Part shown: piece by piece, positions 1 to 64,000 of the stretch | How the letters are laid out: every line of letters begins with the position of its first letter | Numbering within the stretch: the first letter of the stretch is position 1 | Assembly (NCBI RefSeq): GCF_030408835.1 | Contig: NZ_CP047357.1 | Location: forward strand, 1,922,001 to 1,986,000 | Reading direction: 5' to 3' | DNA length: 64,000 nucleotides | Origin: Corynebacterium freneyi | GTDB lineage: Bacteria; Actinomycetota; Actinomycetes; Mycobacteriales; Mycobacteriaceae | Translations under genes and position numbers: made by a program | The notes under the pieces: generated by a model | Seen by the model: the letters and a program-made list of their open reading frames with translations, nothing else | Databases searched by the model: none | What the model was told of the DNA's origin: nothing

Positions 1-218
1 GATCGCGGCCTCGGGGTCGTCGGCCTACATTCGGACCTCCGTGAGTGCTTGTGCAGGCTTGGGGCGCCACGGCGACCATGTGGGAGGCCGAGCCACTGCG
101 GTCTCCCCATCGTCGTTCAGGACGATGCGGACGTTGCTCCCCTGTCCGTTCGTCAGCTCGAGCACGCCGTCGGTCAGCGCGTGCTGCTCGGCCGAATAGT
201 CACGGACAAGCGCCACCG

Positions 219-226
219 ACGAAACC
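219..226. repeat. Left copy of IS target-site duplication (ACGAAACC)
   Basis: An exact 8-bp match to bases 1685-1692 on the other side of the element. It is immediately outside the left terminal repeat. Confidence 0.92.
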
Positions 227-250
227 GGCTCATCCGGATCTGGAGTGCGT
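227..250 (+). repeat. Left terminal inverted repeat of the ISL3 element
   Basis: Begins GGCTCATCCGGAT and ends GAGTGCGT. It matches the reverse complement of 1661-1684 at 20 of 24 positions. Confidence 0.9.
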
Positions 251-354
251 AATTAGCGGGAAGTGATATGTCGGGGTGGCACAACATGTAGGGGCCCTGG
301 CCGGTACAAGATGAGAGTTACCACACAACCATCTGACCGAACCAGGACCCTACG

Positions 355-1671
355 ATGCAGCCTACGTTCAACCTCGTCGCCGACACCATTTGCCGCACCG
401 CGGAGCTGGGATTAACGATCACCGATGCCGCGGATGCCGGCGAGTTCACGGTCATCAGTGCTCGTCCCATCGACTCCTGCGACAAGTGCCCGGGCTGCGG
501 ACACACAGGCCGGCTGCGTGATCACGTCGTGCGCCGGCTGACCGATCTTCCCGTCGTCGGCTTCCCCACCAGGTTGCAGGTACGCGTGCCGCGGTTCCTG
601 TGCCTGAATCAGTCCTGTACCCAGCGGATCTACCAGGGCGAACTGGCCTGCGCCGAACGCGGGCGCACCGTCACTCGCCGGGTGACCCGCTGGATTCTGC
701 AACGGTTGGCGATCGACAAAATGAGTATCTCCGCCACCGCCAAAGCCCTGGGCTTGGGCTGGGACCTGGTCAACGACCTCGCCCTGGATGCCTGCCGGCA
801 CCTGGTCTATGACGACCCCGGCCACCTTGCCGGGGTACGCGTGCTGGGCGTGGACGAGCACGTGTGGAAGCACACCCACCGGGCCGGTGAGCCGGACTCG
901 TTCGTCACCGTGCTCGTCGACATCACCCCCGTCATCGACGGCGCCGGACCGGCCCGGTTGCTGGACATGGTCCCGGGTCGTAGCGCCGCGGTACTGAGCG
1001 ATTGGCTCGGCCAGCGTGGGCAGGGCTTTCGCGACCGGGTCGAGGTTGTCACGATGGATGGGTTTGCCGGCTACGCCACCGCCACCAAACAGGCCCTGCC
1101 GCGGGCGCAGGCGGTGATGGATCCCTTTCACGTGGTGCACCTGGCCGCCGACAAGTTGACCGTGTGCCGGCAGCGCCTGCAGCGGATGACCACCGGGCGG
1201 CGGGGCAAGAAAAACGATCCGTTGTATAAGAACCGGAAAACCCTGTTGACCAGGATTGACTTCCTCACTGATCGACAGCATCGGCGACTCGAGCAACTGT
1301 GGGCCACCGACGAAGACTACGTGGCTTTGGAGGTGACGTGGTCGGTGTATCAGCAGATCATCGCCGCCTATCAGTACCCGAAGAAAGCCGAGGGCAAGAA
1401 GCTGATGCAGAAGGTGATCAGCACGCTGCGTTCATCGACGATGCCGAAGGGGTTAGAGGAGATTAAGCAGCTGGGAAACACGCTGTACCGGCGCCAGAAG
1501 GACGTGCTGGCGTATTTCGATATCGGCGCGTCCAACGGGCCCGTCGAGGCGATCAACGGGCGCCTGGAGCATCTGCGCGGCATCGCTCTGGGGTTCAAGA
1601 ACCTCGGGCACTACATCTTGCGATCCTTGATCCACTCCGGACAGCTGCACACCAAGATCAACGCACTCTAA
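355..1671 (+). CDS. tnp: ISL3-family transposase
   Basis: A 438-residue DDE transposase that cuts and joins the ends of the surrounding element. The N-terminal part has a cysteine-rich zinc-binding region (CDKCPGC near residue 42 and a C-x5-C pair near residue 82), followed by a helix-turn-helix region at about 110-140. The catalytic residues fit Asp167 in LGVDEHVW, Asp235 in MDGFAGY and Glu398 in PVEAINGRLE. Length and motif order are as expected for the family and there is no frameshift, so the enzyme should be active. The ATG start gives the usual length; no strong ribosome-binding site precedes it. Confidence 0.95.
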   Translation: MQPTFNLVADTICRTAELGLTITDAADAGEFTVISARPIDSCDKCPGCGHTGRLRDHVVRRLTDLPVVGFPTRLQVRVPRFLCLNQSCTQRIYQGELACAERGRTVTRRVTRWILQRLAIDKMSISATAKALGLGWDLVNDLALDACRHLVYDDPGHLAGVRVLGVDEHVWKHTHRAGEPDSFVTVLVDITPVIDGAGPARLLDMVPGRSAAVLSDWLGQRGQGFRDRVEVVTMDGFAGYATATKQALPRAQAVMDPFHVVHLAADKLTVCRQRLQRMTTGRRGKKNDPLYKNRKTLLTRIDFLTDRQHRRLEQLWATDEDYVALEVTWSVYQQIIAAYQYPKKAEGKKLMQKVISTLRSSTMPKGLEEIKQLGNTLYRRQKDVLAYFDIGASNGPVEAINGRLEHLRGIALGFKNLGHYILRSLIHSGQLHTKINAL

Positions 1672-1684
1672 ATCCTGAAGAGCC
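1661..1684 (-). repeat. Right terminal inverted repeat of the ISL3 element
   Basis: Read on the minus strand from 1684 it begins GGCTCTTCAGGAT and ends GAGTGCGT. The transposase TAA stop (1669-1671) lies inside it. Confidence 0.9.
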
Positions 1685-1692
1685 ACGAAACC
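1685..1692. repeat. Right copy of IS target-site duplication (ACGAAACC)
   Basis: An exact 8-bp match to bases 219-226. It is immediately outside the right terminal repeat. Confidence 0.92.
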
Positions 1693-2053
1693 TCGGCGAC
1701 GTCAATCGCCGCGATGATCGTCCGACCGCGTCGAAGGGTCAGCCGTGTTCCGACGGTATGCACGTGGACGGCGCGTTGCGCGAAGATGCCCCACAGGATC
1801 AAGAGCGAGTAGGCGGAGCCGACGGCGAGGGCGATCCTCACCGCCGGCCACGGCAACAGCAATTCGATGGCGACGATTTCCACCACCGTGGCGGCAGTGA
1901 CCATGCCGGGCACGAACCACAGTCCTCGTTTCGCGGGAATCGCAATCTCGCCCTCGGCGACGACCGATATCCCCCGGAATGCCCGTGCCAGATCAGCCCA
2001 AATTCCAAGTTCGCTTTTCAGCAGGCGGAAACCGGGGTGTGAACGCAGGACCT

Positions 2054-2731
2054 TCACAACGGAGCCTTGGATCCGGCCCAAACCGCGGGCACCGCCTCGT
2101 CGGCAAGCCGCCGGGCCTTGTCTCGGGGATCGTCCAGGTGCTTCACGGATACGTCGGCGAGCGCGACCCAGGCACGCGCTCCCCGCTGGGATGCGCGGCA
2201 CCGCGACTCATCGAGCAAATTGCGCCGCAGGAGCGTCCATGTCGCTTCCGTTGCGACTCCCGCAAAAGCCATGAGTTCGAGAGAAGCGACCTCCGCTGCG
2301 GCGACCTCCCGCAAATCCTCCAGCGCAACCGGACAATCGTCGTCGGCACTCTCGTGCATTGCACCCAGGAAAACATCCGAGACTGCCCCGCGTATGTCCG
2401 ACGGCACCCCGAACACTCCGTCGTGCATGGCCTGCAGACGTTGCCGCTGACGCTCCAACTCGGTGATGCGCATGTCGATGGACCCCATTGCCTCACGTAT
2501 GAGCGAACGACGCGCCGTCTCATCCGCTACCGGAAGACTCGCGATGGCCCGCAGCGGCAGGCCGGCGTCCACCAGCGCCCGGATCCGCAACACCTCGGCG
2601 ATGTCGGGAATGCGATAGACCCGGTAGCCCGACCCATCGCGAGGGGGCTCGGGAAGCACGCCGGCGGCATGGTAATTCCTGATGGCCCGGGTGGAACAGC
2701 CCGCGGCGCGGGCAAGGTCTCCGATGTGCAT
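2054..2731 (-). CDS. MerR-family transcriptional regulator
   Basis: A 225-residue regulator. Residues 1-70 form a winged helix-turn-helix of MerR type: MHIGDLARAAGCSTRAIRNY, then the GLL-type wing ending in GYRVY. A helical dimerisation stretch follows at about 75-115. The C-terminal ligand domain (about 120-225) is not one I recognise and has no clear cysteine metal site. I chose the ATG at 2731 rather than 2749. The MerR domain starts exactly there, and a TTGACC / 19-base spacer / CACGAT promoter ends six bases before it, giving a leaderless message. The long 19-base spacer is characteristic of promoters that MerR proteins twist into activity, so the gene probably controls itself and the coupled membrane gene downstream. 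Confidence 0.85.
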   Translation of the reverse strand: MHIGDLARAAGCSTRAIRNYHAAGVLPEPPRDGSGYRVYRIPDIAEVLRIRALVDAGLPLRAIASLPVADETARRSLIREAMGSIDMRITELERQRQRLQAMHDGVFGVPSDIRGAVSDVFLGAMHESADDDCPVALEDLREVAAAEVASLELMAFAGVATEATWTLLRRNLLDESRCRASQRGARAWVALADVSVKHLDDPRDKARRLADEAVPAVWAGSKAPL

Positions 2732-2737
2732 GGAGTC

Positions 2738-2768
2738 ATCGTGCACCATGACGCCGCGTCAAGGTCAA
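2738..2768 (-). promoter_or_regulatory. Putative MerR-controlled promoter with 19-base spacer
   Basis: On the minus strand the -35 element is TTGACC (2768-2763) and the -10 element CACGAT (2743-2738), 19 bases apart. Between them lies a 13-base near-palindrome, TGACGC-G-GCGTCA (2761-2749), in the usual place for a MerR dimer. The merR ATG follows six bases after the -10 element. Confidence 0.55.
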
Positions 2769-2828
2769 GCACGTGACGGCAAGATCGGGCGCACCGGGCC
2801 TGCATGTCTTCGCCCCCCGAACACGCGC

Positions 2829-2863
2829 GAACCCCGCCACCGGAAGGCCGGGTGGCGGGGTTC
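2829..2863 (-). terminator. Terminator hairpin downstream of ctaF
   Basis: A perfect 13-bp stem, GAACCCCGCCACC paired with GGTGGCGGGGTTC, with a 9-base loop. It lies between the end of ctaF and the start of merR, both on the minus strand. There is no strong U tract. Confidence 0.65.
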
Positions 2864-2911
2864 TGTCGCGTCCGCGTCGGGTGATCTGGGGGATCACCGT
2901 CGCGGGCTGCC

Positions 2912-2965
2912 GGTGAGGTGGTTCTTCTCCGGCGGGCCGGTGAGCTAGTGCTTCTCCGGCGGGGT
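2912..2965. repeat. 27-bp tandem duplication at the 3' end of ctaF
   Basis: Two units, 2912-2938 and 2939-2965, share the core CTTCTCCGGCGGG. The second contains the ctaF stop codon and last codons; the first repeats them downstream with a few substitutions. Confidence 0.8.
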
Positions 2966-3391
2966 GATGTACTGGGTGTTGAGCCGCGTGGCGGCCCAGA
3001 TCAGGATGATCGCGCCGAGCACGATCAGCCAGTAGGCCATGAAGGCGATGCCGTAGCCCAGGAGCAGGATGCCCATGGTCATCACGAACGGCCAGATGGA
3101 GCTGGCGGAGAAGAAACCAAGGGTGCCGGCACCGTCGGCGACCTCGGCCTCCTCCCAGTCGGCGGGGGCGATGTCGGAGCGGACCTCGGTGAAGTGGAAG
3201 TACACGCCCAGGAACAGGGTCAGGAGGGTGGCCATGACCAGGCCGGTGGCGCCGGCCCACTCGAGGCGGCCGTGGTTCTCGTTGATGATGTTGCCGGTGT
3301 CCTGGAGGTACATCGTGCCGAAGATGTACACGACGGTCATAACGCCCAGGAACACGGTGAGGCCGTAAAACAGCTTTGCTGCGGACTTCAT
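2945..3391 (-). CDS. ctaF: Cytochrome c oxidase subunit IV (CtaF)
   Basis: A 148-residue membrane protein matching actinobacterial cytochrome c oxidase subunit 4, a structural subunit of the aa3 oxidase that forms a supercomplex with cytochrome bc1. It shows an N-terminal pair of membrane segments (about residues 5-25 and 45-68), a polar loop rich in acidic residues, and a C-terminal hairpin (about 95-140) containing IWPFVMT. It sits 30 bases downstream of ctaC in the same direction, the standard actinobacterial arrangement. Its last codons are part of a 27-bp tandem duplication. Confidence 0.93.
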   Translation of the reverse strand: MKSAAKLFYGLTVFLGVMTVVYIFGTMYLQDTGNIINENHGRLEWAGATGLVMATLLTLFLGVYFHFTEVRSDIAPADWEEAEVADGAGTLGFFSASSIWPFVMTMGILLLGYGIAFMAYWLIVLGAIILIWAATRLNTQYITPPEKH

Positions 3392-3421
3392 GTCTGACTT
3401 CTTTCTGGAGTCGTCGGGCGG

Positions 3422-4582
3422 TTACTTGGCGGCGTTCAGGTCAACGGTGTTGGCCTCGCGGTCACCCATGTCGCGGGTGTCCATGCGGCCGGAGTTGAAC
3501 GGGCTGGTGGACACGGCGAAGGGCTCCTCGCCGATGTGCGCCAGGGCCTCGGCGTTGGTGGCCTCCGGGTTGTCGAGGCGGAACTGCATGTACTCGGTGA
3601 AGGCCTCGCGGGAGACGGCGCGAACCTCGAAGTTCATCATCGCGTGGTAGGTGCCGCACATCTCGGCGCAGCGGCCGACGAAGGCGTTGGAGTAGCCGTC
3701 ACGCGGGTTGTCGACCGGGCGCGACTCGATCATCGCGGAGGAGATCTCCTCGATCTGGAAGCGGCGGTTCGACTTGTTGGCCTCCGGGTGCGGGAAGACG
3801 TCGCGCTTGAACAGGAACTCGGGGACCCAGAACGAGTGGATGACGTCGGCGGACGCCAGGTTGAACTCGATGGCGGTGTCGACCGGGACGACCAGGACCG
3901 GAACCTCTTCGGTGGTGCCGAGGATCTCGACCTCGTTGAAGTGGAGGTAGGAGCGGTCGGTCTTGGACTGGCCGTGGACCGGGTACTCGACCTGGTCGGG
4001 GGCGTCCTCGCCGGCGTGCTCGTCGGTGAAGAACTGCTCCGGGCTCTGGCTCTCGGCGCGGCCCTCGTAGTCCTCGCCGCCCATCAGGTCACCGGAGACG
4101 TTGGCGTAGCCGAACTTCCAGTTCCACTGGAAACCGGTGACGTCGACGACGACCTCCGGCTCCTTGTCCATCGCCGTGACCTTGTCCTGGGTCTGGACGG
4201 TGAAGAAGAACAGAGCCATGACGATGAGGATCGGGACGACCGTCAGGACCAGCTCGAGGGGGACGTTGTAGGCGGTCTGGCGGGGGAACTCGTCCTTGCC
4301 GGCCTTCTCGGCCTTCTTGGCGGTGAAGCCGATCATGGAGTAAATGGTGAGACCCCACACGGCGATGCCGATGATCCAGGCGGCGACCCAGACCCACACC
4401 CAGAAGTTGCCCATGGCCTGCGCCTCCGGGGTGACGCCCATCGGCCAGCCGAAACGCAGCAGCTTGAAGAAGCCGTTTTCCGGCGGGTTGACGTCGCAAC
4501 CGGCCAGCAGGGTCGCGCCGCCGGCAAGGGCGCCGAGCAGGCCGAGCTTACGGGCGGCTCCGTACTCTCTACGCTGATTCAC
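3422..4582 (-). CDS. ctaC: Cytochrome c oxidase subunit II (CtaC)
   Basis: A 386-residue lipoprotein subunit that carries the CuA centre and accepts electrons from the bc1 complex. The GTG at 4582 is chosen because an AGGAAGG ribosome site precedes it by nine bases. This start gives a signal peptide with lipobox LLAGC (Cys29). Two membrane segments follow (about 60-85 and 105-130), then the cupredoxin domain. The CuA ligands lie in VGRCAEMCGTYH, with the upstream histidine in VIHSFWVP. A charged insertion of about 40 residues (GGEDYEGRAES to YPVHGQSKTD) is like the extra loop known in corynebacterial CtaC. It is divergent from asnB and forms an operon with ctaF. Confidence 0.95.
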   Translation of the reverse strand: MNQRREYGAARKLGLLGALAGGATLLAGCDVNPPENGFFKLLRFGWPMGVTPEAQAMGNFWVWVWVAAWIIGIAVWGLTIYSMIGFTAKKAEKAGKDEFPRQTAYNVPLELVLTVVPILIVMALFFFTVQTQDKVTAMDKEPEVVVDVTGFQWNWKFGYANVSGDLMGGEDYEGRAESQSPEQFFTDEHAGEDAPDQVEYPVHGQSKTDRSYLHFNEVEILGTTEEVPVLVVPVDTAIEFNLASADVIHSFWVPEFLFKRDVFPHPEANKSNRRFQIEEISSAMIESRPVDNPRDGYSNAFVGRCAEMCGTYHAMMNFEVRAVSREAFTEYMQFRLDNPEATNAEALAHIGEEPFAVSTSPFNSGRMDTRDMGDREANTVDLNAAK

Positions 4583-4931
4583 GTGTGTCTGCCTTCCTGA
4601 TCCACACAATTCCTTAAGAACCCATCAGAGTTCCGTCTTTCCCAAGCAGGTTAGCCCATTCCTGTGAATTCTCCACACCGGACCGACCCCACGGGGTGTC
4701 ACCAAGTATAGACGGGCTGATAAAACGCTGAGAAGGGGCATGTTCACGGGGGTGGCACCCCACACCATGATTCGGATCACACGGTTGGGGGCGGCGTGTC
4801 GCCGCGTCGCGGGCCCGTGCTTGACGACGGTCCGTGCGGCATCTCACCCGGCGCGGGAATTCGTCCGCGCCCGACGGGAGACTATTGTCTTACCGGTCCC
4901 CCTCCCCCACGAAAGGTGTTCGCGTAAAGCC
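4583..4931. other. Divergent intergenic region between ctaC and asnB
   Basis: This 349-base region must hold the promoters of both genes. It contains one copy of the recurring 11-mer GCTTGACGACG (4819-4829). An open frame runs in from 4740 to join asnB, but it lacks homology to the enzyme and is not needed. No transcription factor site was recognised. Confidence 0.5.
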
Positions 4932-6857
4932 ATGTGCGGTCTCCTCGGAATTCTCACGGCCCGCTCCGATGCCGCGGAGCTCGTGCCCGCCATCGAGCGT
5001 GCGCTGCCCTGCATGCGCCACCGCGGCCCGGATGAAGCGGGCACGTGGAACGACGACGACGTCGTGTTCGGTTTCAACCGCCTGTCGATCATCGACCTGG
5101 AGCATTCGCACCAGCCGCTCGTGTGGGGCCCCGAAGACCAGCCGGACCGTTACGCCATGACGTTCAACGGCGAGATCTACAACTACGTGGAACTCCGCCG
5201 GGAGCTGTCCGACGCAGGCTATTCCTTCAACACCTCGGGCGACGGAGAGCCCATCGTGGTCGGCTTTCACCACTGGGGCGCCGACGTCGTCAAGCATCTG
5301 CGCGGCATGTTCGGCATCGCCATCTGGGACACGGTGGAGAAGAAGCTCTTCCTCGCCCGCGACCCCTTCGGCATCAAGCCGCTGTACTACGCCACCACCG
5401 ACCGCGGCACCGCCTTCGCATCGGAGAAGAAGACCATTCTCGAAATGGCCCCGGAGCTCGGCGTCGACGACAAGGACGTCGACAAGCGCGCCCTCGTCCA
5501 TTACATGGACCTGCAGTACGTGCCCGAGCCGGAATCGCTGCACACCGGCATCCGCCGCCTCGAATCCGGTTGCACCGCCACCGTCACCCCGGGCGGCGAA
5601 GTCGAGCAGAAGCGCTACTTCCACCCGAACTTCCCCATCCGCCCCGTCCCGAAGGGCGGCGAACAGGCCGTCTTCGACCGCATCGCCGAAGCGCTGGAGG
5701 ACTCCGTCGCCCAGCACATGCGCGCCGACGTCACCGTCGGGTCCTTCCTGTCGGGCGGCATCGACTCCACCGCCATCGCCACCCTGGCCAAGCGCCACAA
5801 TCCGAACCTGCTGACCTTCACCACCGGCTTCGAACGCAAGGGCTTCTCCGAAGTCGACGTCGCGGCGGAATCGGCGGCGGCCATCGGCGTGGAGCACATC
5901 GTCAAGGTGGTGTCTCCCGAGGAATTCGCCGCGGCGATCCCGAAGATCATCTGGTACCTCGACGACCCGGTGGCCGACCCGGCGCTGGTGCCGCTGTACT
6001 TCGTCGCCGCCGAGGCCCGCAAGCACGTCAAGGTCGTCCTGTCCGGCGAGGGCGCCGACGAGCTGTTCGGCGGCTACACCATTTACAAGGAGCCGCTGTC
6101 GCTCGCCCCGTTCGACCGTGTGCCCGGCCCGCTGAAGACCGGCCTGGCCAAGCTCGGCGACGCCCTGCCCGAGGGCATGCGCGGCAAGTCCCTGCTGCAG
6201 CGCGGCACCACCCCGCTGGAGGACCGCTACTACGGCAACGCCCGCTCCTTCAACTGGGAGCAGCTGAACGCCGTCCTGCCGTGGGCGAAGCGCGAGTGGG
6301 ACCACCGCGAGGTCACCGCGCCGATTTACGCCCGGTCCGAGGGCATGGATCCGGTCACCCGCATGCAGCACCTGGACCTGTTCACGTGGCTGCGCGGCGA
6401 CATCCTGGTCAAGGCCGACAAGATCACCATGGCCAACTCTCTGGAGCTGCGCGTGCCGTTCCTCGACCGGGAGGTGTTCAAGGTCGCCGAAACCCTGCCG
6501 GTGGATCTGCGGATCGCCGAGGGCACGACGAAGTACGCGTTGCGCAAGGCGATGGAGCAGATCGTGCCGGCGCATGTGCTCAACCGCCGCAAGTTGGGCT
6601 TCCCGGTGCCGATCCGCCATTGGCTCGCCGGCGACGAGCTGCGCGGGTGGGCGGAGGACGTCATCCGCGAGTCGCAGACCGACGCGTTGATCGACAAGGC
6701 GCAGGTGCTGCGGATGCTCGAGGAGCACCACCCCACCGAGCGCGATCACTCGCGTCGCCTGTGGACGATTCTTGCGTTCATGGTGTGGCACGGCATCTTC
6801 ATCGAGGACCGCATCAAGCCGGACATCGAGGAGCGCGACTACCCCGTGCACCTCTAG
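4932..6857 (+). CDS. asnB: Asparagine synthase (glutamine-hydrolysing), LtsA type
   Basis: A 641-residue glutamine-dependent amidotransferase. The ATG at 4932 is fixed by the need for Cys2 as N-terminal nucleophile (MCGLLGIL); a GAAAGG site lies upstream. The glutaminase domain occupies about residues 2-215 (NGEIYNY, SGDGEP, ARDPFGIKPLYY). The synthetase domain has the ATP pyrophosphatase loop SGGIDS at about residue 274. Length and position beside ctaCF match LtsA of C. glutamicum, where mutations cause lysozyme and temperature sensitivity, probably through amidation of cell-wall peptide. So its true product may be amidated diaminopimelate rather than asparagine. That last step is inference from the relative. 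Confidence 0.92.
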   Translation: MCGLLGILTARSDAAELVPAIERALPCMRHRGPDEAGTWNDDDVVFGFNRLSIIDLEHSHQPLVWGPEDQPDRYAMTFNGEIYNYVELRRELSDAGYSFNTSGDGEPIVVGFHHWGADVVKHLRGMFGIAIWDTVEKKLFLARDPFGIKPLYYATTDRGTAFASEKKTILEMAPELGVDDKDVDKRALVHYMDLQYVPEPESLHTGIRRLESGCTATVTPGGEVEQKRYFHPNFPIRPVPKGGEQAVFDRIAEALEDSVAQHMRADVTVGSFLSGGIDSTAIATLAKRHNPNLLTFTTGFERKGFSEVDVAAESAAAIGVEHIVKVVSPEEFAAAIPKIIWYLDDPVADPALVPLYFVAAEARKHVKVVLSGEGADELFGGYTIYKEPLSLAPFDRVPGPLKTGLAKLGDALPEGMRGKSLLQRGTTPLEDRYYGNARSFNWEQLNAVLPWAKREWDHREVTAPIYARSEGMDPVTRMQHLDLFTWLRGDILVKADKITMANSLELRVPFLDREVFKVAETLPVDLRIAEGTTKYALRKAMEQIVPAHVLNRRKLGFPVPIRHWLAGDELRGWAEDVIRESQTDALIDKAQVLRMLEEHHPTERDHSRRLWTILAFMVWHGIFIEDRIKPDIEERDYPVHL

Positions 6858-6942
6858 GGCCGCGCGGGGCGGGGCGCGGGGTTGGGGCCGCTCGAGGTTG
6901 GCCCGTGCGAGATCGACCCCGCCGGTTCCTTGCTTGACGACG

Positions 6943-7128
6943 CCCACGAATGTGCGCCAGGGGCCTCCCCGCGCACACTCGTCAAATGTGCAGCCCCGCC
7001 AACGCCCACGAATGTGCGCCAGGGGCCTTCCCGCGCACACTCGTCAGATGTGCAGCCCCGCCAACCCCCACGAATGTGCACCAGGGGCCTTCCCGCGCAC
7101 ACTCGTCAGATGTGCAGCCCCGTCGGCA
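6943..7128. repeat. Three 62-bp tandem repeats with an internal hairpin
   Basis: Units start at 6943, 7005 and 7067 and differ at only a few positions. Each contains CGAATGTGCGC followed about 10 bases later by GCGCACACTCG, which can pair as an 11-bp stem with one G-U. Each also has a second ATGTGC segment, so every unit folds. No protein product is indicated. Confidence 0.9.
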
Positions 7129-7142
7129 CCCCGAAAACATGA

Positions 7143-7177
7143 AACCCCGCCGCCGACTCGGAAGTCGGGGCGGGGTT
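7143..7177. terminator. Bidirectional terminator hairpin between asnB and the IscA-like gene
   Basis: Stem AACCCCGCC-CGACT pairs with AGTCGGGGCGGGGTT, with one bulged base and a CGGA loop. It is placed to serve both convergent genes. Confidence 0.6.
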
Positions 7178-7186
7178 CGTCGTTCC

Positions 7187-7284
7187 GCCGATCGAATGCC
7201 GCCGATCGGGCGGTGCCGATCAGCGGCGAACGATCAGAAGGCGCCGATCAGACGACGCCGATCGGGCTCAGCCGATCAGTTGAA
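7187..7284. repeat. 14-bp tandem repeat overlapping the 3' end of the IscA-like gene
   Basis: GCCGATCRG or a close variant recurs at 7187, 7201, 7215, 7229 (degenerate), 7243, 7257 and 7271, exactly 14 bases apart. The last unit includes the stop codon of the minus-strand gene that ends at 7276. Confidence 0.85.
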
Positions 7285-7617
7285 CGAGTCGCCGCAGGCG
7301 CAGGAGCCGGTGGCGTTGGGGTTGTCGATGGTGAAGCCCTGCTGCTCGATGGTGTCGGCGAAGTCGATCTTCGCGCCCATCAGGTAGGGCACCGACTGGC
7401 GGTCGACGACGAGGCGGACACCGCCGAACTCCTCGGAGACGTCGCCGTCGAGGTTGCGGTCGTCGAAGTACAGCTGGTAGCGCAGGCCCGCGCAGCCGCC
7501 CGGGGCGACGGAGATGCGCAGCGACAGGTTGTTGGCGCCTTCCTGGTCGAGGAGGGCCTTGGCCTTGGCGGCGGCGGCGTCGGTGAGGGTCACGCCGGTG
7601 GTCTGTGCGGTGGTCAT
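7276..7617 (-). CDS. A-type iron-sulfur carrier (HesB/IscA/ErpA family)
   Basis: A 113-residue protein of the HesB/IscA family that delivers iron-sulfur clusters to target enzymes in the cytoplasm. The three cluster-binding cysteines are present: Cys42 in GGCAGLRY and Cys106/Cys108 in SCACGDSF. The length is normal. Likely clients nearby include LipA, which needs two clusters, but that link is inference. The gene is divergent from a DUF3043 gene. Its final codons lie in a 14-bp tandem repeat array that runs downstream. Confidence 0.93.
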   Translation of the reverse strand: MTTAQTTGVTLTDAAAAKAKALLDQEGANNLSLRISVAPGGCAGLRYQLYFDDRNLDGDVSEEFGGVRLVVDRQSVPYLMGAKIDFADTIEQQGFTIDNPNATGSCACGDSFN

Positions 7618-7882
7618 AGCGTGGTGCTCCTTGTGTTGCGATGCTCGGTCACTTCGTTGAACGCGTCCCGCGGGGACGTTATTCCCTCATCCCGCGTACG
7701 GGATTCCGGCGAAGCGCGCGGGGCGTTGACGATATTGACGAAGGATACCCTTGGCACCCTAGTCCCGTGGCGCATCACGGGCCAACCCCTCCGGAACATC
7801 CCGCTTGAGCCCCGCCGCCGGGAGCGCACTGGTCCGGCGCGCCACTTTGGGCCGTCGCAGCAGGCCCGATAGGGTGTTTGCC

Positions 7883-8644
7883 GTGAAGACGCCCTGGAAG
7901 AAGAACGAGTCCCCCGCCGCCGATGACGCCGGCGCCGCCGCCGACGCCCCGTCGACCGACGCGTCCGACGCCGATCGCGGCCACCTCCCCACCACCGAGG
8001 ATGCCGCCCCGGCGTCGTCGGGCAAGGGCAAGGGCAAGGGCAAGGCGTACACGCCGAAGAAGGGCCGTCCGACTCCGAAACGCAACGAGGTCGAGCGTGC
8101 CCAGGGCACCCGCCGTGGCCCGATTTCCCCTCCGAAGACGCGCAAGGAGGCCCGCGAGCAGCGCAAGTTGCAGAAGGCCACCATGACCAAGGAGGAGTTG
8201 AAGGCGCAGAAGGCCCGCGAGCGTGCGGAGCGCCGGGAGCAGCGTCGCATCGCCGATGAGCGGATGGCGGCGGGCGACCCGAAGTACCTGTTGCCGCGCG
8301 ATCAAGGCCCGGAGCGTGCGCTGGTACGTGATTGGGTGGACTCGCGTCGCTTCTTCGCGAACATTTTCCTGCCGTTCGCGCTGGTGCTGTTGCTGGTGAT
8401 GTTCCTGGGCCAGGCGATGCCGCAGGTGGCGAATGTCGCGTCGATCATTTCGATGGTGATGATCGTCGGCTTGGTGGTGGAGGCGATCATCATCGGCAAG
8501 CGGGCGAACAAGCTGATCCGCGAGCGTTTCCCGGATTCCGATGCGCCGGGCGCCGGCCTGGGCTTCTACGCCTACTCGCGTGCGTCGCAGCCGCGTCGTC
8601 TGCGTACGCCGCGTCCGCAGAAGAACATCGGCGACGAGGTGTAG
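7883..8644 (+). CDS. DUF3043-type membrane protein
   Basis: A 253-residue protein of unknown function found across mycolic-acid actinobacteria. The N-terminal 130 residues are low-complexity, first acidic and alanine-rich, then lysine/arginine-rich. Two membrane segments follow at about residues 160-205 (FALVLLLVMFLGQ and a second valine/isoleucine-rich helix), then a short basic tail. The GTG at 7883 is chosen because TAGGGT lies seven bases upstream, the spacing seen before many starts here, and because the conserved KTPWKK segment begins there. It is followed immediately by cobU, so they may be cotranscribed. No function can be assigned. Confidence 0.8.
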   Translation: MKTPWKKNESPAADDAGAAADAPSTDASDADRGHLPTTEDAAPASSGKGKGKGKAYTPKKGRPTPKRNEVERAQGTRRGPISPPKTRKEAREQRKLQKATMTKEELKAQKARERAERREQRRIADERMAAGDPKYLLPRDQGPERALVRDWVDSRRFFANIFLPFALVLLLVMFLGQAMPQVANVASIISMVMIVGLVVEAIIIGKRANKLIRERFPDSDAPGAGLGFYAYSRASQPRRLRTPRPQKNIGDEV

Positions 8645-8651
8645 GTTGCCG

Positions 8652-9299
8652 GTGCGGACGCTCGTGCTGGGCGGGGCCCGTTCCGGCAAGTCCGCGTGGG
8701 CGGAGTCGCTTTTCGACGCCGATGTTTCCGGTGGGGCGACCTCGCGGCGAGTTCCGGTCGATTACGTGGCCACGGCGCGTCCGTGGCCGGGTGCCGACGG
8801 GTTCGATTCCGATTTTTCCGCCCGCATCGCCGGCCACCGGGAGCGTCGGCCGGCGCATTGGCGCACGGTGGACGACGTCGATGCCGTGGAGGCGTTGCGA
8901 CGTCCGTCGGCGCCTTTCGTTTTGGTCGATGACGTGGGCACCTGGCTGACGAACGTGTTCGACCGGGAGCAGCTGTGGGGCTCCCCGCGCGGTTCGGCGG
9001 CGCCGTGGACCGATGAGCTGGTCGCCGCCGTGCGCGATTGGGGCGGACCCGGAAGCGGGGCAGGCGAGATGCGCTCCCCGACTGCCGCGGACCCTGCGGC
9101 CGATGGCGGGGAGGCGGGCGTCGTAAAGCAAGAGCCGCACCTGGTGATCGTGACTCCGGAGGTGGGGATGGGCGTCATTCCCGAACATCGGTCCGGGCGG
9201 CTGTTCCGCGATGAAGTCGGGGCGCTCAACGGGCGTTTGGCCGACGTGTGCGACCGGGTGGTGCTCGTCGTCGCGGGGCTGCCGCTGACGCTGAAGTAG
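8652..9299 (+). CDS. cobU: Adenosylcobinamide kinase / adenosylcobinamide-phosphate guanylyltransferase
   Basis: A 215-residue bifunctional enzyme that phosphorylates adenosylcobinamide and adds GMP, giving adenosylcobinamide-GDP, the substrate of CobS. The P-loop GGARSGKS is at the N-terminus. The family ending ...EVGMGVIPEHRSGRLFRDEVGALNGRLA is intact except that the usual VPE...GR spacing follows a polar insertion of about 30 residues (near 125-155), which makes the protein longer than typical. A TTG six bases earlier, with better spacing to a GAGG site, is an alternative start. Part of cobU-cobT-cobS. Confidence 0.9.
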   Translation: MRTLVLGGARSGKSAWAESLFDADVSGGATSRRVPVDYVATARPWPGADGFDSDFSARIAGHRERRPAHWRTVDDVDAVEALRRPSAPFVLVDDVGTWLTNVFDREQLWGSPRGSAAPWTDELVAAVRDWGGPGSGAGEMRSPTAADPAADGGEAGVVKQEPHLVIVTPEVGMGVIPEHRSGRLFRDEVGALNGRLADVCDRVVLVVAGLPLTLK

Positions 9300-9329
9300 C
9301 GCCGGATCAGCTGAAATGGCGCGGCAACC
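9290..9329. repeat. Degenerate 20-bp tandem duplication at the 3' end of cobU
   Basis: GCTGAAGTAGCGC (from 9290, including the stop) recurs as GCTGAAATGGCGC from 9310. About 14 of 20 positions match over the unit. Confidence 0.5.
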
Positions 9330-9398
9330 GGGGCGGGTGCCCGAACCGCCACGAACCGGGCCGACCCCGATCCGGTGGCTGGGATAATCTTTTGAACC

Positions 9399-10535
9399 AT
9401 GACCAACAATCGCTTCGGTACCGTCGTCGCCCCCGATGAGCATGTCGAGCAGCTCGCCCGCGAGCGCCATGCGCAGTTGACCAAGCCCACGGGTGCCCTC
9501 GGCCGCCTCGAGGACCTGGGAATCTGGGTTTCGGCATGTCAGGGCCAGTGCCCGCCGAAGCAGTTGGATGATTGCCGCGTCGTCGTCTTCGCCGGCGACC
9601 ACGGGGTGTCGGCGCATGGGGTGTCGGCGTACCCGACCGAGGTGTCCATTCAGATGCACGCCAACATCAACGCCGGCGGTGCGGGCGTCAACGCCGTCGC
9701 GGGGGTCGCCGGGGCATCGGTGACGTCGGTGGACGTGTCGCTGGACCATGACGCCGACGGGCCTTTCCGCGTGCGCCGTTCGTGCGGGTCCATCGACCGC
9801 GAGGACGCGATGACGCAGGAGGAGTGCGACCGGGCCATCGAGGTGGGCAAGAAGCTTGCCGACGACGCGGTCGACGAAGGCGCCGATCTGCTCATCGCCG
9901 GCGACCTGGGCATCGGCAACACCACGCCGGCGGCCGTGCTCATCGGCGCGGCGACGGGTTCGGAGCCGGTCACGGTCGTCGGCCGCGGCACCGGCATCGA
10001 CGACGAGGGCTGGAAGCGCAAGACCGCCGCCGTGCGCGACGCGATGTTCCGGGTTCGCCGGCTGCGCAACGATCCCGTCGAGGTGCTGCGCCGCGTCTCC
10101 TCCCCCGACCTCACGGCCATGGCCGCGTTTTTGGCGCAGGCGGCGGTGCGGCGCACGCCGGTGATCCTCGATGGGGTGGTCACGGCGTCGGCGGCGTTGA
10201 TGGCCGATCAGCTCGCCCCGGGCGCCCGCGCGTGGTGGGTGGCCGGCCACCGCAGCGCCGAGCCGGCGCATTCGATTGCGCTGAAGCATCTTGGCCTGGA
10301 GCCGCTGCTGGAGTACGGCATGCGGCTCGGCGAAGGTTCGGGGGCGGTTGCGGCGCTGCCGGTCCTCAAGTCGGCCGTGGCGGTGTTGTCGGAGATGGCG
10401 ACGTTTGGCGACGCCGGGGTGTCCAACAAGGACGAGGCCCCGAAGGCGGCCAGTGCAGCCGATGTTCCGGCGCCGCCGGAGGAGGATCGTCCGGGGCATC
10501 GCGATGGCGGCGAGCAGCCGTCTCAGCGGGACTGA
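9399..10535 (+). CDS. cobT: Nicotinate-nucleotide-dimethylbenzimidazole phosphoribosyltransferase
   Basis: A 378-residue cytoplasmic enzyme that makes alpha-ribazole phosphate, the lower ligand of cobalamin. Visible family motifs are [16 protein letters not shown], the phosphate-binding [12 protein letters not shown] (usually GEMGIGNTT) and the C-terminal RLGEGSGA with the likely catalytic Glu312. The last 25 residues are a disordered acidic/proline tail. A TAATCT hexamer ends eight bases before the ATG, so this gene may have its own leaderless promoter inside the cob cluster. The stop is nine bases before cobS. Confidence 0.95.
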
Positions 10536-10543
10536 TTCCACCG

Positions 10544-11614
10544 GTGTCGGGTAAGGCGGGGCCGTCCGAGGGCGCGTCCCTCGAGGGCGACCGTTCACAG
10601 CACGGCAACGCGTTGGCGGAGGGCGTCGGCACGGCGTTTTCCTGGTTGACCGTCGTGCCCGTGCGCGACGCGAAGGTGTTCGATCGCATCACCGGCCGGC
10701 GCGCGTTGACCGCGGCTCCCCTGACGGGGCTCGTGCCGGGGTTGGGTGCGGTGCTGGTGGCGTGGGCGGTGACCGGCTTGGCGTGGCTGTTCGGGGGCGG
10801 TGCGACAGGGGTGTTTCCTTCCTGGGTCCGGGGGCTTGACGACGCCGGCCCGTCCTCCGCTTCGCCCTCCGTGTTGGGCCCGGCCGGCGATCCCGCGGGG
10901 GCGATCGGATTCGGGGCGGACGCGGGATCGGCGGAGGCTGCGGCGAAGGCGGCGGCTGTCGCGGCGGCGACGTCACCGTTGACTGCGGTGCTCGCGGGCG
11001 TGCTGGCGGTGTGCGCGGCCGAGCTGTTGACGCGGGCGATGCACGTCGATGGCCTCGCCGACGTCGCCGATGCCCTGGGGTCCTACCGCGATCCGGAGGG
11101 CGCGCGGGAGATCCTGCGTGCCTCCGACACCGGGCCGATGGGGTCGGCTGCGGTGGCGCTCACGCTGGTCGCGCAGGCTGCGGCGATGTCGATCCTGGTC
11201 CACGGTTTCGCCACGGCGTTGTTTCCGGCGCCGTGGATTCTCGGCGCGTCGGTCGACCCGGTGCGGGTGGGCGCGGCTGCGGCGGTGATCGTGTTGCCGT
11301 TCATCATCGGGCGTGCGGTGGCGACGACCGGGTGCCACCGCAGCCTGCCCCCGATGTCGCCGACGGGGTTCGGTGGGCTCGTCGCGGCGACGCAGTCGAC
11401 GTGGGTGCTCGTCGCGTGGTGGGTGCCGCTGATGATCGTCGCCGGGGTCCTCGCCGGCGTCGGCGGGGTGCTGGCCTGCATCGCCGCGGTGGTCTTCGCC
11501 TTCGGTTTCGGTCGGTTGGCGGTCCGGCGGCTCGGCGGCGTCAACGGCGATGTGCTGGGCGCGATGGTGCAGTTGACCACGCTCATCGTCGCCGTGTTGC
11601 TGGCGCTGAACTGA
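10544..11614 (+). CDS. cobS: Adenosylcobinamide-GDP ribazoletransferase (cobalamin synthase)
   Basis: A 356-residue polytopic membrane protein that joins adenosylcobinamide-GDP to alpha-ribazole, the last step of cobalamin nucleotide-loop assembly. The family signature is clear: HVDGLADVADALGSY, then RDPEGAREILRASDTGPMG. At least six hydrophobic segments follow or precede it. A loop of about 40 Ala/Gly/Ser-rich residues near 85-130 makes it longer than the usual 250-300. The GTG start at 10544 follows cobT closely. Only late steps (U, T, S) are present here, fitting corrinoid salvage rather than full synthesis. Confidence 0.93.
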   Translation: MSGKAGPSEGASLEGDRSQHGNALAEGVGTAFSWLTVVPVRDAKVFDRITGRRALTAAPLTGLVPGLGAVLVAWAVTGLAWLFGGGATGVFPSWVRGLDDAGPSSASPSVLGPAGDPAGAIGFGADAGSAEAAAKAAAVAAATSPLTAVLAGVLAVCAAELLTRAMHVDGLADVADALGSYRDPEGAREILRASDTGPMGSAAVALTLVAQAAAMSILVHGFATALFPAPWILGASVDPVRVGAAAAVIVLPFIIGRAVATTGCHRSLPPMSPTGFGGLVAATQSTWVLVAWWVPLMIVAGVLAGVGGVLACIAAVVFAFGFGRLAVRRLGGVNGDVLGAMVQLTTLIVAVLLALN

Positions 11615-11762
11615 GGGCGCGACCCGTCCTCCCTTTGATTCCTTCCCTGTGAGCGTGGTTCCTCCCCGGTGAACGGCAAAGCCCCACGCTGCGGTTTCGG
11701 GCCACGACGCGGCGCCAGCTCCCCCATTTCGCCCCCAAAAGGGGAATTCGAAAAATTGACCA

Positions 11763-11792
11763 TTGACGCATCCGGAATGGTCGGCTTAGACT
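11763..11792 (+). promoter_or_regulatory. Promoter-like element in the cobS-ilvE gap
   Basis: TTGACG and TAGACT are separated by 18 bases on the plus strand. No gene follows on that strand before ilvE, which runs the other way. Confidence 0.45.
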
Positions 11793-11798
11793 GAAGGC

Positions 11799-11955
11799 AC
11801 ACCGCCGGAGAGGCGGAGTAGGAGGCTCGTTTCGGGGCTCGCCCAATGAAATTACGCGCCGTCCGTTTGCCGGGGCGCCACTCACGAGCACACCTTCGAC
11901 CTCCGGATTCAACGAAATGCGTCTTGCGGAATGACTGCCGCAGGGCGCATTTTCG
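11799..11955 (+). ncRNA. Candidate small RNA between cobS and ilvE
   Basis: A promoter-like TTGACG (11763-11768), 18-base spacer and TAGACT (11787-11792) would start transcription near 11799. The next strong hairpin, 11915-11952, has a stem of about 15 bp and ends in UUUU, as an intrinsic terminator would. The 155-base product has no convincing reading frame and begins with a small CCGCC-GGCGG hairpin. It could instead be just the cobS terminator plus a chance promoter. Confidence 0.35.
11915..11953 (+). terminator. Strong stem-loop with U run
   Basis: AAATGCG pairs with CGCATTT and the stem continues to TTGCGG/CCGCAG, about 15 bp with two G-U pairs and an 8-base loop, ending in TTTT. It may terminate cobS transcripts or a small RNA. 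Confidence 0.6.
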
Positions 11956-12035
11956 TGTGCCTGAAATGGTTTTCCCGATCGGCGCGGACGCAATTTTTCG
12001 TTCGCAATTATCTGGGGTCACGGGGCCCAAACACG

Positions 12036-12080
12036 AAAAGGCCCCCGGGAGCCGGTGCAAAAAACCGGAACCCTGGGGCC
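12036..12080 (-). terminator. Intrinsic terminator of ilvE
   Basis: On the minus strand a two-part stem (GGCCCC-GGG with its complement, then ACCGG/CCGGT) is followed by CTTTTCG. It lies 46 bases beyond the ilvE stop. Confidence 0.75.
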
Positions 12081-12125
12081 GTCGTCGTGAAGCCCGGGAC
12101 GGACCTAGTTTGCGTCTGCGCGGTT

Positions 12126-13250
12126 CTACGCCTGCTTCGCCTCGACGAGCGTGTGCAGCCAGCCGTGCTCGTCGGGGACGTCGCCGCGCTGGATGCCGGT
12201 GAGGCGCTCGCGCAGCTTCATGGTCCACTCGCCGGTCTTGCCGCCGTTGATGGTGAACGTCCCGTCGCGGGAGTCGACCTCGCCGACCGGGGTGATGACG
12301 GCGGCGGTGCCGCAGGCGAAGGTTTCGGACATCTTGCCGCTGGTGGCGTCGTTTTCCCAGTCGGCGGTGGAGATGCGGCGCTCTTCGACGTCCATGCCCA
12401 TGTCGGCGGCGACGGTGAGCAGGGAGTCGCGGGTGATGCCCGGCAGCAGGGAGCCCGACAGTGCCGGGGTGACCAGCTTGACGCCGGCTTCGCATTCGTT
12501 GTCCGGGTAGAGGAAGGCGAGGTTCATGCCGCCCATCTCCTCGATCCAGGTGCGCTCGATGGCGTCGAGCCACACGACCTGGTCGCAGCCCTTTTCCTCG
12601 GCCTGGGCCTGAGCAGCGAGGGAGGCGGCGTAGTTGCCGGCGAACTTGGCGTCGCCGGTGCCGCCGGGGCAGGCGCGGACGTACTCGTGGGACAGCCACA
12701 CCTTCACCGGGTTGATGCCGCCGCTGAAGTACGCGCCGGCGGGCGAGGCGATGAGGAGGAAGGTGTAGGAGTTCGACGGGTGCACGCCGAGGGTGGTTTC
12801 GGTGGCGATGAGCATCGGCCGCAGGTACAGGGACTCTTCGCCGCCAGCTTGCGGGACCCACGCCTGGTCGATGTCGACGAGCTGGCGCAGGGACTCGAGG
12901 AACAGTTCCTCGGGCAGTTCCGGCATGGCCATGCGGGCGGCGGAGCGCTGGAAGCGGCGTGCGTTTTGTTCGGGACGGAAGGTGACGATCGACCCGTCGG
13001 CGTGGCGGTAGGCCTTGAGGCCTTCGAAGATCGCCTGGCCGTAGTGCAGCACGGACGATGCGGGGTCCATGGTCAGGGGGCCGTAGGCCTCGACGCGTGC
13101 GGAGTGCCAGCCACGGTCGGCATCCCAGTCGATGCGGACCATGTGGTCGGTGAAGTACTGGCCGAATCCGGGGTTGGCCAGGATTTGGGCTCGTTCCTCG
13201 TCGGAGCGGGGGGCCTCGTTGCGGACGATGTCGAATGTCGTGGCTGCCAT
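12126..13250 (-). CDS. ilvE: Branched-chain amino acid aminotransferase
   Basis: A 374-residue PLP enzyme that interconverts leucine, isoleucine and valine with their 2-oxoacids, using glutamate. Family features include [14 protein letters not shown] near residue 75, [12 protein letters not shown], the PLP-lysine region [12 protein letters not shown], and the cofactor-phosphate segment [17 protein letters not shown]. Size is as expected for bacterial class II BCAT. The ATG at 13250 is taken rather than 13259 because the conserved start is close by and a TACGAT -10 hexamer ends seven bases before it, implying a leaderless mRNA. It is divergent from pepA. Confidence 0.95.
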
Positions 13251-13257
13251 GGGGTAC

Positions 13258-13289
13258 ATCGTAGACGCGACTTGTTCGGAGGGGGTCAA
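13258..13289 (-). promoter_or_regulatory. Putative leaderless promoter of ilvE
   Basis: On the minus strand TTGACC (13289-13284) and TACGAT (13263-13258) precede the ATG at 13250 by seven bases. The 20-base spacer is long, so the -35 assignment is uncertain. Confidence 0.4.
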
Positions 13290-13409
13290 GCCCCGGCGCG
13301 GGTTCCGGGTCGGGCGGTACGGTGGGGGCCATTGACCGGGATCGGTGAGCGTGCTTTGCGACGTCGGCCGATTCCCTTCCGATTGATCCGTCATTGAAGG
13401 AGCGTTTGC

Positions 13410-15005
13410 ATGACCACGTCCCGCAACACGGGCTTCGTCACCCCCAATTCGGCCGTTCTCGAGGAGGTGCTGCCGGCGACGGGCACGCGCGTGTCCATCG
13501 AGGCCGCCGGTGATCGGGCGTTGGCCGATCTGGGCGCCGATTGCCTGCTCGTCGCGTTGCTCGACGGCGAGGATCTGGAGTTGGTGGCGTCGTCGGTGCT
13601 CGGCGACAAGGCCGCGGACGTATTGGCCCAGTTGGAGGCCGTGGATGCGTCGGCGAAGTTGGAGAAGATCACGCGCATCCCGGCGCCGGAGGGGTGCGGC
13701 GTCGCGTCGGTCGCCGCCGTGGGCCTCGGTGACGCGGATCCGGATGCGGAGACGATTCGCCGCGCGTCCGGTGCCGCGGCTCGTGCGCTGGGTTCGGTCG
13801 ATCATGTGGTTTCCGCGCTCGGCGAGCTCGACGCCGTCGCGGCGGCCGAGGGCTTCGGCATGGGCGCCTACTCCTACGGCGGGCTGAAGAAGAAGGGCGG
13901 CTCCGACGATGCCGCCGATTCGGCCGCCGGGGCGAAGGACGGGGCTGCGGACAAGCGCCGCACCCTGACCGTCGTCGGAGCGTCCGACGCCGACGTCGAG
14001 CGCGCCGCGGCCGTGGTGGATGCCGTGGCCACCGCCCGCGACTTCGTCAACACCGCGTCGTCGCACCTGTACCCGGAGGTCTTCGCCGACGCCGCCGCGA
14101 AGCTCGGTGAGTCGGCGGGCCTCGACGTCGAGGTGCTCGACGACGAGGCGCTGGCGGCGGGCGGCTTCGGTGGCCTCACGGCCGTCGGCGGCGGTTCCGT
14201 CCGCGGCCCGCGTCTGGTGCGCCTGACGTGGCACGGCGGCGCGGAGGGTGACGCGAAGGCCGCCGACGGTGCGGCGAAGGTCGCCCTCGTGGGCAAGGGC
14301 GTCACGTTCGACACCGGTGGCATCTCGTTGAAGCCGGGCGCGAACATGGACAACATGATCTCCGACATGGGTGGTGCGGCGGCGGTCATCGCCACCGTGG
14401 TGCTCGCCGCCCGCCTGGGGCTGGAGGTTCCCGTCACCGCCACCGTTCCGATGGCCGAGAACATGCCCGGCGGCCGCGCCTACCGCCCGGGTGACGTCAT
14501 CACCCAGTACGGCGGCACGACGGTCGAGATCCTCAACACCGATGCCGAGGGACGTCTCATCCTCGCCGATGCCATCGTCCGCGCCTGCGAGGATGGCCCG
14601 ACCCACCTCATCGACACCGCCACCCTCACCGGTGCGCAGCTCGTCGCGCTGGGCGGCCGCACTCCGGGCGTGCTGGGCACCGACGAGTTCCGCGACCGCG
14701 TCGCCGAGCTGTCCCGCGACGCCGGCGAAGGTGGCTGGGCCATGCCGATTCCGGAGGAAGGTGCCGAGGGCCTGAAGTCCCCCGTCGCCGACCTGCGCAA
14801 CATCTCCAACTCCCGTGAGGCGGGCATGAGCGTCGCGGCCGCATACCTGCGCGAGTTCGTCGCCGATGACGTCGAGTGGGTCCACATCGACGTCGCGGGC
14901 CCGGCGTACAACACGAATGCTCCGTGGGGTTACACCCCCAAGCGGGCCACCGGCGTTCCCGTCCGCACCATGCTCGCGGCGCTGGAGGATCTCGCCGGGA
15001 AGTAA
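13410..15005 (+). CDS. pepA: Leucyl aminopeptidase (M17 family)
   Basis: A 531-residue cytosolic metallo-aminopeptidase that removes N-terminal residues from peptides. The C-terminal catalytic domain carries [17 protein letters not shown] with the metal-binding lysine and aspartate, DMGGAAAV, and the family signature [13 protein letters not shown]. The N-terminal 170 residues form the variable domain and include a charged Asp/Lys-rich linker near 155-180. A GAAGGAG ribosome site lies eight bases before the ATG. The gene is divergent from ilvE and upstream of aceF. Confidence 0.96.
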
Positions 15006-15217
15006 TTCCGACCGAATCGGAAATCGGCCCACCCGGTCCGGTGCCGGTCACGTTCGCATACCGTTCACCCCCCCCCGCACGCGCCCGACGACGCCGGAAC
15101 CCGGCACGTCGGGCGCACCTCATAAGCGGGAGGAGCACCACGTAAGCGGGAGCAATTGTGAACCGGTACTCTTGTTCGTGATCACCAACTATTGAGCGAT
15201 TGTCGAGGAGAGCACAC

Positions 15218-17359
15218 ATGGCGACCTCTGTTGAGATGCCCGAACTGGGCGAATCCGTAACCGAGGGAACGATTACCACCTGGTTGAAGAAGGTCGGCGA
15301 CACCGTCGAGGTCGACGAGCCGCTGCTCGAGGTCTCCACCGACAAGGTCGACACCGAGATTCCGTCCCCGGTTGCCGGCGTGCTGCTCGAGATCCTCGCG
15401 GAAGAGGACGACACCGTCGACGTCGGCGCGGTCATCGCCAAGATCGGTGACGCCGACGAGGCCGACGATTCCGGCTCCGACGACGCCGAGGATGAGGCCG
15501 ACGAGCCCGCCGAGGACGAGCAGAAGGACGACGAGGCCGAGGAGAAGGACGAGAAGCCGAAGAAGTCCGGCGGCTCCGGTGGCGGCAAGGCCACCGACGT
15601 CGAGATGCCGGAGCTCGGCGAGTCCGTCACCGAGGGCACCATCACCGCGTGGCTGAAGGAGGTCGGCGACACCGTCGAGGTCGACGAGCCGCTGCTGGAG
15701 GTCTCCACCGACAAGGTCGACACCGAAATCCCGTCGCCGGTCGCCGGCACCCTCGTCGAGGTGCTCGCCGAGGTCGACGACACCGTCGACGTCGGCGCGG
15801 TCATCGCCCGCATCGGTGACGCCGACGCGGCCGCCTCGGACGATTCCGATGATTCCGATGACGACGAGGACGTGCCGTCGGAGGAGGCCATCGAGGAGGC
15901 GGAGTCCAAGGACGACAACGCCACCGTCGACGAGGCCGAGGAGAAGGACGAGAAGCCGAAGAAGTCCGGTGGCTCCGGTGGCAAGGCCTCCGACGTCGAG
16001 ATGCCGGAGCTCGGCGAGTCCGTCACCGAGGGCACCATCACCGCGTGGCTGAAGGAGGTCGGCGACACCGTCGAGGTCGACGAGCCGCTGCTGGAGGTCT
16101 CCACCGACAAGGTCGACACCGAAATCCCCTCGCCGGTGGCCGGCACCCTGGTCGAGGTTCTCTTCGACGTCGACGACACCGTCGACGTCGGTGCGGTCAT
16201 CGCCCGCGTGGGTGACGCCGACGCCGCCGACGGCGATGCCGAGGTCGCCGCCGCCGAGGCCGAGGCCGAGAAGAAGGCCGAGCCGGAGGAGCCCAAGAAG
16301 GAGGCTCCGAAGAAGGAGGCGAAGGCCGCGAAGGCAGAGCAGTCCTCCCCCAAGAAGGACGAGCCGAAGCAGGAGGCCCCGAAGAAGGAGGAGCCGAAGA
16401 AGGAGTCCGAGCAGGACACCTCCGGCAACGCCGACGTCCCGTACGTCACTCCCCTGGTGCGCAAGCTCGCCGACAAGCACGGCGTCGACCTGTCCAAGGT
16501 CGAGGGCTCGGGCATCGGCGGCCGCATCCGCAAGCAGGACGTGCTCAAGGCGGCCGAGGCCGGCTCCGGCGCCGACAAGGCCGACGAGTCCGCCTCCTCC
16601 AACTGGTCGACGAAGGGCGTTCGCCCCGAGCTGGCGGAGCTGCGCGGCACCACCCAGCGCGTCAACCGCATCCGTGAGATCACTGCGGCGAAGACCCTCG
16701 AGTCCCTGCAGACCTCCGCGCAGCTCACCCAGCTGCACGAGGTCGACATGACCGAGGTGTGGGAGCTGCGCGCCGAGAAGAAGGCCGAGTTCCAGGACAA
16801 GCACGGCGTGAAGCTGACCTTCCTGCCGTTCTTCGCCAAGGCGGTCGTCGAGGCCCTGGTCTCCCACCCGAACGTCAACGCTTCGTGGGACGAGAACAAG
16901 AAGGAGATCACCTACCACGAGAAGGTGAACCTCGGCATCGCCGTGGACACCGAGCGTGGCCTGCTCTCCCCGGTCATCCACGACGCGCAGGACATGTCCC
17001 TGCCGGAGCTGGCCGCCGCGATCGTCGACATCGCCGATCGTGCGCGCAACAACAAGCTCAAGCCGAACGACCTGTCCGGCGGCACGTTCACCATCACCAA
17101 CATCGGTTCGGAGGGTGCGCTGTCCGACACCCCGATCCTCGTCCCGCCGCAGGGCGCGATGATCGGCACGGGCGTGATCAAGAAGCGTCCCGTCGTGGTG
17201 ACGGAGAACGGCAATGACGCCATCGGCATCCGCGCCATGGCGTACCTGCCGATCACCTACGACCACCGTCTCATCGACGGCGCCGACGCGGGTCGCTTCA
17301 TGACCACCGTCGTCGACCGTCTGCAGGTCGCCGACTTCCAGCGCGACCTGGGCCTGTAG
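15218..17359 (+). CDS. aceF: Dihydrolipoyl acyltransferase E2 with three lipoyl domains (AceF/SucB)
   Basis: A 713-residue E2 component of a 2-oxoacid dehydrogenase complex. Three lipoyl domains occur at about residues 1-78, 124-201 and 256-333, with lipoylated Lys43, Lys166 and Lys298, each in [12 protein letters not shown]. They are joined by acidic or Lys/Glu/Pro-rich hinges. A peripheral-subunit-binding domain ([17 protein letters not shown]) lies near 410-445, then the catalytic domain with His683 and Asp687 in [12 protein letters not shown]. In C. glutamicum the three-lipoyl protein, often annotated sucB, is the pyruvate dehydrogenase E2. GGAGAG precedes the ATG. lipB and lipA follow downstream. 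Confidence 0.93.
15599..16225 (+). repeat. Near-identical lipoyl-domain coding repeats 2 and 3
   Basis: The segments from 15599 and from 15986 (about 240 bp each) are almost identical in DNA, including third codon positions. The first lipoyl domain (from 15224) encodes much the same protein but has diverged at silent sites. The pattern indicates recent duplication or gene conversion between copies 2 and 3. Confidence 0.85.
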
Positions 17360-17384
17360 GACCCGAGTCCGCAGTCGGATCCAC

Positions 17385-17430
17385 GGCCACGCCCTCCCGG
17401 TTTTTCGACCGGGAGGGCGTGGTCGTTTTT
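17385..17430 (+). terminator. Intrinsic terminator of aceF
   Basis: A 17-bp stem (GGCCACGCCCTCCCGGT with its complement, one G-U) and a TTTTCG loop are followed by GTTTTT. It lies 26 bases beyond the stop codon. Confidence 0.9.
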
Positions 17431-17487
17431 CGGACCGAAGTAGTCGGGGCGGGTCGTCGTCACGCGGACGGGGCTAGACTGCTTCGC

Positions 17488-18273
17488 ATGACGAACACGG
17501 CCCGCACGCAGGAATCCCGACCCGCCGACGCAGCCGACGCCGACGCGGCCCACGGCACGCCGGAACCGGTGACGCACCCCGCGTCGTCGATTCGGGCGTC
17601 GGACGAGCCGATCGAGGTCGTGGATCTGGGCACGGTCGATTACGTGGACACGTGGCGCAGGCAGGCCGATGCCGCCGCGGCGCGTGCGGCCGGCGAGATC
17701 GGCGATCAGCTGTGGGCGCTCGAGCACCCGAGCACGTACACGGCGGGCAAGCGCACGCAGCCGGAGGACCGCCCGGACAATGGGCTGCCGGTCGTCGACG
17801 TCGACCGCGGCGGCCGCATCACGTGGCATGGGCCGGGGCAGCTGGTGTGCTACCCCATCGTGAAGTTGGCGGAGCCGCTGGACGTGGTCGATTACGTGCG
17901 TCGCATCGAGGAGGCCGTCATCCACGTCGTCCGCGGGTTGGGGCTTGACGACGCCGGCCGGGTCGAGGGCCGCTCCGGAGTGTGGCTTCCGGCGGGCGTC
18001 GTCGGGGGCGAGTTGAAGCCGTCGCGGAAGGTCGCGGCGATCGGCATCCGCGTCACCCACGGGGTGACCATGCATGGCGTGTCATTGAATTGCGACAACA
18101 CGTTGGACTACTACGGGCACATCGTTCCGTGCGGCATCGCCGACGCCGGAGTGACCACGTTGAGCGAGGAATTGGGCCGCGACGTCACCGTGGCGGACCT
18201 GCGGGAACCTTTGGTTTCGGCTATCGCCGCCGCTCTGGATGGCGACCTTCGCGTCGCCGATCACGATCTGTAG
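17488..18273 (+). CDS. lipB: Lipoyl(octanoyl) transferase
   Basis: A 261-residue enzyme that moves octanoate from acyl carrier protein to the lysine of lipoyl domains, here presumably the three in the neighbouring E2. Family motifs include [27 protein letters not shown] and the catalytic pair Lys181 ([10 protein letters not shown]) and Cys215 (IVPCGI). The first 40 residues are an alanine/aspartate-rich extension. The ATG at 17488 has no ribosome site but lies seven bases after TAGACT, fitting a leaderless transcript. lipA follows nine bases after the stop. Confidence 0.95.
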
Positions 18274-18276
18274 GCT
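18271..18276 (+). promoter_or_regulatory. -10 hexamer of a leaderless lipA transcript
   Basis: TAGGCT overlaps the lipB stop codon and ends six bases before the lipA ATG. It suggests lipA can be transcribed separately from lipB. Confidence 0.4.
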
Positions 18277-18282
18277 GGGCGC

Positions 18283-19323
18283 ATGTCTACAGCACCTGAA
18301 GGTCGTCGTTTGCTGCGCATCGAGGCGAAAAACGCCGAGACGCCCATCGAGCACAAGCCCTCGTGGATCCGCACCACCGCGAAGACGGGTCCGGAGTACA
18401 AGGCGATGAAGAAACGGGTGTCGGGCGCGTCGCTGCACACGGTGTGCCAGGAGGCGAACTGCCCGAACCTGTTCGAGTGTTGGGAGGACCGTGAGGCGAC
18501 GTTCCTCATCGGCGGCGACCAGTGCACGCGGCGCTGCGATTTCTGCAACATCGCCACGGGCAAGCCGGAGGCGCTGGACCGCGATGAGCCGCGACGCGTG
18601 GCCGAATCCGTCCGCGAGATGGGGCTGCGGTACGCGACGGTGACGGGTGTCGCCCGCGATGATCTGCCGGATGGTGCGTCGTGGCTGTACGCGGAGACGT
18701 GCCGGCAGATTCGCGAGCTCAACCCGGGCACGGGCGTGGAGCTGCTGGTCGACGATTTCCGCGGCGACGGCGAGGCGGCGGAGGTCGTGTTCGAGGCGCG
18801 GCCGGACGTGTTCGCGCACAACATCGAGACGGTGCCGCGGATTTTCAAGAAGATTCGCCCGGCGTTCCGCTACGACCGCAGCCTGGAGATGATTTCGCGG
18901 GCCCGTGCGGCGGGTTTGGTGACCAAGTCGAACCTGATCCTGGGCATGGGCGAGGATCGCGACGAGATTCTGGGCGCGATGCGGGATCTGCATGATGCGG
19001 GGTGCGACATCCTGACCATCACGCAGTACCTGCGTCCGTCGCCGATGCACCATCCGATCGACCGGTGGGTGAAGCCGGAGGAGTTCGTCGAGCTGTCGGA
19101 GGCCGCGTACGAGATGGGCTTCGCCGGCGTCATGGCCGGCCCGCTGGTGCGTTCGTCGTACCGCGCCGGCCGACTGTTCGCCCGTGCGTTGGCTGCGCGC
19201 GGCGAGGAGTTGCCCGAGCACCTTTCTTCCCTGGGCGAGGACGTGTCCACCAACCAGGAGGCGTCGAGCCTGCTGAAGAAGTACGGGGCGTCGAAGGATT
19301 CGGAGGTCGCCCCGGCCCGCTAG
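18283..19323 (+). CDS. lipA: Lipoyl synthase
   Basis: A 346-residue radical SAM enzyme that inserts two sulfurs into protein-bound octanoyl groups. The auxiliary cluster ligands are Cys55, Cys60 and Cys66 ([13 protein letters not shown]), and the radical SAM cluster ligands are Cys81, Cys85 and Cys88 (CTRRCDFC). The C-terminal RSSYRAG motif, which supplies the last cluster ligand serine, is present. Length is typical. It works after LipB on the E2 subunits of 2-oxoacid dehydrogenases. Confidence 0.97.
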
Positions 19324-19349
19324 GCCGGCGGAACTCCCGCTCTCCCCCG

Positions 19350-19378
19350 GGCCCGGCACGCCGCGTGCGTGTCGGGCC
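19350..19378 (+). terminator. Hairpin downstream of lipA
   Basis: An 11-bp stem, GGCCCGGCACG with CGTGTCGGGCC, has a 7-base loop followed by GGTTTC. The weak U tract makes termination uncertain. Confidence 0.5.
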
Positions 19379-19419
19379 GGTTTCGCCCGCCGATTCGCCC
19401 ATGCCCTAGAGTTGTGGCC

Positions 19420-20202
19420 ATGGCGAAAAAGGACGAGCTGAAAGCTTCGAAGAAGGCCGAGCGGTCGGCCAAGCGCGCGAAGCGCAAGGAGACCCGCGGC
19501 CAGATGTGGCAGGCCTTCAAGCTGCAGAAGGCCCGCGACAAGAAGCTGATTCCGTACATGCTGCTGGGCCTGCTGGGCCCGGTGCTGGTGCTGTTGATCA
19601 TCGGTTTGTTGATCGGCGGCATGTGGGCGTGGTTCCTGCCGATCCTCGGTTTGTCGATCGGTTTCGCGTTGGCGATGTGGATCTTCACCAAGCGGCTGGA
19701 GGCGACGTTCTTTTCCGAGGCGGAGGGTCAGATGGGCGCCGCCGGGTGGGCGTTGGACAACATGCGTTCCGGCGTCGGCATCGTGTGGCACGTCACGCAG
19801 GCGGCGCAGGCGAATCAGCAGCTTGATGCGGTGCATCGCGTCATCGGCAACCCGGGCGTGGTTCTGGTGGGCGAGGGCGACGAGGCCCGCGTGAAGGCGA
19901 TGATGGCCCGCGAGAAGAAGACGCTGGCGCGTTTCCTGGGCGATACCCCGATCTACGAGATCATGGTGGGCACGGGCGAGGGCCAGGTGCCGGTGAAGAA
20001 GCTGCAGCGCGAGATGCTGCGTTTCCCGCGCAATTACGACAAGGATCAGGCCAACAAGTTGGCGTCGCGCGTGGAGTCGATGGAGAAGATCCGCGATGCC
20101 CGTGCGTCGTTGCCGAAGGGGCCGCTGCCGAAGGGCGCTCGTCAGCAGTCGATGAATCGTCGTGCGCGCCGCATGCAGCAGCGTCAGCAGAAGCGGGGCT
20201 AG
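19420..20202 (+). CDS. DUF4191-type membrane protein
   Basis: A 260-residue protein of unknown function that commonly sits beside lipA in actinobacteria. A basic N-terminus (about 40 residues, Lys/Arg-rich) precedes two membrane segments at about 45-95. A cytoplasmic domain follows, with HRVIGNPGVVLVGEGDEARVKAMMAREKK split over about residues 140-170 and a basic C-terminus. TAGAGT ends seven bases before the ATG, so the message is probably leaderless. Its constant position next to lipoate genes suggests, but does not prove, a related role. Confidence 0.85.
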   Translation: MAKKDELKASKKAERSAKRAKRKETRGQMWQAFKLQKARDKKLIPYMLLGLLGPVLVLLIIGLLIGGMWAWFLPILGLSIGFALAMWIFTKRLEATFFSEAEGQMGAAGWALDNMRSGVGIVWHVTQAAQANQQLDAVHRVIGNPGVVLVGEGDEARVKAMMAREKKTLARFLGDTPIYEIMVGTGEGQVPVKKLQREMLRFPRNYDKDQANKLASRVESMEKIRDARASLPKGPLPKGARQQSMNRRARRMQQRQQKRG

Positions 20203-20240
20203 TTCCACCGTTTCGGGTTTTTCGCTTCGGGGGAGTTTCC

Positions 20241-20273
20241 GGGCCGGGTCGTCGCTTGCCGACGGCCCGGCCC
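20241..20273 (+). terminator. Hairpin downstream of the DUF4191 gene
   Basis: A 13-bp stem, GGGCCGGGTCGTC with GACGGCCCGGCCC (one G-U), has a 7-base loop. There is no U tract. Confidence 0.45.
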
Positions 20274-20438
20274 GTCGTCGTGCGCCCGACGTTTTCCGGG
20301 CTTTCCGTTTTCGAGCCGGCCGCGCCCCCATACGGGGTGACGGTGGTCGAGTCTTGTCGCGCTGATCACGTTTTCCCAGGTGAGCGGGGTGGGCGATGTG
20401 GATCACTCGACGGGTGTTAATCCGCGAGGTGTGCCACC

Positions 20439-22067
20439 ATGGGCGTCGTGCAAATACTCGTTGAAAACCAGTTGCTGGCGTTGCTCGTCATCATGGGCCT
20501 CGGTCTGGCCCTGGGGCAGATCCGCATTTTCGGCTTCAAGCTCGGCATCGCCGCCGTGCTGTTCGTCGGTCTGGGTTTGGCCACGTTCGAGCCCGGCATT
20601 CAGATTCCGCCGTTGATCTACATCGTCGGGCTGGCTTTGTTCGTGTACACGATCGGCCTGGAGTCCGGCCCGGAGTTCTTTGCCACGTTGCGGTCAACGG
20701 GCATCCGCCACAATGCGTTCGGCGCCGTCATTTTGGTGGTCGTCGCCATCGAGGCGTTCGTGCTGATCTCGTTGTTCCCGGTGGACAACGTCGAGGGTGC
20801 GGGCACGTTCACCGGTGCGTTGACCAATACGCCGGCGCTGGCCGCGGTGGTCGATGCGCTGCCGAGCATCATTTCGGATGATGCGGAGCTGCAGAGCAAG
20901 TTGGAGATGCCGGTCATCGGTTATTCCCTGGCGTATCCCATCGGCGTGCTGGCGGTCATCGCGTCGATCGGCATCGTGGCCAAGGTGTTCCGGGTGGACC
21001 ATGATCGCGAGGCCCTGGAGGCCGGCGTGGCGGCGCTGCCGTTGCATACGCGCCGGGTGGAGGTCACCAAGGATGATTTGCCGTCGGTGACGGACATGCC
21101 GGTGGTGTTCGGCCTGGACATCATCATTTCGCGCATCGAGCACAAGGGGCACCTGTACGTGCCGGCGGAGGGCGACACCCTGGTCGCCGGTGACGTGGTG
21201 TCGGTCGTCGGCACGGAGGACGTCATCGAGGCGGCGGCGGAGCGGATCGGCACGTTGTTGCCGGGTGATCCGACCGATGATGGTCGCCTCGATTTCCGCC
21301 GCATTTTCGTGTCGTCGGGCAAGGTGTGCGGTGTGCCGTTGGAGCAGCTGCACACGAAGATGGACGGCATGGTCATCACCCGCGTTCGTCGCGGTGACCT
21401 GGACATGGTGGCTTCCCCCCAGATGAAGCTGGAGTTGGGTGACCGCGTGCGCGTGGTGGCCACGCCGGATCGCATCGGCGATGCCACGAAGTTCTTCGGC
21501 GATTCGTACAAGAAGCTTTCCGACGTCAACCTGTTGCCCATGATCCTGGGCCTGTTGCTGGGCGTTCTGGTGGGCATGATTCCGGTGCCGATTCCGGGTG
21601 GCGTTACCCTGACGCTGGGTTCGGCCGGCGGTCCGCTGGTCGTCGCCTTGGTTTTGGGCGCCCTGGGTCGCACGGGCCCGTTGGTGTGGCCGATCCCCTA
21701 CTCGGCGAATCTGGCTTTCCGGCAGGTCGGTTTGGCGCTGTTCCTGGCCGGCATCGGCACCACGGCCGGCGCGGGGTTCAAGGAGGCCCTGGGCGATCCG
21801 TCGTCGCTGACGGTGCTGGGTCTGGCGGCGATCATCGCGCTCAGCTCGGCGCTGCTGACGCTGATCATCGGGCACAAGGTCCTGAAGATCCCGTTCGGCC
21901 AGACCGCCGGCATCTTGGCCGGTCTGCAAACGCACCCGGCCGTGTTGACCTACGTCAACGACCAGGCGAAGAACGAGTTGCCGGCGATGGGCTACACCAC
22001 GGTGTATCCGATGGCGATGATCATGAAGATCATCCTGGCGCAGATCCTCGTCGTCGTCCTCGTGTAG
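20439..22067 (+). CDS. AspT/YidE-type transporter with RCK_C domains
   Basis: A 542-residue membrane protein of the aspartate-alanine exchanger (YidE/YbjL) family. Two membrane halves of about five segments each, at about residues 5-185 and 365-540, are each duplicates of one fold. Between them lie two RCK_C/TrkA-C domains, at about 205-285 (VVFGLDIIISRIEHKGHLYVP) and 290-365. The two domains usually bind a small ligand and gate transport. Substrate is unknown; dicarboxylates or amino acids are usual. An ortholog lies in the same place in C. glutamicum as far as I recall. It stands alone, with hairpins on both sides. Confidence 0.9.
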   Translation: MGVVQILVENQLLALLVIMGLGLALGQIRIFGFKLGIAAVLFVGLGLATFEPGIQIPPLIYIVGLALFVYTIGLESGPEFFATLRSTGIRHNAFGAVILVVVAIEAFVLISLFPVDNVEGAGTFTGALTNTPALAAVVDALPSIISDDAELQSKLEMPVIGYSLAYPIGVLAVIASIGIVAKVFRVDHDREALEAGVAALPLHTRRVEVTKDDLPSVTDMPVVFGLDIIISRIEHKGHLYVPAEGDTLVAGDVVSVVGTEDVIEAAAERIGTLLPGDPTDDGRLDFRRIFVSSGKVCGVPLEQLHTKMDGMVITRVRRGDLDMVASPQMKLELGDRVRVVATPDRIGDATKFFGDSYKKLSDVNLLPMILGLLLGVLVGMIPVPIPGGVTLTLGSAGGPLVVALVLGALGRTGPLVWPIPYSANLAFRQVGLALFLAGIGTTAGAGFKEALGDPSSLTVLGLAAIIALSSALLTLIIGHKVLKIPFGQTAGILAGLQTHPAVLTYVNDQAKNELPAMGYTTVYPMAMIMKIILAQILVVVLV

Positions 22068-22157
22068 TTCGCTTCCGGGCCCCGCACCCCCGGAAAGGGC
22101 GGTCCCGGGCCCGAAGTGGCCGACGCCGCCGGGGTTTTCGCACCCGTGCAGATGGCA

Positions 22158-22195
22158 GAACCGCCGCCGCCCCTCATCGGGGGCGGCGGCGGTTC
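22158..22195. terminator. Bidirectional terminator between the AspT-type and RDD genes
   Basis: A perfect 16-bp stem, GAACCGCCGCCGCCCC with its complement, with a 6-base loop. It is between convergent genes. Confidence 0.75.
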
Positions 22196-22212
22196 GTCGT
22201 TCCGGATCGGCG

Positions 22213-22249
22213 ACCCGGGAGCCACGCCGTTACCCGGGAGCCACGCCGT
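22213..22249. repeat. Two 18-bp direct repeats (ACCCGGGAGCCACGCCGT)
   Basis: Exact copies at 22213-22230 and 22232-22249, separated by one base. They lie downstream of the RDD gene. Confidence 0.85.
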
Positions 22250-22281
22250 GCACGGTCACCGACGGGAACCGGGTTTTCCGG

Positions 22282-22800
22282 CTATCCGCGGATGACGGCG
22301 GTGCCGGTGGCGCGGTCGTGCATGCCGCGCAGGTCGGAGTCCTGGATGGCCGGCGGCAGGAGCAGCAGCGTCAGGAACGTGCGCACGAACGCGCGCCACA
22401 GTCCGACGCGTTCGCCGGGGACGTCGACGCGGGCGACGCCCATGCGCAGGATCCCCTGGCCCGGGGTGCGGCCGAACAGCCACACCGACACGGTGCCGAC
22501 GATGAGGAAGATCAGCGCCGTCCACGTCGCGGTGAACGACTGCCACGCGATGAACGGGTCGCCGAACTGTTCGATCTGCTCCTGGCTGGGGCCCGCGAAG
22601 GGGTACACCAGCGAGGTGAGGAACATGCAGAAAAACCAGTCGAGCAGGATGCCGCCCACGCGGCGCAGCAGCGACGCCTGCGACCCCTCCCCCGATTGCG
22701 CCAGCCCGAGGTTTTGCCCGGGGTATTCGGAGAGGTTGTCGGGGTCGTCGAACTGCCCGGGGACCTGGGGTCCTTCGAGCCAATTGCTCTTTTCGGCCAT
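22282..22800 (-). CDS. RDD-family membrane protein
   Basis: A 172-residue protein with an RDD domain, a membrane fold of about three helices named for conserved Arg and Asp residues. The hydrophobic segments lie at about residues 47-70, 90-112 and 135-155. The motif LLRRVGGILLDWFF holds the first conserved Arg/Asp and FGRTPGQGILRMGV the second. The N-terminal 40 residues are polar. The ATG at 22800 lies eight bases after TACACT, so it is probably leaderless. It is next to glnA, divergently, as in other corynebacteria. Function unknown; transport or membrane homeostasis is suggested for the family. Confidence 0.87.
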   Translation of the reverse strand: MAEKSNWLEGPQVPGQFDDPDNLSEYPGQNLGLAQSGEGSQASLLRRVGGILLDWFFCMFLTSLVYPFAGPSQEQIEQFGDPFIAWQSFTATWTALIFLIVGTVSVWLFGRTPGQGILRMGVARVDVPGERVGLWRAFVRTFLTLLLLPPAIQDSDLRGMHDRATGTAVIRG

Positions 22801-23010
22801 GGGTTCACAGTGTAGCGGCCCGCGGCTTTGCGACGAATCCAGGTCGACTCGTCGTAAAGCGACGGCAACCCGGGCCACCGAAACGGCGTGCCCCGACTGC
22901 GGCCCGGACCCACGCGAATCGTGTGGCGCGCGTTACGTCAGACGGGTGCAAAAGACCAGGGTCCTTTTCGATAAAGTGGACTTCGTCATCCGTCACGTTA
23001 GGAGTCGCAC

Positions 23011-24447
23011 ATGAACTTCACCTCCCCCGCCGAGGTCGTCAAGTACATCGAGGAGGAGGGCATCGAGTTCGTCGACGTCCGCTTCACCGACGTTCCCGGC
23101 ACCGAGCAGCACTTCACCATCCCGGCGTCCGCCTTCGACGAGGACGCCATCGCCGAGGGACTGGCGTTCGACGGTTCGTCCATCCGGGGATTCACCACGA
23201 TCGACGAGTCCGACATGACCCTGCTGCCGGACCTGAAGACCGCGCGACTCGACCCGTTCCGCACCGCGAAGACCCTCAACATCCAGTTCTTCGTCAACGA
23301 CCCGTTCACCCTGGAGCCGTTCTCCCGCGACCCGCGCAACATCGCGCGCAAGGCCGAGGAGTACATGGAGTCCACCGGCATCGCCGACACCTGCTTCGTC
23401 GGCGCCGAAGCCGAGTTCTACCTTTTCGACTCCGTGAAGTTCCGCGTCGACGCCCACGCCGGCTTCTACGAGGTCGACTCCGTCGAGGGCTGGTGGAACC
23501 GCGGCAACGACGAAAACCCCGACGGCTCGCCGAACCTGGGCTACAAGACCCGCATGAAGGGCGGTTACTTCCCCGTCGCCCCGTACGACCACTACCAGGA
23601 TCTGCGCGACGAAATGTGCAACCTGCTGCGCGACATCGGCTTCGAGATGGAACGCCAGCACCACGAGGTCGGCACCGGCGGCCAGCAGGAGATCAACTAC
23701 AAGTTCAACTCCCTGCTGCACGCGGCCGATGATCTGCAGACGTTCAAGTACGTCATCAAGAACGCCGCGTGGCGCGCCGGCAAGTCGGCGACCTTCATGC
23801 CGAAGCCGCTGGCGGACGACAACGGTTCGGGCATGCACGCCCACCTGTCGCTGTGGAAGGACGGCGAGCCGCTGTTCTACGACGAGGCCGGCTACGGCGG
23901 CCTGTCGGACACGGCGCGCTACTTCATCGGCGGCATCCTGGAGCACGCCGGCGCGGTGCTGGCGTTCACCAACCCGACCCTGAACTCGTACCACCGCCTG
24001 GTGAAGGGCTTCGAGGCGCCGATCAACCTGGTGTACTCGCAGCGCAACCGCTCGGCGGCGGTGCGCATCCCGATCACCGGCTCGAACCCGAAGGCCAAGC
24101 GCGTGGAGTTCCGTGCGCCGGACCCGTCGGGCAACCCGTACCTGGGCTTCGCCGCGATGCTGATGGCCGGCCTGGACGGCATCAAGAACCGCATCGAGCC
24201 GCACGCGCCGGTGGACAAGGACCTCTACGAGCTGCCGCCGGAGGAGGCCGCGGACATCCCGCAGGCGCCGACGTCGCTGGAGGCGTCCCTGGCCGCCCTG
24301 CGCGACGACCACGAGTTCCTCCTCGAGGGCGACGTGTTCACCGAGGACCTGATCCAGACGTACATCGACTACAAGTACGCCAACGAGATCGAGCCGGTCC
24401 GCCTGCGCCCCACGCCGCAGGAGTTCGAGATGTACTACGACTGCTAG
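23011..24447 (+). CDS. glnA: Glutamine synthetase, type I
   Basis: A 478-residue dodecameric enzyme that makes glutamine from glutamate, ammonia and ATP. Family motifs include [17 protein letters not shown], the ATP-binding [10 protein letters not shown] and the active-site region YSQRNRSAA. Tyr406 in [11 protein letters not shown] is the adenylylation site, so the activity should be switched by GlnE, encoded about 30 kb away. AGGAG precedes the ATG. A GATAAAGT -10-like element lies upstream. I found no sequence matching the AmtR box. It is divergent from the RDD gene and followed by a strong hairpin. Confidence 0.97.
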
Positions 24448-24520
24448 ACCGGTCCCGCGGTTCACGGTCCCGCCGCAGTGGTGACCCGGTGATTTTCCGC
24501 TTCTTCGCTTTGCGACGATC

Positions 24521-24553
24521 GCCGCCCGTGCTCCACCGGGGAGCGCGGGCGGC
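24521..24553 (+). terminator. Terminator hairpin downstream of glnA
   Basis: A 14-bp stem, GCCGCCCGTGCTCC with GGAGCGCGGGCGGC (one G-U), has a 5-base loop and is followed by TTTC. Confidence 0.65.
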
Positions 24554-24613
24554 TTTCGTCGTCAAGCGGCACCGTCGGATCTATGCTCGGAGACGAGAGC
24601 CGACGTTGACGGG

Positions 24614-25516
24614 GTGATTCCTTTGAAGACCATGCAACGCCTCACCGAGGCGTACCGGGGCGCCCGCGTCGAACCCATCGACGAGACGACGCGGTACGTC
24701 ATCATGAGCGACTGCCACCGCGGCGACGGGTCGAAGTCGGACGAATTCCTGAAGAACAAGAACTCCTATACCGCCGCCCTCGACCACTACTGGCGGGAGG
24801 GCTTCACCTACGTCGAAGCCGGCGACGGCGACGAACTGTGGGAATACGACTACAAGCACATCATCCGCGCCAACCGAGCCGTGTGGGAACGCCACCTCGA
24901 ATTCCACCGCGCCGGCCGGATGATCCGCATGTGGGGCAACCACGACGTCGAGCTGCAGGACCCCGACTACGTCCGCGAGAACCTCTGGACCGCCGAGCAT
25001 CCCGGCACCGGCGAGGTCGGGCCGTTTTTCGACGGGCTCGACCCCATCGAGGCCGTCGTGTTCCGCAGGGCCGAGACCGGGCAGGAAATCCTCCTCGTCC
25101 ACGGCCACCAGGGCGACCTGCCCAACGATCAGGCCTGGCGATTCAACCGGTTTTGGCTGCGCGTGTTCTGGAAATACATGCACAGGCTCGGCTTCCACAG
25201 CCCCACCAGCCCGGTGGCCAACTCGTACAAGCGGCACAAGGTGGAACGCAACTACGTCAAGTGGATCCGCAAGAACCGCACGGCCCTGATCTGCGGGCAC
25301 ACGCACCGGGAGAAGTTCCCCGCCGGCGGCGACATGCCGTACTTCAACGCCGGCAGCTGCGTCTACCCGTCTCACATCACCGCACTGGAAATCGTCGGCG
25401 CCACCGTGGCGCTGGTGCGGTGGCGCGTCGACCCCAACGAGGACGGAATCCTGCAGGTCACGCGCCGCGTCGTGTCGGGGCCCACCCCCATCGGGGACTT
25501 CGACATCCGGGGCTGA
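24614..25516 (+). CDS. Calcineurin-like metallophosphoesterase
   Basis: A 300-residue phosphoesterase with the complete set of metal-binding motifs: SDCHRGDG (Asp and His), GDGDELWEY, GNHDVEL, HGHQGD and GHTHREK. The domain organisation resembles UDP-2,3-diacylglucosamine hydrolase and serine/threonine phosphatase relatives, but corynebacteria have no lipid A, so the substrate is unknown. A GTG start at 24614 is given; an in-frame ATG a few codons later (24632) is also possible. The gene ends about 80 bases before a glycosyltransferase in the same direction. Confidence 0.85.
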   Translation: MIPLKTMQRLTEAYRGARVEPIDETTRYVIMSDCHRGDGSKSDEFLKNKNSYTAALDHYWREGFTYVEAGDGDELWEYDYKHIIRANRAVWERHLEFHRAGRMIRMWGNHDVELQDPDYVRENLWTAEHPGTGEVGPFFDGLDPIEAVVFRRAETGQEILLVHGHQGDLPNDQAWRFNRFWLRVFWKYMHRLGFHSPTSPVANSYKRHKVERNYVKWIRKNRTALICGHTHREKFPAGGDMPYFNAGSCVYPSHITALEIVGATVALVRWRVDPNEDGILQVTRRVVSGPTPIGDFDIRG

Positions 25517-25594
25517 TCGCAGCGGTCGGCCCCACCTTCGAACCCCGCCTTGTTTCGGAATGACAAGTAGCGGAGATTGCCCGACAATCTTCGC

Positions 25595-26830
25595 ATGGAT
25601 TTCGTGCGCGCCCACGATGGCGTCCGGCCCCTGCGGGTCCTTCTGCTCAGCGACTGCTGGTCCCCGACGGTCAACGGCGTCGTCCGTTCCGTCACCGATC
25701 TTCGCGACGGCCTGACCGCCGCAGGCCACGACGTGCGGGTGCTCACCGTCGGCGCGGGCGCGTCCACCATCTTCGACGGCCACGTCTACGGGGTGGCGTC
25801 GATGCCCGCCGGCGCGGTGTACCCGCATGCCCGCATCGGTCGGCCGGTCAGCGGGACCGTGCTGCATCACGTGGCGGAGTGGGCACCGGATGTCATCCAC
25901 AGCCACACGGAGTTCCCCACGTTCGGTTGGGCACGGGCCATCGCGCGCCGCTCGGGCGTGGCGCACGTGCACACCTACCACACCTCCTACGAGGACTACA
26001 CGCATTACTTCTGCCCGAGCCGCCGACTGGGCAAGGCGATGACCAGGGCGTTCATCCGCGACCGGCTGGGCCGCACCGACCGGGTCATCGCCCCGACCGG
26101 CAAGGTCGCCGACATGCTGCGCGGCTACGGCGTCACCACTCCGATCGAGGTCATCGGCACCGGCGTCGACGTCGACCGCTTCCGGCCCGTCGCCGATTCC
26201 GGTGCCCGGTCCCTCGATGCCTCGTTCGCGGCGCAGCTCGGTCTCGCCCCGGGCGTTCCGGTCGTGCTCACCGTCGGCCGTCTGGCCGCAGAAAAGAACC
26301 TTCCCGAGACCCTCCGCTTGCTCTGCCGCATCACCGATGTGCCGTGGCAGTGGCTCGTCGTCGGCGATGGCCCGGCCGCCGGCGAATTAGGCAGCCTCGC
26401 AACCCGGCTCGGCGTCGCCGACCGCGTGCACATGGTCGGCGCGGTGCCCGTCGACGAGGCCGCCCGTTACTACCGGCTCGGCGACGTCTTCGTCACCTCG
26501 TCGCGAAGCGAAACCCAAGGCCTGACCTGCCTCGAGGCCCTGGCCTCCGGTCTGCCCACCATCACGCCCGACGACGATGCCTTCCGCGGCGTCATCATCG
26601 ACGGCGTCAACGGCCACCGGTACGCCTCCGACGCGGACTTTCTGTCCACCGTCCGCACGTTGCTTGACGACGACGCCTTCCGCCGGACTCTGTCCGACGG
26701 GGCACAGGCCAGCGCCGTGCAATGCGGGCGGGACCGATTCGTCGACGAAGTGCTCGGCTGTTATCGGCGAGCGATGGCCGACACGGCGCCGAATCCCCCG
26801 CCGCAATGGCGTCGACTCCGCGCCGGATGA
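25595..26830 (+). CDS. GT4-family glycosyltransferase (MgtA/PimB-like)
   Basis: A 411-residue retaining glycosyltransferase of the GT-B fold. The N-terminal domain starts RVLLLSDCWSPTVNGVVRSV, with the glycine-rich loop that contacts the acceptor. The C-terminal domain has the donor-binding LTVGRLAAEKN and the EX7E motif in SRSETQGLTCLEALASGLP. The pattern is closest to enzymes that put a sugar on lipid or mannoside acceptors, such as corynebacterial MgtA or PimB-type mannosyltransferases. The donor cannot be fixed from sequence alone. The ATG at 25595 lies four bases after CAATCT. No signal peptide. Confidence 0.85.
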   Translation: MDFVRAHDGVRPLRVLLLSDCWSPTVNGVVRSVTDLRDGLTAAGHDVRVLTVGAGASTIFDGHVYGVASMPAGAVYPHARIGRPVSGTVLHHVAEWAPDVIHSHTEFPTFGWARAIARRSGVAHVHTYHTSYEDYTHYFCPSRRLGKAMTRAFIRDRLGRTDRVIAPTGKVADMLRGYGVTTPIEVIGTGVDVDRFRPVADSGARSLDASFAAQLGLAPGVPVVLTVGRLAAEKNLPETLRLLCRITDVPWQWLVVGDGPAAGELGSLATRLGVADRVHMVGAVPVDEAARYYRLGDVFVTSSRSETQGLTCLEALASGLPTITPDDDAFRGVIIDGVNGHRYASDADFLSTVRTLLDDDAFRRTLSDGAQASAVQCGRDRFVDEVLGCYRRAMADTAPNPPPQWRRLRAG

Positions 26831-27124
26831 GGAAAACCATCCGTCCCGCCCTGGATTTGGCCGGGTGAACCCAGCCTCCGCCCACACCCCCCCAGGCGAC
26901 GACAACATCGTTCACCAACGTCCGGCCCCCGCCCCCGCCGATCACCCCCATCTCGGCAACGCCCGATTCGCGAGCTTCCAGGCAAAAGACGATGATCACG
27001 CCTCCGGTTCCTCCCCCGATCGGCGTAATCACCCGCACATCAATTCTCGAAGGTGAATAAGGTGCATATATACGCGCCGGTCACACGGCAACGCTTTGCC
27101 CAATAGACAGAGGACAAATTAATC

Positions 27125-28561
27125 GTGCCCTTCAGGGAACCTGCCGACATAATCGACTTCATCGCCAACGAAGACGTCAAATTCGTTGACATCCGATTCA
27201 CGGATCTGCCGGGAACCGAACAGCACTTCACCATTCCCGCGTCCGAATTCGACGAAACGACCATGTCGGAGGGCCTCGCCTTCGACGGCTCGTCGATTCG
27301 CGGGTTCACGTCCGTCGACGAATCCGACATGACGCTGCTGCCGGACCTTTCCACCGCGCACATCGACCCGTTCCGGACCGCGAAGACCCTCAACATCAAG
27401 TTCTTCGTGCACGATCCGTTCACCCTCGAGCCGTTCTCGCGCGACCCGCGCAACATCGCCCGCAAGGCAGAGGAGTACCTGCGGTCCACCGGCATCGCCG
27501 ACACGTGCAACATCGGCGCCGAAGCCGAATTCTTCCTGTTCGACAAGGTCAGCTACTCCACCCAGACCCAAAACGGATTCTTCAAGGTCGATTCCGTGGA
27601 AGGCTGGTGGAATCGCAGCGCGGACACCAACCCGGACGGTACGCCGAATCTGGGATACAAAACCCGCATGACCGGCGGCTATTTCCCCGTCGCCCCGTAC
27701 GACCATTTCCAGAATCTGCGCGACGAAATCAGCCTGGAGCTGGAGGAATGCGGCTTCACGCTGGAGCGACAGCACCACGAGGTGTCCACCGCCGGCCAGC
27801 AGGAAATCAATTACCGCTTCAATTCCCTCCTCGCCGCGGCCGATGACATGCAGGTGTTCAAGTACGTCGTGCGCAACACCGCCTGGCGCGCCGGCAAGTC
27901 GGCGACCTTCATGCCCAAGCCGCTGAGCCGCGAGGCCGGTTCGGGCATGCACGCGCACCTGTCCCTGTGGAAGGACGGCAAGCCGCTGTTCTACAACGAG
28001 CACGGCTACGCCGGACTGTCGGACATGGCGCGCCACTTCATCGGCGGCATCCTGGACCACGCGGCCGCGCTCATCGCGTTCACCAACCCGACGATGAATT
28101 CGTACCGTCGGCTCATCCCCGGGTTCGAAGCCCCGACGAGCCTCGTCTACTCCCAGCGCAATCGGTCCGCGGCCATCCGCATCCCCATCACCGGCGCAAA
28201 CCCGAAGGCCAAGCGAATCGAGTTCCGCGCCCCCGACCCGACGGCCAACCCCTACCTGGCGTTTTCCGCGATGATGATGGCCGGTCTCGACGGCATCCGG
28301 AACCGCACCGAGCCCGGCGAGCCGCTCGACAAGGACATCTACGAACTTCCCCCCGAGGAAGCCGCCGGCATTCCGAACACGCCGCCGTCGCTGGCCCTGG
28401 CCCTCGACGCGCTCGAAGCCGATCACGAGTTCCTTCTGGAAGGCGACGTGTTCACCGAAGACGCCATCGAGGCGTACATCGAGTACAAACGAGAGTGCGA
28501 GATCGCGCCTTCGCTGCTCCACCCGACGCCGTTCGAGTACGAGATGTACTACGACGCGTAG
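27125..28561 (+). CDS. Second GlnA-type glutamine synthetase
   Basis: A second 478-residue type I glutamine synthetase, about three quarters identical by eye to the glnA product 2.7 kb upstream and of exactly the same length. All catalytic motifs are kept ([36 protein letters not shown]). So is Tyr406 in [11 protein letters not shown], so GlnE should act on it as well. Divergence lies in scattered surface positions (for example SREAGS for ADDNGS). The GTG start has AGAGGA ten bases upstream. The preceding 290 bases are unusually AT-rich just before the gene (TATATA). It is followed closely by an ornithine-cyclodeaminase-family gene, suggesting a specialised operon. Confidence 0.93.
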
Positions 28562-28606
28562 GCGCGCTCGCCGACAGCCCATAACCCGTTTATTCGAAAG
28601 GAACAC

Positions 28607-29770
28607 ATGACCGCTTCCCCGTATGAAGGCATGCCCCACATCGACTTCCTGTACCTGTCCGAGCCCGAGATGATCGAAGCCGGAGTCACCGACTCCGCCG
28701 CCTGTGTGGAAACCATGGAGGAAACGCTGATCCTCCTCGCAGACGGCGACTACCGCATGGCCGGTGCCTCGGCGAACTCGCACGGAGCGCAGATCAACTT
28801 CCCCTCCAACCCGGAGCATGAGGGAATGCCGGCCGACGGTCCGGACCGCCGATTCATGGCCATGCCGGCATACCTGGGCGGACGCTTCCGCGCGGCCGGC
28901 GTGAAGTGGTACGGCTCCAACGCGGAAAACCGCAACCACGAGCTGCCCCGTTCCATCCACGTCTTCGTGCTCAACGACGCCACCACCGGCGCCCCGATGG
29001 CGATCATGTCCGCCAACCTGCTGTCGGCGTACCGCACCGGTGCGGTGCCGGGCGTGGGCGTCAAGCACCTGGCCGTGCAGAACGCCGAGACCGTCGGCAT
29101 CATCGGCCCGGGCGTGATGAGCCGAACCATCTTCGATTCGGCCATCTCCCAGCGCCCCGGCATCAAGCACCTGAAGATCAAGGGCCGCTCCGCCGGTTCC
29201 ACCAACCGGGTGGCGGAGTACTTCCGCGAGAAGTACCCGCAGCTGGAGTCCGTCACCGTCGTCGACTCCGAGCGCGAGGCCATCGAGGGGTCGGACATCC
29301 TCATCGCCGGCACGTCGACGTCGCCCGACGGCCCCAGCGGCTTCCCCTACTTCAAGCGCGAGTGGATCAAGCCGGGCGCGCTCATCCTGTGCCCCGCCGC
29401 CGCCCGTTTCGACGATGACTTCATCACCTCCGACGAAGCCAACCTCGTCGTCGACTACACCGGCCTGTACGAGGAGTGGTTCAACGAAAACGGCCCCGAC
29501 GTCACCTACGAGCGTCTGCTGGGCATTCCCGGCAACCGTTGGTGGGACATGACGGAGGAGGGCACGCTGCCCAAGGACAAGCTGGTCAACATCGGCGACA
29601 TCGCCGCCGGCCGCGCCCCTGGCCGCACCGACGACGAGCAGATCTTCTGCTACTCCATCGGCGGCATGCCCGTCGAGGACGTCGCCTGGGCGTACGACGT
29701 GTACGAAAACGCCCGCGCCAAGGGCATCGGCACGACCCTCAACCTGTGGGACATGCCGGTCCTGCGCTAA
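28607..29770 (+). CDS. Ornithine cyclodeaminase / mu-crystallin family protein
   Basis: A 387-residue NAD(P)-binding protein of the ornithine cyclodeaminase family. The family core is visible: RFMAMPAYLGGRF, VKWYGSNAEN, SANLLSAYRTGAV, then the Rossmann glycine loop VGIIGPGVMSRT. It is longer than usual (about 330) because of an extended C-terminal region (ERLLGIPGNRWWDMTEEG). Members act on amino acids or imines, and some are annotated as a subunit of an amine oxidase, so ornithine need not be the substrate. A GAAAGGA site precedes the ATG. It lies 45 bases after the second glutamine synthetase and ends in a strong terminator, so the pair forms an operon. Confidence 0.85.
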   Translation: MTASPYEGMPHIDFLYLSEPEMIEAGVTDSAACVETMEETLILLADGDYRMAGASANSHGAQINFPSNPEHEGMPADGPDRRFMAMPAYLGGRFRAAGVKWYGSNAENRNHELPRSIHVFVLNDATTGAPMAIMSANLLSAYRTGAVPGVGVKHLAVQNAETVGIIGPGVMSRTIFDSAISQRPGIKHLKIKGRSAGSTNRVAEYFREKYPQLESVTVVDSEREAIEGSDILIAGTSTSPDGPSGFPYFKREWIKPGALILCPAAARFDDDFITSDEANLVVDYTGLYEEWFNENGPDVTYERLLGIPGNRWWDMTEEGTLPKDKLVNIGDIAAGRAPGRTDDEQIFCYSIGGMPVEDVAWAYDVYENARAKGIGTTLNLWDMPVLR

Positions 29771-29833
29771 CCCGCCGCAACGGCGCGCCCCACCCGGTGC
29801 GCCGTCTGCCCCGGCACCGCCGGGCTGCGACGA

Positions 29834-29871
29834 CGGCCGCCGCCTCAAAGTCGAGGCGGCGGCCGATTTTT
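29834..29871 (+). terminator. Intrinsic terminator after the cyclodeaminase-family gene
   Basis: A perfect 13-bp stem, CGGCCGCCGCCTC with GAGGCGGCGGCCG, has an AAAGTC loop followed by ATTTTTG. Confidence 0.92.
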
Positions 29872-29948
29872 GCTTCTTCCCTCCCCCGCTCCCACGCACC
29901 GGGGCACGCGGAATTTTCTCTCCCGCCCGCCCTACGGTGAGTCGCCCC

Positions 29949-31397
29949 CTACAGCGAGTCGCCGAAGTCCTCGCGGAACTTCGCCATCAGCGGCGTCACC
30001 CAGTCCTGCTTCGGGCGCATGCGGCCGTAGAAGAAGCGCAGGATCTCCGGCTCCTCCTCCCATTCCATGCCGCCGATCATGCGGCGGTTCTGGTACAGCC
30101 AGTCGAGGCGGTCGATGACGTAGTTGACCTGCGACAGGGTGAACACGCGGCGGGGCATGGCCAGGCGGACCAGCTCCATGTCGGCCAGCGGCTCGTTGCC
30201 TTCGGCGTCGCGCTGCTCCGACATGGTGCCGCGTTCCATGCCGCGCACGCCGGAGACCAGGTACAGGGCGGCGGCGAGCGCTCCGGCCGGGTACTGCTCC
30301 TGCGGGATGTGGTCGACGAACCGCATCGCGTCGACGTGGGCGCCCAGGCCGCCGGCGGGGGTGATCACCGGGATGTTGCGGCGGTCGAGTTCGGAGACCA
30401 TGAACTCGATGAACTGCGGGCCCTGGTTGATCATGTCCTCGTCCATGGTCTCGTCCAGGCCGACGGTGATGGCCTCCATTTCGCGGACGGACATGCCGCC
30501 GTAGGTGAGGAAGCCCTCGAACATGGGGACGTATCCGCGCATCTTCTTGTACGTTTCCTCGTCGCGGATGCAGATGCCGCCGCCCCGGCCGAAGCCGAGC
30601 TTGCGGGCGGAGAAGTACAGCACGTCGACGAGGTCGGCCATGGCCCGGGTGATCTCGCGGATCGACATGTCCTTGCACGCCTCTTCGCGGGTCTTGATGA
30701 AGTGCAGGTTGTCGGCCAGCAGCGATGCATCGAGGACCAGCGGCAGGGAATGCTCGCGGCAGGTTTCGGACACTTCGCGGAGGTTTTCCAGGGAGAACGG
30801 CTGGCCGCCGATGAGGTTGGTGCCGGCTTCCATGCGCACGTGGCTGATCGCCTCGGCGCCGCGTTCGGCGATGAGGTCGCGCAGCGCCTCGACGTCGAAG
30901 TTGCCCTTGAACGGGTGGTCGGAGGTGACCTCGAGGCCCTCTGGGCGGATGAGCTCCACGACTTCGCCGCCGTTGACGGTGATGTGCTGCTTGGTGGTGG
31001 TGAAGTGGTAGTTCATCGGGATGAGGGTGCCCGGGCGGATCATCGTCTGGCTGATGATGTTCTCCGCGGCCCGGCCCTGGTGGGCGGGAAGGAAGTACTC
31101 CATGCCGAAGATTTCGACGAGTTTGTCGTGCAGGCGCGTGTAGGTGGCGGAGCCGGCGTAGGCGTCGTCGGCCATGAGCATCGCGGCCTGCTGGTCCTGC
31201 GACATGGCGTTGACGCCGGAGTCGGTGAGCATGTCCAGGAACACGTCGGCGTTTTGCAGCAGGAAGGTGTTGAACCCGGCGGTTTCCAGCGCCTCGCGCC
31301 GCTGTTCGATCGGCAGCAGCGTCAGCTTCTGGATGATGCGCACCTTGTGCATCTCGAGGGGCAGCTGCTGGCCCCTGTAGAACTTCACCTTCGACAC
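29949..31397 (-). CDS. Tryptophanase / tyrosine phenol-lyase family PLP enzyme
   Basis: A 482-residue fold-type I PLP enzyme of the beta-eliminating lyase family. Recognisable blocks include GSATYTRLHDKLVEIFG, LPAHQGRAAENI, MNYHFTTTKQHI, GNFDVEALRDLI, LVLDASLLADNLHFIKTREE and the C-terminal RVFTLSQVNYVIDRL. The segment that should hold the PLP lysine reads FSARKLGFGRGGG instead of the usual S-GKKD-x-LVNIGG, so the exact substrate is uncertain. Indole release from tryptophan is possible but unproven. The GTG at 31397 is supported by an AGGAGT site seven bases upstream. It is convergent with the glutamine synthetase operon. Confidence 0.8.
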   Translation of the reverse strand: MSKVKFYRGQQLPLEMHKVRIIQKLTLLPIEQRREALETAGFNTFLLQNADVFLDMLTDSGVNAMSQDQQAAMLMADDAYAGSATYTRLHDKLVEIFGMEYFLPAHQGRAAENIISQTMIRPGTLIPMNYHFTTTKQHITVNGGEVVELIRPEGLEVTSDHPFKGNFDVEALRDLIAERGAEAISHVRMEAGTNLIGGQPFSLENLREVSETCREHSLPLVLDASLLADNLHFIKTREEACKDMSIREITRAMADLVDVLYFSARKLGFGRGGGICIRDEETYKKMRGYVPMFEGFLTYGGMSVREMEAITVGLDETMDEDMINQGPQFIEFMVSELDRRNIPVITPAGGLGAHVDAMRFVDHIPQEQYPAGALAAALYLVSGVRGMERGTMSEQRDAEGNEPLADMELVRLAMPRRVFTLSQVNYVIDRLDWLYQNRRMIGGMEWEEEPEILRFFYGRMRPKQDWVTPLMAKFREDFGDSL

Positions 31398-31726
31398 GTC
31401 CGGGACTCCTTCGGAAAATAGGTTTGTGCTGGCGTGGTCCGGCACCTTGCCCATCATCCCATGACGTCGGTGGATTCCCCCGTCGGGGTGACGTGGATTG
31501 CCGTTGCTTGACGACGTATCGGTCGGGGAACTCGAGACACGAACGGGTAACGATCGTGCGTCCATCCGGGAACAATGGCTTGCGCCGATGGTGCATCTCG
31601 TACACCCTGGGTTGAGGAGCAATTCTGCAGCCCCTGCGGCGCACCGTTTTTCCGGTGGCCGTCGCAAAGCGGAGAAGCTCCCGGACAATTTACGAACCTC
31701 ACCCACGACAAGACCAGGAGAACGAC
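31398..31726. other. Divergent intergenic region before the LGFP lipoprotein
   Basis: These 329 bases hold the promoters for the tryptophanase-family gene and the lipoprotein. One GCTTGACGACG motif (31507-31517) and one GCTTTGCGACG relative on the minus strand (31660-31670) are present. No gene was found. Confidence 0.5.
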
Positions 31727-32296
31727 ATGCGCAAGACCTCCATCACCCGCACTTCCGCCGCGATTTTCGGCGCCACCCTGCTGCTCGGCGCGGCTGCGTG
31801 CTCGACCGACGAGGCCAAGGACAACGCGAACAAGGCCACCGACGCCGTCGAGTCGGCCGTCAACGACGCCACCGCCGGCCAGGACTCGGGCGAGTCGACC
31901 GCCGCCGAGGGCGAGGGCTCCGAGGGCATGGATGATGAGGGCGCCGCCGATGACGCCGCCGGCGAGGACGTCGCCGAGACCGACCTGCCCGGCGAGGTCA
32001 CCGAGGCCGCCGAGGCCGCGAACCTGGGCGCGTTCAAGTCCGCCGAGAAGGTCGGCGACAACGTCCTCGCCGAGTTCGACAACGGCTGGGTCGTCTCCTC
32101 CCCCGATGGCGGCACCCACCCGATCGTCGGCAAGATCGGCGAGACCTGGAACGCCGACGGCGCCCTGGACAACGAGGTCGGCCTGCCCACCGACGGCGAG
32201 AAGGAGATCGAGGGCGGCTGGGAGCAGCCGTTCACCAACGGCACCATCCAGTGGACCCAGGACGAGGACGGCCAGTTCTCCGCCAAGTACATGTAA
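31727..32296 (+). CDS. Lipoprotein with LGFP-like repeats
   Basis: A 189-residue secreted lipoprotein. The signal peptide ends in lipobox LGAAAC (Cys25). Residues 26-95 are a low-complexity Ala/Asp/Glu linker. The C-terminal 95 residues contain LGFP-like repeats (NEVGLPTDGEKEIEGGWEQP, then FTNGTIQWTQDEDG), a module thought to bind the arabinogalactan or peptidoglycan layer in mycolic-acid bacteria. The ATG at 31727 is preceded by CCAGGAG at a good distance. It is likely anchored outside the membrane in the cell envelope. Confidence 0.85.
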   Translation: MRKTSITRTSAAIFGATLLLGAAACSTDEAKDNANKATDAVESAVNDATAGQDSGESTAAEGEGSEGMDDEGAADDAAGEDVAETDLPGEVTEAAEAANLGAFKSAEKVGDNVLAEFDNGWVVSSPDGGTHPIVGKIGETWNADGALDNEVGLPTDGEKEIEGGWEQPFTNGTIQWTQDEDGQFSAKYM

Positions 32297-32380
32297 CCGG
32301 CCGGTGCACGTGCGCGCAGGCGTGAACGTGCATCCCGATTGAGAAGCGGGCGCCATGTCGGCGCCCGCTTTTTCATGCCC

Positions 32381-33571
32381 TCAGCGCGGCGCCGGATCAC
32401 GGAGGAACAGCGCCAACGACGCCCAGATCGCAGGATTGTCCGCCGGATGCCCGCCGGCGTCCCAGGCGCGGGCCCGCTCGACCTGCCAATCCAACAGGTG
32501 CCGGACCGGATCGGAATCGGCGAACGCTTCCGCCACGGCGACGGCGAATTCCATCAGGGGGTTCCGGCCGCCGAGGTCACCACCCATGCGCTTTTCCGAG
32601 TCACCGCCGACGTCCACGCCCGCGCCCGGGGTTTCGTACTCTTCGACGAATGCCGCCAACGCCGCCGTCGTCGGCAGCGTCCACGTGCTCGCCGCGACCA
32701 ACTCCGCGCCGCAGGACACCGCCGTCATGGCCAGGCCGAACGGTTCGGGATGGCGCAGATCCGTGCCGGCGCCGCAGCCGATCAGTCCGACGCGCCTCGG
32801 CGCCCGCCATCCCGCGCGCAGCAGATCGCCGGCGCTGACGGGCGTGGTCAGGTGCATCGTCGTCGACTCGCCCGACGCCTTTTCCGCTCCCGCCGCCGAG
32901 ACGTGGCCGACGAAAAGAAATGATTCGGCGGTGGCGCAGGCGTCGTAAAGCCAATCCGCGTCCAACCGCAGCCCCGGCTCCCCCAATGCGGACCCGTCCC
33001 CCGCGCCCGGCCCGAGAACCGGCCGCATGCCCGGCGCCGCCGGATCGAGTGCGATGATGCTGCCGTCCCCGTCATGGGGCGCACGCGCCTGCACGGTGAT
33101 CGACGCCGGCACGCCGACGACCACGTCGATGAGCTCGCCGAGCATCCGTCGCTCCGGCCCCACCCGCAGCGCCGACCACGGCACCCGCGCCAGCGACGGG
33201 CTCGGTTCGATGACCAGGCGGTCGTGGCCGGCCAGACGCGCGGGCAGCTCCGGCGGCAGCAACACGTCCGCGAGCTGGGAGAAATACGTCGCGGTGTCTC
33301 CCGGCGAACGAAACGCCCCGTCGCGCAGCGTCCGCCGCACCGCCTGTTCCTCCGACTCGTCGCCCACCGGGTCCGGCAGCGACCGGTCGAAGGAGTCGCG
33401 GACGAGTCCGAGGAATTCCGCCCGCAACCGCACCGCCCCGGGGTGGCCCGGAACGGCGATGCCCCGCGCCCCCGCCTCCACGGGGTCCGGGTGCGGGACG
33501 ACCTGGTTTCCGCCCTCGACGTGCCAGCCGACGTAGCCGTTGACGGCCTCGGCGAACGTGAGCCTGTGCAT
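32381..33571 (-). CDS. CHAT-domain protein (caspase-like peptidase fold)
   Basis: A 396-residue protein whose second half resembles a CHAT domain, a caspase/separase-like cysteine peptidase module. The likely catalytic dyad is His223 in LFVGHVSAAG and Cys266 in GLIGCGAGTD. Upstream are the usual strands, RLVIEPSPSLARVPWSALRV split over about residues 118-140, and a downstream ELVAASTWTLP strand. The N-terminal 110 residues show no known domain. There are no TPR repeats in the same chain; a helical-repeat protein is encoded 3.2 kb away. CHAT proteases often act in programmed responses triggered by partner proteins. The substrate is unknown, and the dyad spacing (43 residues) is on the short side. 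Confidence 0.75.
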   Translation of the reverse strand: MHRLTFAEAVNGYVGWHVEGGNQVVPHPDPVEAGARGIAVPGHPGAVRLRAEFLGLVRDSFDRSLPDPVGDESEEQAVRRTLRDGAFRSPGDTATYFSQLADVLLPPELPARLAGHDRLVIEPSPSLARVPWSALRVGPERRMLGELIDVVVGVPASITVQARAPHDGDGSIIALDPAAPGMRPVLGPGAGDGSALGEPGLRLDADWLYDACATAESFLFVGHVSAAGAEKASGESTTMHLTTPVSAGDLLRAGWRAPRRVGLIGCGAGTDLRHPEPFGLAMTAVSCGAELVAASTWTLPTTAALAAFVEEYETPGAGVDVGGDSEKRMGGDLGGRNPLMEFAVAVAEAFADSDPVRHLLDWQVERARAWDAGGHPADNPAIWASLALFLRDPAPR

Positions 33572-33637
33572 GTGGCCACCTTAAACGCGCGACGCCCGCC
33601 GAGCACGGGCTCGCGGGCGGTGGGGTCGCGCCGTCGG

Positions 33638-34123
33638 TTACGGGCAGGTGACCTTCATCTCGAAGGACTTCTCGGTCGGGCCGGCCATGGGGTCGTTGAT
33701 GTCGGCGGCGGTGACGGTGCCGGTGATCTCGTACGTGTCGCCGTCCTTGGTGGCGGTGGCCTCGTTGCCCGGCACGCCCGGCGCGTAGGCCAGGGCCTCG
33801 CCGGACTCCAAGGAGCCCAGGCCGACGGCTTCGACGGTGAGGCTCTCGGCGTCGAGCACCGCGGAGACGCCGCTGGCCTCGGCGGTGTTCTGCGAGCCGA
33901 TGGCGATGTTCATCTTGCCGCCCTCCTCGGCGCAGACGACTGCGGCGTCGGTGATCTCGAGGGCTTCGCCGTCGACGGTGACGCTCCATTCGGCGTTGCC
34001 GGAGGCGTCGATGCCCTGTGCCTTCTCGGCGGCGTCTCCGCCTCCGGTGCAGGCGACGAGGCCGGTGCCCAGGGCCAGGACGGTGGCGGCGGAAGCGGCG
34101 TACTTGATGAACGAGCGGGACAT
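33638..34123 (-). CDS. LpqH-like (19-kDa antigen family) lipoprotein
   Basis: A 161-residue lipoprotein. Signal peptide with lipobox LVAC (Cys25), then a beta-rich domain of the mycobacterial 19-kDa lipoprotein antigen family. The aligned blocks are DAAVVCAEEGGKMNIAIGSQ, the VGLG element, EATATKDGDTYEITGTVT and the ending FEMKVTCP. Two cysteines (in VVCAEEGG and VTCP) are placed to form the family's disulfide. GAGGAGAA precedes the ATG. It is exported and lipid-anchored; a role in the envelope is known for relatives but not defined. It lies between the CHAT gene and two unrecognised genes, all on the minus strand. Confidence 0.85.
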   Translation of the reverse strand: MSRSFIKYAASAATVLALGTGLVACTGGGDAAEKAQGIDASGNAEWSVTVDGEALEITDAAVVCAEEGGKMNIAIGSQNTAEASGVSAVLDAESLTVEAVGLGSLESGEALAYAPGVPGNEATATKDGDTYEITGTVTAADINDPMAGPTEKSFEMKVTCP

Positions 34124-34286
34124 TGTTCTTCTCCTCAGGTCTGCCGGAGACTTCGTGGTCTTCCGGTGTCTTCCCCGGCGCCTCTGTGGCGTTGCCGGTG
34201 ACCTGAAGGTATGTCGCGCCTGGGGCCTACCGATCACGAAAAGCACGTCCCCGGTTTACAAAAGACCTGGTCGGAGGGGTTCGCCT

Positions 34287-35399
34287 TTACCTCGACAGGC
34301 GCGCCGCGAGCTTTTCGACGACGAACGCCGCACCCGATTCGGCCGCCTCTGCGGTGCCGCGCGCGAGTTCCAGGCGGGTGGCCGCGAAGTCGCGTACCCG
34401 GTCGCGCACGTCGGGGGTTTCGGCCCCATCGCCGGCCGGGTCGACTGCACCGACGCGCACGTCGACGTCGTTGGCGTCGAGCGCCCAGGCGTCGGCGGCG
34501 TCCATGTCGACGGTCAGCACCGCCACGCCATCGGCGTCGAGTCGTCCGGCCACGTCCACGTCGCCGACGGTCGCGTGTACGGCGATGCCCGTCGCATCGG
34601 CGCCGCCGACCAATGCGGCGCGCACGGTGAGCTCCACCGTTTCGGCTGCGTCCAGGGTCCAGGACACCGCGCTTTCCGACGAGTCCAGCGTCCCGGCCGG
34701 AACGCCCCGCCACTCATGGGAGGCCGTCCCGGCGGCCATGGCGTCGTCGTCGGCGTCGCGGCGACCACCGGCGACGAGCGCGTAGTCGTCGCGCCACATG
34801 CCGCTGCGCTCGGGTGCGGGTTCCTCCATGAGCTCGAGGGCCGCATGCGCCACCTCGCGGACCTCCGGGTCGAGGGAGCCGGCCCGCTGGCGCAGCCCCT
34901 CGGCATGCGCGCGCAGACCGGCGAGCTCCGGGCCGTCGACGGCATCGGCGCCGTCGGCGAGCACGTCGTCGAGGTCCGCAGCCGACAGCGCCAACTCGGC
35001 GTGCAGCAACACCCCGTCGAGCGCGGCGACGCCGTCGATGGGGCTGGCCGGCCACCACGCCCGCAGCCAGTGGCCATGGGCCATGCGCCGCAGATCGGCG
35101 AGCAATTCGCCGTCCCACTCCACGTCGACGGCCACCGCCGCAGCGCCCTCCGCCAACTTCGCCGGGCCCGCCGCATGGGCGATGACGGCGGCATGCCCGC
35201 GTTCGCCGATCAACCGCCACAACCAGTCGCACTCGGCCGGATCGGTGATGGTCAGCGTCGGAAAGCAAGGTCCGCCGACCTGCCACTCCAGAACCGCCCC
35301 ACGCGCCTGAACCGCCTGGACCAGCGGCGGCGGGCCGGCCACCGGCTCGCCGAGGACGTGCAGCGCCTCGACGTGGGAGAACTCGAGTCGATCGGTCAT
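34287..35399 (-). CDS. Unrecognised 370-residue cytoplasmic protein
   Basis: A 370-residue acidic, alanine-rich protein without signal peptide or membrane segments. I recognise no domain. Notable segments are TITDPAECDWLWRLIGERGH near residue 55 and MAHGHWLRAWWPASPIDGVAALDG near 105-130; a C-terminal third (about 240-330) rich in Val/Asp suggests beta structure. Its ATG overlaps the TGA of the preceding gene (ATGA), so the two are translationally coupled and probably act together. Codon use is like the neighbours, so recent import is not obvious. Confidence 0.7.
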   Translation of the reverse strand: MTDRLEFSHVEALHVLGEPVAGPPPLVQAVQARGAVLEWQVGGPCFPTLTITDPAECDWLWRLIGERGHAAVIAHAAGPAKLAEGAAAVAVDVEWDGELLADLRRMAHGHWLRAWWPASPIDGVAALDGVLLHAELALSAADLDDVLADGADAVDGPELAGLRAHAEGLRQRAGSLDPEVREVAHAALELMEEPAPERSGMWRDDYALVAGGRRDADDDAMAAGTASHEWRGVPAGTLDSSESAVSWTLDAAETVELTVRAALVGGADATGIAVHATVGDVDVAGRLDADGVAVLTVDMDAADAWALDANDVDVRVGAVDPAGDGAETPDVRDRVRDFAATRLELARGTAEAAESGAAFVVEKLAARLSR

Positions 35400-36802
35400 G
35401 CCGCGGCCTCCAACGCCGTGCGGATGAGCTGACGATGGTCGTAGACCACCGATCGCGTCACCCCGGACAACAGCTCGCGGGCCTCGTCGGCGTCGACGGG
35501 TTCGCGCCCCAGCACATCGAGACCGTGAAGCCGCGGCCACAGGCGGTTGAGGTACGGCTCGTGGAACTCGGCGAGCTGCGCGACCACCCGCTCCTGACGC
35601 GCATCGACGGCGCCGCCCTGCACCAGCAACCGGCGCACGTGCATGATGTACGCCTCCTTGCGCAGCCGGGCCTGCAACTCGCGGATCAGGCGCGGCCCCT
35701 CGGGCAGCCCGCGGTTGAGCGGCTGCAGACCGGCGGCCACCGCGATGCCGGTGAGGAACGTGATGTGCGCGCCCTCCCCCGAAAGGCCGAACGGCGCGAG
35801 TACCCGGGCGACCTCGTCGGCGACGAAATCCGCCACGCCGTCGCCTCCATCGTCGCACCCCCAGCCGCCGATGTCGCCGACATCGCCATGCTCCCGGATG
35901 CGCCGCAGCGCCGACCGGCACCGCGAATCCACCGAACGATCCAGAACCCGCCCGCCATCGCCGACCAGCGGCGGCGGAGCCGACGGATCCGAGACCGACA
36001 ACGCCACGTCGGATTCCGGGGACTCGAAGGCGGCCAGGAAATCGGCGACCACCCCGCCCCGCGACCGCAGGGCCAGCCCCGCCTCCGCGCACGCCCCCGA
36101 CTCCACCAGCGCGTCCCACGACGGAGCCGCGGATTCCGCTTCGTCGAGAAGCATCCACGTCTCGTCGGCGAGGACGGCGAAATCGGGGTCGTCCGGGCAC
36201 TCTCCCTTCCCCGCCCCATCGGCGCCGGTCTCCCCGCCACCGGGCTGCCCGCCACCGGTCGTCCACTCGTCGGCGAGCTGCCCGGCAATCGCGTCGGCGA
36301 CCCCCGGCGCCGCCAGATGCGCCGCGATGTCGGCGGCGGTGACCTCGGCGGAATGAATCTCGGACAGCACCGCATCGCACTTGGCGGCGACCTCCCCGGC
36401 ATCGAGGTCGCCCGGCGCGCCGCGCATCACCGCCAACTCATGGGCCCGGGGAAAGTACAGCTCCTGGGCGTTTCCCTCCGTGATGCCCCGGCGCCTGCGG
36501 GCCCGCCGCAGCTCCAGAAACCACGCCGACGCGTCGGAAAGCCGGACTCGATTGTCCGCGAGCAACGCGGTGAGATCCGCGGCGGCCGCGTCGTCGAGAA
36601 GCGGGGCCGCCAAATGCGGGCGCAACCGGGGCCGGATGATCAACGGATCGATGAGGCACTTCACCGCCCGCGCCACCGGCTGGCCCGCCTTGTTGCACAA
36701 CGCCGGCGCGTCGATGGCCGCCCGCGACCAGCACTCCGCCAGCACGAGCGTCCGGGGTCTCCCCCCGACGGCGACGTCGACCACCTTGCGCGCCCTTTCC
36801 AT
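35396..36802 (-). CDS. Unrecognised 468-residue protein, coupled to the next gene
   Basis: A 468-residue protein with no membrane segment or motif I can name. The N-terminal 190 residues are mostly helical, with a basic patch [14 protein letters not shown] near 100 and YFPRAHELAVMRG after it. A Gly/Asp-rich linker lies near 188-210. The C-terminal half has QARLRKEAYIMHVRRLLVQGG and a conserved-looking end. It starts only 15 bases from the divergent helical-repeat gene, so both starts must share one control region, and it overlaps the following gene by ATGA. This points to a three-gene functional unit. Function unknown. Confidence 0.7.
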   Translation of the reverse strand: MERARKVVDVAVGGRPRTLVLAECWSRAAIDAPALCNKAGQPVARAVKCLIDPLIIRPRLRPHLAAPLLDDAAAADLTALLADNRVRLSDASAWFLELRRARRRRGITEGNAQELYFPRAHELAVMRGAPGDLDAGEVAAKCDAVLSEIHSAEVTAADIAAHLAAPGVADAIAGQLADEWTTGGGQPGGGETGADGAGKGECPDDPDFAVLADETWMLLDEAESAAPSWDALVESGACAEAGLALRSRGGVVADFLAAFESPESDVALSVSDPSAPPPLVGDGGRVLDRSVDSRCRSALRRIREHGDVGDIGGWGCDDGGDGVADFVADEVARVLAPFGLSGEGAHITFLTGIAVAAGLQPLNRGLPEGPRLIRELQARLRKEAYIMHVRRLLVQGGAVDARQERVVAQLAEFHEPYLNRLWPRLHGLDVLGREPVDADEARELLSGVTRSVVYDHRQLIRTALEAAA

Positions 36803-36817
36803 GGGATCGTTTCCTCC

Positions 36818-38251
36818 GTGACCACAATAGACGCTCACCATCGCCTGCGGGCACTGCTGACGCGGGCGGAAGCCCTGCTCGAACGCGGTGAACCCGGGTG
36901 GCGCGAGCTCCTGGACGACGCCCGCGCTATGGCCGACGCCTTCGACGCGGACCCGGCGGCGGACCCGTCGGTGCGCGACGACGCGCGGATGCGCCTGGGA
37001 CTGTTCGACGGCCACGTGGCGATGCTCGCCGGTGATGGCCGCGGGGCACTCGCCCACCTCGACTCGGCTCTCGACCATTTCGAACGCCATCGCATCCGCT
37101 CGGGGTTGCCGCGCGAATCCTTCGGCGACGTCGAATTTTCCCTGCGCTCCGCCCGGCTGGCGGTGCTGCACCACCTCGACGAACGCGACGCGGTCGACTC
37201 CGAACACGCAGAGCTGCTGGCCATCGCCGGGCACACGACCGACCCGGAGGACCGGGAAATCCACCTGTTGTTCATCACCGGCGACCTGGCGCGCGACCGC
37301 AACGACCCGCACACCGCCGTCGCCGCCTACCGCCAGGCCGTGCGCGCCGCCCGCAAACGACGCGACCTGCTCGGCCCCGCCCTGGTCAGCCTCGCCGGGG
37401 CGGAAGCCGCCGTCGGCGACGCCACCGCCGCCGAACGCACCGTCGCCCGGGCCGCCGCGCTCGTCGCCGACCAGCCGGATCAGATGGCGCGACTGCAGGA
37501 GGCGAAACTGACCATCGCCGCGCTGCGCGACGACGCCGGGGCCCTGTCCGCGGCGGCCGACGACTACCTGGAGTTGGCCACCGAACACGCCGACGCCATC
37601 CACCGCTCGATGCTGACGGAAGCCGCGACGGGCACCGGGCTGGCCGCCCAGCGCCGCGGCGACCATGCCGGCGCCGCCGCCCACTACCTGGAGCTGGCGG
37701 ACCGGGCGGCGACCCGCACGCACCGGGCCCAGCTGCTCGCACGCGCCGCCGAGGCGATTCACGACGGCGCCGCCGCCACCGCCGACGCCGCGGCGCGGGC
37801 CCGGGCCCTGTCGCTTCTCGACGACGTCGACGCCCTCGTCGCCGACGACCCGTCGATGGCCGCAGGCCTCACCGTGCTCCGGGCGGTGCTGGCCACCCGC
37901 TGGCCGTACACGACCCACGACGACTACCGGGAGCTGCTGCCCCACGTGCAGGCCGCGGCCATCGCAATGCGCCACACCGCCCTTGCCGCCGAAACACCGC
38001 GGGCCCGGCGCGCCCACGCCGCCGCCCACGCCACCACCGCCATCGAGCTGGCCTGCCACATCGCCTTCATCACCGGCCGCGCCGACCAGGTGGCCGCGAT
38101 GGTCGACTTCGCCGCGGCCACTCCGGCCCTGCGCGCCGTCGGCCCGTCGCTTCTGGTCGGCCCGCCCCCGCCGACGCCCGGCCTCGACGACGCCCACCAC
38201 ATCGCTTCACGACGATTCGGGGTCCGGGAGAGGGCCATCGGACAACAGTGA
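36818..38251 (+). CDS. TPR-like helical repeat protein
   Basis: A 477-residue, alanine-rich, all-helical protein that looks like a tetratricopeptide-repeat superhelix. Repeated units of about 34-40 residues with small residues at helix crossings can be seen, for example GDLARDRNDPHTAVAAYRQA near 165, ALVSLAGAEAAVGDATAAER near 185 and QRRGDHAGAAAHYLELADRA near 275. Such proteins hold complexes together or sense a partner. The GTG start at 36818 leaves 15 bases to the divergent gene. Because a CHAT-domain protein is encoded nearby, a TPR-CHAT pairing, common in bacteria as one chain, may be split here over two genes; that is inference. Confidence 0.7.
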   Translation: MTTIDAHHRLRALLTRAEALLERGEPGWRELLDDARAMADAFDADPAADPSVRDDARMRLGLFDGHVAMLAGDGRGALAHLDSALDHFERHRIRSGLPRESFGDVEFSLRSARLAVLHHLDERDAVDSEHAELLAIAGHTTDPEDREIHLLFITGDLARDRNDPHTAVAAYRQAVRAARKRRDLLGPALVSLAGAEAAVGDATAAERTVARAAALVADQPDQMARLQEAKLTIAALRDDAGALSAAADDYLELATEHADAIHRSMLTEAATGTGLAAQRRGDHAGAAAHYLELADRAATRTHRAQLLARAAEAIHDGAAATADAAARARALSLLDDVDALVADDPSMAAGLTVLRAVLATRWPYTTHDDYRELLPHVQAAAIAMRHTALAAETPRARRAHAAAHATTAIELACHIAFITGRADQVAAMVDFAAATPALRAVGPSLLVGPPPPTPGLDDAHHIASRRFGVRERAIGQQ

Positions 38252-38356
38252 TCGAATCGAAACGCGACGTCGGCGGGATTTCGCGCTGCTCCCGCCAACT
38301 CCCACCGGCAATGCCTCAGGTACAGGGCCTCGGGCGGGCACCGCAGACGCGAGAAC

Positions 38357-38764
38357 TCAGAAACCGCCCGACGTCACCCCGATGCCGACAAACACGATCC
38401 CGAGGAGCACCACCGCCAACGCCACGAAGCCCAGTGGCACGGTCCCGACCAGGACCTCCCGCGGGTCCCGGGGGTTGTACCTGACCTCGACCTCCTTGCC
38501 GATCACCAGATCTGACGTGGACATGTTCGTCCGGGCCTCGTGCTCCACGCCCCGTTCATCCCGGAAGGCCACGATCTCCCGGAACATCGCGCACTGCTCC
38601 TCCTGGTCGAAATACTCCTCGCCCCCGATGACGTGCCCGACGGACTTCGGCCACGTCCGTGCCCGCAGCGCGAACCCCGCCAGCACGACGCCCACCATGA
38701 TCACCAATGCACCGGGCACTCCAAACCCGATCAGCCAGATCCACCCGCCGATGCCAGACGGCAT
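38357..38764 (-). CDS. DUF3592-like small membrane protein
   Basis: A 135-residue protein with an N-terminal membrane helix (about residues 8-30), a soluble loop and a C-terminal membrane helix (about 112-132). The loop has the family look: CAMFREIVAFRDERGVEHEARTN split near residues 60-80, then VEVRYNPRDPREVLV, a typical DUF3592 ending. Function unknown. The ATG at 38764, with GAAGAGGTG upstream, is chosen over longer frames whose extra N-terminus is not protein-like. Confidence 0.8.
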   Translation of the reverse strand: MPSGIGGWIWLIGFGVPGALVIMVGVVLAGFALRARTWPKSVGHVIGGEEYFDQEEQCAMFREIVAFRDERGVEHEARTNMSTSDLVIGKEVEVRYNPRDPREVLVGTVPLGFVALAVVLLGIVFVGIGVTSGGF

Positions 38765-39006
38765 GCCGATCACCTCTTCTTCCGATTCTCCCGCGAACTT
38801 CCGCGGCAACGAGCTCCCCGCATCGCCGCCACGGTGCACGACCGGCACCCGACTCCCGCAGGCGCATCCGGCCCACGGCCATCGCGCCCTGCACCAACCG
38901 ATCATCGCCCACCACCGGCGGCCGCGCAGCACCACATCCCCCACCCCCACGCAAGACGCGCAGCCGGTGGCCGTCGTCAAGCAAACCCTTCAGTAAGGTT
39001 GGGCCC

Positions 39007-40443
39007 GTGGACTACATTTCGACGCGCGACCCGAAGCGAACCCCCGCCAAGTTCTCGGACATCCTCCTCGGCGGGCTGGCGCCCGACGGCGGCCTGTACC
39101 TGCCGGCCGAATACCCGCAGGTCGACGACGCGACGCTGACCCGCTGGCGCGGCATCCTCGCCGACGACGGCTACGCCGCCCTGGCCGCCGAAGTGCTGCA
39201 GCTGTTCGTCGACGACATCCCCGCCGACGACCTCAAGGCCATCTGCGCCCGCGCATACACCACGCCGAAATTCTCCGACCCCGACATCGTCCCCGTCACC
39301 GAACTCGAAGACGGCCTGCACATCGGCCACCTGTCCATGGGCCCCACCGCCGCATTCAAGGACATGGCCATGCAGCTGCTCGGCGAACTGTTCGAATACG
39401 AACTCGCCCGCCGCGACGAAACCCTCAACATCCTCGGCGCCACCTCCGGCGACACCGGATCCTCCGCCGAATACGCCATGCGCGGCCGCAAGGGCATCTC
39501 CGTGTTCATGCTCACCCCCGCCGGACGCATGACCCCCTTCCAGCAGGCGCAGATGTTCGGCCTCGAAGACCCGAACATCCACAACATCGCCCTCGACGGC
39601 GTCTTCGACGACTGCCAGGACGTCGTCAAGGCCGTGTCCGGCGATCTGGAGTACAAGGCCGCCAACCGCATCGGCGCCGTCAACTCCATCAACTGGGCCC
39701 GCCTGATGGCCCAGATCGTCTACTACGTGTCGTCGTGGATCCGCATGACCGACGCCAACGACGAGAAGGTCAGCTTCTCCGTGCCCACCGGCAACTTCGG
39801 CGACGTGTGCGCCGGCCACATCGCCAAGTCCATGGGCGTGCCCATCGACCGCCTCATCGTGGCCACCAACGAAAACGACGTCCTCGACGAGTTCTTCCGC
39901 ACCGGCGCCTACCGCGTGCGCACCTCCGAGGAAACCCTGGCCACGTCGAGCCCGTCGATGGACATTTCGCGGGCCTCGAACTTCGAGCGCTTCATCTTCG
40001 ACCTCCTCGACCGCGACGCCGAGCGCGTCGCCGAGAAGTTCGGCGTGAAGGTCAAGCAGGGCGGTTTCACCCTGTCCGGCGACCCCGCCTTCCCCAAGGC
40101 GTCGGCCGTGCACGGGTTCCTGTCGGGCCGCTCCACCCACGCCGACCGCGTCGACACCATCCGCGACTGCTGGGAGCGCCTCGGCGTCATGGTCGACCCG
40201 CACACCGCCGACGGCATCCACGTCGCCCGCGGCCTGCGCGACCAGGTGTCCACCCCGATCGTGTGCCTCGAGACCGCGCTGCCGGTGAAGTTCGCCGACA
40301 CCATCATGGAGGCCACCGGCCGCGAACCGGACATGCCGGAGCGTTTCGCCGGGATCATGGATGCGCCGCGCCGCGTCGTGGACCTGCCCAACGACGCCGA
40401 CGTGGTCAAGAAGTTCATCTTGGACAACATCGCCGAGAAGTAG
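39007..40443 (+). CDS. thrC: Threonine synthase
   Basis: A 478-residue PLP enzyme that converts O-phosphohomoserine to threonine. The PLP lysine is Lys118 in MGPTAAFKDMAMQ. The cofactor-phosphate loop ATSGDTGSSAEYAM follows, as does NSINWARLMAQ. The size fits the long, fungal-like class of ThrC. The GTG at 39007 lies seven bases after TAAGGT, so the mRNA is probably leaderless. The last four codons, AEK-stop, are exactly duplicated downstream. hom and thrB are not in the window, consistent with corynebacteria where thrC is separate. Confidence 0.96.
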   Translation: MDYISTRDPKRTPAKFSDILLGGLAPDGGLYLPAEYPQVDDATLTRWRGILADDGYAALAAEVLQLFVDDIPADDLKAICARAYTTPKFSDPDIVPVTELEDGLHIGHLSMGPTAAFKDMAMQLLGELFEYELARRDETLNILGATSGDTGSSAEYAMRGRKGISVFMLTPAGRMTPFQQAQMFGLEDPNIHNIALDGVFDDCQDVVKAVSGDLEYKAANRIGAVNSINWARLMAQIVYYVSSWIRMTDANDEKVSFSVPTGNFGDVCAGHIAKSMGVPIDRLIVATNENDVLDEFFRTGAYRVRTSEETLATSSPSMDISRASNFERFIFDLLDRDAERVAEKFGVKVKQGGFTLSGDPAFPKASAVHGFLSGRSTHADRVDTIRDCWERLGVMVDPHTADGIHVARGLRDQVSTPIVCLETALPVKFADTIMEATGREPDMPERFAGIMDAPRRVVDLPNDADVVKKFILDNIAEK

Positions 40444-40455
40444 GCCGAGAAGTAG
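40432..40455 (+). repeat. 12-bp exact tandem duplication at the thrC stop codon
   Basis: GCCGAGAAGTAG occurs at 40432-40443 (including the thrC stop) and again at 40444-40455. The second copy supplies a back-up stop in the same frame. Confidence 0.92.
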
Positions 40456-40984
40456 GGTTCGCCCGTTCCGTTCGGGGCGTCGCCGGGGTGACCGGTGGCG
40501 CCCCGTTTCGCTGCTACCCCGAGCGACCGCCCCGCTCTTTCCCCCAAACCACGGGGTCGACCCGCCACACCGCCCGCGCGCCCCTTCCGCTGGCCCCCCT
40601 CTCTCCTAAACCACGGGGTCCAAAACACGGGGTCGACTCCAAAGACGCCGCAAACCACGGGGTTGACGGCGATCCCGTGGTTTGGACCCCGTGGTTTGGA
40701 GATTTCTGGGGCGCCGGAAAGCACGCCCCGCGCCGCAGTCGGTGAGAAGCGGGCGCCTGCCCACGCCGCCCCCGCTGAGCAATACCCCCGCCGAACACCC
40801 CTGTGAAACGCGCGGGACAAACCCAAGCGAACGGCGCAATCCCCCGCTTTTACCCCCGAACTTCCGGTAAAACCCGTGATCAATCCGTTATCTGGATTTT
40901 CCTCTTCCACCGACCAGCGAAATCGGCAAGAATCGGCCCCTGCACATCCACGCACCACCAGCCCGCCGCCGAAGGAGGCCCTCC
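40444..40984. other. Gene-free region between thrC and the TPP enzyme
   Basis: These 541 bases contain no supported gene. They hold a cluster of direct and inverted AAACCACGGGGT repeats at 40546-40700 and an AT-richer stretch (40855-40930) likely to carry the promoter of the next gene. Confidence 0.7.
40546..40700. repeat. Array of direct and inverted AAACCACGGGGT elements
   Basis: Plus-oriented copies begin at 40546, 40608, 40622 (AAAACACGGGGT) and 40652. Inverted copies CCGTGGTTTGGA end at 40686 and 40700. The close pair at 40608-40635 is the reverse complement of the pair at 40675-40700, allowing a large cruciform or RNA hairpin. Confidence 0.85.
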
Positions 40985-42817
40985 GTGCAGCGATATTCCG
41001 CCGAGACCGACCACCCCGAAACCAACACGATCGGGCATGGGGCCGCGGTCGCAATCGACGCGTCTGCCACCCGCGACGCGGACACGCCCGCTGCGGCGAC
41101 GGTGTCCACGGCCATCGCCGACGTCATCCTCGCCCGCGCCGACCACGTCTTCGGCCTGGTGGGCAACGCCAACTCGCACGTGGTCAGCCACCTGACCTCC
41201 CGCGGCTTCCCGTACACCTCCACCCGCCACGAAGCCGGCGCGGTCGCCGCGGCCGACGCGTTCTTCCGGGCGGGCGGGGGCATCGCGGTGGCCACCACGA
41301 CGTGCGGTGCGGGGTTCACCAACACCATCACGGCTCTCGCCGAAGCGAAGGCCGCCCGGGTGCCGATGGTCTACGTCACCGGTTCGGCCCCCGCCGCCGG
41401 GGCGCGCCACTTCGACCTGAACCAGGCGGGGCTTCTCGACGCGCTGGGCATCGACCACTTCACCCCCACCCCGGAAACCGCTGCCGCCGACGCCCACGCG
41501 GCATTCGCGCTGGCGCAGACGCACCAGGAGCCGGTCGTCCTGCTGCTTCCGTTCGATCTGCAGACCGCGCCCCTCGTCGACGGCGGCGACGTGTTGTCGC
41601 GCCCGGAGCTCCTGCGCCCGGCCCACGCCACGCCGACGCGCCCGATGTCCGACGGCCTGCGCGCCGATCTCGCCGGCGTCGCCGATGCGTTGGCTTCGGC
41701 CCGCCGCCCGCTGATCCTGTCGGGCCGGGGCGTGGTTCGCGCCGGAGTCGCCGATGACGTCGCGGCCCTGGGCGACCGCATCGGGGCGTTGCACATGCAT
41801 TCGGCGATGGCTCGCAACGTCGTCGGCGGCCCGTGGTGCATGGGCACCGCCGGCGGCTTCACGCATCGGGCGCACGTTCCTATCGCCCGCGACGCGGACG
41901 TGGTGCTGGTTCTCGGGGCGAGCTTCAACGCACACCAGGTTCGGGGCGGTTCGTTGTTCTCGCCGGATGCGACGGTGATTCATCTGACGCTGGAGGAGCA
42001 TCCCTCCAGCCGCGAGGTGGATGTGCGCGTGCTGTGCGATCTCGCGTCGGTGATGCCGGTGCTCGATGAGCTGGTCGCCGAACGTCTCGCCGACTCCGAC
42101 GGCACCACCACCGCCGGCCCCGACGCCGCCGTCATCTCCCCCACTGCGCCCCGCCGCACGTGGCGCGATGAGCTGGGCGCGCTGCCGCCGGCGGAGGACC
42201 CGGTGACGCAGCCGGAGCTGTTCCACGAGCGCGGCGCCGACGGTCGCCTCGATCCGCGGGCGGCGCTGCGCGAGTTGGACCGCATCCTGCCGAAGCGGCG
42301 CACGGTCTGCACCGACGGCGGGCATTTCCTCGGGTGGGTGCCCATGTACCTGGACAGCCCGGATCCGCGGGCGCAGGTGTTGGTGGGCACGGCGATTCAG
42401 ACGATTGGCCTGGGCTTTCCGACGGCCATCGGCGTCGCCGCGGCCCGACCGGACGATTACACCGTGTTGGTCACCGGCGATGGCGGCGGTTTGATGGCGC
42501 TGTCGGATGCGGAGACGGTGTTCCGCACGGTGCGGCGGGGTGCGGTCGTCGTGATGAACGACGCGGCGTACGGCGCGGAGCTGCACCAGTATCGTGCGGA
42601 GGGCCTGGACACCGCGTCGATGGTCATCGACGACGTCGATTTCGCCGCGGTGGGCCGTTCCTTCGGTGCGCGCGGGGTAACCGTCGCGGACATGTCGGAC
42701 TTTGCGCGGGTGTCGGAGTTGCTTGACGACGACCCGTCGGGCGTCATCGTCATCGACGTGAAGATTTCCCGCGAGGTCATCGCCGACTTCATCTCCGAGG
42801 TGCTGAAGAAGCAGTAA
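40985..42817 (+). CDS. Thiamine diphosphate-dependent enzyme, acetolactate synthase-like
   Basis: A 610-residue enzyme with three domains of the acetolactate synthase superfamily. The PYR domain (about residues 40-210) has the TPP-activating glutamate in TRHEAGAVAAAD. A central domain follows, with RPLILSGRGVVRAG. The PP domain (about 420-600) has TPP-binding GDGGGLMALSDAETVFRT ending in VVMND rather than the usual NN. It is not the IlvB subunit, which lies with ilvN/ilvC. The reaction may be a decarboxylation or ligation; substrate unknown. The first 40 residues are an extension. The GTG start follows GAAGGAGG. Confidence 0.85.
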   Translation: MQRYSAETDHPETNTIGHGAAVAIDASATRDADTPAAATVSTAIADVILARADHVFGLVGNANSHVVSHLTSRGFPYTSTRHEAGAVAAADAFFRAGGGIAVATTTCGAGFTNTITALAEAKAARVPMVYVTGSAPAAGARHFDLNQAGLLDALGIDHFTPTPETAAADAHAAFALAQTHQEPVVLLLPFDLQTAPLVDGGDVLSRPELLRPAHATPTRPMSDGLRADLAGVADALASARRPLILSGRGVVRAGVADDVAALGDRIGALHMHSAMARNVVGGPWCMGTAGGFTHRAHVPIARDADVVLVLGASFNAHQVRGGSLFSPDATVIHLTLEEHPSSREVDVRVLCDLASVMPVLDELVAERLADSDGTTTAGPDAAVISPTAPRRTWRDELGALPPAEDPVTQPELFHERGADGRLDPRAALRELDRILPKRRTVCTDGGHFLGWVPMYLDSPDPRAQVLVGTAIQTIGLGFPTAIGVAAARPDDYTVLVTGDGGGLMALSDAETVFRTVRRGAVVVMNDAAYGAELHQYRAEGLDTASMVIDDVDFAAVGRSFGARGVTVADMSDFARVSELLDDDPSGVIVIDVKISREVIADFISEVLKKQ

Positions 42818-42830
42818 GCGTCATCGCCGG

Positions 42831-42871
42831 AAAACGGTGGCGCCACCGCCTGGAAGGAGTGGACGCCACCG
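42831..42871 (-). terminator. Terminator of the LppP/LprE-like gene
   Basis: On the minus strand CGGTGGCG and its complement CGCCACCG, 21 bases apart, are followed by TTTTCC. It lies between convergent genes. Confidence 0.55.
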
Positions 42872-42901
42872 CGAAAAAACCGGCAGAGAAACCGGCGGGC
42901 G

Positions 42902-43555
42902 TTATTGGCCCAGGTTGGTGTTCGGGAATTCCCCGTCGACGTCGACCTTGCCGGCGGACTCGTTCCACGTGAACGTCAGGGTTCGGGTGTAATTCGGGGC
43001 CGCGGCGTTGGCTTCGCCGGATTCCATGAGGGCTTCCCAGTCCTTGTACTTCACCTCGAACCAGCCGTCGCCTTCGCCGACGATCTGGCCCTGCTGGCGG
43101 TAATCGGAATCGACGCCGAGGTATTCGCCGTCGTGGAACATGAGGATCTTGGTCAAGAACTGGGCGCTGCCCTGCGGCATCTGGTGGTACAGGGCGTAGG
43201 TCAACTCACCGCAGGGGTCGTAGTTGGTCTCCACCAGCTCCCAGTATTCGACCGGATCCGGCGTCGCCACGGTGTCGATGGCTTCGTCGAGCACCGCCGC
43301 AGTCTCGTCGATGCCGCAGTTGTCGCCCCCTCCGTCGCCTTCCGTCGTCGTGGTCGTGGTGGTTTCGGTCGTGGGGTCGGTTCCACCGTCACCGGCGGCA
43401 CCGTTGGTTTCGGTGGTCGTGGTCGTCTCGGTGACCGTCGGCTCATCGCCGCCATTACCGCCGTCGCAGCCCGCCAGGGCCAGGCCCAGGGCGCACGCCA
43501 TCGCAAGCCCGGCCGTCGCGGGGCCGGTTCGAATGATTCCTCGTCGCTCAAACAT
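42902..43555 (-). CDS. LppP/LprE-like lipoprotein
   Basis: A 217-residue lipoprotein with lipobox LALAGC (Cys30) and a threonine-rich linker (about 40-75, runs of TTTTTT) that may be glycosylated. The C-terminal 140 residues match the LppP/LprE family: NCGIDETAAVLDEAID, then NYDPCGELTYALYHQ and LTKILMFHDGEYLGV. Two cysteines in NCGID and YDPCGE probably form a disulfide. It is an envelope protein of unknown role. Followed by a terminator, it stands alone between the TPP enzyme and a macrodomain gene. Confidence 0.85.
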   Translation of the reverse strand: MFERRGIIRTGPATAGLAMACALGLALAGCDGGNGGDEPTVTETTTTTETNGAAGDGGTDPTTETTTTTTTEGDGGGDNCGIDETAAVLDEAIDTVATPDPVEYWELVETNYDPCGELTYALYHQMPQGSAQFLTKILMFHDGEYLGVDSDYRQQGQIVGEGDGWFEVKYKDWEALMESGEANAAAPNYTRTLTFTWNESAGKVDVDGEFPNTNLGQ

Positions 43556-43604
43556 CGTCTTCTCCCGTCTGATCCGTCTTCTACTGGTCGTCGGTTTCCG
43601 TCAT

Positions 43605-44168
43605 CTACGGTTCGTCGATTCCCGGCGCACCGGTCGTCGGCCCGCCGCCCGCACCGAACTCGGCACGAAAAACGGCGTCGAGGTGGTCGTCGAAAAGCAC
43701 GAAAATAACCTCGGCCAGATCGTCCAGGGCACCGTCGGGCCTCGATTCGATCGCCCTGTGCGCCGCCGCCGCGACATCCTCGCCGCTCCAGCCGTAGGCA
43801 CCGGCACCAATGGCGGGCACGGCCACGGACCTGGCGCCGACCCGACCCGCGGCGTCGAGGGCGCTGCGAAACGCCGACTCCAACACCGCGACGTCGGTCT
43901 CCCCCGCGTTCCTGTTCGGCCCGACCGCGTGAATGATCCACTGCGCCGGCAGGTCATACGCCGACGTGATCGTCGCCTGCCCCGCCGGCAGGCCGTCGGC
44001 GAGCGATTCCTCCCGGAGCCTGCGGCATTCGGCCAGCAACTCCGGGCCCGCCGCCCGATGGATCGCGCCGTCGACGCCGCCGCCTCCCAACAGCGACGAA
44101 TTCGCCGCATTGACCACCGCGTCGGCCCGCACCTGCGTGATGTCTCCCCGAATGAACGTGATCTTCAT
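43605..44168 (-). CDS. Macrodomain protein (O-acetyl-ADP-ribose deacetylase type)
   Basis: A 187-residue single macrodomain that binds ADP-ribose or removes it (or its acetyl ester) from proteins. Ligand motifs are GDITQVRADAVVNAANSSLL with the NAAN turn, GGGGVDGAIHRAAG, and the second loop VPAIGAGAYGW. The C-terminal 30 residues are an extra tail. The start ATG at 44168 gives the conserved N-terminus MKITFIRGDI. No ADP-ribosyltransferase was seen nearby, so a general housekeeping role is most likely. Confidence 0.92.
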   Translation of the reverse strand: MKITFIRGDITQVRADAVVNAANSSLLGGGGVDGAIHRAAGPELLAECRRLREESLADGLPAGQATITSAYDLPAQWIIHAVGPNRNAGETDVAVLESAFRSALDAAGRVGARSVAVPAIGAGAYGWSGEDVAAAAHRAIESRPDGALDDLAEVIFVLFDDHLDAVFRAEFGAGGGPTTGAPGIDEP

Positions 44169-44261
44169 GTGGCCCCTCCTCGGTAACCTCGGGCGTTACC
44201 TTCGGGTGTACACGTATTTATGCGATCGCGGAACCCTTTGCGGCGGATACGGGCCGCTCGG

Positions 44262-45281
44262 TCACACCTCCCGGGGGCGTTCGTGGGCGTGGTGGGCCTC
44301 CGTCTCCAGCTGCAACGTGGCATGGCCGACGCCGAACTCCTCGGCGAGGCCGTCCTCCATGTCGCACAGGATGGAACAGGCGTCGGAGAAATCGAGGTCA
44401 TCGTCGACCGTGACGTGGGCGGTGAGCACCACATCGGAGCCGTGAATCGACCAGACGTGCAGGTCATGGATGCCGCGGACGCCGGGGCGCGCCACCATCC
44501 ACTCCTCCAGCCGCCGCGTGTCCACGTCCGACGGCACCAGCTCCAACAGCACCGCCCCCGCATTGCGGATCAACGCCAGCGCCTGCGGGATCACCAGCAA
44601 GGCGATGAGCACCGCCGCCACGACGTCGGCGCGGTCGAAACCGGTCACCCGCACCACCAGCGCGGAGACGAGCACGCCAACCGAACCGAGGGCGTCGACC
44701 ATGACGTGCAGCAACGCCGCGCGCAGGTTCATGTTGTCCTTGTCGCCGCTGGCCAGGATCGCCGCCGCGAGGAGATTGGCGACCAGACCGATGGCGGCGA
44801 TGATCAGCACCGTCCCCGACGACACGTCGGCCGGCTCGGACCAGCGGTGGAACGCCTCGACGAGGATCCACACGCCCGCGGCGCCGACGAGAATCGCGTT
44901 GAACATCGCGCCGAGGACCTCCGCGCGGCGGAATCCGTAGGACGCCAGCCGCGTCGCCGGCCGCGATCCGATCCATGCGGCGGTCATGGCGACCAGCAGG
45001 CCCAGCGCATCGGAGGCCATGTGCGCGGCGTCGGCGAGCAGCGCCAGCGAGTTGGCGACGAGGCCGCCGACGACCTCGGCGATGAGAATGATCGCCGTCA
45101 GCCCGAAGGCCATCGCCAACCGGGGAAAGGCCGTGCTGGAGTGGTCGTGATCGTGGACGTGGAACAGACCGTGGCCATGGTCGTGATCATGCGAATGGCC
45201 GGAGCCGTGGTCGTGACCATGCGAGTGGCCGTGGTCGTGCTCATGACCCTGAGAGTGGTCGTGTCCGTGTGCGCTGCCCAT
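44262..45281 (-). CDS. Cation diffusion facilitator, zinc/cobalt type
   Basis: A 339-residue metal exporter that uses the proton gradient to remove Zn2+ or similar ions. The first 50 residues hold about 18 histidines in HDHGHSHGHDHG-type runs. Six membrane segments follow, with the transport-site motifs LLADAAHMASDALG in TM2 (HxxxD) and LLHVMVDALGSVG in TM5. The His/Gly/Asp loop between TM4 and TM5 is short. A C-terminal cytoplasmic domain follows (DLHVWSIHGSDVVLTAHV). TAATCT ends six bases before the ATG, so the mRNA may be leaderless, and a low-GC element upstream may be a metal-responsive operator. Confidence 0.94.
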   Translation of the reverse strand: MGSAHGHDHSQGHEHDHGHSHGHDHGSGHSHDHDHGHGLFHVHDHDHSSTAFPRLAMAFGLTAIILIAEVVGGLVANSLALLADAAHMASDALGLLVAMTAAWIGSRPATRLASYGFRRAEVLGAMFNAILVGAAGVWILVEAFHRWSEPADVSSGTVLIIAAIGLVANLLAAAILASGDKDNMNLRAALLHVMVDALGSVGVLVSALVVRVTGFDRADVVAAVLIALLVIPQALALIRNAGAVLLELVPSDVDTRRLEEWMVARPGVRGIHDLHVWSIHGSDVVLTAHVTVDDDLDFSDACSILCDMEDGLAEEFGVGHATLQLETEAHHAHERPREV

Positions 45282-45287
45282 GACCAC

Positions 45288-45328
45288 AGATTAGGCCCGC
45301 CTATGACGCAAATGCATACTTGCAAATG
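45288..45328 (-). promoter_or_regulatory. Putative promoter/operator of the cation exporter gene
   Basis: On the minus strand the -10 element TAATCT (45293-45288) is preceded by an AT-rich imperfect inverted repeat, ATTTGCAAGTATGCATTTG (about 45327-45309), where the -35 element should be. A metal-sensing repressor is likely but the family cannot be named. Confidence 0.4.
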
Positions 45329-45357
45329 GGAACCGACGCCAACAATGTGCGGCCGGA

Positions 45358-46134
45358 TCAGCCCTCGTCCGTTTCCGGCGAAATCAGGTATTCCACGGTC
45401 GTCTCCGGCGCCTCGAGGAACTCCCGCATGTCCGCCACCGCGCCGCAATCACGCCAAGCGGGCACGTCGATGCCGTCTTCGCCCAGCTCGAAAATCGTCG
45501 CCCCGGGGATGGCCAGCAGGATCGGCGAGTGCGTGGCGATGATGAACTGCGCCCCGCCCTTCGCCAGCTCGTGGATTTGCGCCAGCAGCGCCATCTGCCG
45601 CATCGGCGACAGCCCCGACTCCGGCTCGTCGAGCAGGTACAGCCCATCGGAGAACCTGTGCGTCACCACCGCCCACACCGATTCCCCGTGGGACAGGTGG
45701 TGCAATTCATCCGGTCCGTACGTCGGCCCACGCGGCGGCTTCTTCGCGATCTCCTCGAGCATCCGCAGGTGCCCTTCGGCCCGCAGGAAAAACGCATCGG
45801 GGGGATTGGCCCGCCGCACCAGACCCATTGCACGGTGCAGCGGCGAGGCGTCGTCGAGCCCCGAGTAGCGCATGTGCCGCGAGCCGCCGTCGGCATTGCA
45901 CCCGGCGAGCACCGCGATCGCCTCCAGCAGAGTCGACTTGCCCATCCCGTTGTCCCCGGCGATGAGTGTCACGGGCGTGGGCAGGGGAAGTTCCCGCAGG
46001 TCACGAAGATGCTTCACGACGGGCAGCCCCAACACCCACCCATCGCCGCCATCGGATTCGGCGTCCCCGAACACGGCGTCGACGTCGGTGAGGCGCAACG
46101 CCTTGACGTAGGGCGCACGGTCCGGGTGTTTCAT
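45358..46134 (-). CDS. AAA/ABC-type ATPase with RecF-like fold
   Basis: A 258-residue soluble ATPase. Walker A is GDNGMGKST near residue 55, an ABC-type signature HLSHGESVW lies near 155, and Walker B is LYLLDEPESGLS near 175. The switch histidine is in FIIATHSPILL. No membrane or coiled-coil region separates them, so it is a compact stand-alone ATPase. Such proteins occur as housekeeping orphans or as parts of two-gene defence systems, but no partner nuclease is seen. It starts 43 bases from the divergent MFS gene. Confidence 0.85.
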   Translation of the reverse strand: MKHPDRAPYVKALRLTDVDAVFGDAESDGGDGWVLGLPVVKHLRDLRELPLPTPVTLIAGDNGMGKSTLLEAIAVLAGCNADGGSRHMRYSGLDDASPLHRAMGLVRRANPPDAFFLRAEGHLRMLEEIAKKPPRGPTYGPDELHHLSHGESVWAVVTHRFSDGLYLLDEPESGLSPMRQMALLAQIHELAKGGAQFIIATHSPILLAIPGATIFELGEDGIDVPAWRDCGAVADMREFLEAPETTVEYLISPETDEG

Positions 46135-46177
46135 GCCCGTGAGGATACGCGCGGCGAAGGGGCCTACACTGCCAGGA

Positions 46178-47491
46178 ATGACCGTCGATCCACGTACCCG
46201 CATCACCGCCCGAGCCTTGACCGTGTGGGCGGCGGCGGTACTGGTGTACATGGCGGCGATCACCGGGCGCACGTCCTTCGGCGTCGCCGGCGTCGAAGCG
46301 CTCGACCAGTTCAACATCGACGCGTCCCGCCTGGCGGTGTTCACCTCCGTCCAGGTCGGCGTCTACGCGCTGGCGCAGATCCCGGTGGGGCTGGCCATCG
46401 ACCGATTCGGGGCGCGCAAGACGATGGTCGTCGGCGCGCTGGTCATGGCGGCCGGCCAGGTCACCCTGGCGTTGACGGCGTCGTACCCCATCGCCATCCT
46501 CGCCCGCGTGCTCATCGGCGCCGGCGACGCCAGCGCGTTCCTGTCGGCCATGCGTCTGCTGCCCGCATGGTTCCCGCTCAAGGTCACCCCGCTGTTCACC
46601 CAGCTGACGGCGGGGCTCGGGCAGATCGGCCAGTTCATCTCCGCCGTGCCATTCCTCATGCTGCTCCACGCCCAGGGCTGGGTCGCCGCGTTCCTTGCAT
46701 TGGGCTCCGGAATCGCCATCGTCGGCATCGCCGCGGCCATCGCCATCGCCGACGTGCCCCCGGCCCCTGCCGAACCAGACGGGCATGACGGGCATGACGA
46801 GGGGCCGTCGTCACGCGAGGAGGAGCGCGCGACCGTACGCGACATGCTCGGCATCGTGCTGCGCCACCCCGTGTGCTGGCAGGGTTTCTTCACCCACTGG
46901 GTCGGGCTGATGCACCAGGCCACCTTCACCCTGCTGTGGGGCATGCCGCTGATGACGCTGGCCATGGGGCTCAGCCCCACCCAGGCCGGCGGCGTGCTGG
47001 TGGTCAACACCATCGCCGCGGTCGCCGCCGGGCCGGTGATGGGCGTGCTGTCGGCCCGCTTCGGCGCCCGCCGCGGCACCCTGACCGTGGTCATCTCCGT
47101 GCTGCTCATGGGCATGTGGGTGGTGTTCCTGCTTCCCGACGCCCCGCGTGGACTCTCCGCGATGGTGGCGTTGAACATCGCGATGGCGGCCCTGTCGTCG
47201 GCTTCCGGCCTCGGTTTCGATTCCGTTCGCGAGGCCGTCGACCGCCGGGTGCTGGCCACCGGCACCGGACTGTCCAACATGGGCGGATTCACCGCCGCCA
47301 TGCTCGCCGCGCAGGGCGTCGGCGTGCTCCTCGACGTCTCCGCCGACGGCGGCGTCTACGACTGGGCCGACTTCCGCATCGCGTGGACCGCGATCGGCGC
47401 GGTCTGGGTGATCGGCATGACCGGCCTGCTGACGTCGATGGCGCTGCGGCGGCGCGGCCACCGGCGCAGCGAGGCCCACTACGAGCTGTAG
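46178..47491 (+). CDS. Major facilitator superfamily transporter
   Basis: A 437-residue transporter with twelve predicted membrane segments in two halves separated by a charged loop (about residues 200-225, PDGHDGHDEGPSSREEER). The MFS A-motif between TM2 and TM3 reads GLAIDRFGARKTMV. A second version, SARFGARRGTLT, lies between TM8 and TM9. The pattern fits the nitrate/sugar/acid facilitator type with unknown substrate. The ATG at 46178 has TACACT eight bases before and AGGA between, so leaderless or weak-leader translation is likely. Confidence 0.9.
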   Translation: MTVDPRTRITARALTVWAAAVLVYMAAITGRTSFGVAGVEALDQFNIDASRLAVFTSVQVGVYALAQIPVGLAIDRFGARKTMVVGALVMAAGQVTLALTASYPIAILARVLIGAGDASAFLSAMRLLPAWFPLKVTPLFTQLTAGLGQIGQFISAVPFLMLLHAQGWVAAFLALGSGIAIVGIAAAIAIADVPPAPAEPDGHDGHDEGPSSREEERATVRDMLGIVLRHPVCWQGFFTHWVGLMHQATFTLLWGMPLMTLAMGLSPTQAGGVLVVNTIAAVAAGPVMGVLSARFGARRGTLTVVISVLLMGMWVVFLLPDAPRGLSAMVALNIAMAALSSASGLGFDSVREAVDRRVLATGTGLSNMGGFTAAMLAAQGVGVLLDVSADGGVYDWADFRIAWTAIGAVWVIGMTGLLTSMALRRRGHRRSEAHYEL

Positions 47492-47563
47492 CGGGCTGCG
47501 CGAGTTGCAGCGAGCCGCCCGACTCGTCGCGGGTTCAGTCGCGGCGAGGTGCAGTGGGCGGCG

Positions 47564-48202
47564 CTAGGAGACCTTCTCCCACGTGCCGCAGCGCGCGGTT
47601 TCGAAGGCCACGTCCGACTCGGCGATGGTGACCACCATCTGCCCGGAGCCGAAATCGTTGACGATGATCTCATCGAGGTCACCCGTCGTCCCGGACAACC
47701 GCGCCCAGTAACACGAGTCCGCGCCCGCGGCGCGGTAGGTGCCCGGCTCGATGTCGGTGCCCACCAGATACGTGCCGTCGCCCGGGATCGTCGCGCCCGC
47801 CGACCCCGGTTCGTCGCCGCCCTCGGGCTCCTCCGCCGGAGGCGCGGTGACCTCGACGGTCGACTCGACGGTGGTCGTCTCCGTGGCGGTTTCGGTGACC
47901 GTCGTCGGCGCGGCCTCCGTGGACGAGGAGGAACCGCCGGCGAAGCCGAGCGCGCCGCCGAGCAACAGACCCGCGACCAGCGCGATTCCGCCGATCAGCG
48001 CGGTCTTGGAACCGGTGTCGCCGTGTTTGCCGGTGTCGTACTGACCCGATCCGTACTGCGCCGATCCGTACTGGGTGGCGCCACCCGGTGCTTCCCAGCC
48101 CTGCCCGTATTGCTGATCGGCGCCGCCGTTTGCGTACCAACCGTCCTGCGGTTCACCCGGCTGCGGGACGTCGTCGTGGGCCTGGGGGCGATAGTCGTTC
48201 AT
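47564..48202 (-). CDS. Membrane-anchored exported protein, function unknown
   Basis: A 212-residue protein. The N-terminal 65 residues are cytoplasmic and rich in Gly/Gln/Tyr (YGSAQYGSGQYD repeats). One membrane helix follows at about 68-92, then a Thr/Glu-rich spacer (about 95-130). An exported C-terminal domain of 80 residues contains GTDIEPGTYRAAGADSCYW and TIAESDVAFETARCGTW. This domain, with its two cysteines, is common in actinobacteria but has no known function to me. GAAGGGA precedes the ATG. Divergent from glsA. Confidence 0.8.
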   Translation of the reverse strand: MNDYRPQAHDDVPQPGEPQDGWYANGGADQQYGQGWEAPGGATQYGSAQYGSGQYDTGKHGDTGSKTALIGGIALVAGLLLGGALGFAGGSSSSTEAAPTTVTETATETTTVESTVEVTAPPAEEPEGGDEPGSAGATIPGDGTYLVGTDIEPGTYRAAGADSCYWARLSGTTGDLDEIIVNDFGSGQMVVTIAESDVAFETARCGTWEKVS

Positions 48203-48321
48203 CGGGGTCCCTTCATCGGGGAAATGGTCCAAGAAGACAATACCCAGCGCGCGGGCCCGCGGCGGCACACGCGACGTGCCGCTAACCCGGCCCCCAGGGG
48301 TTTGCCCGTACTCTGTGAGGA

Positions 48322-49737
48322 ATGACCCCGATTGACATCCGTTCACCTTTCCGCGAGACGCTCCACCGGCTTACGGAGGAGTGCCGCGGCATCACCGACG
48401 GCGACAACGCCGCCTACATTCCGGCGCTGGCGAACGTCAATCCCGACCTGTGGGCCACCGCGGTGATGAGCCCCGAAGGCGACCTCTACGCCTTCGGCGA
48501 CATCGACCACGAATTCACCATCCAGTCGATCTCGAAACCCCTGGTCTACGGCCTGGCCATCGAGGAAATGGGGTTGGACGCGGTGCTCGAACGCGTCGGC
48601 GTCGAACCCTCCGGCGACGCGTTCAACGAAATCTCCGTGGACAGGAGCGGCCGCCCGGTCAACCCCATGATCAACGCCGGCGCCCTGACGGTCCACGGCC
48701 TGCTGCGGGAGCATTGCGGCGGCAGCGCCGACGACCTCATCCTCGACGGTCTGTCCGAGCTGGCCGGACGGCAACTCGGCGTCGACGAAGAGGTCTGGCG
48801 CACCGAATGCGACACCGGCTTCCGCAACCGAGCCATCGCGAACCTGCTGCGCTCCACCGAAACGATCACGGGCGACCCGCTGCAGGTGTTCAGCGGGTAC
48901 ATCCGACAGTGCGCGATCAACATCACCGTGTGCGACTTGGCGACGATCGGCGCCACGCTGGCCACCGGCGGCGTCCATCCGCTGTCGGGCAAGAGGGTCT
49001 TCCGAGAAGAGACCGTGCAGTGGATCCTGTCGGTGATGTCGACGTCGGGCATGTACGACTCGGCGGGCAACTGGATGAACTTGGTGGGGGTGCCCGCCAA
49101 ATCGGGCGTGTCGGGCGGCCTCTTGGGCGTCATTCCGGGCGAGTTGTCCCTGGCGTCGTTTTCCCCGCCGCTCGACGACCACGGCCACTCCGTGCGCGGC
49201 AACGCGTTCTTCCACCGCGCCTCGTCGGAGCTGGGCCTGCACATGATGCGCGTGACCGGTCGGCCGCATGGTGCACTGCGTCATCGCGCGGTCGTCGACT
49301 TCAACGCCGACGGCGTCCAGGACACCACCCTGCTGCGCCTGTACGGCGACATCGATTTCTGTTCCTACGAGGCCATCGACCGGGAGGTCACCCGCGGCGC
49401 GGCGTCCGGCACCGACCTGTTCGTCGATCTCGTCGAGGTCCGTTCCCTGGCCCCGAAGGCGAAGGAACTGCTCGAGGAGCTGCTCACCGCCGCGGGCGAG
49501 AAGATCACCACCTACGTCCACGACCCGGCGGACCTGCTCGACCACGACGCCTGCGCCACCCCGCACTGGGTCGACAAGGCCGAGATCCGCAAGTACCGGT
49601 CGGATCAACCGGAACGCCGCGCGCCCCGCAAGCTGTTGCGCCGCCGTGACGCGCGCAAGGCCGGCGGCAAGAAGACCGGTTCCCGGACCGCCTCGATGGC
49701 CTCGGCGAAGCGGTCGGATCCGCGCCGCAAGCGATGA
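48322..49737 (+). CDS. glsA: Glutaminase with C-terminal STAS domain
   Basis: A 471-residue protein that hydrolyses glutamine to glutamate and ammonia. The serine-dependent glutaminase domain (about residues 10-310) has Ser69-x-x-Lys72 in QSISKPLVY, NPMINAGALT near 115 and KSGVSGGLLGVIPG near 260. A STAS domain (about 325-420) follows, with LRLYGDIDFCSYEAI and DLFVDLVEVRSLAP. Then comes a basic tail of about 50 residues. The glutaminase-STAS architecture is known in actinobacteria and STAS may regulate activity. TACTCT ends seven bases before the ATG, with GAGGA between. It opposes the glutamine synthetases in this window. Confidence 0.94.
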   Translation: MTPIDIRSPFRETLHRLTEECRGITDGDNAAYIPALANVNPDLWATAVMSPEGDLYAFGDIDHEFTIQSISKPLVYGLAIEEMGLDAVLERVGVEPSGDAFNEISVDRSGRPVNPMINAGALTVHGLLREHCGGSADDLILDGLSELAGRQLGVDEEVWRTECDTGFRNRAIANLLRSTETITGDPLQVFSGYIRQCAINITVCDLATIGATLATGGVHPLSGKRVFREETVQWILSVMSTSGMYDSAGNWMNLVGVPAKSGVSGGLLGVIPGELSLASFSPPLDDHGHSVRGNAFFHRASSELGLHMMRVTGRPHGALRHRAVVDFNADGVQDTTLLRLYGDIDFCSYEAIDREVTRGAASGTDLFVDLVEVRSLAPKAKELLEELLTAAGEKITTYVHDPADLLDHDACATPHWVDKAEIRKYRSDQPERRAPRKLLRRRDARKAGGKKTGSRTASMASAKRSDPRRKR

Positions 49738-49746
49738 GTGTCGGCT

Positions 49747-49808
49747 CGTCGTCAAGCAGTTCGCTGCCGCGACGCATTGCCGGTGCCGGGACTTTTTGCT
49801 TGACGACG
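49747..49808. repeat. Inverted pair of GCTTGACGACG motifs between glsA and the FMN reductase
   Basis: CGTCGTCAAGC at 49747-49757 and GCTTGACGACG at 49798-49808 face each other with 40 bases between. They could pair as an 11-bp stem. It may act as a weak terminator of glsA. Confidence 0.7.
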
Positions 49809-49877
49809 CCCACCTCCTCGCAGCCGACGTGACACATCCCACACGGCCGCATCGTTGTGGGACGCGAGCGCGACCAA

Positions 49878-49900
49878 TATAGTTGACATGACATCAACTA
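49878..49900 (+). promoter_or_regulatory. Palindromic operator overlapping the FMN reductase promoter
   Basis: A perfect inverted repeat TAGTTGA-CATGACA-TCAACTA (49880-49900) overlaps a TATAGT -10 element (49878-49883). Its size and AT-rich arms suggest a MarR- or HxlR-type repressor site. GAAGGAG follows as ribosome site. Confidence 0.65.
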
Positions 49901-49919
49901 CTGAAGGAGCACCCCGCAC

Positions 49920-50462
49920 ATGAAGCTCGGCATCATCACCGGCACCACCCGCCCCGGCAACGTCGGCACCGTCGTCGGCGAGTGGGTCATCGAGAACCTC
50001 TCCGCCCGCACCGACGTCGAGATCAAGGACCTGAAGGTCGCCGATTTCGACCTCGACCTGCTCGGCGAGCCCACCATCCCGGGCCAGGCCAACGGCAAGT
50101 ACGAGGACCCGAAGACCGTGAAGTGGGCCGAGGCCGTCAAGGAGTGCGACGCCTACGTGTTCGTCACCGCCGAGTACAACGCCGCTCCCCCGGCCGCGTT
50201 GAAGAACGCCGTCGACCTGCTGTTCGTCGAGTGGAACGACAAGCCCGCCGGCTTCGTCGGCTACGGCTTCGGCGGCGGCCAGCGGTCCATCAAGCACTGG
50301 CGCGACATCGTCGGCAACCTCAAGATGAAGGACGCCGAGGCGACCGTGAACATCTTCCTCGGCGAGGAGTTCCCCGGCGGCCGGTTCACCCCGGCGGAGG
50401 GCAAGGCCGACGACCTGCAGAAACTCGTCGACGAGATCGCCGCGCTGAACGGCCGGCAGTAG
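49920..50462 (+). CDS. NADPH-dependent FMN reductase family flavoprotein
   Basis: A 180-residue flavodoxin-like protein that uses NAD(P)H and FMN to reduce quinones, azo compounds or similar electrophiles. Family motifs are the FMN phosphate loop GTTRPGNVG near the N-terminus and VTAEYNAAPPAALKNAVDLL in the middle; VGYGFGGGQRSIKHW contacts the isoalloxazine. A palindromic operator sits directly in its promoter, so induction by a toxic or redox-active compound is likely. The repressor gene is not adjacent. Confidence 0.9.
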   Translation: MKLGIITGTTRPGNVGTVVGEWVIENLSARTDVEIKDLKVADFDLDLLGEPTIPGQANGKYEDPKTVKWAEAVKECDAYVFVTAEYNAAPPAALKNAVDLLFVEWNDKPAGFVGYGFGGGQRSIKHWRDIVGNLKMKDAEATVNIFLGEEFPGGRFTPAEGKADDLQKLVDEIAALNGRQ

Positions 50463-50517
50463 GCCGTCGGCGGGGGCGTCGGCGGCAGGGCGCCGGCGCG
50501 GCGCAGAAGATCCGCTA

Positions 50518-53022
50518 TCAGAACAGCGGCGGCTGGGTGGGCACGCCCGGACCGCTGCCGGAATCCGGGCGGCGCAGGGGATCTTCGATGTACGTCGCAT
50601 CGGCGGCCCCGGCCCCGCCCCCGGAGTCGGACGCGGACTCTGCGGCGCCCTCGGCGCCCGGCCCGGCTCCTCCCCCGGACGCGGCACCGGATTCCCGCTG
50701 ATCCGAGTCATCGCCCGTCAGCGACGCCGACGGGCGCAGTCCCGGAAGGTCGAACAACGGCGGTTCGATCACGCCGTTTTCACCCACGACGCCGTCATCG
50801 ACGCCGATGACGTCGAAAAGCGCGTTCTCCTGCGCTGACTGCCGCAACGCGTCGCCACCGCCGCGGCCCGCATCGGCCTCGTCGATCGCGTCCGCCTCGG
50901 CATCCCGGCTCCGGTCGGCGTCGACGCCATCGGTCTCGTCATCGTCGGTGAACGGCTCGGCGGCGGGCTCGTCGGGAAGCAACGGCTCCAGCTCCAGGCC
51001 CTCGGCGACCCCGCGCAGCTCAATGCGCAGCATCCGCAGCCACGCGGACCCCGCGGTGACGTCGCGGGCCGCCGCCACAATCGCCTTGGCGTCGCCGTCG
51101 TACTCGTCGAGCGCGTCGGCCAGCGACTCTTCGGTGAACACCCACTCCGACGTCGCGCCGCACTTCCGACGGTGCGCCATGGAATCCATCGTCACCGCGA
51201 GATCATGGCCGGGCACGCCGCGGACCACGGCGACCAACTGCGGACGCCCCACGCGCAGCGAATTCGGGTACAACCGCACCTGCGCCCGCCGCTGCACCGG
51301 CACGAAATCCCCGGCCTCGGCGGCGATCAACTCCACCGCTTCGTCAACGTGCGGATCCTGCCCCGACAGCCAGGCGTGGCCCAGCGCCGCCATGACCGCA
51401 CGCACGGGCATCCCGGCGGCACCGTCGACGAGCAGCCCCAGCGCGCGCATGCCCTCCATGACCCGGTGGAGCACCCCGCCCCACATGTCATCCAGACCGT
51501 CGTACAGGGCGCCGCACGTCCAGTTCAGGTGCGAGTCGATGCAGCACGGGTACCACATCATGCCGTCGTCGAGGTCCGCGGCGAGCGCGACCGCTTCACG
51601 ACGAACCCGCTTGGCGACGTCGGCCAGCACCTCGGCAGGGGGCATCCAACTTTCCTGCGCGTTCTCGCCGACCCAATGGTCGGGGCCGCGGAGCCACCCG
51701 GCGACCAGCCAGGCCCAGCGGCGCGAGGCGTCGGCGGAGAACCACCTCTGCGCCGATCGCGCCGTCGGCTGGCCCGTGACCGGGTCCATGAAACCGGCGT
51801 CGACGAGCATGCCCACCACCTCGAAGACCACGGACACATCCGCCCCGACGGACGCGGCGAAATCCGACGCGGCGACGGAACCGGGGAAGTCGTGGAGGGC
51901 ACCCGCCCCCAGGTAACCGCCGTCCTCCCACAACTGCATGACGGCGGTGCCCACCGCCACGGCCGACGTCGCCGCTTCGACGTACGCCTCCGGCGGCGTC
52001 CACGCCGTACGCGGCTCCTTCGGGTGCGGCGTGGGCAGGGGCAACCGGTCCATCTTCAACGCCAGGGCCACCGGCGAAATCATCGATGCGTTGAGCACGA
52101 AACCCGGCCGACAATCGAATGCGCCCGCGGCGTCGACCGGCTGCGCGTGTTCGCCGCCCGTGGTGTCGTCGGCCGCTTCGAACGTCACCGCCAGCAGATG
52201 CTCGACCGCCCATTCGACGGCGGCGGCGCGGCGTCCGCCCCACTCGCGGGCGTCGAGGTAGATGGCCTCGCCGGCGAACAGCAGAAGCGACTTCTTGATG
52301 GCATCCGGGGCGGTGTCCACCAGCGCGCGGACATGGCGCGGCGAACACAGGAACGTGCGCAGCCGGGCGAGCAACTCGACACCCGACGGAGCGCCCGGGG
52401 CGACCGGTTCATCGTCGACGGGGCTGATGAGCTCCGCCGCCCCCTTCGCGGCTGCTGCGGCGCGGTGCTCGGCGGCGGAGATCAACCCGAGGTTCTCCAT
52501 CTTGCGAAGCAGCTCGGAGCGGTTGTTGAAGTCGAACACGTACGCCACGGGCGTCGCCATCGTCGGGTCCTGGACCAGGACGTCCGAGATGTGCGGGGGC
52601 ACGTTCCACACGCCCTCCGGTTCCTGCCACACCAGACCCAGATCCTCGGCGCGGCCCATCAACGCGGTGACGTCGGCCCGGGCGGCGGGGAGTCGGACGG
52701 TCGACGGCGGATGGTCGCCGTCGTGGGGCATCGAGTCCGCCTCGGAACCCCACACCGCGACGGCGGTGATGTCGTCGACGGCTGCGGAGTCCTCCAGAAC
52801 ATGCACCAGCTTCACCGCGGCCAGCACATCCGGCGTCGCGGCCGACACGGCGGTCAGGGCGGCCTGCCGCGTCATCAGCAGTTCGGCGGTTTCGGCCCGC
52901 GACACCGGGGTGGGACTGCCCGGGCAGGCCACGCGCAGGAGCCGACGCAGCTCCGCCTCGCCCAGACGTCCGACGTGTTCGCCGAAGTCGGGGCTGGCTG
53001 CGTAATCGGCCCTGCTCTCCAT
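50518..53022 (-). CDS. Large helicase-associated-like protein (Rv0862c type)
   Basis: An 834-residue cytoplasmic protein. The N-terminal part has the helical pattern seen in actinobacterial proteins annotated as helicase-associated: LGEAELRRLLRVACPGSP, RAETAELLMTRQAALTAVSA. The region FVPVQRRAQVRLYPNSLRV near 600 and the following EESLADALDEYDGD fit the same family. No Walker motifs are present, so it is not itself a helicase. The last 150 residues are disordered and Gly/Asp/Ser-rich. The ATG at 53022 lies seven bases after CATAAT, which suggests a leaderless start; 53031 is an alternative. Family call is tentative. Confidence 0.6.
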   Translation of the reverse strand: MESRADYAASPDFGEHVGRLGEAELRRLLRVACPGSPTPVSRAETAELLMTRQAALTAVSAATPDVLAAVKLVHVLEDSAAVDDITAVAVWGSEADSMPHDGDHPPSTVRLPAARADVTALMGRAEDLGLVWQEPEGVWNVPPHISDVLVQDPTMATPVAYVFDFNNRSELLRKMENLGLISAAEHRAAAAAKGAAELISPVDDEPVAPGAPSGVELLARLRTFLCSPRHVRALVDTAPDAIKKSLLLFAGEAIYLDAREWGGRRAAAVEWAVEHLLAVTFEAADDTTGGEHAQPVDAAGAFDCRPGFVLNASMISPVALALKMDRLPLPTPHPKEPRTAWTPPEAYVEAATSAVAVGTAVMQLWEDGGYLGAGALHDFPGSVAASDFAASVGADVSVVFEVVGMLVDAGFMDPVTGQPTARSAQRWFSADASRRWAWLVAGWLRGPDHWVGENAQESWMPPAEVLADVAKRVRREAVALAADLDDGMMWYPCCIDSHLNWTCGALYDGLDDMWGGVLHRVMEGMRALGLLVDGAAGMPVRAVMAALGHAWLSGQDPHVDEAVELIAAEAGDFVPVQRRAQVRLYPNSLRVGRPQLVAVVRGVPGHDLAVTMDSMAHRRKCGATSEWVFTEESLADALDEYDGDAKAIVAAARDVTAGSAWLRMLRIELRGVAEGLELEPLLPDEPAAEPFTDDDETDGVDADRSRDAEADAIDEADAGRGGGDALRQSAQENALFDVIGVDDGVVGENGVIEPPLFDLPGLRPSASLTGDDSDQRESGAASGGGAGPGAEGAAESASDSGGGAGAADATYIEDPLRRPDSGSGPGVPTQPPLF

Positions 53023-53284
53023 TCGGGTCATTATGGCCCATCGGGGTCCGGGATGGGGAACCATCCGGCCCTTCGGGGCGTGGGATCGCCACGTCGGCAC
53101 GCCGGGTAGGACACACACGCTCCGAAAACACGACCACATGGACCCACGGGCCGGCGGTTCCCAAAGGACGGCGTTTAATTCGAGTACGGTGTCGCAGAAG
53201 TGCTCGGCCGAACCAACCCACGCTTCACGGAATGTAATCGAATTTTGAACGACCAAACGTGTTACAACATGAGCCAAGCGCTTA

Positions 53285-53686
53285 ATGTCGGCCGGGAAGT
53301 TGCACCGACAGAAAGATGCAGATAATGCGGTTCTCCGATTCTCAACGCCGGTTTTGAAGGATATTATCCAATCAACCGAGTTCCTGTGCTTGACCACCGC
53401 ACTCGGAATTCTGATTCTCGCCACAATCTCACGCCCCTTAAGCTGGTCGGACGGATTTGCTTTTGCGATCACCATCGGATTGATGGCCATCCTCGCCCAT
53501 CGGCGGTGGGTCAACAATCGGAGGCTGCCTCGCGCACTCGCGGCGCAGGGCGTGGCCCTGGGGGCCTTGGCCGCCGGAGAGCTTTTCCACGCCACGGGGG
53601 CACGTGAACCCACCGCCACATTCACCACTGGCCTGGTGTTCATCGCCGCGGTCATCACGGTGTGGCGTATTGGGCAGCGGCGATAG
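53285..53686 (+). CDS. Small membrane protein, function unknown
   Basis: A 133-residue protein with four hydrophobic segments at about residues 34-52, 56-70, 84-100 and 110-128. No family recognised. The upstream 260 bases and the first third of the gene are noticeably poorer in GC than the neighbourhood, a possible sign of different origin. The ATG at 53285 has no clear ribosome site. It sits between the large helicase-associated-like gene (divergent) and glnE (convergent). Confidence 0.6.
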   Translation: MSAGKLHRQKDADNAVLRFSTPVLKDIIQSTEFLCLTTALGILILATISRPLSWSDGFAFAITIGLMAILAHRRWVNNRRLPRALAAQGVALGALAAGELFHATGAREPTATFTTGLVFIAAVITVWRIGQRR

Positions 53687-53767
53687 CACCACGTGAGAAT
53701 CGCTCCCGCCAAGCGGAACCGCGACGTCGCATCGCGCTGACACACCGACGAGACGCCTCGACGCGCC

Positions 53768-56700
53768 CTAGTCGTGCGCCGGATTCTCCTCTCCCCAGAA
53801 GACGCGGTCGACCACGCGGCGGGAGTGCCGGGTGACGCGGAGATAGTTCTCCATGAACCCGGTGTTGTCGTCCGGATCCCAGCCCGCGGCACCGGCGACC
53901 TGCGCCAACTGCGGGCCCGGCTGGGGCAGCTCGTCCGTTCGCTTGCCGCGGGTGAGCACCAGGGCGTTGCGCGCCTTCGTCGCCGTCAACCACGCCGTGC
54001 GCAACGTCTCGGCATCATCGGCGGACAGGATCTCGTCGTCGGCAAGCGCCCGCAGACACTGCAACGTCGACGTGTTGTGCAGCCCCGGCACCTCATGGGC
54101 GTGCATGAAGGTGAGCAACTGCACCGTCCACTCGATGTCCGTCAACGCACCCGACCCCAACTTCGTGTGCGTGCGCCGATTCGCCCCTCGCGGCAGACGC
54201 TCGTTGTCCACCCGGGCCTTCATGCGGCGCACGTCGCGCACGACCTGCTCGGACGCACCGCCCTCCGGATACCGGAACCGGTCGATGCCGTGGAGGAACC
54301 TCTCCCCCAAATCCTTGTCGCCGGCGATCCACGTCGCACGCAACAACGCCTGGATCTCCCACGTCTCGCCCCACCGCTCGTAATAGGCCAGGTAAGAATC
54401 CAACGTGCGCACCGGCGGCCCCGAACGCCCCTCCGGACGCAAATCGAGATCCACCTCCAACGGCGGGTCCTGACTCGGCTTGGCCAACCGACGGCGCAGG
54501 GCATCGCAGATGCCGATCGCCCACCGCACCGCGTCACTGTCATCCGCCACCGGTTCCCCGTCGTCGCCGACGGCCGGTTCACACACGAACATCACGTCGG
54601 CGTCCGACCCGTACCCCAGCTCGCCGCCGCCGAGACGGCCCATGCCGATGACCGAAACGATCGCCGGCACCGGCTCATCCGGATGCTGCGCACACCAACC
54701 GCGGATCTCGGCGGCCAGCGCCGCCTCGAGCACGTTGTCCCACACCAGCGACAACGACGTGCACACGGACTCGACGTCCATGAACCCCAACAGGTCGGCC
54801 GACGCAACGCGCGCCAACTCAGCGCGCCGCAACGCCCGGGCCACGCCGATGGCCCGATCCGGGTCCGTATGCCGATTCGCGGTGGCCACCAACGACCGGC
54901 CCACCGTCGCCGGATCGGTGTCCAACAGCTTCGGCCCGGCCGCACCATCGCCGAAAAGCTTGATCGTGTCCGGCGACGACAACAACAGACCGGACACGTA
55001 CGGCGACGTTCCCAAAATGTGCATCAACCGCTCGCCGACCACGCCCTCGTCGCGAAGCATGCGCAGGAACCACGTCTTGTCCACCAGCACATCGGAAAGC
55101 TTGCGGTAGTTGAGCAGACCGGCGTCCGGCTCCGCCGTGTCCGACAGCCACTCCATCAACGTCGGCAACAACATCGCCTGAATGCGCGCCTTACGCGAGG
55201 TCCCCGACGCCAACGCCGACAAATGGTCGTACGCCCGATCCGGATACAGGTAGCCCAGCGCCGCCAACTGACGCTTCGCCGCATCTGCCGACAACTGCAT
55301 CGTGCCGGTGTCCTGCTCCACCACGGAATTCAGCAGCGGACGGAAGAACAACTTGTTGTGGAGCGTCCGAATCTGCCGCCCCGTCGCCCGAATCCGCTTC
55401 GCCAACGCATCGGCGGAATTCTCCGACCCGGCCGGGGTGACGCCGGCGGCCCGCCCCAACCAACGGCGGGCGGAAACGTCCTCCTCCGGCGGCAACGTGT
55501 GCGTCCGCCGCATCTTCTGCAACTGCAGGCGATGCTCCAACAGACGCATGAACTCGTAGCACTCGACCAGGACGCGCCCGTCCTCGCGGCCGACGTAGCC
55601 GGCCTCCACCAGAGCCTCCAGAGCCTCCACGGTGGGCAGGACCCGCAGCGACTCGTCGTAACGCCCATGAACCAACTGCAACAGTTGCACCGCGAACTCC
55701 ACGTCGCGCAAGCCGCCGCGACCCAACTTCAGCTCGCGGTTCTTCAACTCGTCGGGGACGTTCTCGATGACGCGATCGCGCATCGCCTGCACGTCCTCCA
55801 CGAAGGAATCACGCTGCGACGCCGTCCACACCAACGGCGAAAGCCCCTCGACGTACTCGCGGCCCAAATCCAAGTCGCCCGTCATCGGCCGGGCCTTGAG
55901 CTGCGCCTGGAACTCCCACGTCTGCGCCCACCGCTTGTAGTAGGCCCGATGCGAGTCCAACGTGCGCACCAACGCCCCCGACTTGCCCTCCGGGCGCAGG
56001 GCGGCGTCGACCTCGAAGAAACAGCGGCACGCCACCCGAATGAACTCCGACGCCAGGCGCGTGGCCCGGGCATCGGCCGGTTCGGCGACGAAGATGACAT
56101 CGACGTCGGAAATGTAATTGAGCTCCCGGGCACCGCACTTGCCCATCGCCAACACCGCCAGACGCGTCGACACCGGGGCATCCGGGTACGTCGTGGCCAC
56201 CGCCACCGACAGGGCCGCCGTCAGCGCGGCATCCGCCAAATCCGACAGGGCCCCCGTGACGCGGGTGAACGGGATCGGCGGCTGCCCCGGACGACGCGGC
56301 CCACGCGGATACGTGCCCGCCAAGTCCGCCGCGGCCACCCGCATGATCAGGTTGCGGTACGTCCGCTTCATGGCGACGTCCGCCTCGCGCCCGGTCAGCC
56401 CCGCCCGGTACAGGCCGGCGTCCTCCAACTCCGGCGACGACGCCGTCGGCTCCCGGTACTCCAGCTCCGCGGCCTCCTTCACCGACTCCTCGTCCGTGCG
56501 CACCGGGGTCTCCGGCGTGGCCTCGACGGAGGTGAGCATGTCGCGGAACATGTCCGCCCGGGTCGGCAGATCCGCCAGCAACAGCGACCACGTCGTCGGA
56601 TTCGCCACCATGTGGTCGCCCAACATCGACGAAGCGCCCAGCAGGGCGAACACCCGGGTGCGCATGAGCACCTGCTGGCGCATCGCCGCATCCAGCGCCG

Positions 56701-56953
56701 ACCACGACGCCCACTCCGGCAACTCGCCGGACGCGATGCCGGCGTCGAGCTTTTCCTTCAACCTCACCAACGCCGTCAGCGCCAGCTCCGGATCGGCGGC
56801 GCCGGCCAGGCCCCACAACAGCTCCAGGCCGTCCTCGTCGTACCAGCCCAGTTCCCTCAAATCGGCCGTCGACCGCTCGGCGTCCGGCAACCCGAGGGCG
56901 GCCGGGGTCGGCACCGTCTGCCGGGACGTTCGGGGGCGATTCCTCATCACCAT
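53768..56953 (-). CDS. glnE: Glutamine synthetase adenylyltransferase / adenylyl-removing enzyme
   Basis: A 1061-residue two-headed enzyme that attaches and removes AMP on the tyrosine of glutamine synthetase. Two nucleotidyltransferase domains are visible. The N-terminal deadenylylase, near residue 280, has NYISDVDVIFVAE. The C-terminal adenylyltransferase, near 780, has GYGSDADVMFVCE. Each is followed by a helical segment with DLDLRPEG or DAALRPEG. The length is as in other actinobacteria. Its targets should be the two GlnA-type synthetases here, which keep Tyr406, but not GlnA2. It lies just downstream of glnA2 on the minus strand, as in C. glutamicum. Confidence 0.96.
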   Translation of the reverse strand: MVMRNRPRTSRQTVPTPAALGLPDAERSTADLRELGWYDEDGLELLWGLAGAADPELALTALVRLKEKLDAGIASGELPEWASWSALDAAMRQQVLMRTRVFALLGASSMLGDHMVANPTTWSLLLADLPTRADMFRDMLTSVEATPETPVRTDEESVKEAAELEYREPTASSPELEDAGLYRAGLTGREADVAMKRTYRNLIMRVAAADLAGTYPRGPRRPGQPPIPFTRVTGALSDLADAALTAALSVAVATTYPDAPVSTRLAVLAMGKCGARELNYISDVDVIFVAEPADARATRLASEFIRVACRCFFEVDAALRPEGKSGALVRTLDSHRAYYKRWAQTWEFQAQLKARPMTGDLDLGREYVEGLSPLVWTASQRDSFVEDVQAMRDRVIENVPDELKNRELKLGRGGLRDVEFAVQLLQLVHGRYDESLRVLPTVEALEALVEAGYVGREDGRVLVECYEFMRLLEHRLQLQKMRRTHTLPPEEDVSARRWLGRAAGVTPAGSENSADALAKRIRATGRQIRTLHNKLFFRPLLNSVVEQDTGTMQLSADAAKRQLAALGYLYPDRAYDHLSALASGTSRKARIQAMLLPTLMEWLSDTAEPDAGLLNYRKLSDVLVDKTWFLRMLRDEGVVGERLMHILGTSPYVSGLLLSSPDTIKLFGDGAAGPKLLDTDPATVGRSLVATANRHTDPDRAIGVARALRRAELARVASADLLGFMDVESVCTSLSLVWDNVLEAALAAEIRGWCAQHPDEPVPAIVSVIGMGRLGGGELGYGSDADVMFVCEPAVGDDGEPVADDSDAVRWAIGICDALRRRLAKPSQDPPLEVDLDLRPEGRSGPPVRTLDSYLAYYERWGETWEIQALLRATWIAGDKDLGERFLHGIDRFRYPEGGASEQVVRDVRRMKARVDNERLPRGANRRTHTKLGSGALTDIEWTVQLLTFMHAHEVPGLHNTSTLQCLRALADDEILSADDAETLRTAWLTATKARNALVLTRGKRTDELPQPGPQLAQVAGAAGWDPDDNTGFMENYLRVTRHSRRVVDRVFWGEENPAHD

Positions 56954-57012
56954 GTCGTGATCACCATGTCGTGCTCGTCGTTTCGTCGTCCGGTTCGCTC
57001 ACCGTCGGCGCG

Positions 57013-57087
57013 GTCAGTGGTCCAGCGGTCGGTGCTGCATCAGTCCGTACTGCAGCGGCCAGTGCTGCAGCGGTCAGTAGTCCAGGT
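57013..57087. repeat. Five 15-bp tandem repeats at the 3' end of glnA2
   Basis: Units start at 57013, 57028, 57043, 57058 and 57073 with consensus GTCAGTGCTGCAGCG. The last unit contains the glnA2 stop codon (57074-57076). The array fills most of the gap to glnE. Confidence 0.88.
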
Positions 57088-58414
57088 TCGTGCGCAGCTC
57101 CCAGGCCGTCACCTGGCTCTGGTACTCGCGCCACTCGCGCCACTTGTTGCGCAGGAAGAACTCGTGGACGTGATCGCCGAGGGTGTCGGCGACCAGGTCG
57201 GACCGTTCCATTTCGCGCAGCGCCTCCTCCAGCGACGTCGGCAAGTCGCGGTAGCCCATGGCGCGCCGCTCGCGGCGGGTCAGCTCCGAAATGTTGTCCT
57301 CCGCCTGCGGAGGCAGCTCGTAGCCGTCCTGGATGCCGCGCATGCCGGCGGCGAGGATGACGGAATACGCCAGATACGGGTTGCAGGCCGAATCGACCGA
57401 CCGGATCTCCACCCGCCGCGACGCCGCCTTGCCCGGCGAGTACATGGGCACGCGAACCAACGCGGACCGGTTGGCCAGGCCCCACGTCGCCGCCGTCGGG
57501 GCCTCGTCGCCGAAGACCGTGCGCTTGTAGGAGTTCACCCACTGGTTGGTCACCGCGGAAATCTCCGGCGCGTGCGTCAAAATGCCCGCGATGAAGCTGC
57601 GCGCCGTCGACGACAGCTGATGCTCGTCATCGGGGTCGTGGAAGGCGTTGTCGTCGCCCTCGAACAGGGAAATGTGCGTGTGCATGGCGCTGCCCGGCTG
57701 ATCGGCGAACGGCTTGGGCATGAAGGTGGCGCGCACTCCGTTGCGCATGGCCACCTCCTTGATCAGGTAGCGGAACGTCATGATGTTGTCCGCCATCGTC
57801 AGGGCGTCCGCGTAGCGCAGGTCGATCTCCTGCTGGCCCGGGGCGTTTTCGTGGTGGGAAAACTCCACGGGGATGCCCATCGCCTCGAGTGCGTTGATTG
57901 CGTGACGACGAAAATCCGGTGCCTTGTCGTGGACGGCCTGGTCGAAATAGCCGCCGTTGTCCGTGGGCACCGGGGGCTGGCCGTCGGTGTCGAGGGAATC
58001 GACGAGGAAGAACTCGATTTCCGGGTGAATGTAGGACGTGAAGCCCTGATCCGCCGCAGCCTGCACCTGGCGACGCAGGACGTGCCGCGGGTCCGCCCAG
58101 CTGGCCTGGCCGTCGGGCATGGAGATGTCGCAGAACATGCGGGCCGAGTGCAGCTCCCGGTCATCATGGCGCCACGGCAGAATCTGGAAGGTCGACGGAT
58201 CGGGGCGGGCGATGGTGTCGGACTCCGACACGCGGGAGAACCCCTCGATGGCCGAGCCGTCGAAGCCGATGCCCTCCTCGAAGGCGCCCTCCAACTCCGC
58301 GGGGGCGACCGCCACGGACTTCAGATACCCGAGAATGTCCGTGAACCACAGGCGGATGAAGCGAATGTCGCGCTCCTCGATGGCGCGGAGGACGAATTCC
58401 TGTTGGCGATTCAT
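57074..58414 (-). CDS. glnA2: Glutamine synthetase GlnA2 (non-adenylylated type)
   Basis: A 446-residue type I synthetase family member, shorter than GlnA. Active-site motifs are present ([38 protein letters not shown]). The C-terminal loop reads [19 protein letters not shown] in place of the adenylylation segment YELPPEE, so GlnE should not modify it. In C. glutamicum GlnA2 is dispensable and its role is unclear. TAACTT ends seven bases before the ATG, with GGGGAG between. It is divergent from panB and followed by glnE. Confidence 0.93.
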
Positions 58415-58478
58415 GCTCCCCAAGTTACGCGGGCGACCGACGTTCGTGTGGCACGCCGGTGTGGCATGCTTGGCGAAT

Positions 58479-59288
58479 ATGAGCACCCGGAAGATGCGCC
58501 TGAACGATCTCGCAGCCCGCAAGGCCGAGGGTCGGCCCTGGGCGATGCTGACCTGCTACGACTACTCCACGGCCCGCGCGTTCTCCAACGCCGGCGTCGA
58601 AGTTCTCCTGGTGGGAGATTCCGCCGCCAACGTCATGTACGGGTACGACACCACCACCGAGGTGTCGCTCGACGAGCTGATCCCCCTGGCCCGCGCCGTG
58701 GTCCGCGGCGCCCCGAACGCGCTGGTCGTCGCCGACCTGCCCTTCGGCGTCTACGAGGCTTCCGACGAGCAGGCGGTGCTCAGCGCGGCGCGCATGATGC
58801 GCGAAACCGGTGCCCACATGATCAAGATCGAGGGCGGCGAGCGCATCGCCCCGCGCATCCGGGCGCTTGTCAACGCCGGAATTCCGGTGATGGCCCACAT
58901 CGGCTTCACCCCGCAGTCGGTCAACGCCCTGTCCGGTTTCAAGGTCCAGGGCCGGGGCGAGGGCGCCGAGCAGCTGCGCCGCGATGCCCGCGCCGTCGCC
59001 GACGCGGGCGCCCACGCGGTCGTGCTGGAGATGGTCCCGGCGGAGCTGGCCACGGAGATCACCGCCGAGTCGCCGATTCCGACGTGCGGCATCGGCGCCG
59101 GCAACCAGTGCGACGGTCAGGTGCTCGTGTGGCACGACGCCTTCGCGGTCCCGTCCGACGGCCGCCGTCCGTCCTTCGCCGCCGTCTTCGGCGAGGTCGG
59201 CGAGATCCTGGAAAGCGGCGCCCGCGATTACGTCGCGCAGGTGGAATCCCGTGACTTCCCGCCCGCCGACAAGGATTTCAAGGGCTGA
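58479..59288 (+). CDS. panB: 3-methyl-2-oxobutanoate hydroxymethyltransferase
   Basis: A 269-residue enzyme of pantothenate synthesis that adds a hydroxymethyl group from methylene-tetrahydrofolate to 2-oxoisovalerate. Motifs include [28 protein letters not shown] with the metal-binding Asp, [12 protein letters not shown] with the catalytic Glu region, and [10 protein letters not shown]. Length is typical. panC is not adjacent, unlike in some corynebacteria. Its substrate is a valine precursor, so it competes with IlvE, encoded at 12-13 kb. Confidence 0.96.
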
Positions 59289-59415
59289 CCGGAGGCCCTG
59301 CGGTGACGGCCCGGCCGGGTCGCCGCCCACCCCGCATGCGGGTGACCCCGCCGACGCGCGAACCGGGCATGAACGGCCCTGCCCACCCCTTCCTTCCGGG
59401 GGTAGGATGGAGGGC

Positions 59416-61488
59416 ATGAACGATTCCGGCAGCACCCCCGACACGACCGTCTCCGGCAGCACGAAGGAGCGGACCGCACCGTCCGAAAACCTCGAGATCG
59501 AGGTGAAGTTCTCCGCGCCCGAGCAGGCGGTGGCCCCCGGGTTCGATTTCGTGCCCGGCGTCGCCGACGTCGAGGTGGACGTCCGCGAGATGTCTGCGAC
59601 GTATCTCGACACCGAGGATCTGCGCCTGACGCGGGCGAAGCGCACGCTGCGCCGCCGGTTGGGCGGCCCGGACGAGGGCTGGCACCTGAAGACCCCGGCG
59701 GAGGCCGGCCGCATGGAGTACGGCGCCGCCCTCGACGAGGGGTTGGCCGAGGGCGAGGGCGCCGAGGCGGTCTACGTGGTTCCGGATGCGCTGCTCGCCC
59801 CGGTGCGGTCCATCGTCCGCGATCATCCGCTGCGCCCGATCGCACGGGTCGACAACGTGCGCCACGTGTCCACGCTGAAAAACGCCGCCGGCGAGCCGAT
59901 CGCCGAGTTCTGCGACGACCATGTCACGGCGGTGTCGTTGCTTCCGGGCGGCGAGGAGACGTCGTGGCGCGAGTGGGAGATCGAGCTGATCGGCGACATC
60001 GCCGGCACGCCGGAGGGCGCGGAGCTGTTGGAGCGTCTGGGCGCGGTGCTGGGCATCGCTGGCGCGACGCCGTCGGAGAGCCCGTCGAAGTTGGCCACGG
60101 CGCTGGGTTCATCGATGGACGCGGCGCCGCTGCCTCCGTCACCGGCGGATCTGCCGGAGGGCACGCCGGGTCGCGCGGTGGTCGATGCGCTGGCGGCGAA
60201 TGTGGCGAAGATGGTCGAGTGGGATCCGAAGGTTCGCCGCGACGAGTGGGATTCGGTGCACCAGATGCGTGTGGCCACCCGTGAGCTGCGCAGTCACATG
60301 CAGACGTTCCACGGCATTCTCGTCGGCGATCAGTTGCCGCACATGGAGTCGGAGCTGAAGCTGCTGGCGGGTGTGCTGGGCGTGGCGCGCGACGCGGAGG
60401 TGGTGGCGGAGCGGTTCGAGAATCAGCTCGGGCGCGACGAGGCCGACGTCATCGACGACGAGATGCGCGAGGAGCTCGTCGCCGACATTCGCCGCGATTA
60501 CGACCGGGCGCATCGTCGCGTCGTCGCCGCGCTGGATTCGAGCCGGTACCTGACCCTTCTCGATCAGCTCGACGAGCTGCTGGCCGATCCGCCGGTCAAC
60601 CCCAATGCCGCGGAGGACGCCGAGAAGGCGGAGCAGGAAGCCGCCGAGCGCAAGGCCGCGGAGCAGTCCGGGGTCGAGTCGGCCGACGGTGCCGCTACTT
60701 CGCTTGACGACGCCGACGTCGCGGCCGAGGAGCGTGAGGACGACGATGAGCTGTCGTCGGACGAGACCGCGCGACGCATCGTCGACGAGTCGGATGCCGC
60801 CGACGCCGCGTTCGGCTCCGGCGAGTCCGGCGACGAGGCCGGTGCGTCGGAAGAGGAGCCGTCGGAAAGCGACGACGAGCCCGAGGCCCGCGACGCCGCG
60901 ACGGAGCAGGTCGCCGAGCAGGCCCCGGAGAAGAAGCCGGAGAAGGCAACCGAGAAGACGCCGGAGCAGCTGCGCGCCGAGACCAACGCGGTGCTGGCGA
61001 TTCATCTGTCGAAGGCGTTCGCGAAGTTCGAGAAGCGCCACCGCAAGGCCGTCGAATGCCGCGATGATCGGTCCATCCCGGTCGCCGAGCGCGAGGAGCA
61101 TTTCCACGACGTGCGCAAGGCCGCCAAGAAGCTGCGTTACTCCGCGGAGGCCGCGCAGTCGGCGGGCATGCCCACCAAGAAGCTGTACGCAGCGTGCAAG
61201 ACGCTGCAGTCGTCGCTGGGCGATTTCCAGGACACCTGCACCGCCCGCCAAGTCCTGCTGCAGAAGGCCCGCCGCGCCCACGCGCACGGTCAGGACACCT
61301 TCGGGTACGGCGTGCTGTACCAGATCGAGCGCATGGACGGCCTGAAGGCGCTGGAGGCCTACGACGACGACGTCGAGGACGTGCTCAAGGCGTACGACAA
61401 GCTCGAATCGAAGATGAAGAAGGCTCGCGAGAAGGCCGCGAAGGAAGCGGCGAAGGACGCCGAGAAAAAGGCCAAGCGCAAGAAGTAG
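59416..61488 (+). CDS. CYTH-CHAD domain protein with a large acidic insertion
   Basis: A 690-residue protein with an N-terminal CYTH domain (residues about 18-215) carrying the ExExK motif LEIEVKF, which binds triphosphate and metal ions. A C-terminal CHAD domain (about 255-670) has HQMRVATRELRSHMQTF and HDVRKAAKKLRYSAEAA, helices with conserved His/Arg/Lys for polyphosphate. The CHAD domain is split by about 125 residues (392-515) of low-complexity Glu/Asp/Ala/Ser. The fused pair is known to associate with polyphosphate granules. The ATG at 59416 lies seven bases after TAGGAT with GGAGGG between. A basic tail ends the protein. Confidence 0.93.
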   Translation: MNDSGSTPDTTVSGSTKERTAPSENLEIEVKFSAPEQAVAPGFDFVPGVADVEVDVREMSATYLDTEDLRLTRAKRTLRRRLGGPDEGWHLKTPAEAGRMEYGAALDEGLAEGEGAEAVYVVPDALLAPVRSIVRDHPLRPIARVDNVRHVSTLKNAAGEPIAEFCDDHVTAVSLLPGGEETSWREWEIELIGDIAGTPEGAELLERLGAVLGIAGATPSESPSKLATALGSSMDAAPLPPSPADLPEGTPGRAVVDALAANVAKMVEWDPKVRRDEWDSVHQMRVATRELRSHMQTFHGILVGDQLPHMESELKLLAGVLGVARDAEVVAERFENQLGRDEADVIDDEMREELVADIRRDYDRAHRRVVAALDSSRYLTLLDQLDELLADPPVNPNAAEDAEKAEQEAAERKAAEQSGVESADGAATSLDDADVAAEEREDDDELSSDETARRIVDESDAADAAFGSGESGDEAGASEEEPSESDDEPEARDAATEQVAEQAPEKKPEKATEKTPEQLRAETNAVLAIHLSKAFAKFEKRHRKAVECRDDRSIPVAEREEHFHDVRKAAKKLRYSAEAAQSAGMPTKKLYAACKTLQSSLGDFQDTCTARQVLLQKARRAHAHGQDTFGYGVLYQIERMDGLKALEAYDDDVEDVLKAYDKLESKMKKAREKAAKEAAKDAEKKAKRKK

Positions 61489-61499
61489 GTTCGACGCCC

Positions 61500-61539
61500 A
61501 CTGCGGGCGCGGCCCCCATGCGCCGACTGCGGGCGCGGC
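61500..61539. repeat. Two direct copies of ACTGCGGGCGCGGC
   Basis: Exact 14-bp copies at 61500-61513 and 61526-61539, 26 bases apart, between two convergent genes. Confidence 0.75.
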
Positions 61540-61566
61540 ATCTACGCGCCCGCCGGAGCACGGCCC

Positions 61567-61776
61567 TTACGCTCCGGCCGGGGGCTTGCCCCAGTCGTCG
61601 TCTTCCTCGTCCCAATCGTCGGCGGCGCGGTTGCGGGCGGCGACGCGTTCCATCGCGGCGCGGGCCTCCGCCTCCGAGGCGTAGGGGCCCATCCGGTCGT
61701 CCCACCCGCTCTTCTTGCCGCGGGTCACCTCACCGGTCGAGGGCGTGTAGTACCAATCCTTGTCGTCGCCGGCCAT
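61567..61776 (-). CDS. Small conserved acidic protein (69 residues)
   Basis: A 69-residue protein with WYYTPSTGEVTRGKKSGWDD at the N-terminus and YASEAEARAAMERVAARN after it, ending in an acidic stretch DDWDEEDDDWGKPP. A related small protein is, I believe, common in corynebacteria; the first half resembles a short SPOR-like fold, but this is a guess. AGGAGGA lies four bases before the ATG, a strong ribosome site that supports the start. Convergent with the CYTH-CHAD gene. Confidence 0.75.
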   Translation of the reverse strand: MAGDDKDWYYTPSTGEVTRGKKSGWDDRMGPYASEAEARAAMERVAARNRAADDWDEEDDDWGKPPAGA

Positions 61777-61926
61777 GTCATCCTCCTGGGTCGGTCGTGG
61801 GCAGGTTGTGTCCAGGCTACCTGCGGGTACTATCTCAGGACATGATCCGCGACGACGCGGCACCCGGAAAACCCGGTTGCCGCGATGCCGTCGCGCCCGC
61901 CCACCGTTGCCGTCGAAAGGTCCCCG

Positions 61927-63093
61927 ATGTCCGTTCCCGCCGCCGTCGAACGAGTCCGCGAGTCCGCGGGTCCCGAGGCGACGATCGCGCACGCGCCGGG
62001 ATCGGTGGAGCTGCTCGGCGAGGCGTGCGCGGCGACCGGCGGCATGCTGCTGGCCACCGCGCTGCCCGTGTCCGTGGCCGTGGCGCTGGAGGAAAACGAC
62101 GCCGACGAACTCGTCGTCATCGCCGCCCGCACCGGCGAGGAAACCCGCCTGCCCATGCCCGACGCCGTGCCGCCGGCGTACCCGGCCGAAGTCACCGCCA
62201 TCGCCGCCGCCGTCGTGGCGCTGCAGCACACCACGCACCTCATCCCCCGCACCGGCTCCGGCCTCACCGTGCGCTGGGCGTCGAACATTCCCGCCGGTCG
62301 CGGCCTCGGCGAGCTTCCCGCACTGCAGTCGGCGGTTGCGCTGGCTGCCAACGCCCGCTGGGGCGACCGCGACGACGTGCCCACCCGCGCCCGCCTGGCC
62401 GCCGCCCTCCACGAAACGTCGGCGGCCCACTACGGCGGCCACTGGCCGCTGCACCCCTACACCGTGGCCCTGCGCAGCCGTCCCGACTCGGTGCTGACGT
62501 GCAACCACTCCGACGAAGCCGTCACCCAGACGCCGCGCCCGGACAACCTGTCGCTGATGGTGGCCTACTCCCCCGACATCACCGGCGCGTCGCCGCAGGT
62601 GGAGCGCCACGAGTTCTTCACCGAGGCATGCTCCGCCTTCGGCGTGCCCACCCTCAGCGGCCTGCCCGAGGCACAGCCGCGGGTCCTCGAATGGGTCCGC
62701 GCCCGCCGTGAGGTCCAGCCCGACGGCGACGCCCCCACCGTCGGTCGCGCCACCCAGTGGCTCGACGACGCCTCCGGCTGCTCCGACCGCGCCCGCGCCG
62801 TGTCCGCCCACCTGCGCCACGGCGACGCCGCCGCCGCAATGGCCGGAGTCTCCCACGACGTCACCGTGCGCGACACCGCCCCGGCGGCCGATTCGCCGCT
62901 CGGCCGCGTGGTCGCCTCCCTCGACGGCCATGACGCCGTGGCCCGCTGCTGCCCGGCACCCGGCGCCGCCGTGGTCGTCTGGGCCCACGCCGACGACGCC
63001 GACGACGTCGAAGCCGCCATCCGCCGCGACGGCGGCACCGTCCTGCGCATCACCGACACCGACGCCGGGGCCGTCATCGACTCACCGTTCTGA
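61927..63093 (+). CDS. Degenerate GHMP-kinase (galactokinase-like) protein
   Basis: A 388-residue protein with the layout of galactokinase, but its key motifs are altered. The N-terminal APGSVELLGEACAATGG corresponds to the galactokinase PGRVNLIGEHTDYNGG yet lacks the His-Thr-Asp that binds galactose. The ATP loop reads IPAGRGLGELPAL instead of P-x-GxGLSSSA. The C-terminal motif is weak. It may be an inactive relative used for another purpose, or a kinase with a changed substrate. GAAAGG precedes the ATG; TACTAT (61829 region) is a likely -10 element. No gal operon is near. Confidence 0.7.
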   Translation: MSVPAAVERVRESAGPEATIAHAPGSVELLGEACAATGGMLLATALPVSVAVALEENDADELVVIAARTGEETRLPMPDAVPPAYPAEVTAIAAAVVALQHTTHLIPRTGSGLTVRWASNIPAGRGLGELPALQSAVALAANARWGDRDDVPTRARLAAALHETSAAHYGGHWPLHPYTVALRSRPDSVLTCNHSDEAVTQTPRPDNLSLMVAYSPDITGASPQVERHEFFTEACSAFGVPTLSGLPEAQPRVLEWVRARREVQPDGDAPTVGRATQWLDDASGCSDRARAVSAHLRHGDAAAAMAGVSHDVTVRDTAPAADSPLGRVVASLDGHDAVARCCPAPGAAVVVWAHADDADDVEAAIRRDGGTVLRITDTDAGAVIDSPF

Positions 63094-63116
63094 GCCGGGG
63101 CGCTTTCATGCCGCCC

Positions 63117-63222
63117 TAATCGGCAGGCCCGGCGCGCTGCTCTGATCCGCCGGCCGGGCCCGCTGTCCTAATCTGCGGGCCAGGCGCACCCCCCCCTAAT
63201 CCGCCGGCCAGGCGAACAGCAC
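63117..63222. repeat. Four 26-28-bp tandem repeats at the 3' end of the RNB gene
   Basis: TAATCCGCCGGCCAGGCG-type units start at 63117, 63143, 63169 and 63197. The last includes the stop codon and final codons (WPAD-stop) of the minus-strand RNB gene; the others lie downstream of it. Confidence 0.88.
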
Positions 63223-64000
63223 CTCCGCCTCCACGGGATTCGACGGATCGGCGGCGACCAGGCTGACCCGCTGGGCCGTGCCCTCGTCCGGCACGCCCGC
63301 GTCGGTCGTCCCCCGGCACTTGGCGAACACCGGCGGCTCGAACACGAACACCTCGACCTCCTCGCCACGGTCGTGGAGCACCGCGGAGTCGAAGGCATGG
63401 CCCACCCACGGTTCCAACACCACCGCCTCGGTCAGATCCAGGCACGCCCGGTCCACCCGCGACGCCAGCTGCCCCGACGACGCCATCACCGAAATCGCCT
63501 CGTCGACCCCGGCCGTCACCCACCCGGGGACCTCCACCTCCTGCGTGTCGCCGCGCCGGTGAGCCGCGATGGCCAGACAATACTCCAGCCCGAACCGGTC
63601 GATCAGCCGTCGCAACGGGGCCGTCACATGCGCGTACGGGCCACCCACGCCCGAATGCACCGGCACGTCGGACGGTGCGGGGGCCGAACCGTCGTCAAGC
63701 GTCTCCAACCGCTCGTACCCCGAGCCGCGCAACAGGCGCGACGCATCCTTCATCACCGCCATCCCGCGGGTCGAATCCGCGTCGACGCCCGCCAAAAACG
63801 CGCTGACCTCGGCAATGCCCGCATCATCGGGCAGCTCGTACCCCAACGCGCGCGCCGCCACCCGAAACTCCGCCAGCGCAGCCTCCCCCGCCGGCCGCAA
63901 CGTCCGCAACACCCCGACGCCGGCCTCCGCCATCATCTGACCGGCGACCATCCCCGCCAGCAGCGAGATCTCCGAATTGAAATCCATCACCGGCGGCCGC
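63196..64000 (-). CDS. RNB-family (RNase II/R-like) ribonuclease, 3' part
   Basis: The last 267 codons of a gene whose start lies beyond the window edge; the frame is open to base 64000. It matches the C-terminal half of the RNB catalytic domain: NSEISLLAGMVAGQMM, then YAHVTAPLRRLIDRFGLEY with the family arginines. The enzyme would degrade RNA from the 3' end. The end is followed closely by tandem repeats derived from its own last codons. Confidence 0.88.
   Translation of the reverse strand, partial: RPPVMDFNSEISLLAGMVAGQMMAEAGVGVLRTLRPAGEAALAEFRVAARALGYELPDDAGIAEVSAFLAGVDADSTRGMAVMKDASRLLRGSGYERLETLDDGSAPAPSDVPVHSGVGGPYAHVTAPLRRLIDRFGLEYCLAIAAHRRGDTQEVEVPGWVTAGVDEAISVMASSGQLASRVDRACLDLTEAVVLEPWVGHAFDSAVLHDRGEEVEVFVFEPPVFAKCRGTTDAGVPDEGTAQRVSLVAADPSNPVEAEVLFAWPAD

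Follow-up and report, generated by a model that had tools for sequence, protein, structure and literature searches.

To our knowledge, DNA uptake sequences are confined to two Gram-negative families. In Neisseria, these sequences (DUS) are strand-symmetric, form inverted pairs near gene ends, and have the protein ComP as their surface receptor. The USS of the Pasteurellaceae combines a conserved core with a T-rich element. Frye et al. (PMC3630211) give about 1,900 DUS copies each for meningococcus and gonococcus, and describe species dialects with a constant core in the Neisseriaceae, some members of the family being devoid of DUS. A study of Micrococcus luteus, another actinobacterium, reports in its main text that transformation there depends on Tad genes (PMC4322843); the terms 'uptake sequence' and 'corynebacteri' are absent from that main text.

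Open-access searches on natural transformation and competence in corynebacteria yielded no paper that, judged by its title and the first lines of its abstract, concerns a transformable corynebacterium. Members of the genus possess a mycolic-acid envelope. In this study, we characterized a short repeated word in Corynebacterium freneyi (GCF_030408835.1, contig NZ_CP047357.1, forward strand, positions 1,922,001 to 1,986,000; hereafter the window, 64 kb in length); open-access literature searches yielded no report of this signal.

Form and copy number of the signal

Direct matching recovered all 14 exact copies of the 11-mer GCTTGACGACG listed for the window in the first-pass annotation, with one start corrected from 31507 to 31506 (Table 1). 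The expectation of less than one copy by chance proved sound, as dinucleotide shuffles of the window gave a mean of 0.13 and a maximum of 1. Seven copies had been regarded as intergenic; a rough purpose-made gene caller, which leaves 21% of the DNA uncalled, assigned 8 of the 14 to intergenic DNA, the status of at least the one at 10834 being uncertain because no gene was called over a long stretch around it.

Among the spacer variants of GCTT-NN-CGACG, the 11-mer is the most frequent; with any spacer, GCTT-NN-CGACG was counted directly at 49 sites in the window and, with all 16 spacers taken together, at 302 sites in a 464-kb genome sample. The full signal, TTGCTT-NN-CGACG-NCC, is bipartite and non-palindromic: the left half GCTT is preceded by T's and followed by two free bases, and the right half CGACG is followed by N-C-C. 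In the 464-kb sample, single changes at most non-spacer positions reduced the counts to about chance level, the two T's being partly tolerant. The 11-mer is not embedded in a larger repeat unit, since conservation of the flanks stops within about 5 bases of the core.

Table 1. Copies of the signal in the window (positions counted from its first nucleotide).
Feature	Position	Strand	Basis
Exact 11-mer GCTTGACGACG, signal copy	4819..4829	+	direct match
Exact 11-mer, within gene call	5285..5295	-	direct match, gene caller
Exact 11-mer, intergenic by gene caller	6932..6942	+	direct match, gene caller
Exact 11-mer, long uncalled stretch	10834..10844	+	direct match, gene caller
Exact 11-mer, within gene call	17943..17953	+	direct match, gene caller
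Exact 11-mer, paired with opposite-strand copy at 24507	24557..24567	-	direct match
Exact 11-mer, within gene call	26662..26672	+	direct match, gene caller
Exact 11-mer (31507 in first-pass annotation)	31506..31516	+	direct match
Exact 11-mer, intergenic by gene caller	38972..38982	-	direct match, gene caller
Exact 11-mer, within gene call	42721..42731	+	direct match, gene caller
Exact 11-mer, paired with opposite-strand copy at 49798	49747..49757	-	direct match
Exact 11-mer, T-run upstream, CCC downstream; pair with 49747	49798..49808	+	direct match
Exact 11-mer, within gene call	60702..60712	+	direct match, gene caller
Exact 11-mer, within gene call	63690..63700	-	direct match, gene caller
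GCTTNNCGACG copy, spacer GC	2098..2108	-	motif scan
GCTTNNCGACG copy, spacer GT	5477..5487	-	motif scan
GCTTNNCGACG copy, spacer TT	8708..8718	+	motif scan
GCTTNNCGACG copy, spacer TA	9119..9129	-	motif scan
GCTTNNCGACG copy, spacer GC	9854..9864	+	motif scan
GCTTNNCGACG copy, spacer CA	12083..12093	-	motif scan
GCTTNNCGACG copy, spacer TG	13353..13363	+	motif scan
GCTTNNCGACG copy, spacer GC	20254..20264	+	motif scan
GCTTNNCGACG copy, spacer TC	21515..21525	+	motif scan
GCTTNNCGACG copy, spacer TG; inverted-repeat arm with 22850	22825..22835	+	motif scan
GCTTNNCGACG copy, spacer TA; inverted-repeat arm with 22825	22850..22860	-	motif scan
GCTTNNCGACG copy, spacer TG; paired with 24557	24507..24517	+	motif scan
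GCTTNNCGACG copy, spacer CG	26499..26509	-	motif scan
GCTTNNCGACG copy, spacer TG	31660..31670	-	motif scan
GCTTNNCGACG copy, spacer TA	32941..32951	-	motif scan
GCTTNNCGACG copy, spacer TT	34310..34320	+	motif scan
GCTTNNCGACG copy, spacer TC	34671..34681	+	motif scan
GCTTNNCGACG copy, spacer TC	35256..35266	-	motif scan
GCTTNNCGACG copy, spacer CT	36142..36152	-	motif scan
GCTTNNCGACG copy, spacer TC	36532..36542	-	motif scan
GCTTNNCGACG copy, spacer CT	36592..36602	-	motif scan
GCTTNNCGACG copy, spacer CT	37813..37823	+	motif scan
GCTTNNCGACG copy, spacer CA	38204..38214	+	motif scan
GCTTNNCGACG copy, spacer CT	41431..41441	+	motif scan
GCTTNNCGACG copy, spacer TC	42414..42424	+	motif scan
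GCTTNNCGACG copy, spacer TT	43688..43698	-	motif scan
GCTTNNCGACG copy, spacer CA	46011..46021	+	motif scan
GCTTNNCGACG copy, spacer CC	47131..47141	+	motif scan
GCTTNNCGACG copy, spacer TT	50811..50821	-	motif scan
GCTTNNCGACG copy, spacer CC	50970..50980	-	motif scan
GCTTNNCGACG copy, spacer CA	51593..51603	+	motif scan
GCTTNNCGACG copy, spacer GG	51609..51619	+	motif scan
GCTTNNCGACG copy, spacer GC	54037..54047	-	motif scan
GCTTNNCGACG copy, spacer CG	55048..55058	-	motif scan
GCTTNNCGACG copy, spacer TC	60860..60870	-	motif scan

In the whole 2.88-Mb genome, the 11-mer occurs 487 times (247 + 240 on the two strands) and its reversed word 13 times (7 + 6), while GCTTNNCGACG reaches 1,720 copies (861/859) against 119 for the reversed control. 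The signal is thus strongly overrepresented over the whole chromosome and equally in both orientations, as is expected of a DNA uptake sequence.

Dialects in the genus Corynebacterium

Among 201 Corynebacterium genomes, 140 carry TGCTTNNCGACG at 70 copies or more, 10 further genomes use a CGATG dialect, and 8 further genomes use a dialect composed of a T-tract and CGACGCC; 43 show none of the three clearly. The dialects (GCTTNNCGACG, GCTTNNCGATG, and T-tract+CGACGCC) have the core CGAYG in common, and related species share either the word itself or a dialect with this constant core. In six signal-rich genomes, GCTTNNCGACG numbers between 1,432 and 1,964 copies. The description of the 11-mer as a dispersed signal in the first-pass annotation therefore holds genome-wide and across much of the genus. 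No comparable enrichment was found among the sampled genera of the same order. Of the four outgroup samples, two were mostly missing owing to short contigs.

When species lacking the main form were searched for motifs, nothing convincing emerged in genomes G014, G163, and G039. The same search gave a weak candidate motif in G152. Seeded searches in stretches from other genera ended in codon-periodic or AT-rich motifs whose scores, between 73 and 302, equaled or exceeded those of the real dialects. A motif-search score alone therefore proves nothing, and dialects are claimed here only where whole-genome counts back them.

Distribution along the chromosome

Sampled 20-kb counts are somewhat even (variance/mean 0.48, P = 0.017) and show no clustering in one region of the chromosome, and local gaps between sites are near exponential. 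A genome-wide spread of this kind, together with the intergenic enrichment and the rarity in three phages presented below, would suit a word bound by a nucleoid or chromosome-organising protein with a requirement for numerous dispersed sites. We consider this explanation unlikely, since species dialects and 43 genomes without a clear signal would be odd for a housekeeping protein, and neither the lack of regional clustering nor the near-exponential gaps favor it; the site is also non-palindromic, although a monomer could bind it.

Chi and KOPS show strong polarity relative to replication. A signal of either type, serving recombination or segregation, would likewise be a short, non-palindromic, overrepresented word with no larger element around it, but the orientation bias toward the leading strand is missing: in the genome sample, the sites are divided 66/60 between the strands of the left arm and 97/93 between those of the right arm (P = 0.82, with arms assigned only roughly, from the GC skew of the samples), and of the 247 forward 11-mers, 100 fall in the initial 43.6% of the chromosome length (P = 0.34). 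Because strand polarity by replichore is not seen, such a role is very improbable.

Placement relative to genes, conservation, and rarity in phages

With the purpose-made gene calls, 121 of 298 sites lie outside genes, compared with 63 expected, and 177 lie inside. Site density is highest between convergent gene calls (2.34/kb in gaps of at most 800 bp versus 0.48/kb in coding DNA), and neighbors within 120 bp are on opposite strands in 24 cases and on the same strand in 5; both the intergenic enrichment and the inverted pairs are features expected of a DNA uptake sequence. Inside genes, the leucine codon CTT accounts for 99 of 218 cases (45%) in the motif context, compared with 3.0% of leucine codons generally and with 11 of 367 cases where that context lacks the flanking bases. 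The signal thus forces the use of a rare leucine codon, and the motif is maintained at the DNA level.

The opposite-strand pairs, some of which have short loops, and the density peak between convergent gene calls could also be produced if the word were part of a transcription terminator or of a small REP/MITE-like repeat element. This is hardly credible given that most sites have no close partner, that more than half are located inside gene calls, where a rare codon is used to build the signal, and that conservation does not extend well beyond the word, as it would in a REP or MITE.

Of the 34 sites that could be aligned with Corynebacterium xerosis, 20 show full conservation, compared with 28% of random windows, and identity amounts to 0.892 in the motif, 0.706 in the spacer, and 0.719 in the flanks; the signal is conserved while its spacer drifts. 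Three C. xerosis phages (131,526 bp), two of which belong to one genus, Samwavirus, contain a single exact 11-mer versus 23.8 at host density, in a comparison confined to phages. Depletion in these three phages is expected of an uptake sequence and would also fit other chromosome-specific signals. Recognition by a restriction-modification or other self/non-self system marking the chromosome, which the bipartite word with its free spacer and the phage rarity would suit, is the least probable reading of all, because restriction sites are usually avoided rather than amplified, nine specified bases with a 2-base spacer are unlike known type I sites, which have longer spacers, and the motif is maintained through codon choice.

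Transformation machinery and the proposed role of the signal

In the C. freneyi genome, comEA adjoins comEC and a Tad locus is present (one locus was examined), providing the machinery of natural transformation; such genes also occur in signal-free genomes. A ComEC family match was found in all 201 genomes (in two pieces in G001, G112, and G114, all signal-bearing), and the Flp pilin DUF4244 in 198, the exceptions being G071, G073, and G119 (53%-complete). Neither presence of ComEC nor presence of the Flp pilin can therefore act as an on/off switch, and machinery and signal are not linked by presence or absence; moreover, a ComEC match alone is no proof of competence, because the control Escherichia coli matches too. 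Two PF00482 (TadB/C) matches were present in 32 of 33 signal-bearing genomes (any dialect) versus 8 of 17 signal-free genomes (Fisher P = 8e-5), a comparison of 50 hand-chosen genomes of the 201, uncorrected for relatedness, on which no conclusion was based. Inspection of the locus in genome G163, which has a single match, showed that both genes are retained there, and divergence rather than loss may therefore underlie single matches. None of the minor pilins from 20 Tad loci has a positively charged, ComP-like tail, and these proteins do not differ clearly between species with and without the signal or between dialects, so that their charge gave no clue to the receptor; the surface receptor may lie outside this group.

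Three analogies had been offered for the 11-mer, namely uptake, chi-like, and restriction or methylation sites. The first fits best, because the strands are equal, the sites are intergenic and paired, the dialects have a constant core, and the word is rare in three phages; the other two are disfavored on the grounds given above. We therefore propose, with a probability of roughly 0.78, that the signal represents a DNA uptake sequence whose dialect varies among species and which is recognized by a putative receptor of a Tad/ComEA/ComEC machine. We infer that the signal would be bound by a surface receptor, most likely one belonging to the Tad/Flp pilus or to the ComEA step supplying ComEC, leading to preferential uptake of DNA from the same or a closely related species. 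Biased uptake followed by recombination would spread the tag over the chromosome and maintain it, and related lineages would drift into dialects, limiting gene exchange.

Significance and comparison with known systems

It appears likely that corynebacteria independently evolved sequence-specific uptake with a bipartite tag, at least three dialects, a Tad-pilus or mycomembrane receptor unrelated to ComP, and species barriers. If so, uptake sequences would extend beyond the two Gram-negative families, and self-recognising natural transformation would be widespread in a genus for which we found no such report in the open-access literature. Corynebacterial competence would become directly testable by adding the correct dialect to DNA, the poor uptake of untagged DNA would have a possible reason, and there would be a new receptor to seek. 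The signal would also predict which species exchange genes, with dialects setting barriers to exchange among the commensals and industrial bacteria that make up this large genus.

The T-tract dialect of eight Corynebacterium species resembles the USS of Pasteurellaceae, but its sequence is unrelated, it belongs to another phylum, and its T-tract lies upstream of CGACGCC. With the Flp/Tad-dependent transformation of M. luteus, C. freneyi shares actinobacterial Tad genes together with comEA/comEC, although two tad clusters are reported in the main text on M. luteus (PMC4322843) and one locus was examined here. Unlike DUS, the Corynebacterium signal is bipartite, with a free 2-base spacer, and its host is an actinobacterium; the presumed uptake would proceed through a Tad/Flp pilus, the proposed machine, and no ComP-like receptor was found among the minor pilins of the 20 Tad loci. 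The likeness to DUS lies in a short word, strand symmetry, inverted pairs, the absence of a clear signal from some relatives, a similar copy number, and dialects built on a constant core.

Copy number and form of the signal

All 14 copies of the 11-mer GCTTGACGACG reported by the first-pass annotation were recovered in the window, one of them a single base from its stated coordinate; shuffled sequence would be expected to contain 0.13. An excess was also evident across the single-contig 2.88-Mb genome (247 forward and 240 reverse copies vs 7 and 6 for the reversed word, used as control). In a 464-kb sample comprising 20 scattered 20-kb stretches and the window, 94 exact copies extended the consensus to TTGCTTGACGACGNCC, beyond which conservation was slight, and a second form, GCTTTGCGACG, surfaced in an unbiased word count. 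When every single change was listed in this sample, the two middle positions proved unconstrained: together, the 16 possible spacers in GCTTNNCGACG account for 302 copies (GA 94, TA 38, TG 37, TT 24, and TC 22). Single changes in CGACG or in the first G and C reduced counts to about chance level, with partial tolerance at the two T's (GCGTGACGACG, 21 vs 3.2 expected; GCTCGACGACG, 24 vs 7.2 expected). Across whole genomes, GCTTNNCGACG occurs 1,720 times in C. freneyi (861/859 by strand; control 119) and 1,901 times in C. xerosis (control 92), and 28 to 61 times in four species without any described dialect (controls 36 to 76).

Gene context, codon use, and arrangement

Genes were called by simple in-house prediction, so all coding and intergenic figures are approximate. 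The intergenic enrichment noticed in the window was upheld: 298 of the 302 sites did not straddle a gene-call boundary, and 121 of these were outside gene calls, compared with 63 expected from the 21% uncalled fraction. Site density in gaps of up to 800 bp was 2.34 per kb for convergent, 1.78 for divergent, and 1.29 for tandem gaps, compared with 0.48 in coding DNA. CTT accounts for 3.0% of the 10,990 leucine codons in predicted genes; in the context xxG-CTn-nnC-GAC-Gxx, where CTT creates the signal, it was used in 99 of 218 cases, compared with 11 of 367 when the two flanking G's were absent from this context (Fisher P about 1e-37). The preference therefore falls on the DNA word rather than on the peptide.

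Neighboring sites within 120 bp were mostly on opposite strands (24 vs 5 on the same strand in 484 kb; P 5e-4), and the right halves faced each other in 19 of these 24 pairs. Sites were distributed over 20-kb stretches more evenly than chance predicts (variance/mean 0.48, P 0.017); local gaps between sites appeared exponential. The possible strand polarity raised by the first-pass annotation was not seen on replichore arms assigned roughly by GC skew (strands 66/60 and 97/93 on the two arms, P 0.82), and forward 11-mers were not skewed along the chromosome (100 of 247 in its first 43.6%, P 0.34). Chi and KOPS signals are polar with replication, and the absence of polarity therefore disfavors Chi- or KOPS-like roles.

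Conservation and rarity in phages

Comparison with C. xerosis used a 100-kb region in which 53,772 bases could be aligned (83.4% identical); 44 of the 78 sites in the region were unalignable and excluded. Full conservation was found in 20 of the remaining 34 sites, compared with 28.4% of random windows of the same shape (P 2e-4) and 9 of 30 for nine related control words pooled; identity at the nine specified bases was 0.892, compared with 0.706 for spacer bases and 0.719 for flanking sequence. Three phages with C. xerosis as recorded host (68% GC, 131,526 bp), which are not three independent cases since StAB and Dina share one genus, contained one exact 11-mer, where host density predicts 23.8, five copies of TGCTTNNCGACG (34.5 predicted), and 11 of GCTTNNCGACG, for which host density predicts 92.6 and a Markov model of phage sequence 5.3. 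In BFK20, whose host belongs to the C. glutamicum group, the counts of these three words were 0, 0, and 1.

Distribution and dialects

Among 201 Corynebacterium genomes including this one (195 with completeness of 90% or more and contamination of 5% or less), 140 contained 70 to 839 copies of TGCTTNNCGACG and the other 61 at most 37, with none between; C. freneyi has 734 (control 14). The exact 11-mer ranges from 0 to 488 copies in the genus and reached at most 33, in a 10.5-Mb genome, in other genera of the order (293 genomes, 75 genera). Outside Corynebacterium, TGCTTNNCGAYG was mostly near control (159 genomes; top ratios about five- to sevenfold at about 30 to 50 counts), and GCTTNNCGACG occurred 25 times in 1.52 Mb from 76 loci, vs 988 at C. 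freneyi density.

Species lacking the main CGACG form were sampled over 80 to 120 kb, and gapped-word and expectation-maximization searches pointed to two candidate forms, which were then counted in the 201 genomes. Eleven genomes contain 202 to 397 copies of the CGATG form, AGCTTNNCGATG. Ten of these are negative for the main form, and the other, G143, carries 397 copies together with 108 of the main form, possibly a case of transition or mixed uptake. Below these are G073 (borderline at 70) and, next, G036 (54); C. freneyi has 24. The T-tract form, TTTNNNNCGACGCC, reaches 53 to 244 copies (controls 5 to 14) in eight genomes, none of which is positive for the CGACG or CGATG form; no other genome exceeds 34, and C. 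freneyi has 22. None of the three dialects was clearly detected in 43 of the 201 genomes, counting the borderline G073. Seeded-search scores were 63 to 99 on simulated sequence of the same composition, vs 217, 161, and 152 in the T-tract species G033, G015, and G066; G148 (104), G152 (124), and G094 (125) were near noise; for G094, a whole-genome count of 271 provided confirmation. Because these seeds converged on unrelated patterns scoring 73 to 302 in other genera, the dialect claim rests on genome counts rather than search scores. These counts therefore indicate that the CGAYG core is constant across dialects and the upstream half differs by lineage.

Species seem to differ in their preferred spacer: among the first positions listed for genomes G137, G149, and G180, AT is common, vs GA in C. 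freneyi. Genome G039 (75% GC) has no trace of the signal, yet its Tad proteins (locus L062) are closer to those of C. freneyi than are those of most compared signal-bearing species, making it a good case for studying signal loss.

Putative uptake machinery

In C. freneyi, comEA (SLBB and helix-hairpin-helix domains) lies immediately upstream of comEC. The Tad locus encodes TadA, two TadB/TadC-type frames, Flp (DUF4244), TadE (Rv3655c type), an Rv3654c-type TadE-like protein, and a TadZ/Ssd-like protein scoring 146.1 bits, slightly below the curated cut-off of 154.45. Among named records, TadA is best matched by C. xerosis NBRC 16721 (82%) and an entry labeled C. halotolerans 307_CHAL (88%). 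The ComEC family, which also matches non-competent controls such as E. coli, was found in 201 of 201 Corynebacterium genomes and Flp in 198. The putative machine, near-universal across Corynebacterium, thus does not on its own account for which species carry the signal.

Other repeats

A second family, CAAACCACGGGGTC, unrelated to the signal, forms tight clusters in which a 12-base core occurs 4 to 9 times, in both orientations, possibly multi-copy protein-binding regions. A word of a 62-bp tandem unit recurs in groups elsewhere in the genome (loci L014, L016, and L027).

Coordinates of other repeats in the window and in the C. freneyi contig (C1)
Feature	Sequence	Position	Orientation	Context
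CAAACCACGGGGTC cluster	window	40546-40697	both	between gene calls
CAAACCACGGGGTC cluster (locus L016)	C1	near 1018693-1018938		
CAAACCACGGGGTC cluster (locus L021)	C1	near 1740525-1741193		
62-bp unit, three tandem repeats, 96% match	window	6940-7122		adjoins signal copy at 6932

Comparison with known uptake sequences

In combination, the features of the signal match known uptake sequences: its abundance, its equal use of both strands, its placement between genes and in pairs, its constant-core dialects, and its rarity in phages. From this match we infer, with a probability of about 0.78, that it serves as a DNA uptake sequence with species dialects. No report of a corynebacterial uptake sequence was found in searches of an open-access paper library, judged by titles and the beginnings of abstracts; among the matches listed, papers containing the signal's letters appeared, by title, to be chance matches. 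In Micrococcus luteus, transformation requires tad genes (PMC4322843). Work on Neisseriaceae describes eight DUS dialects with a conserved core, a copy number of about 1,900 in meningococcus and gonococcus, and five genomes without obvious DUS (Frye et al., PMC3630211). As described there, the dialects, copy number, conserved core, and signal-free genomes of that family are much like the pattern in Corynebacterium.
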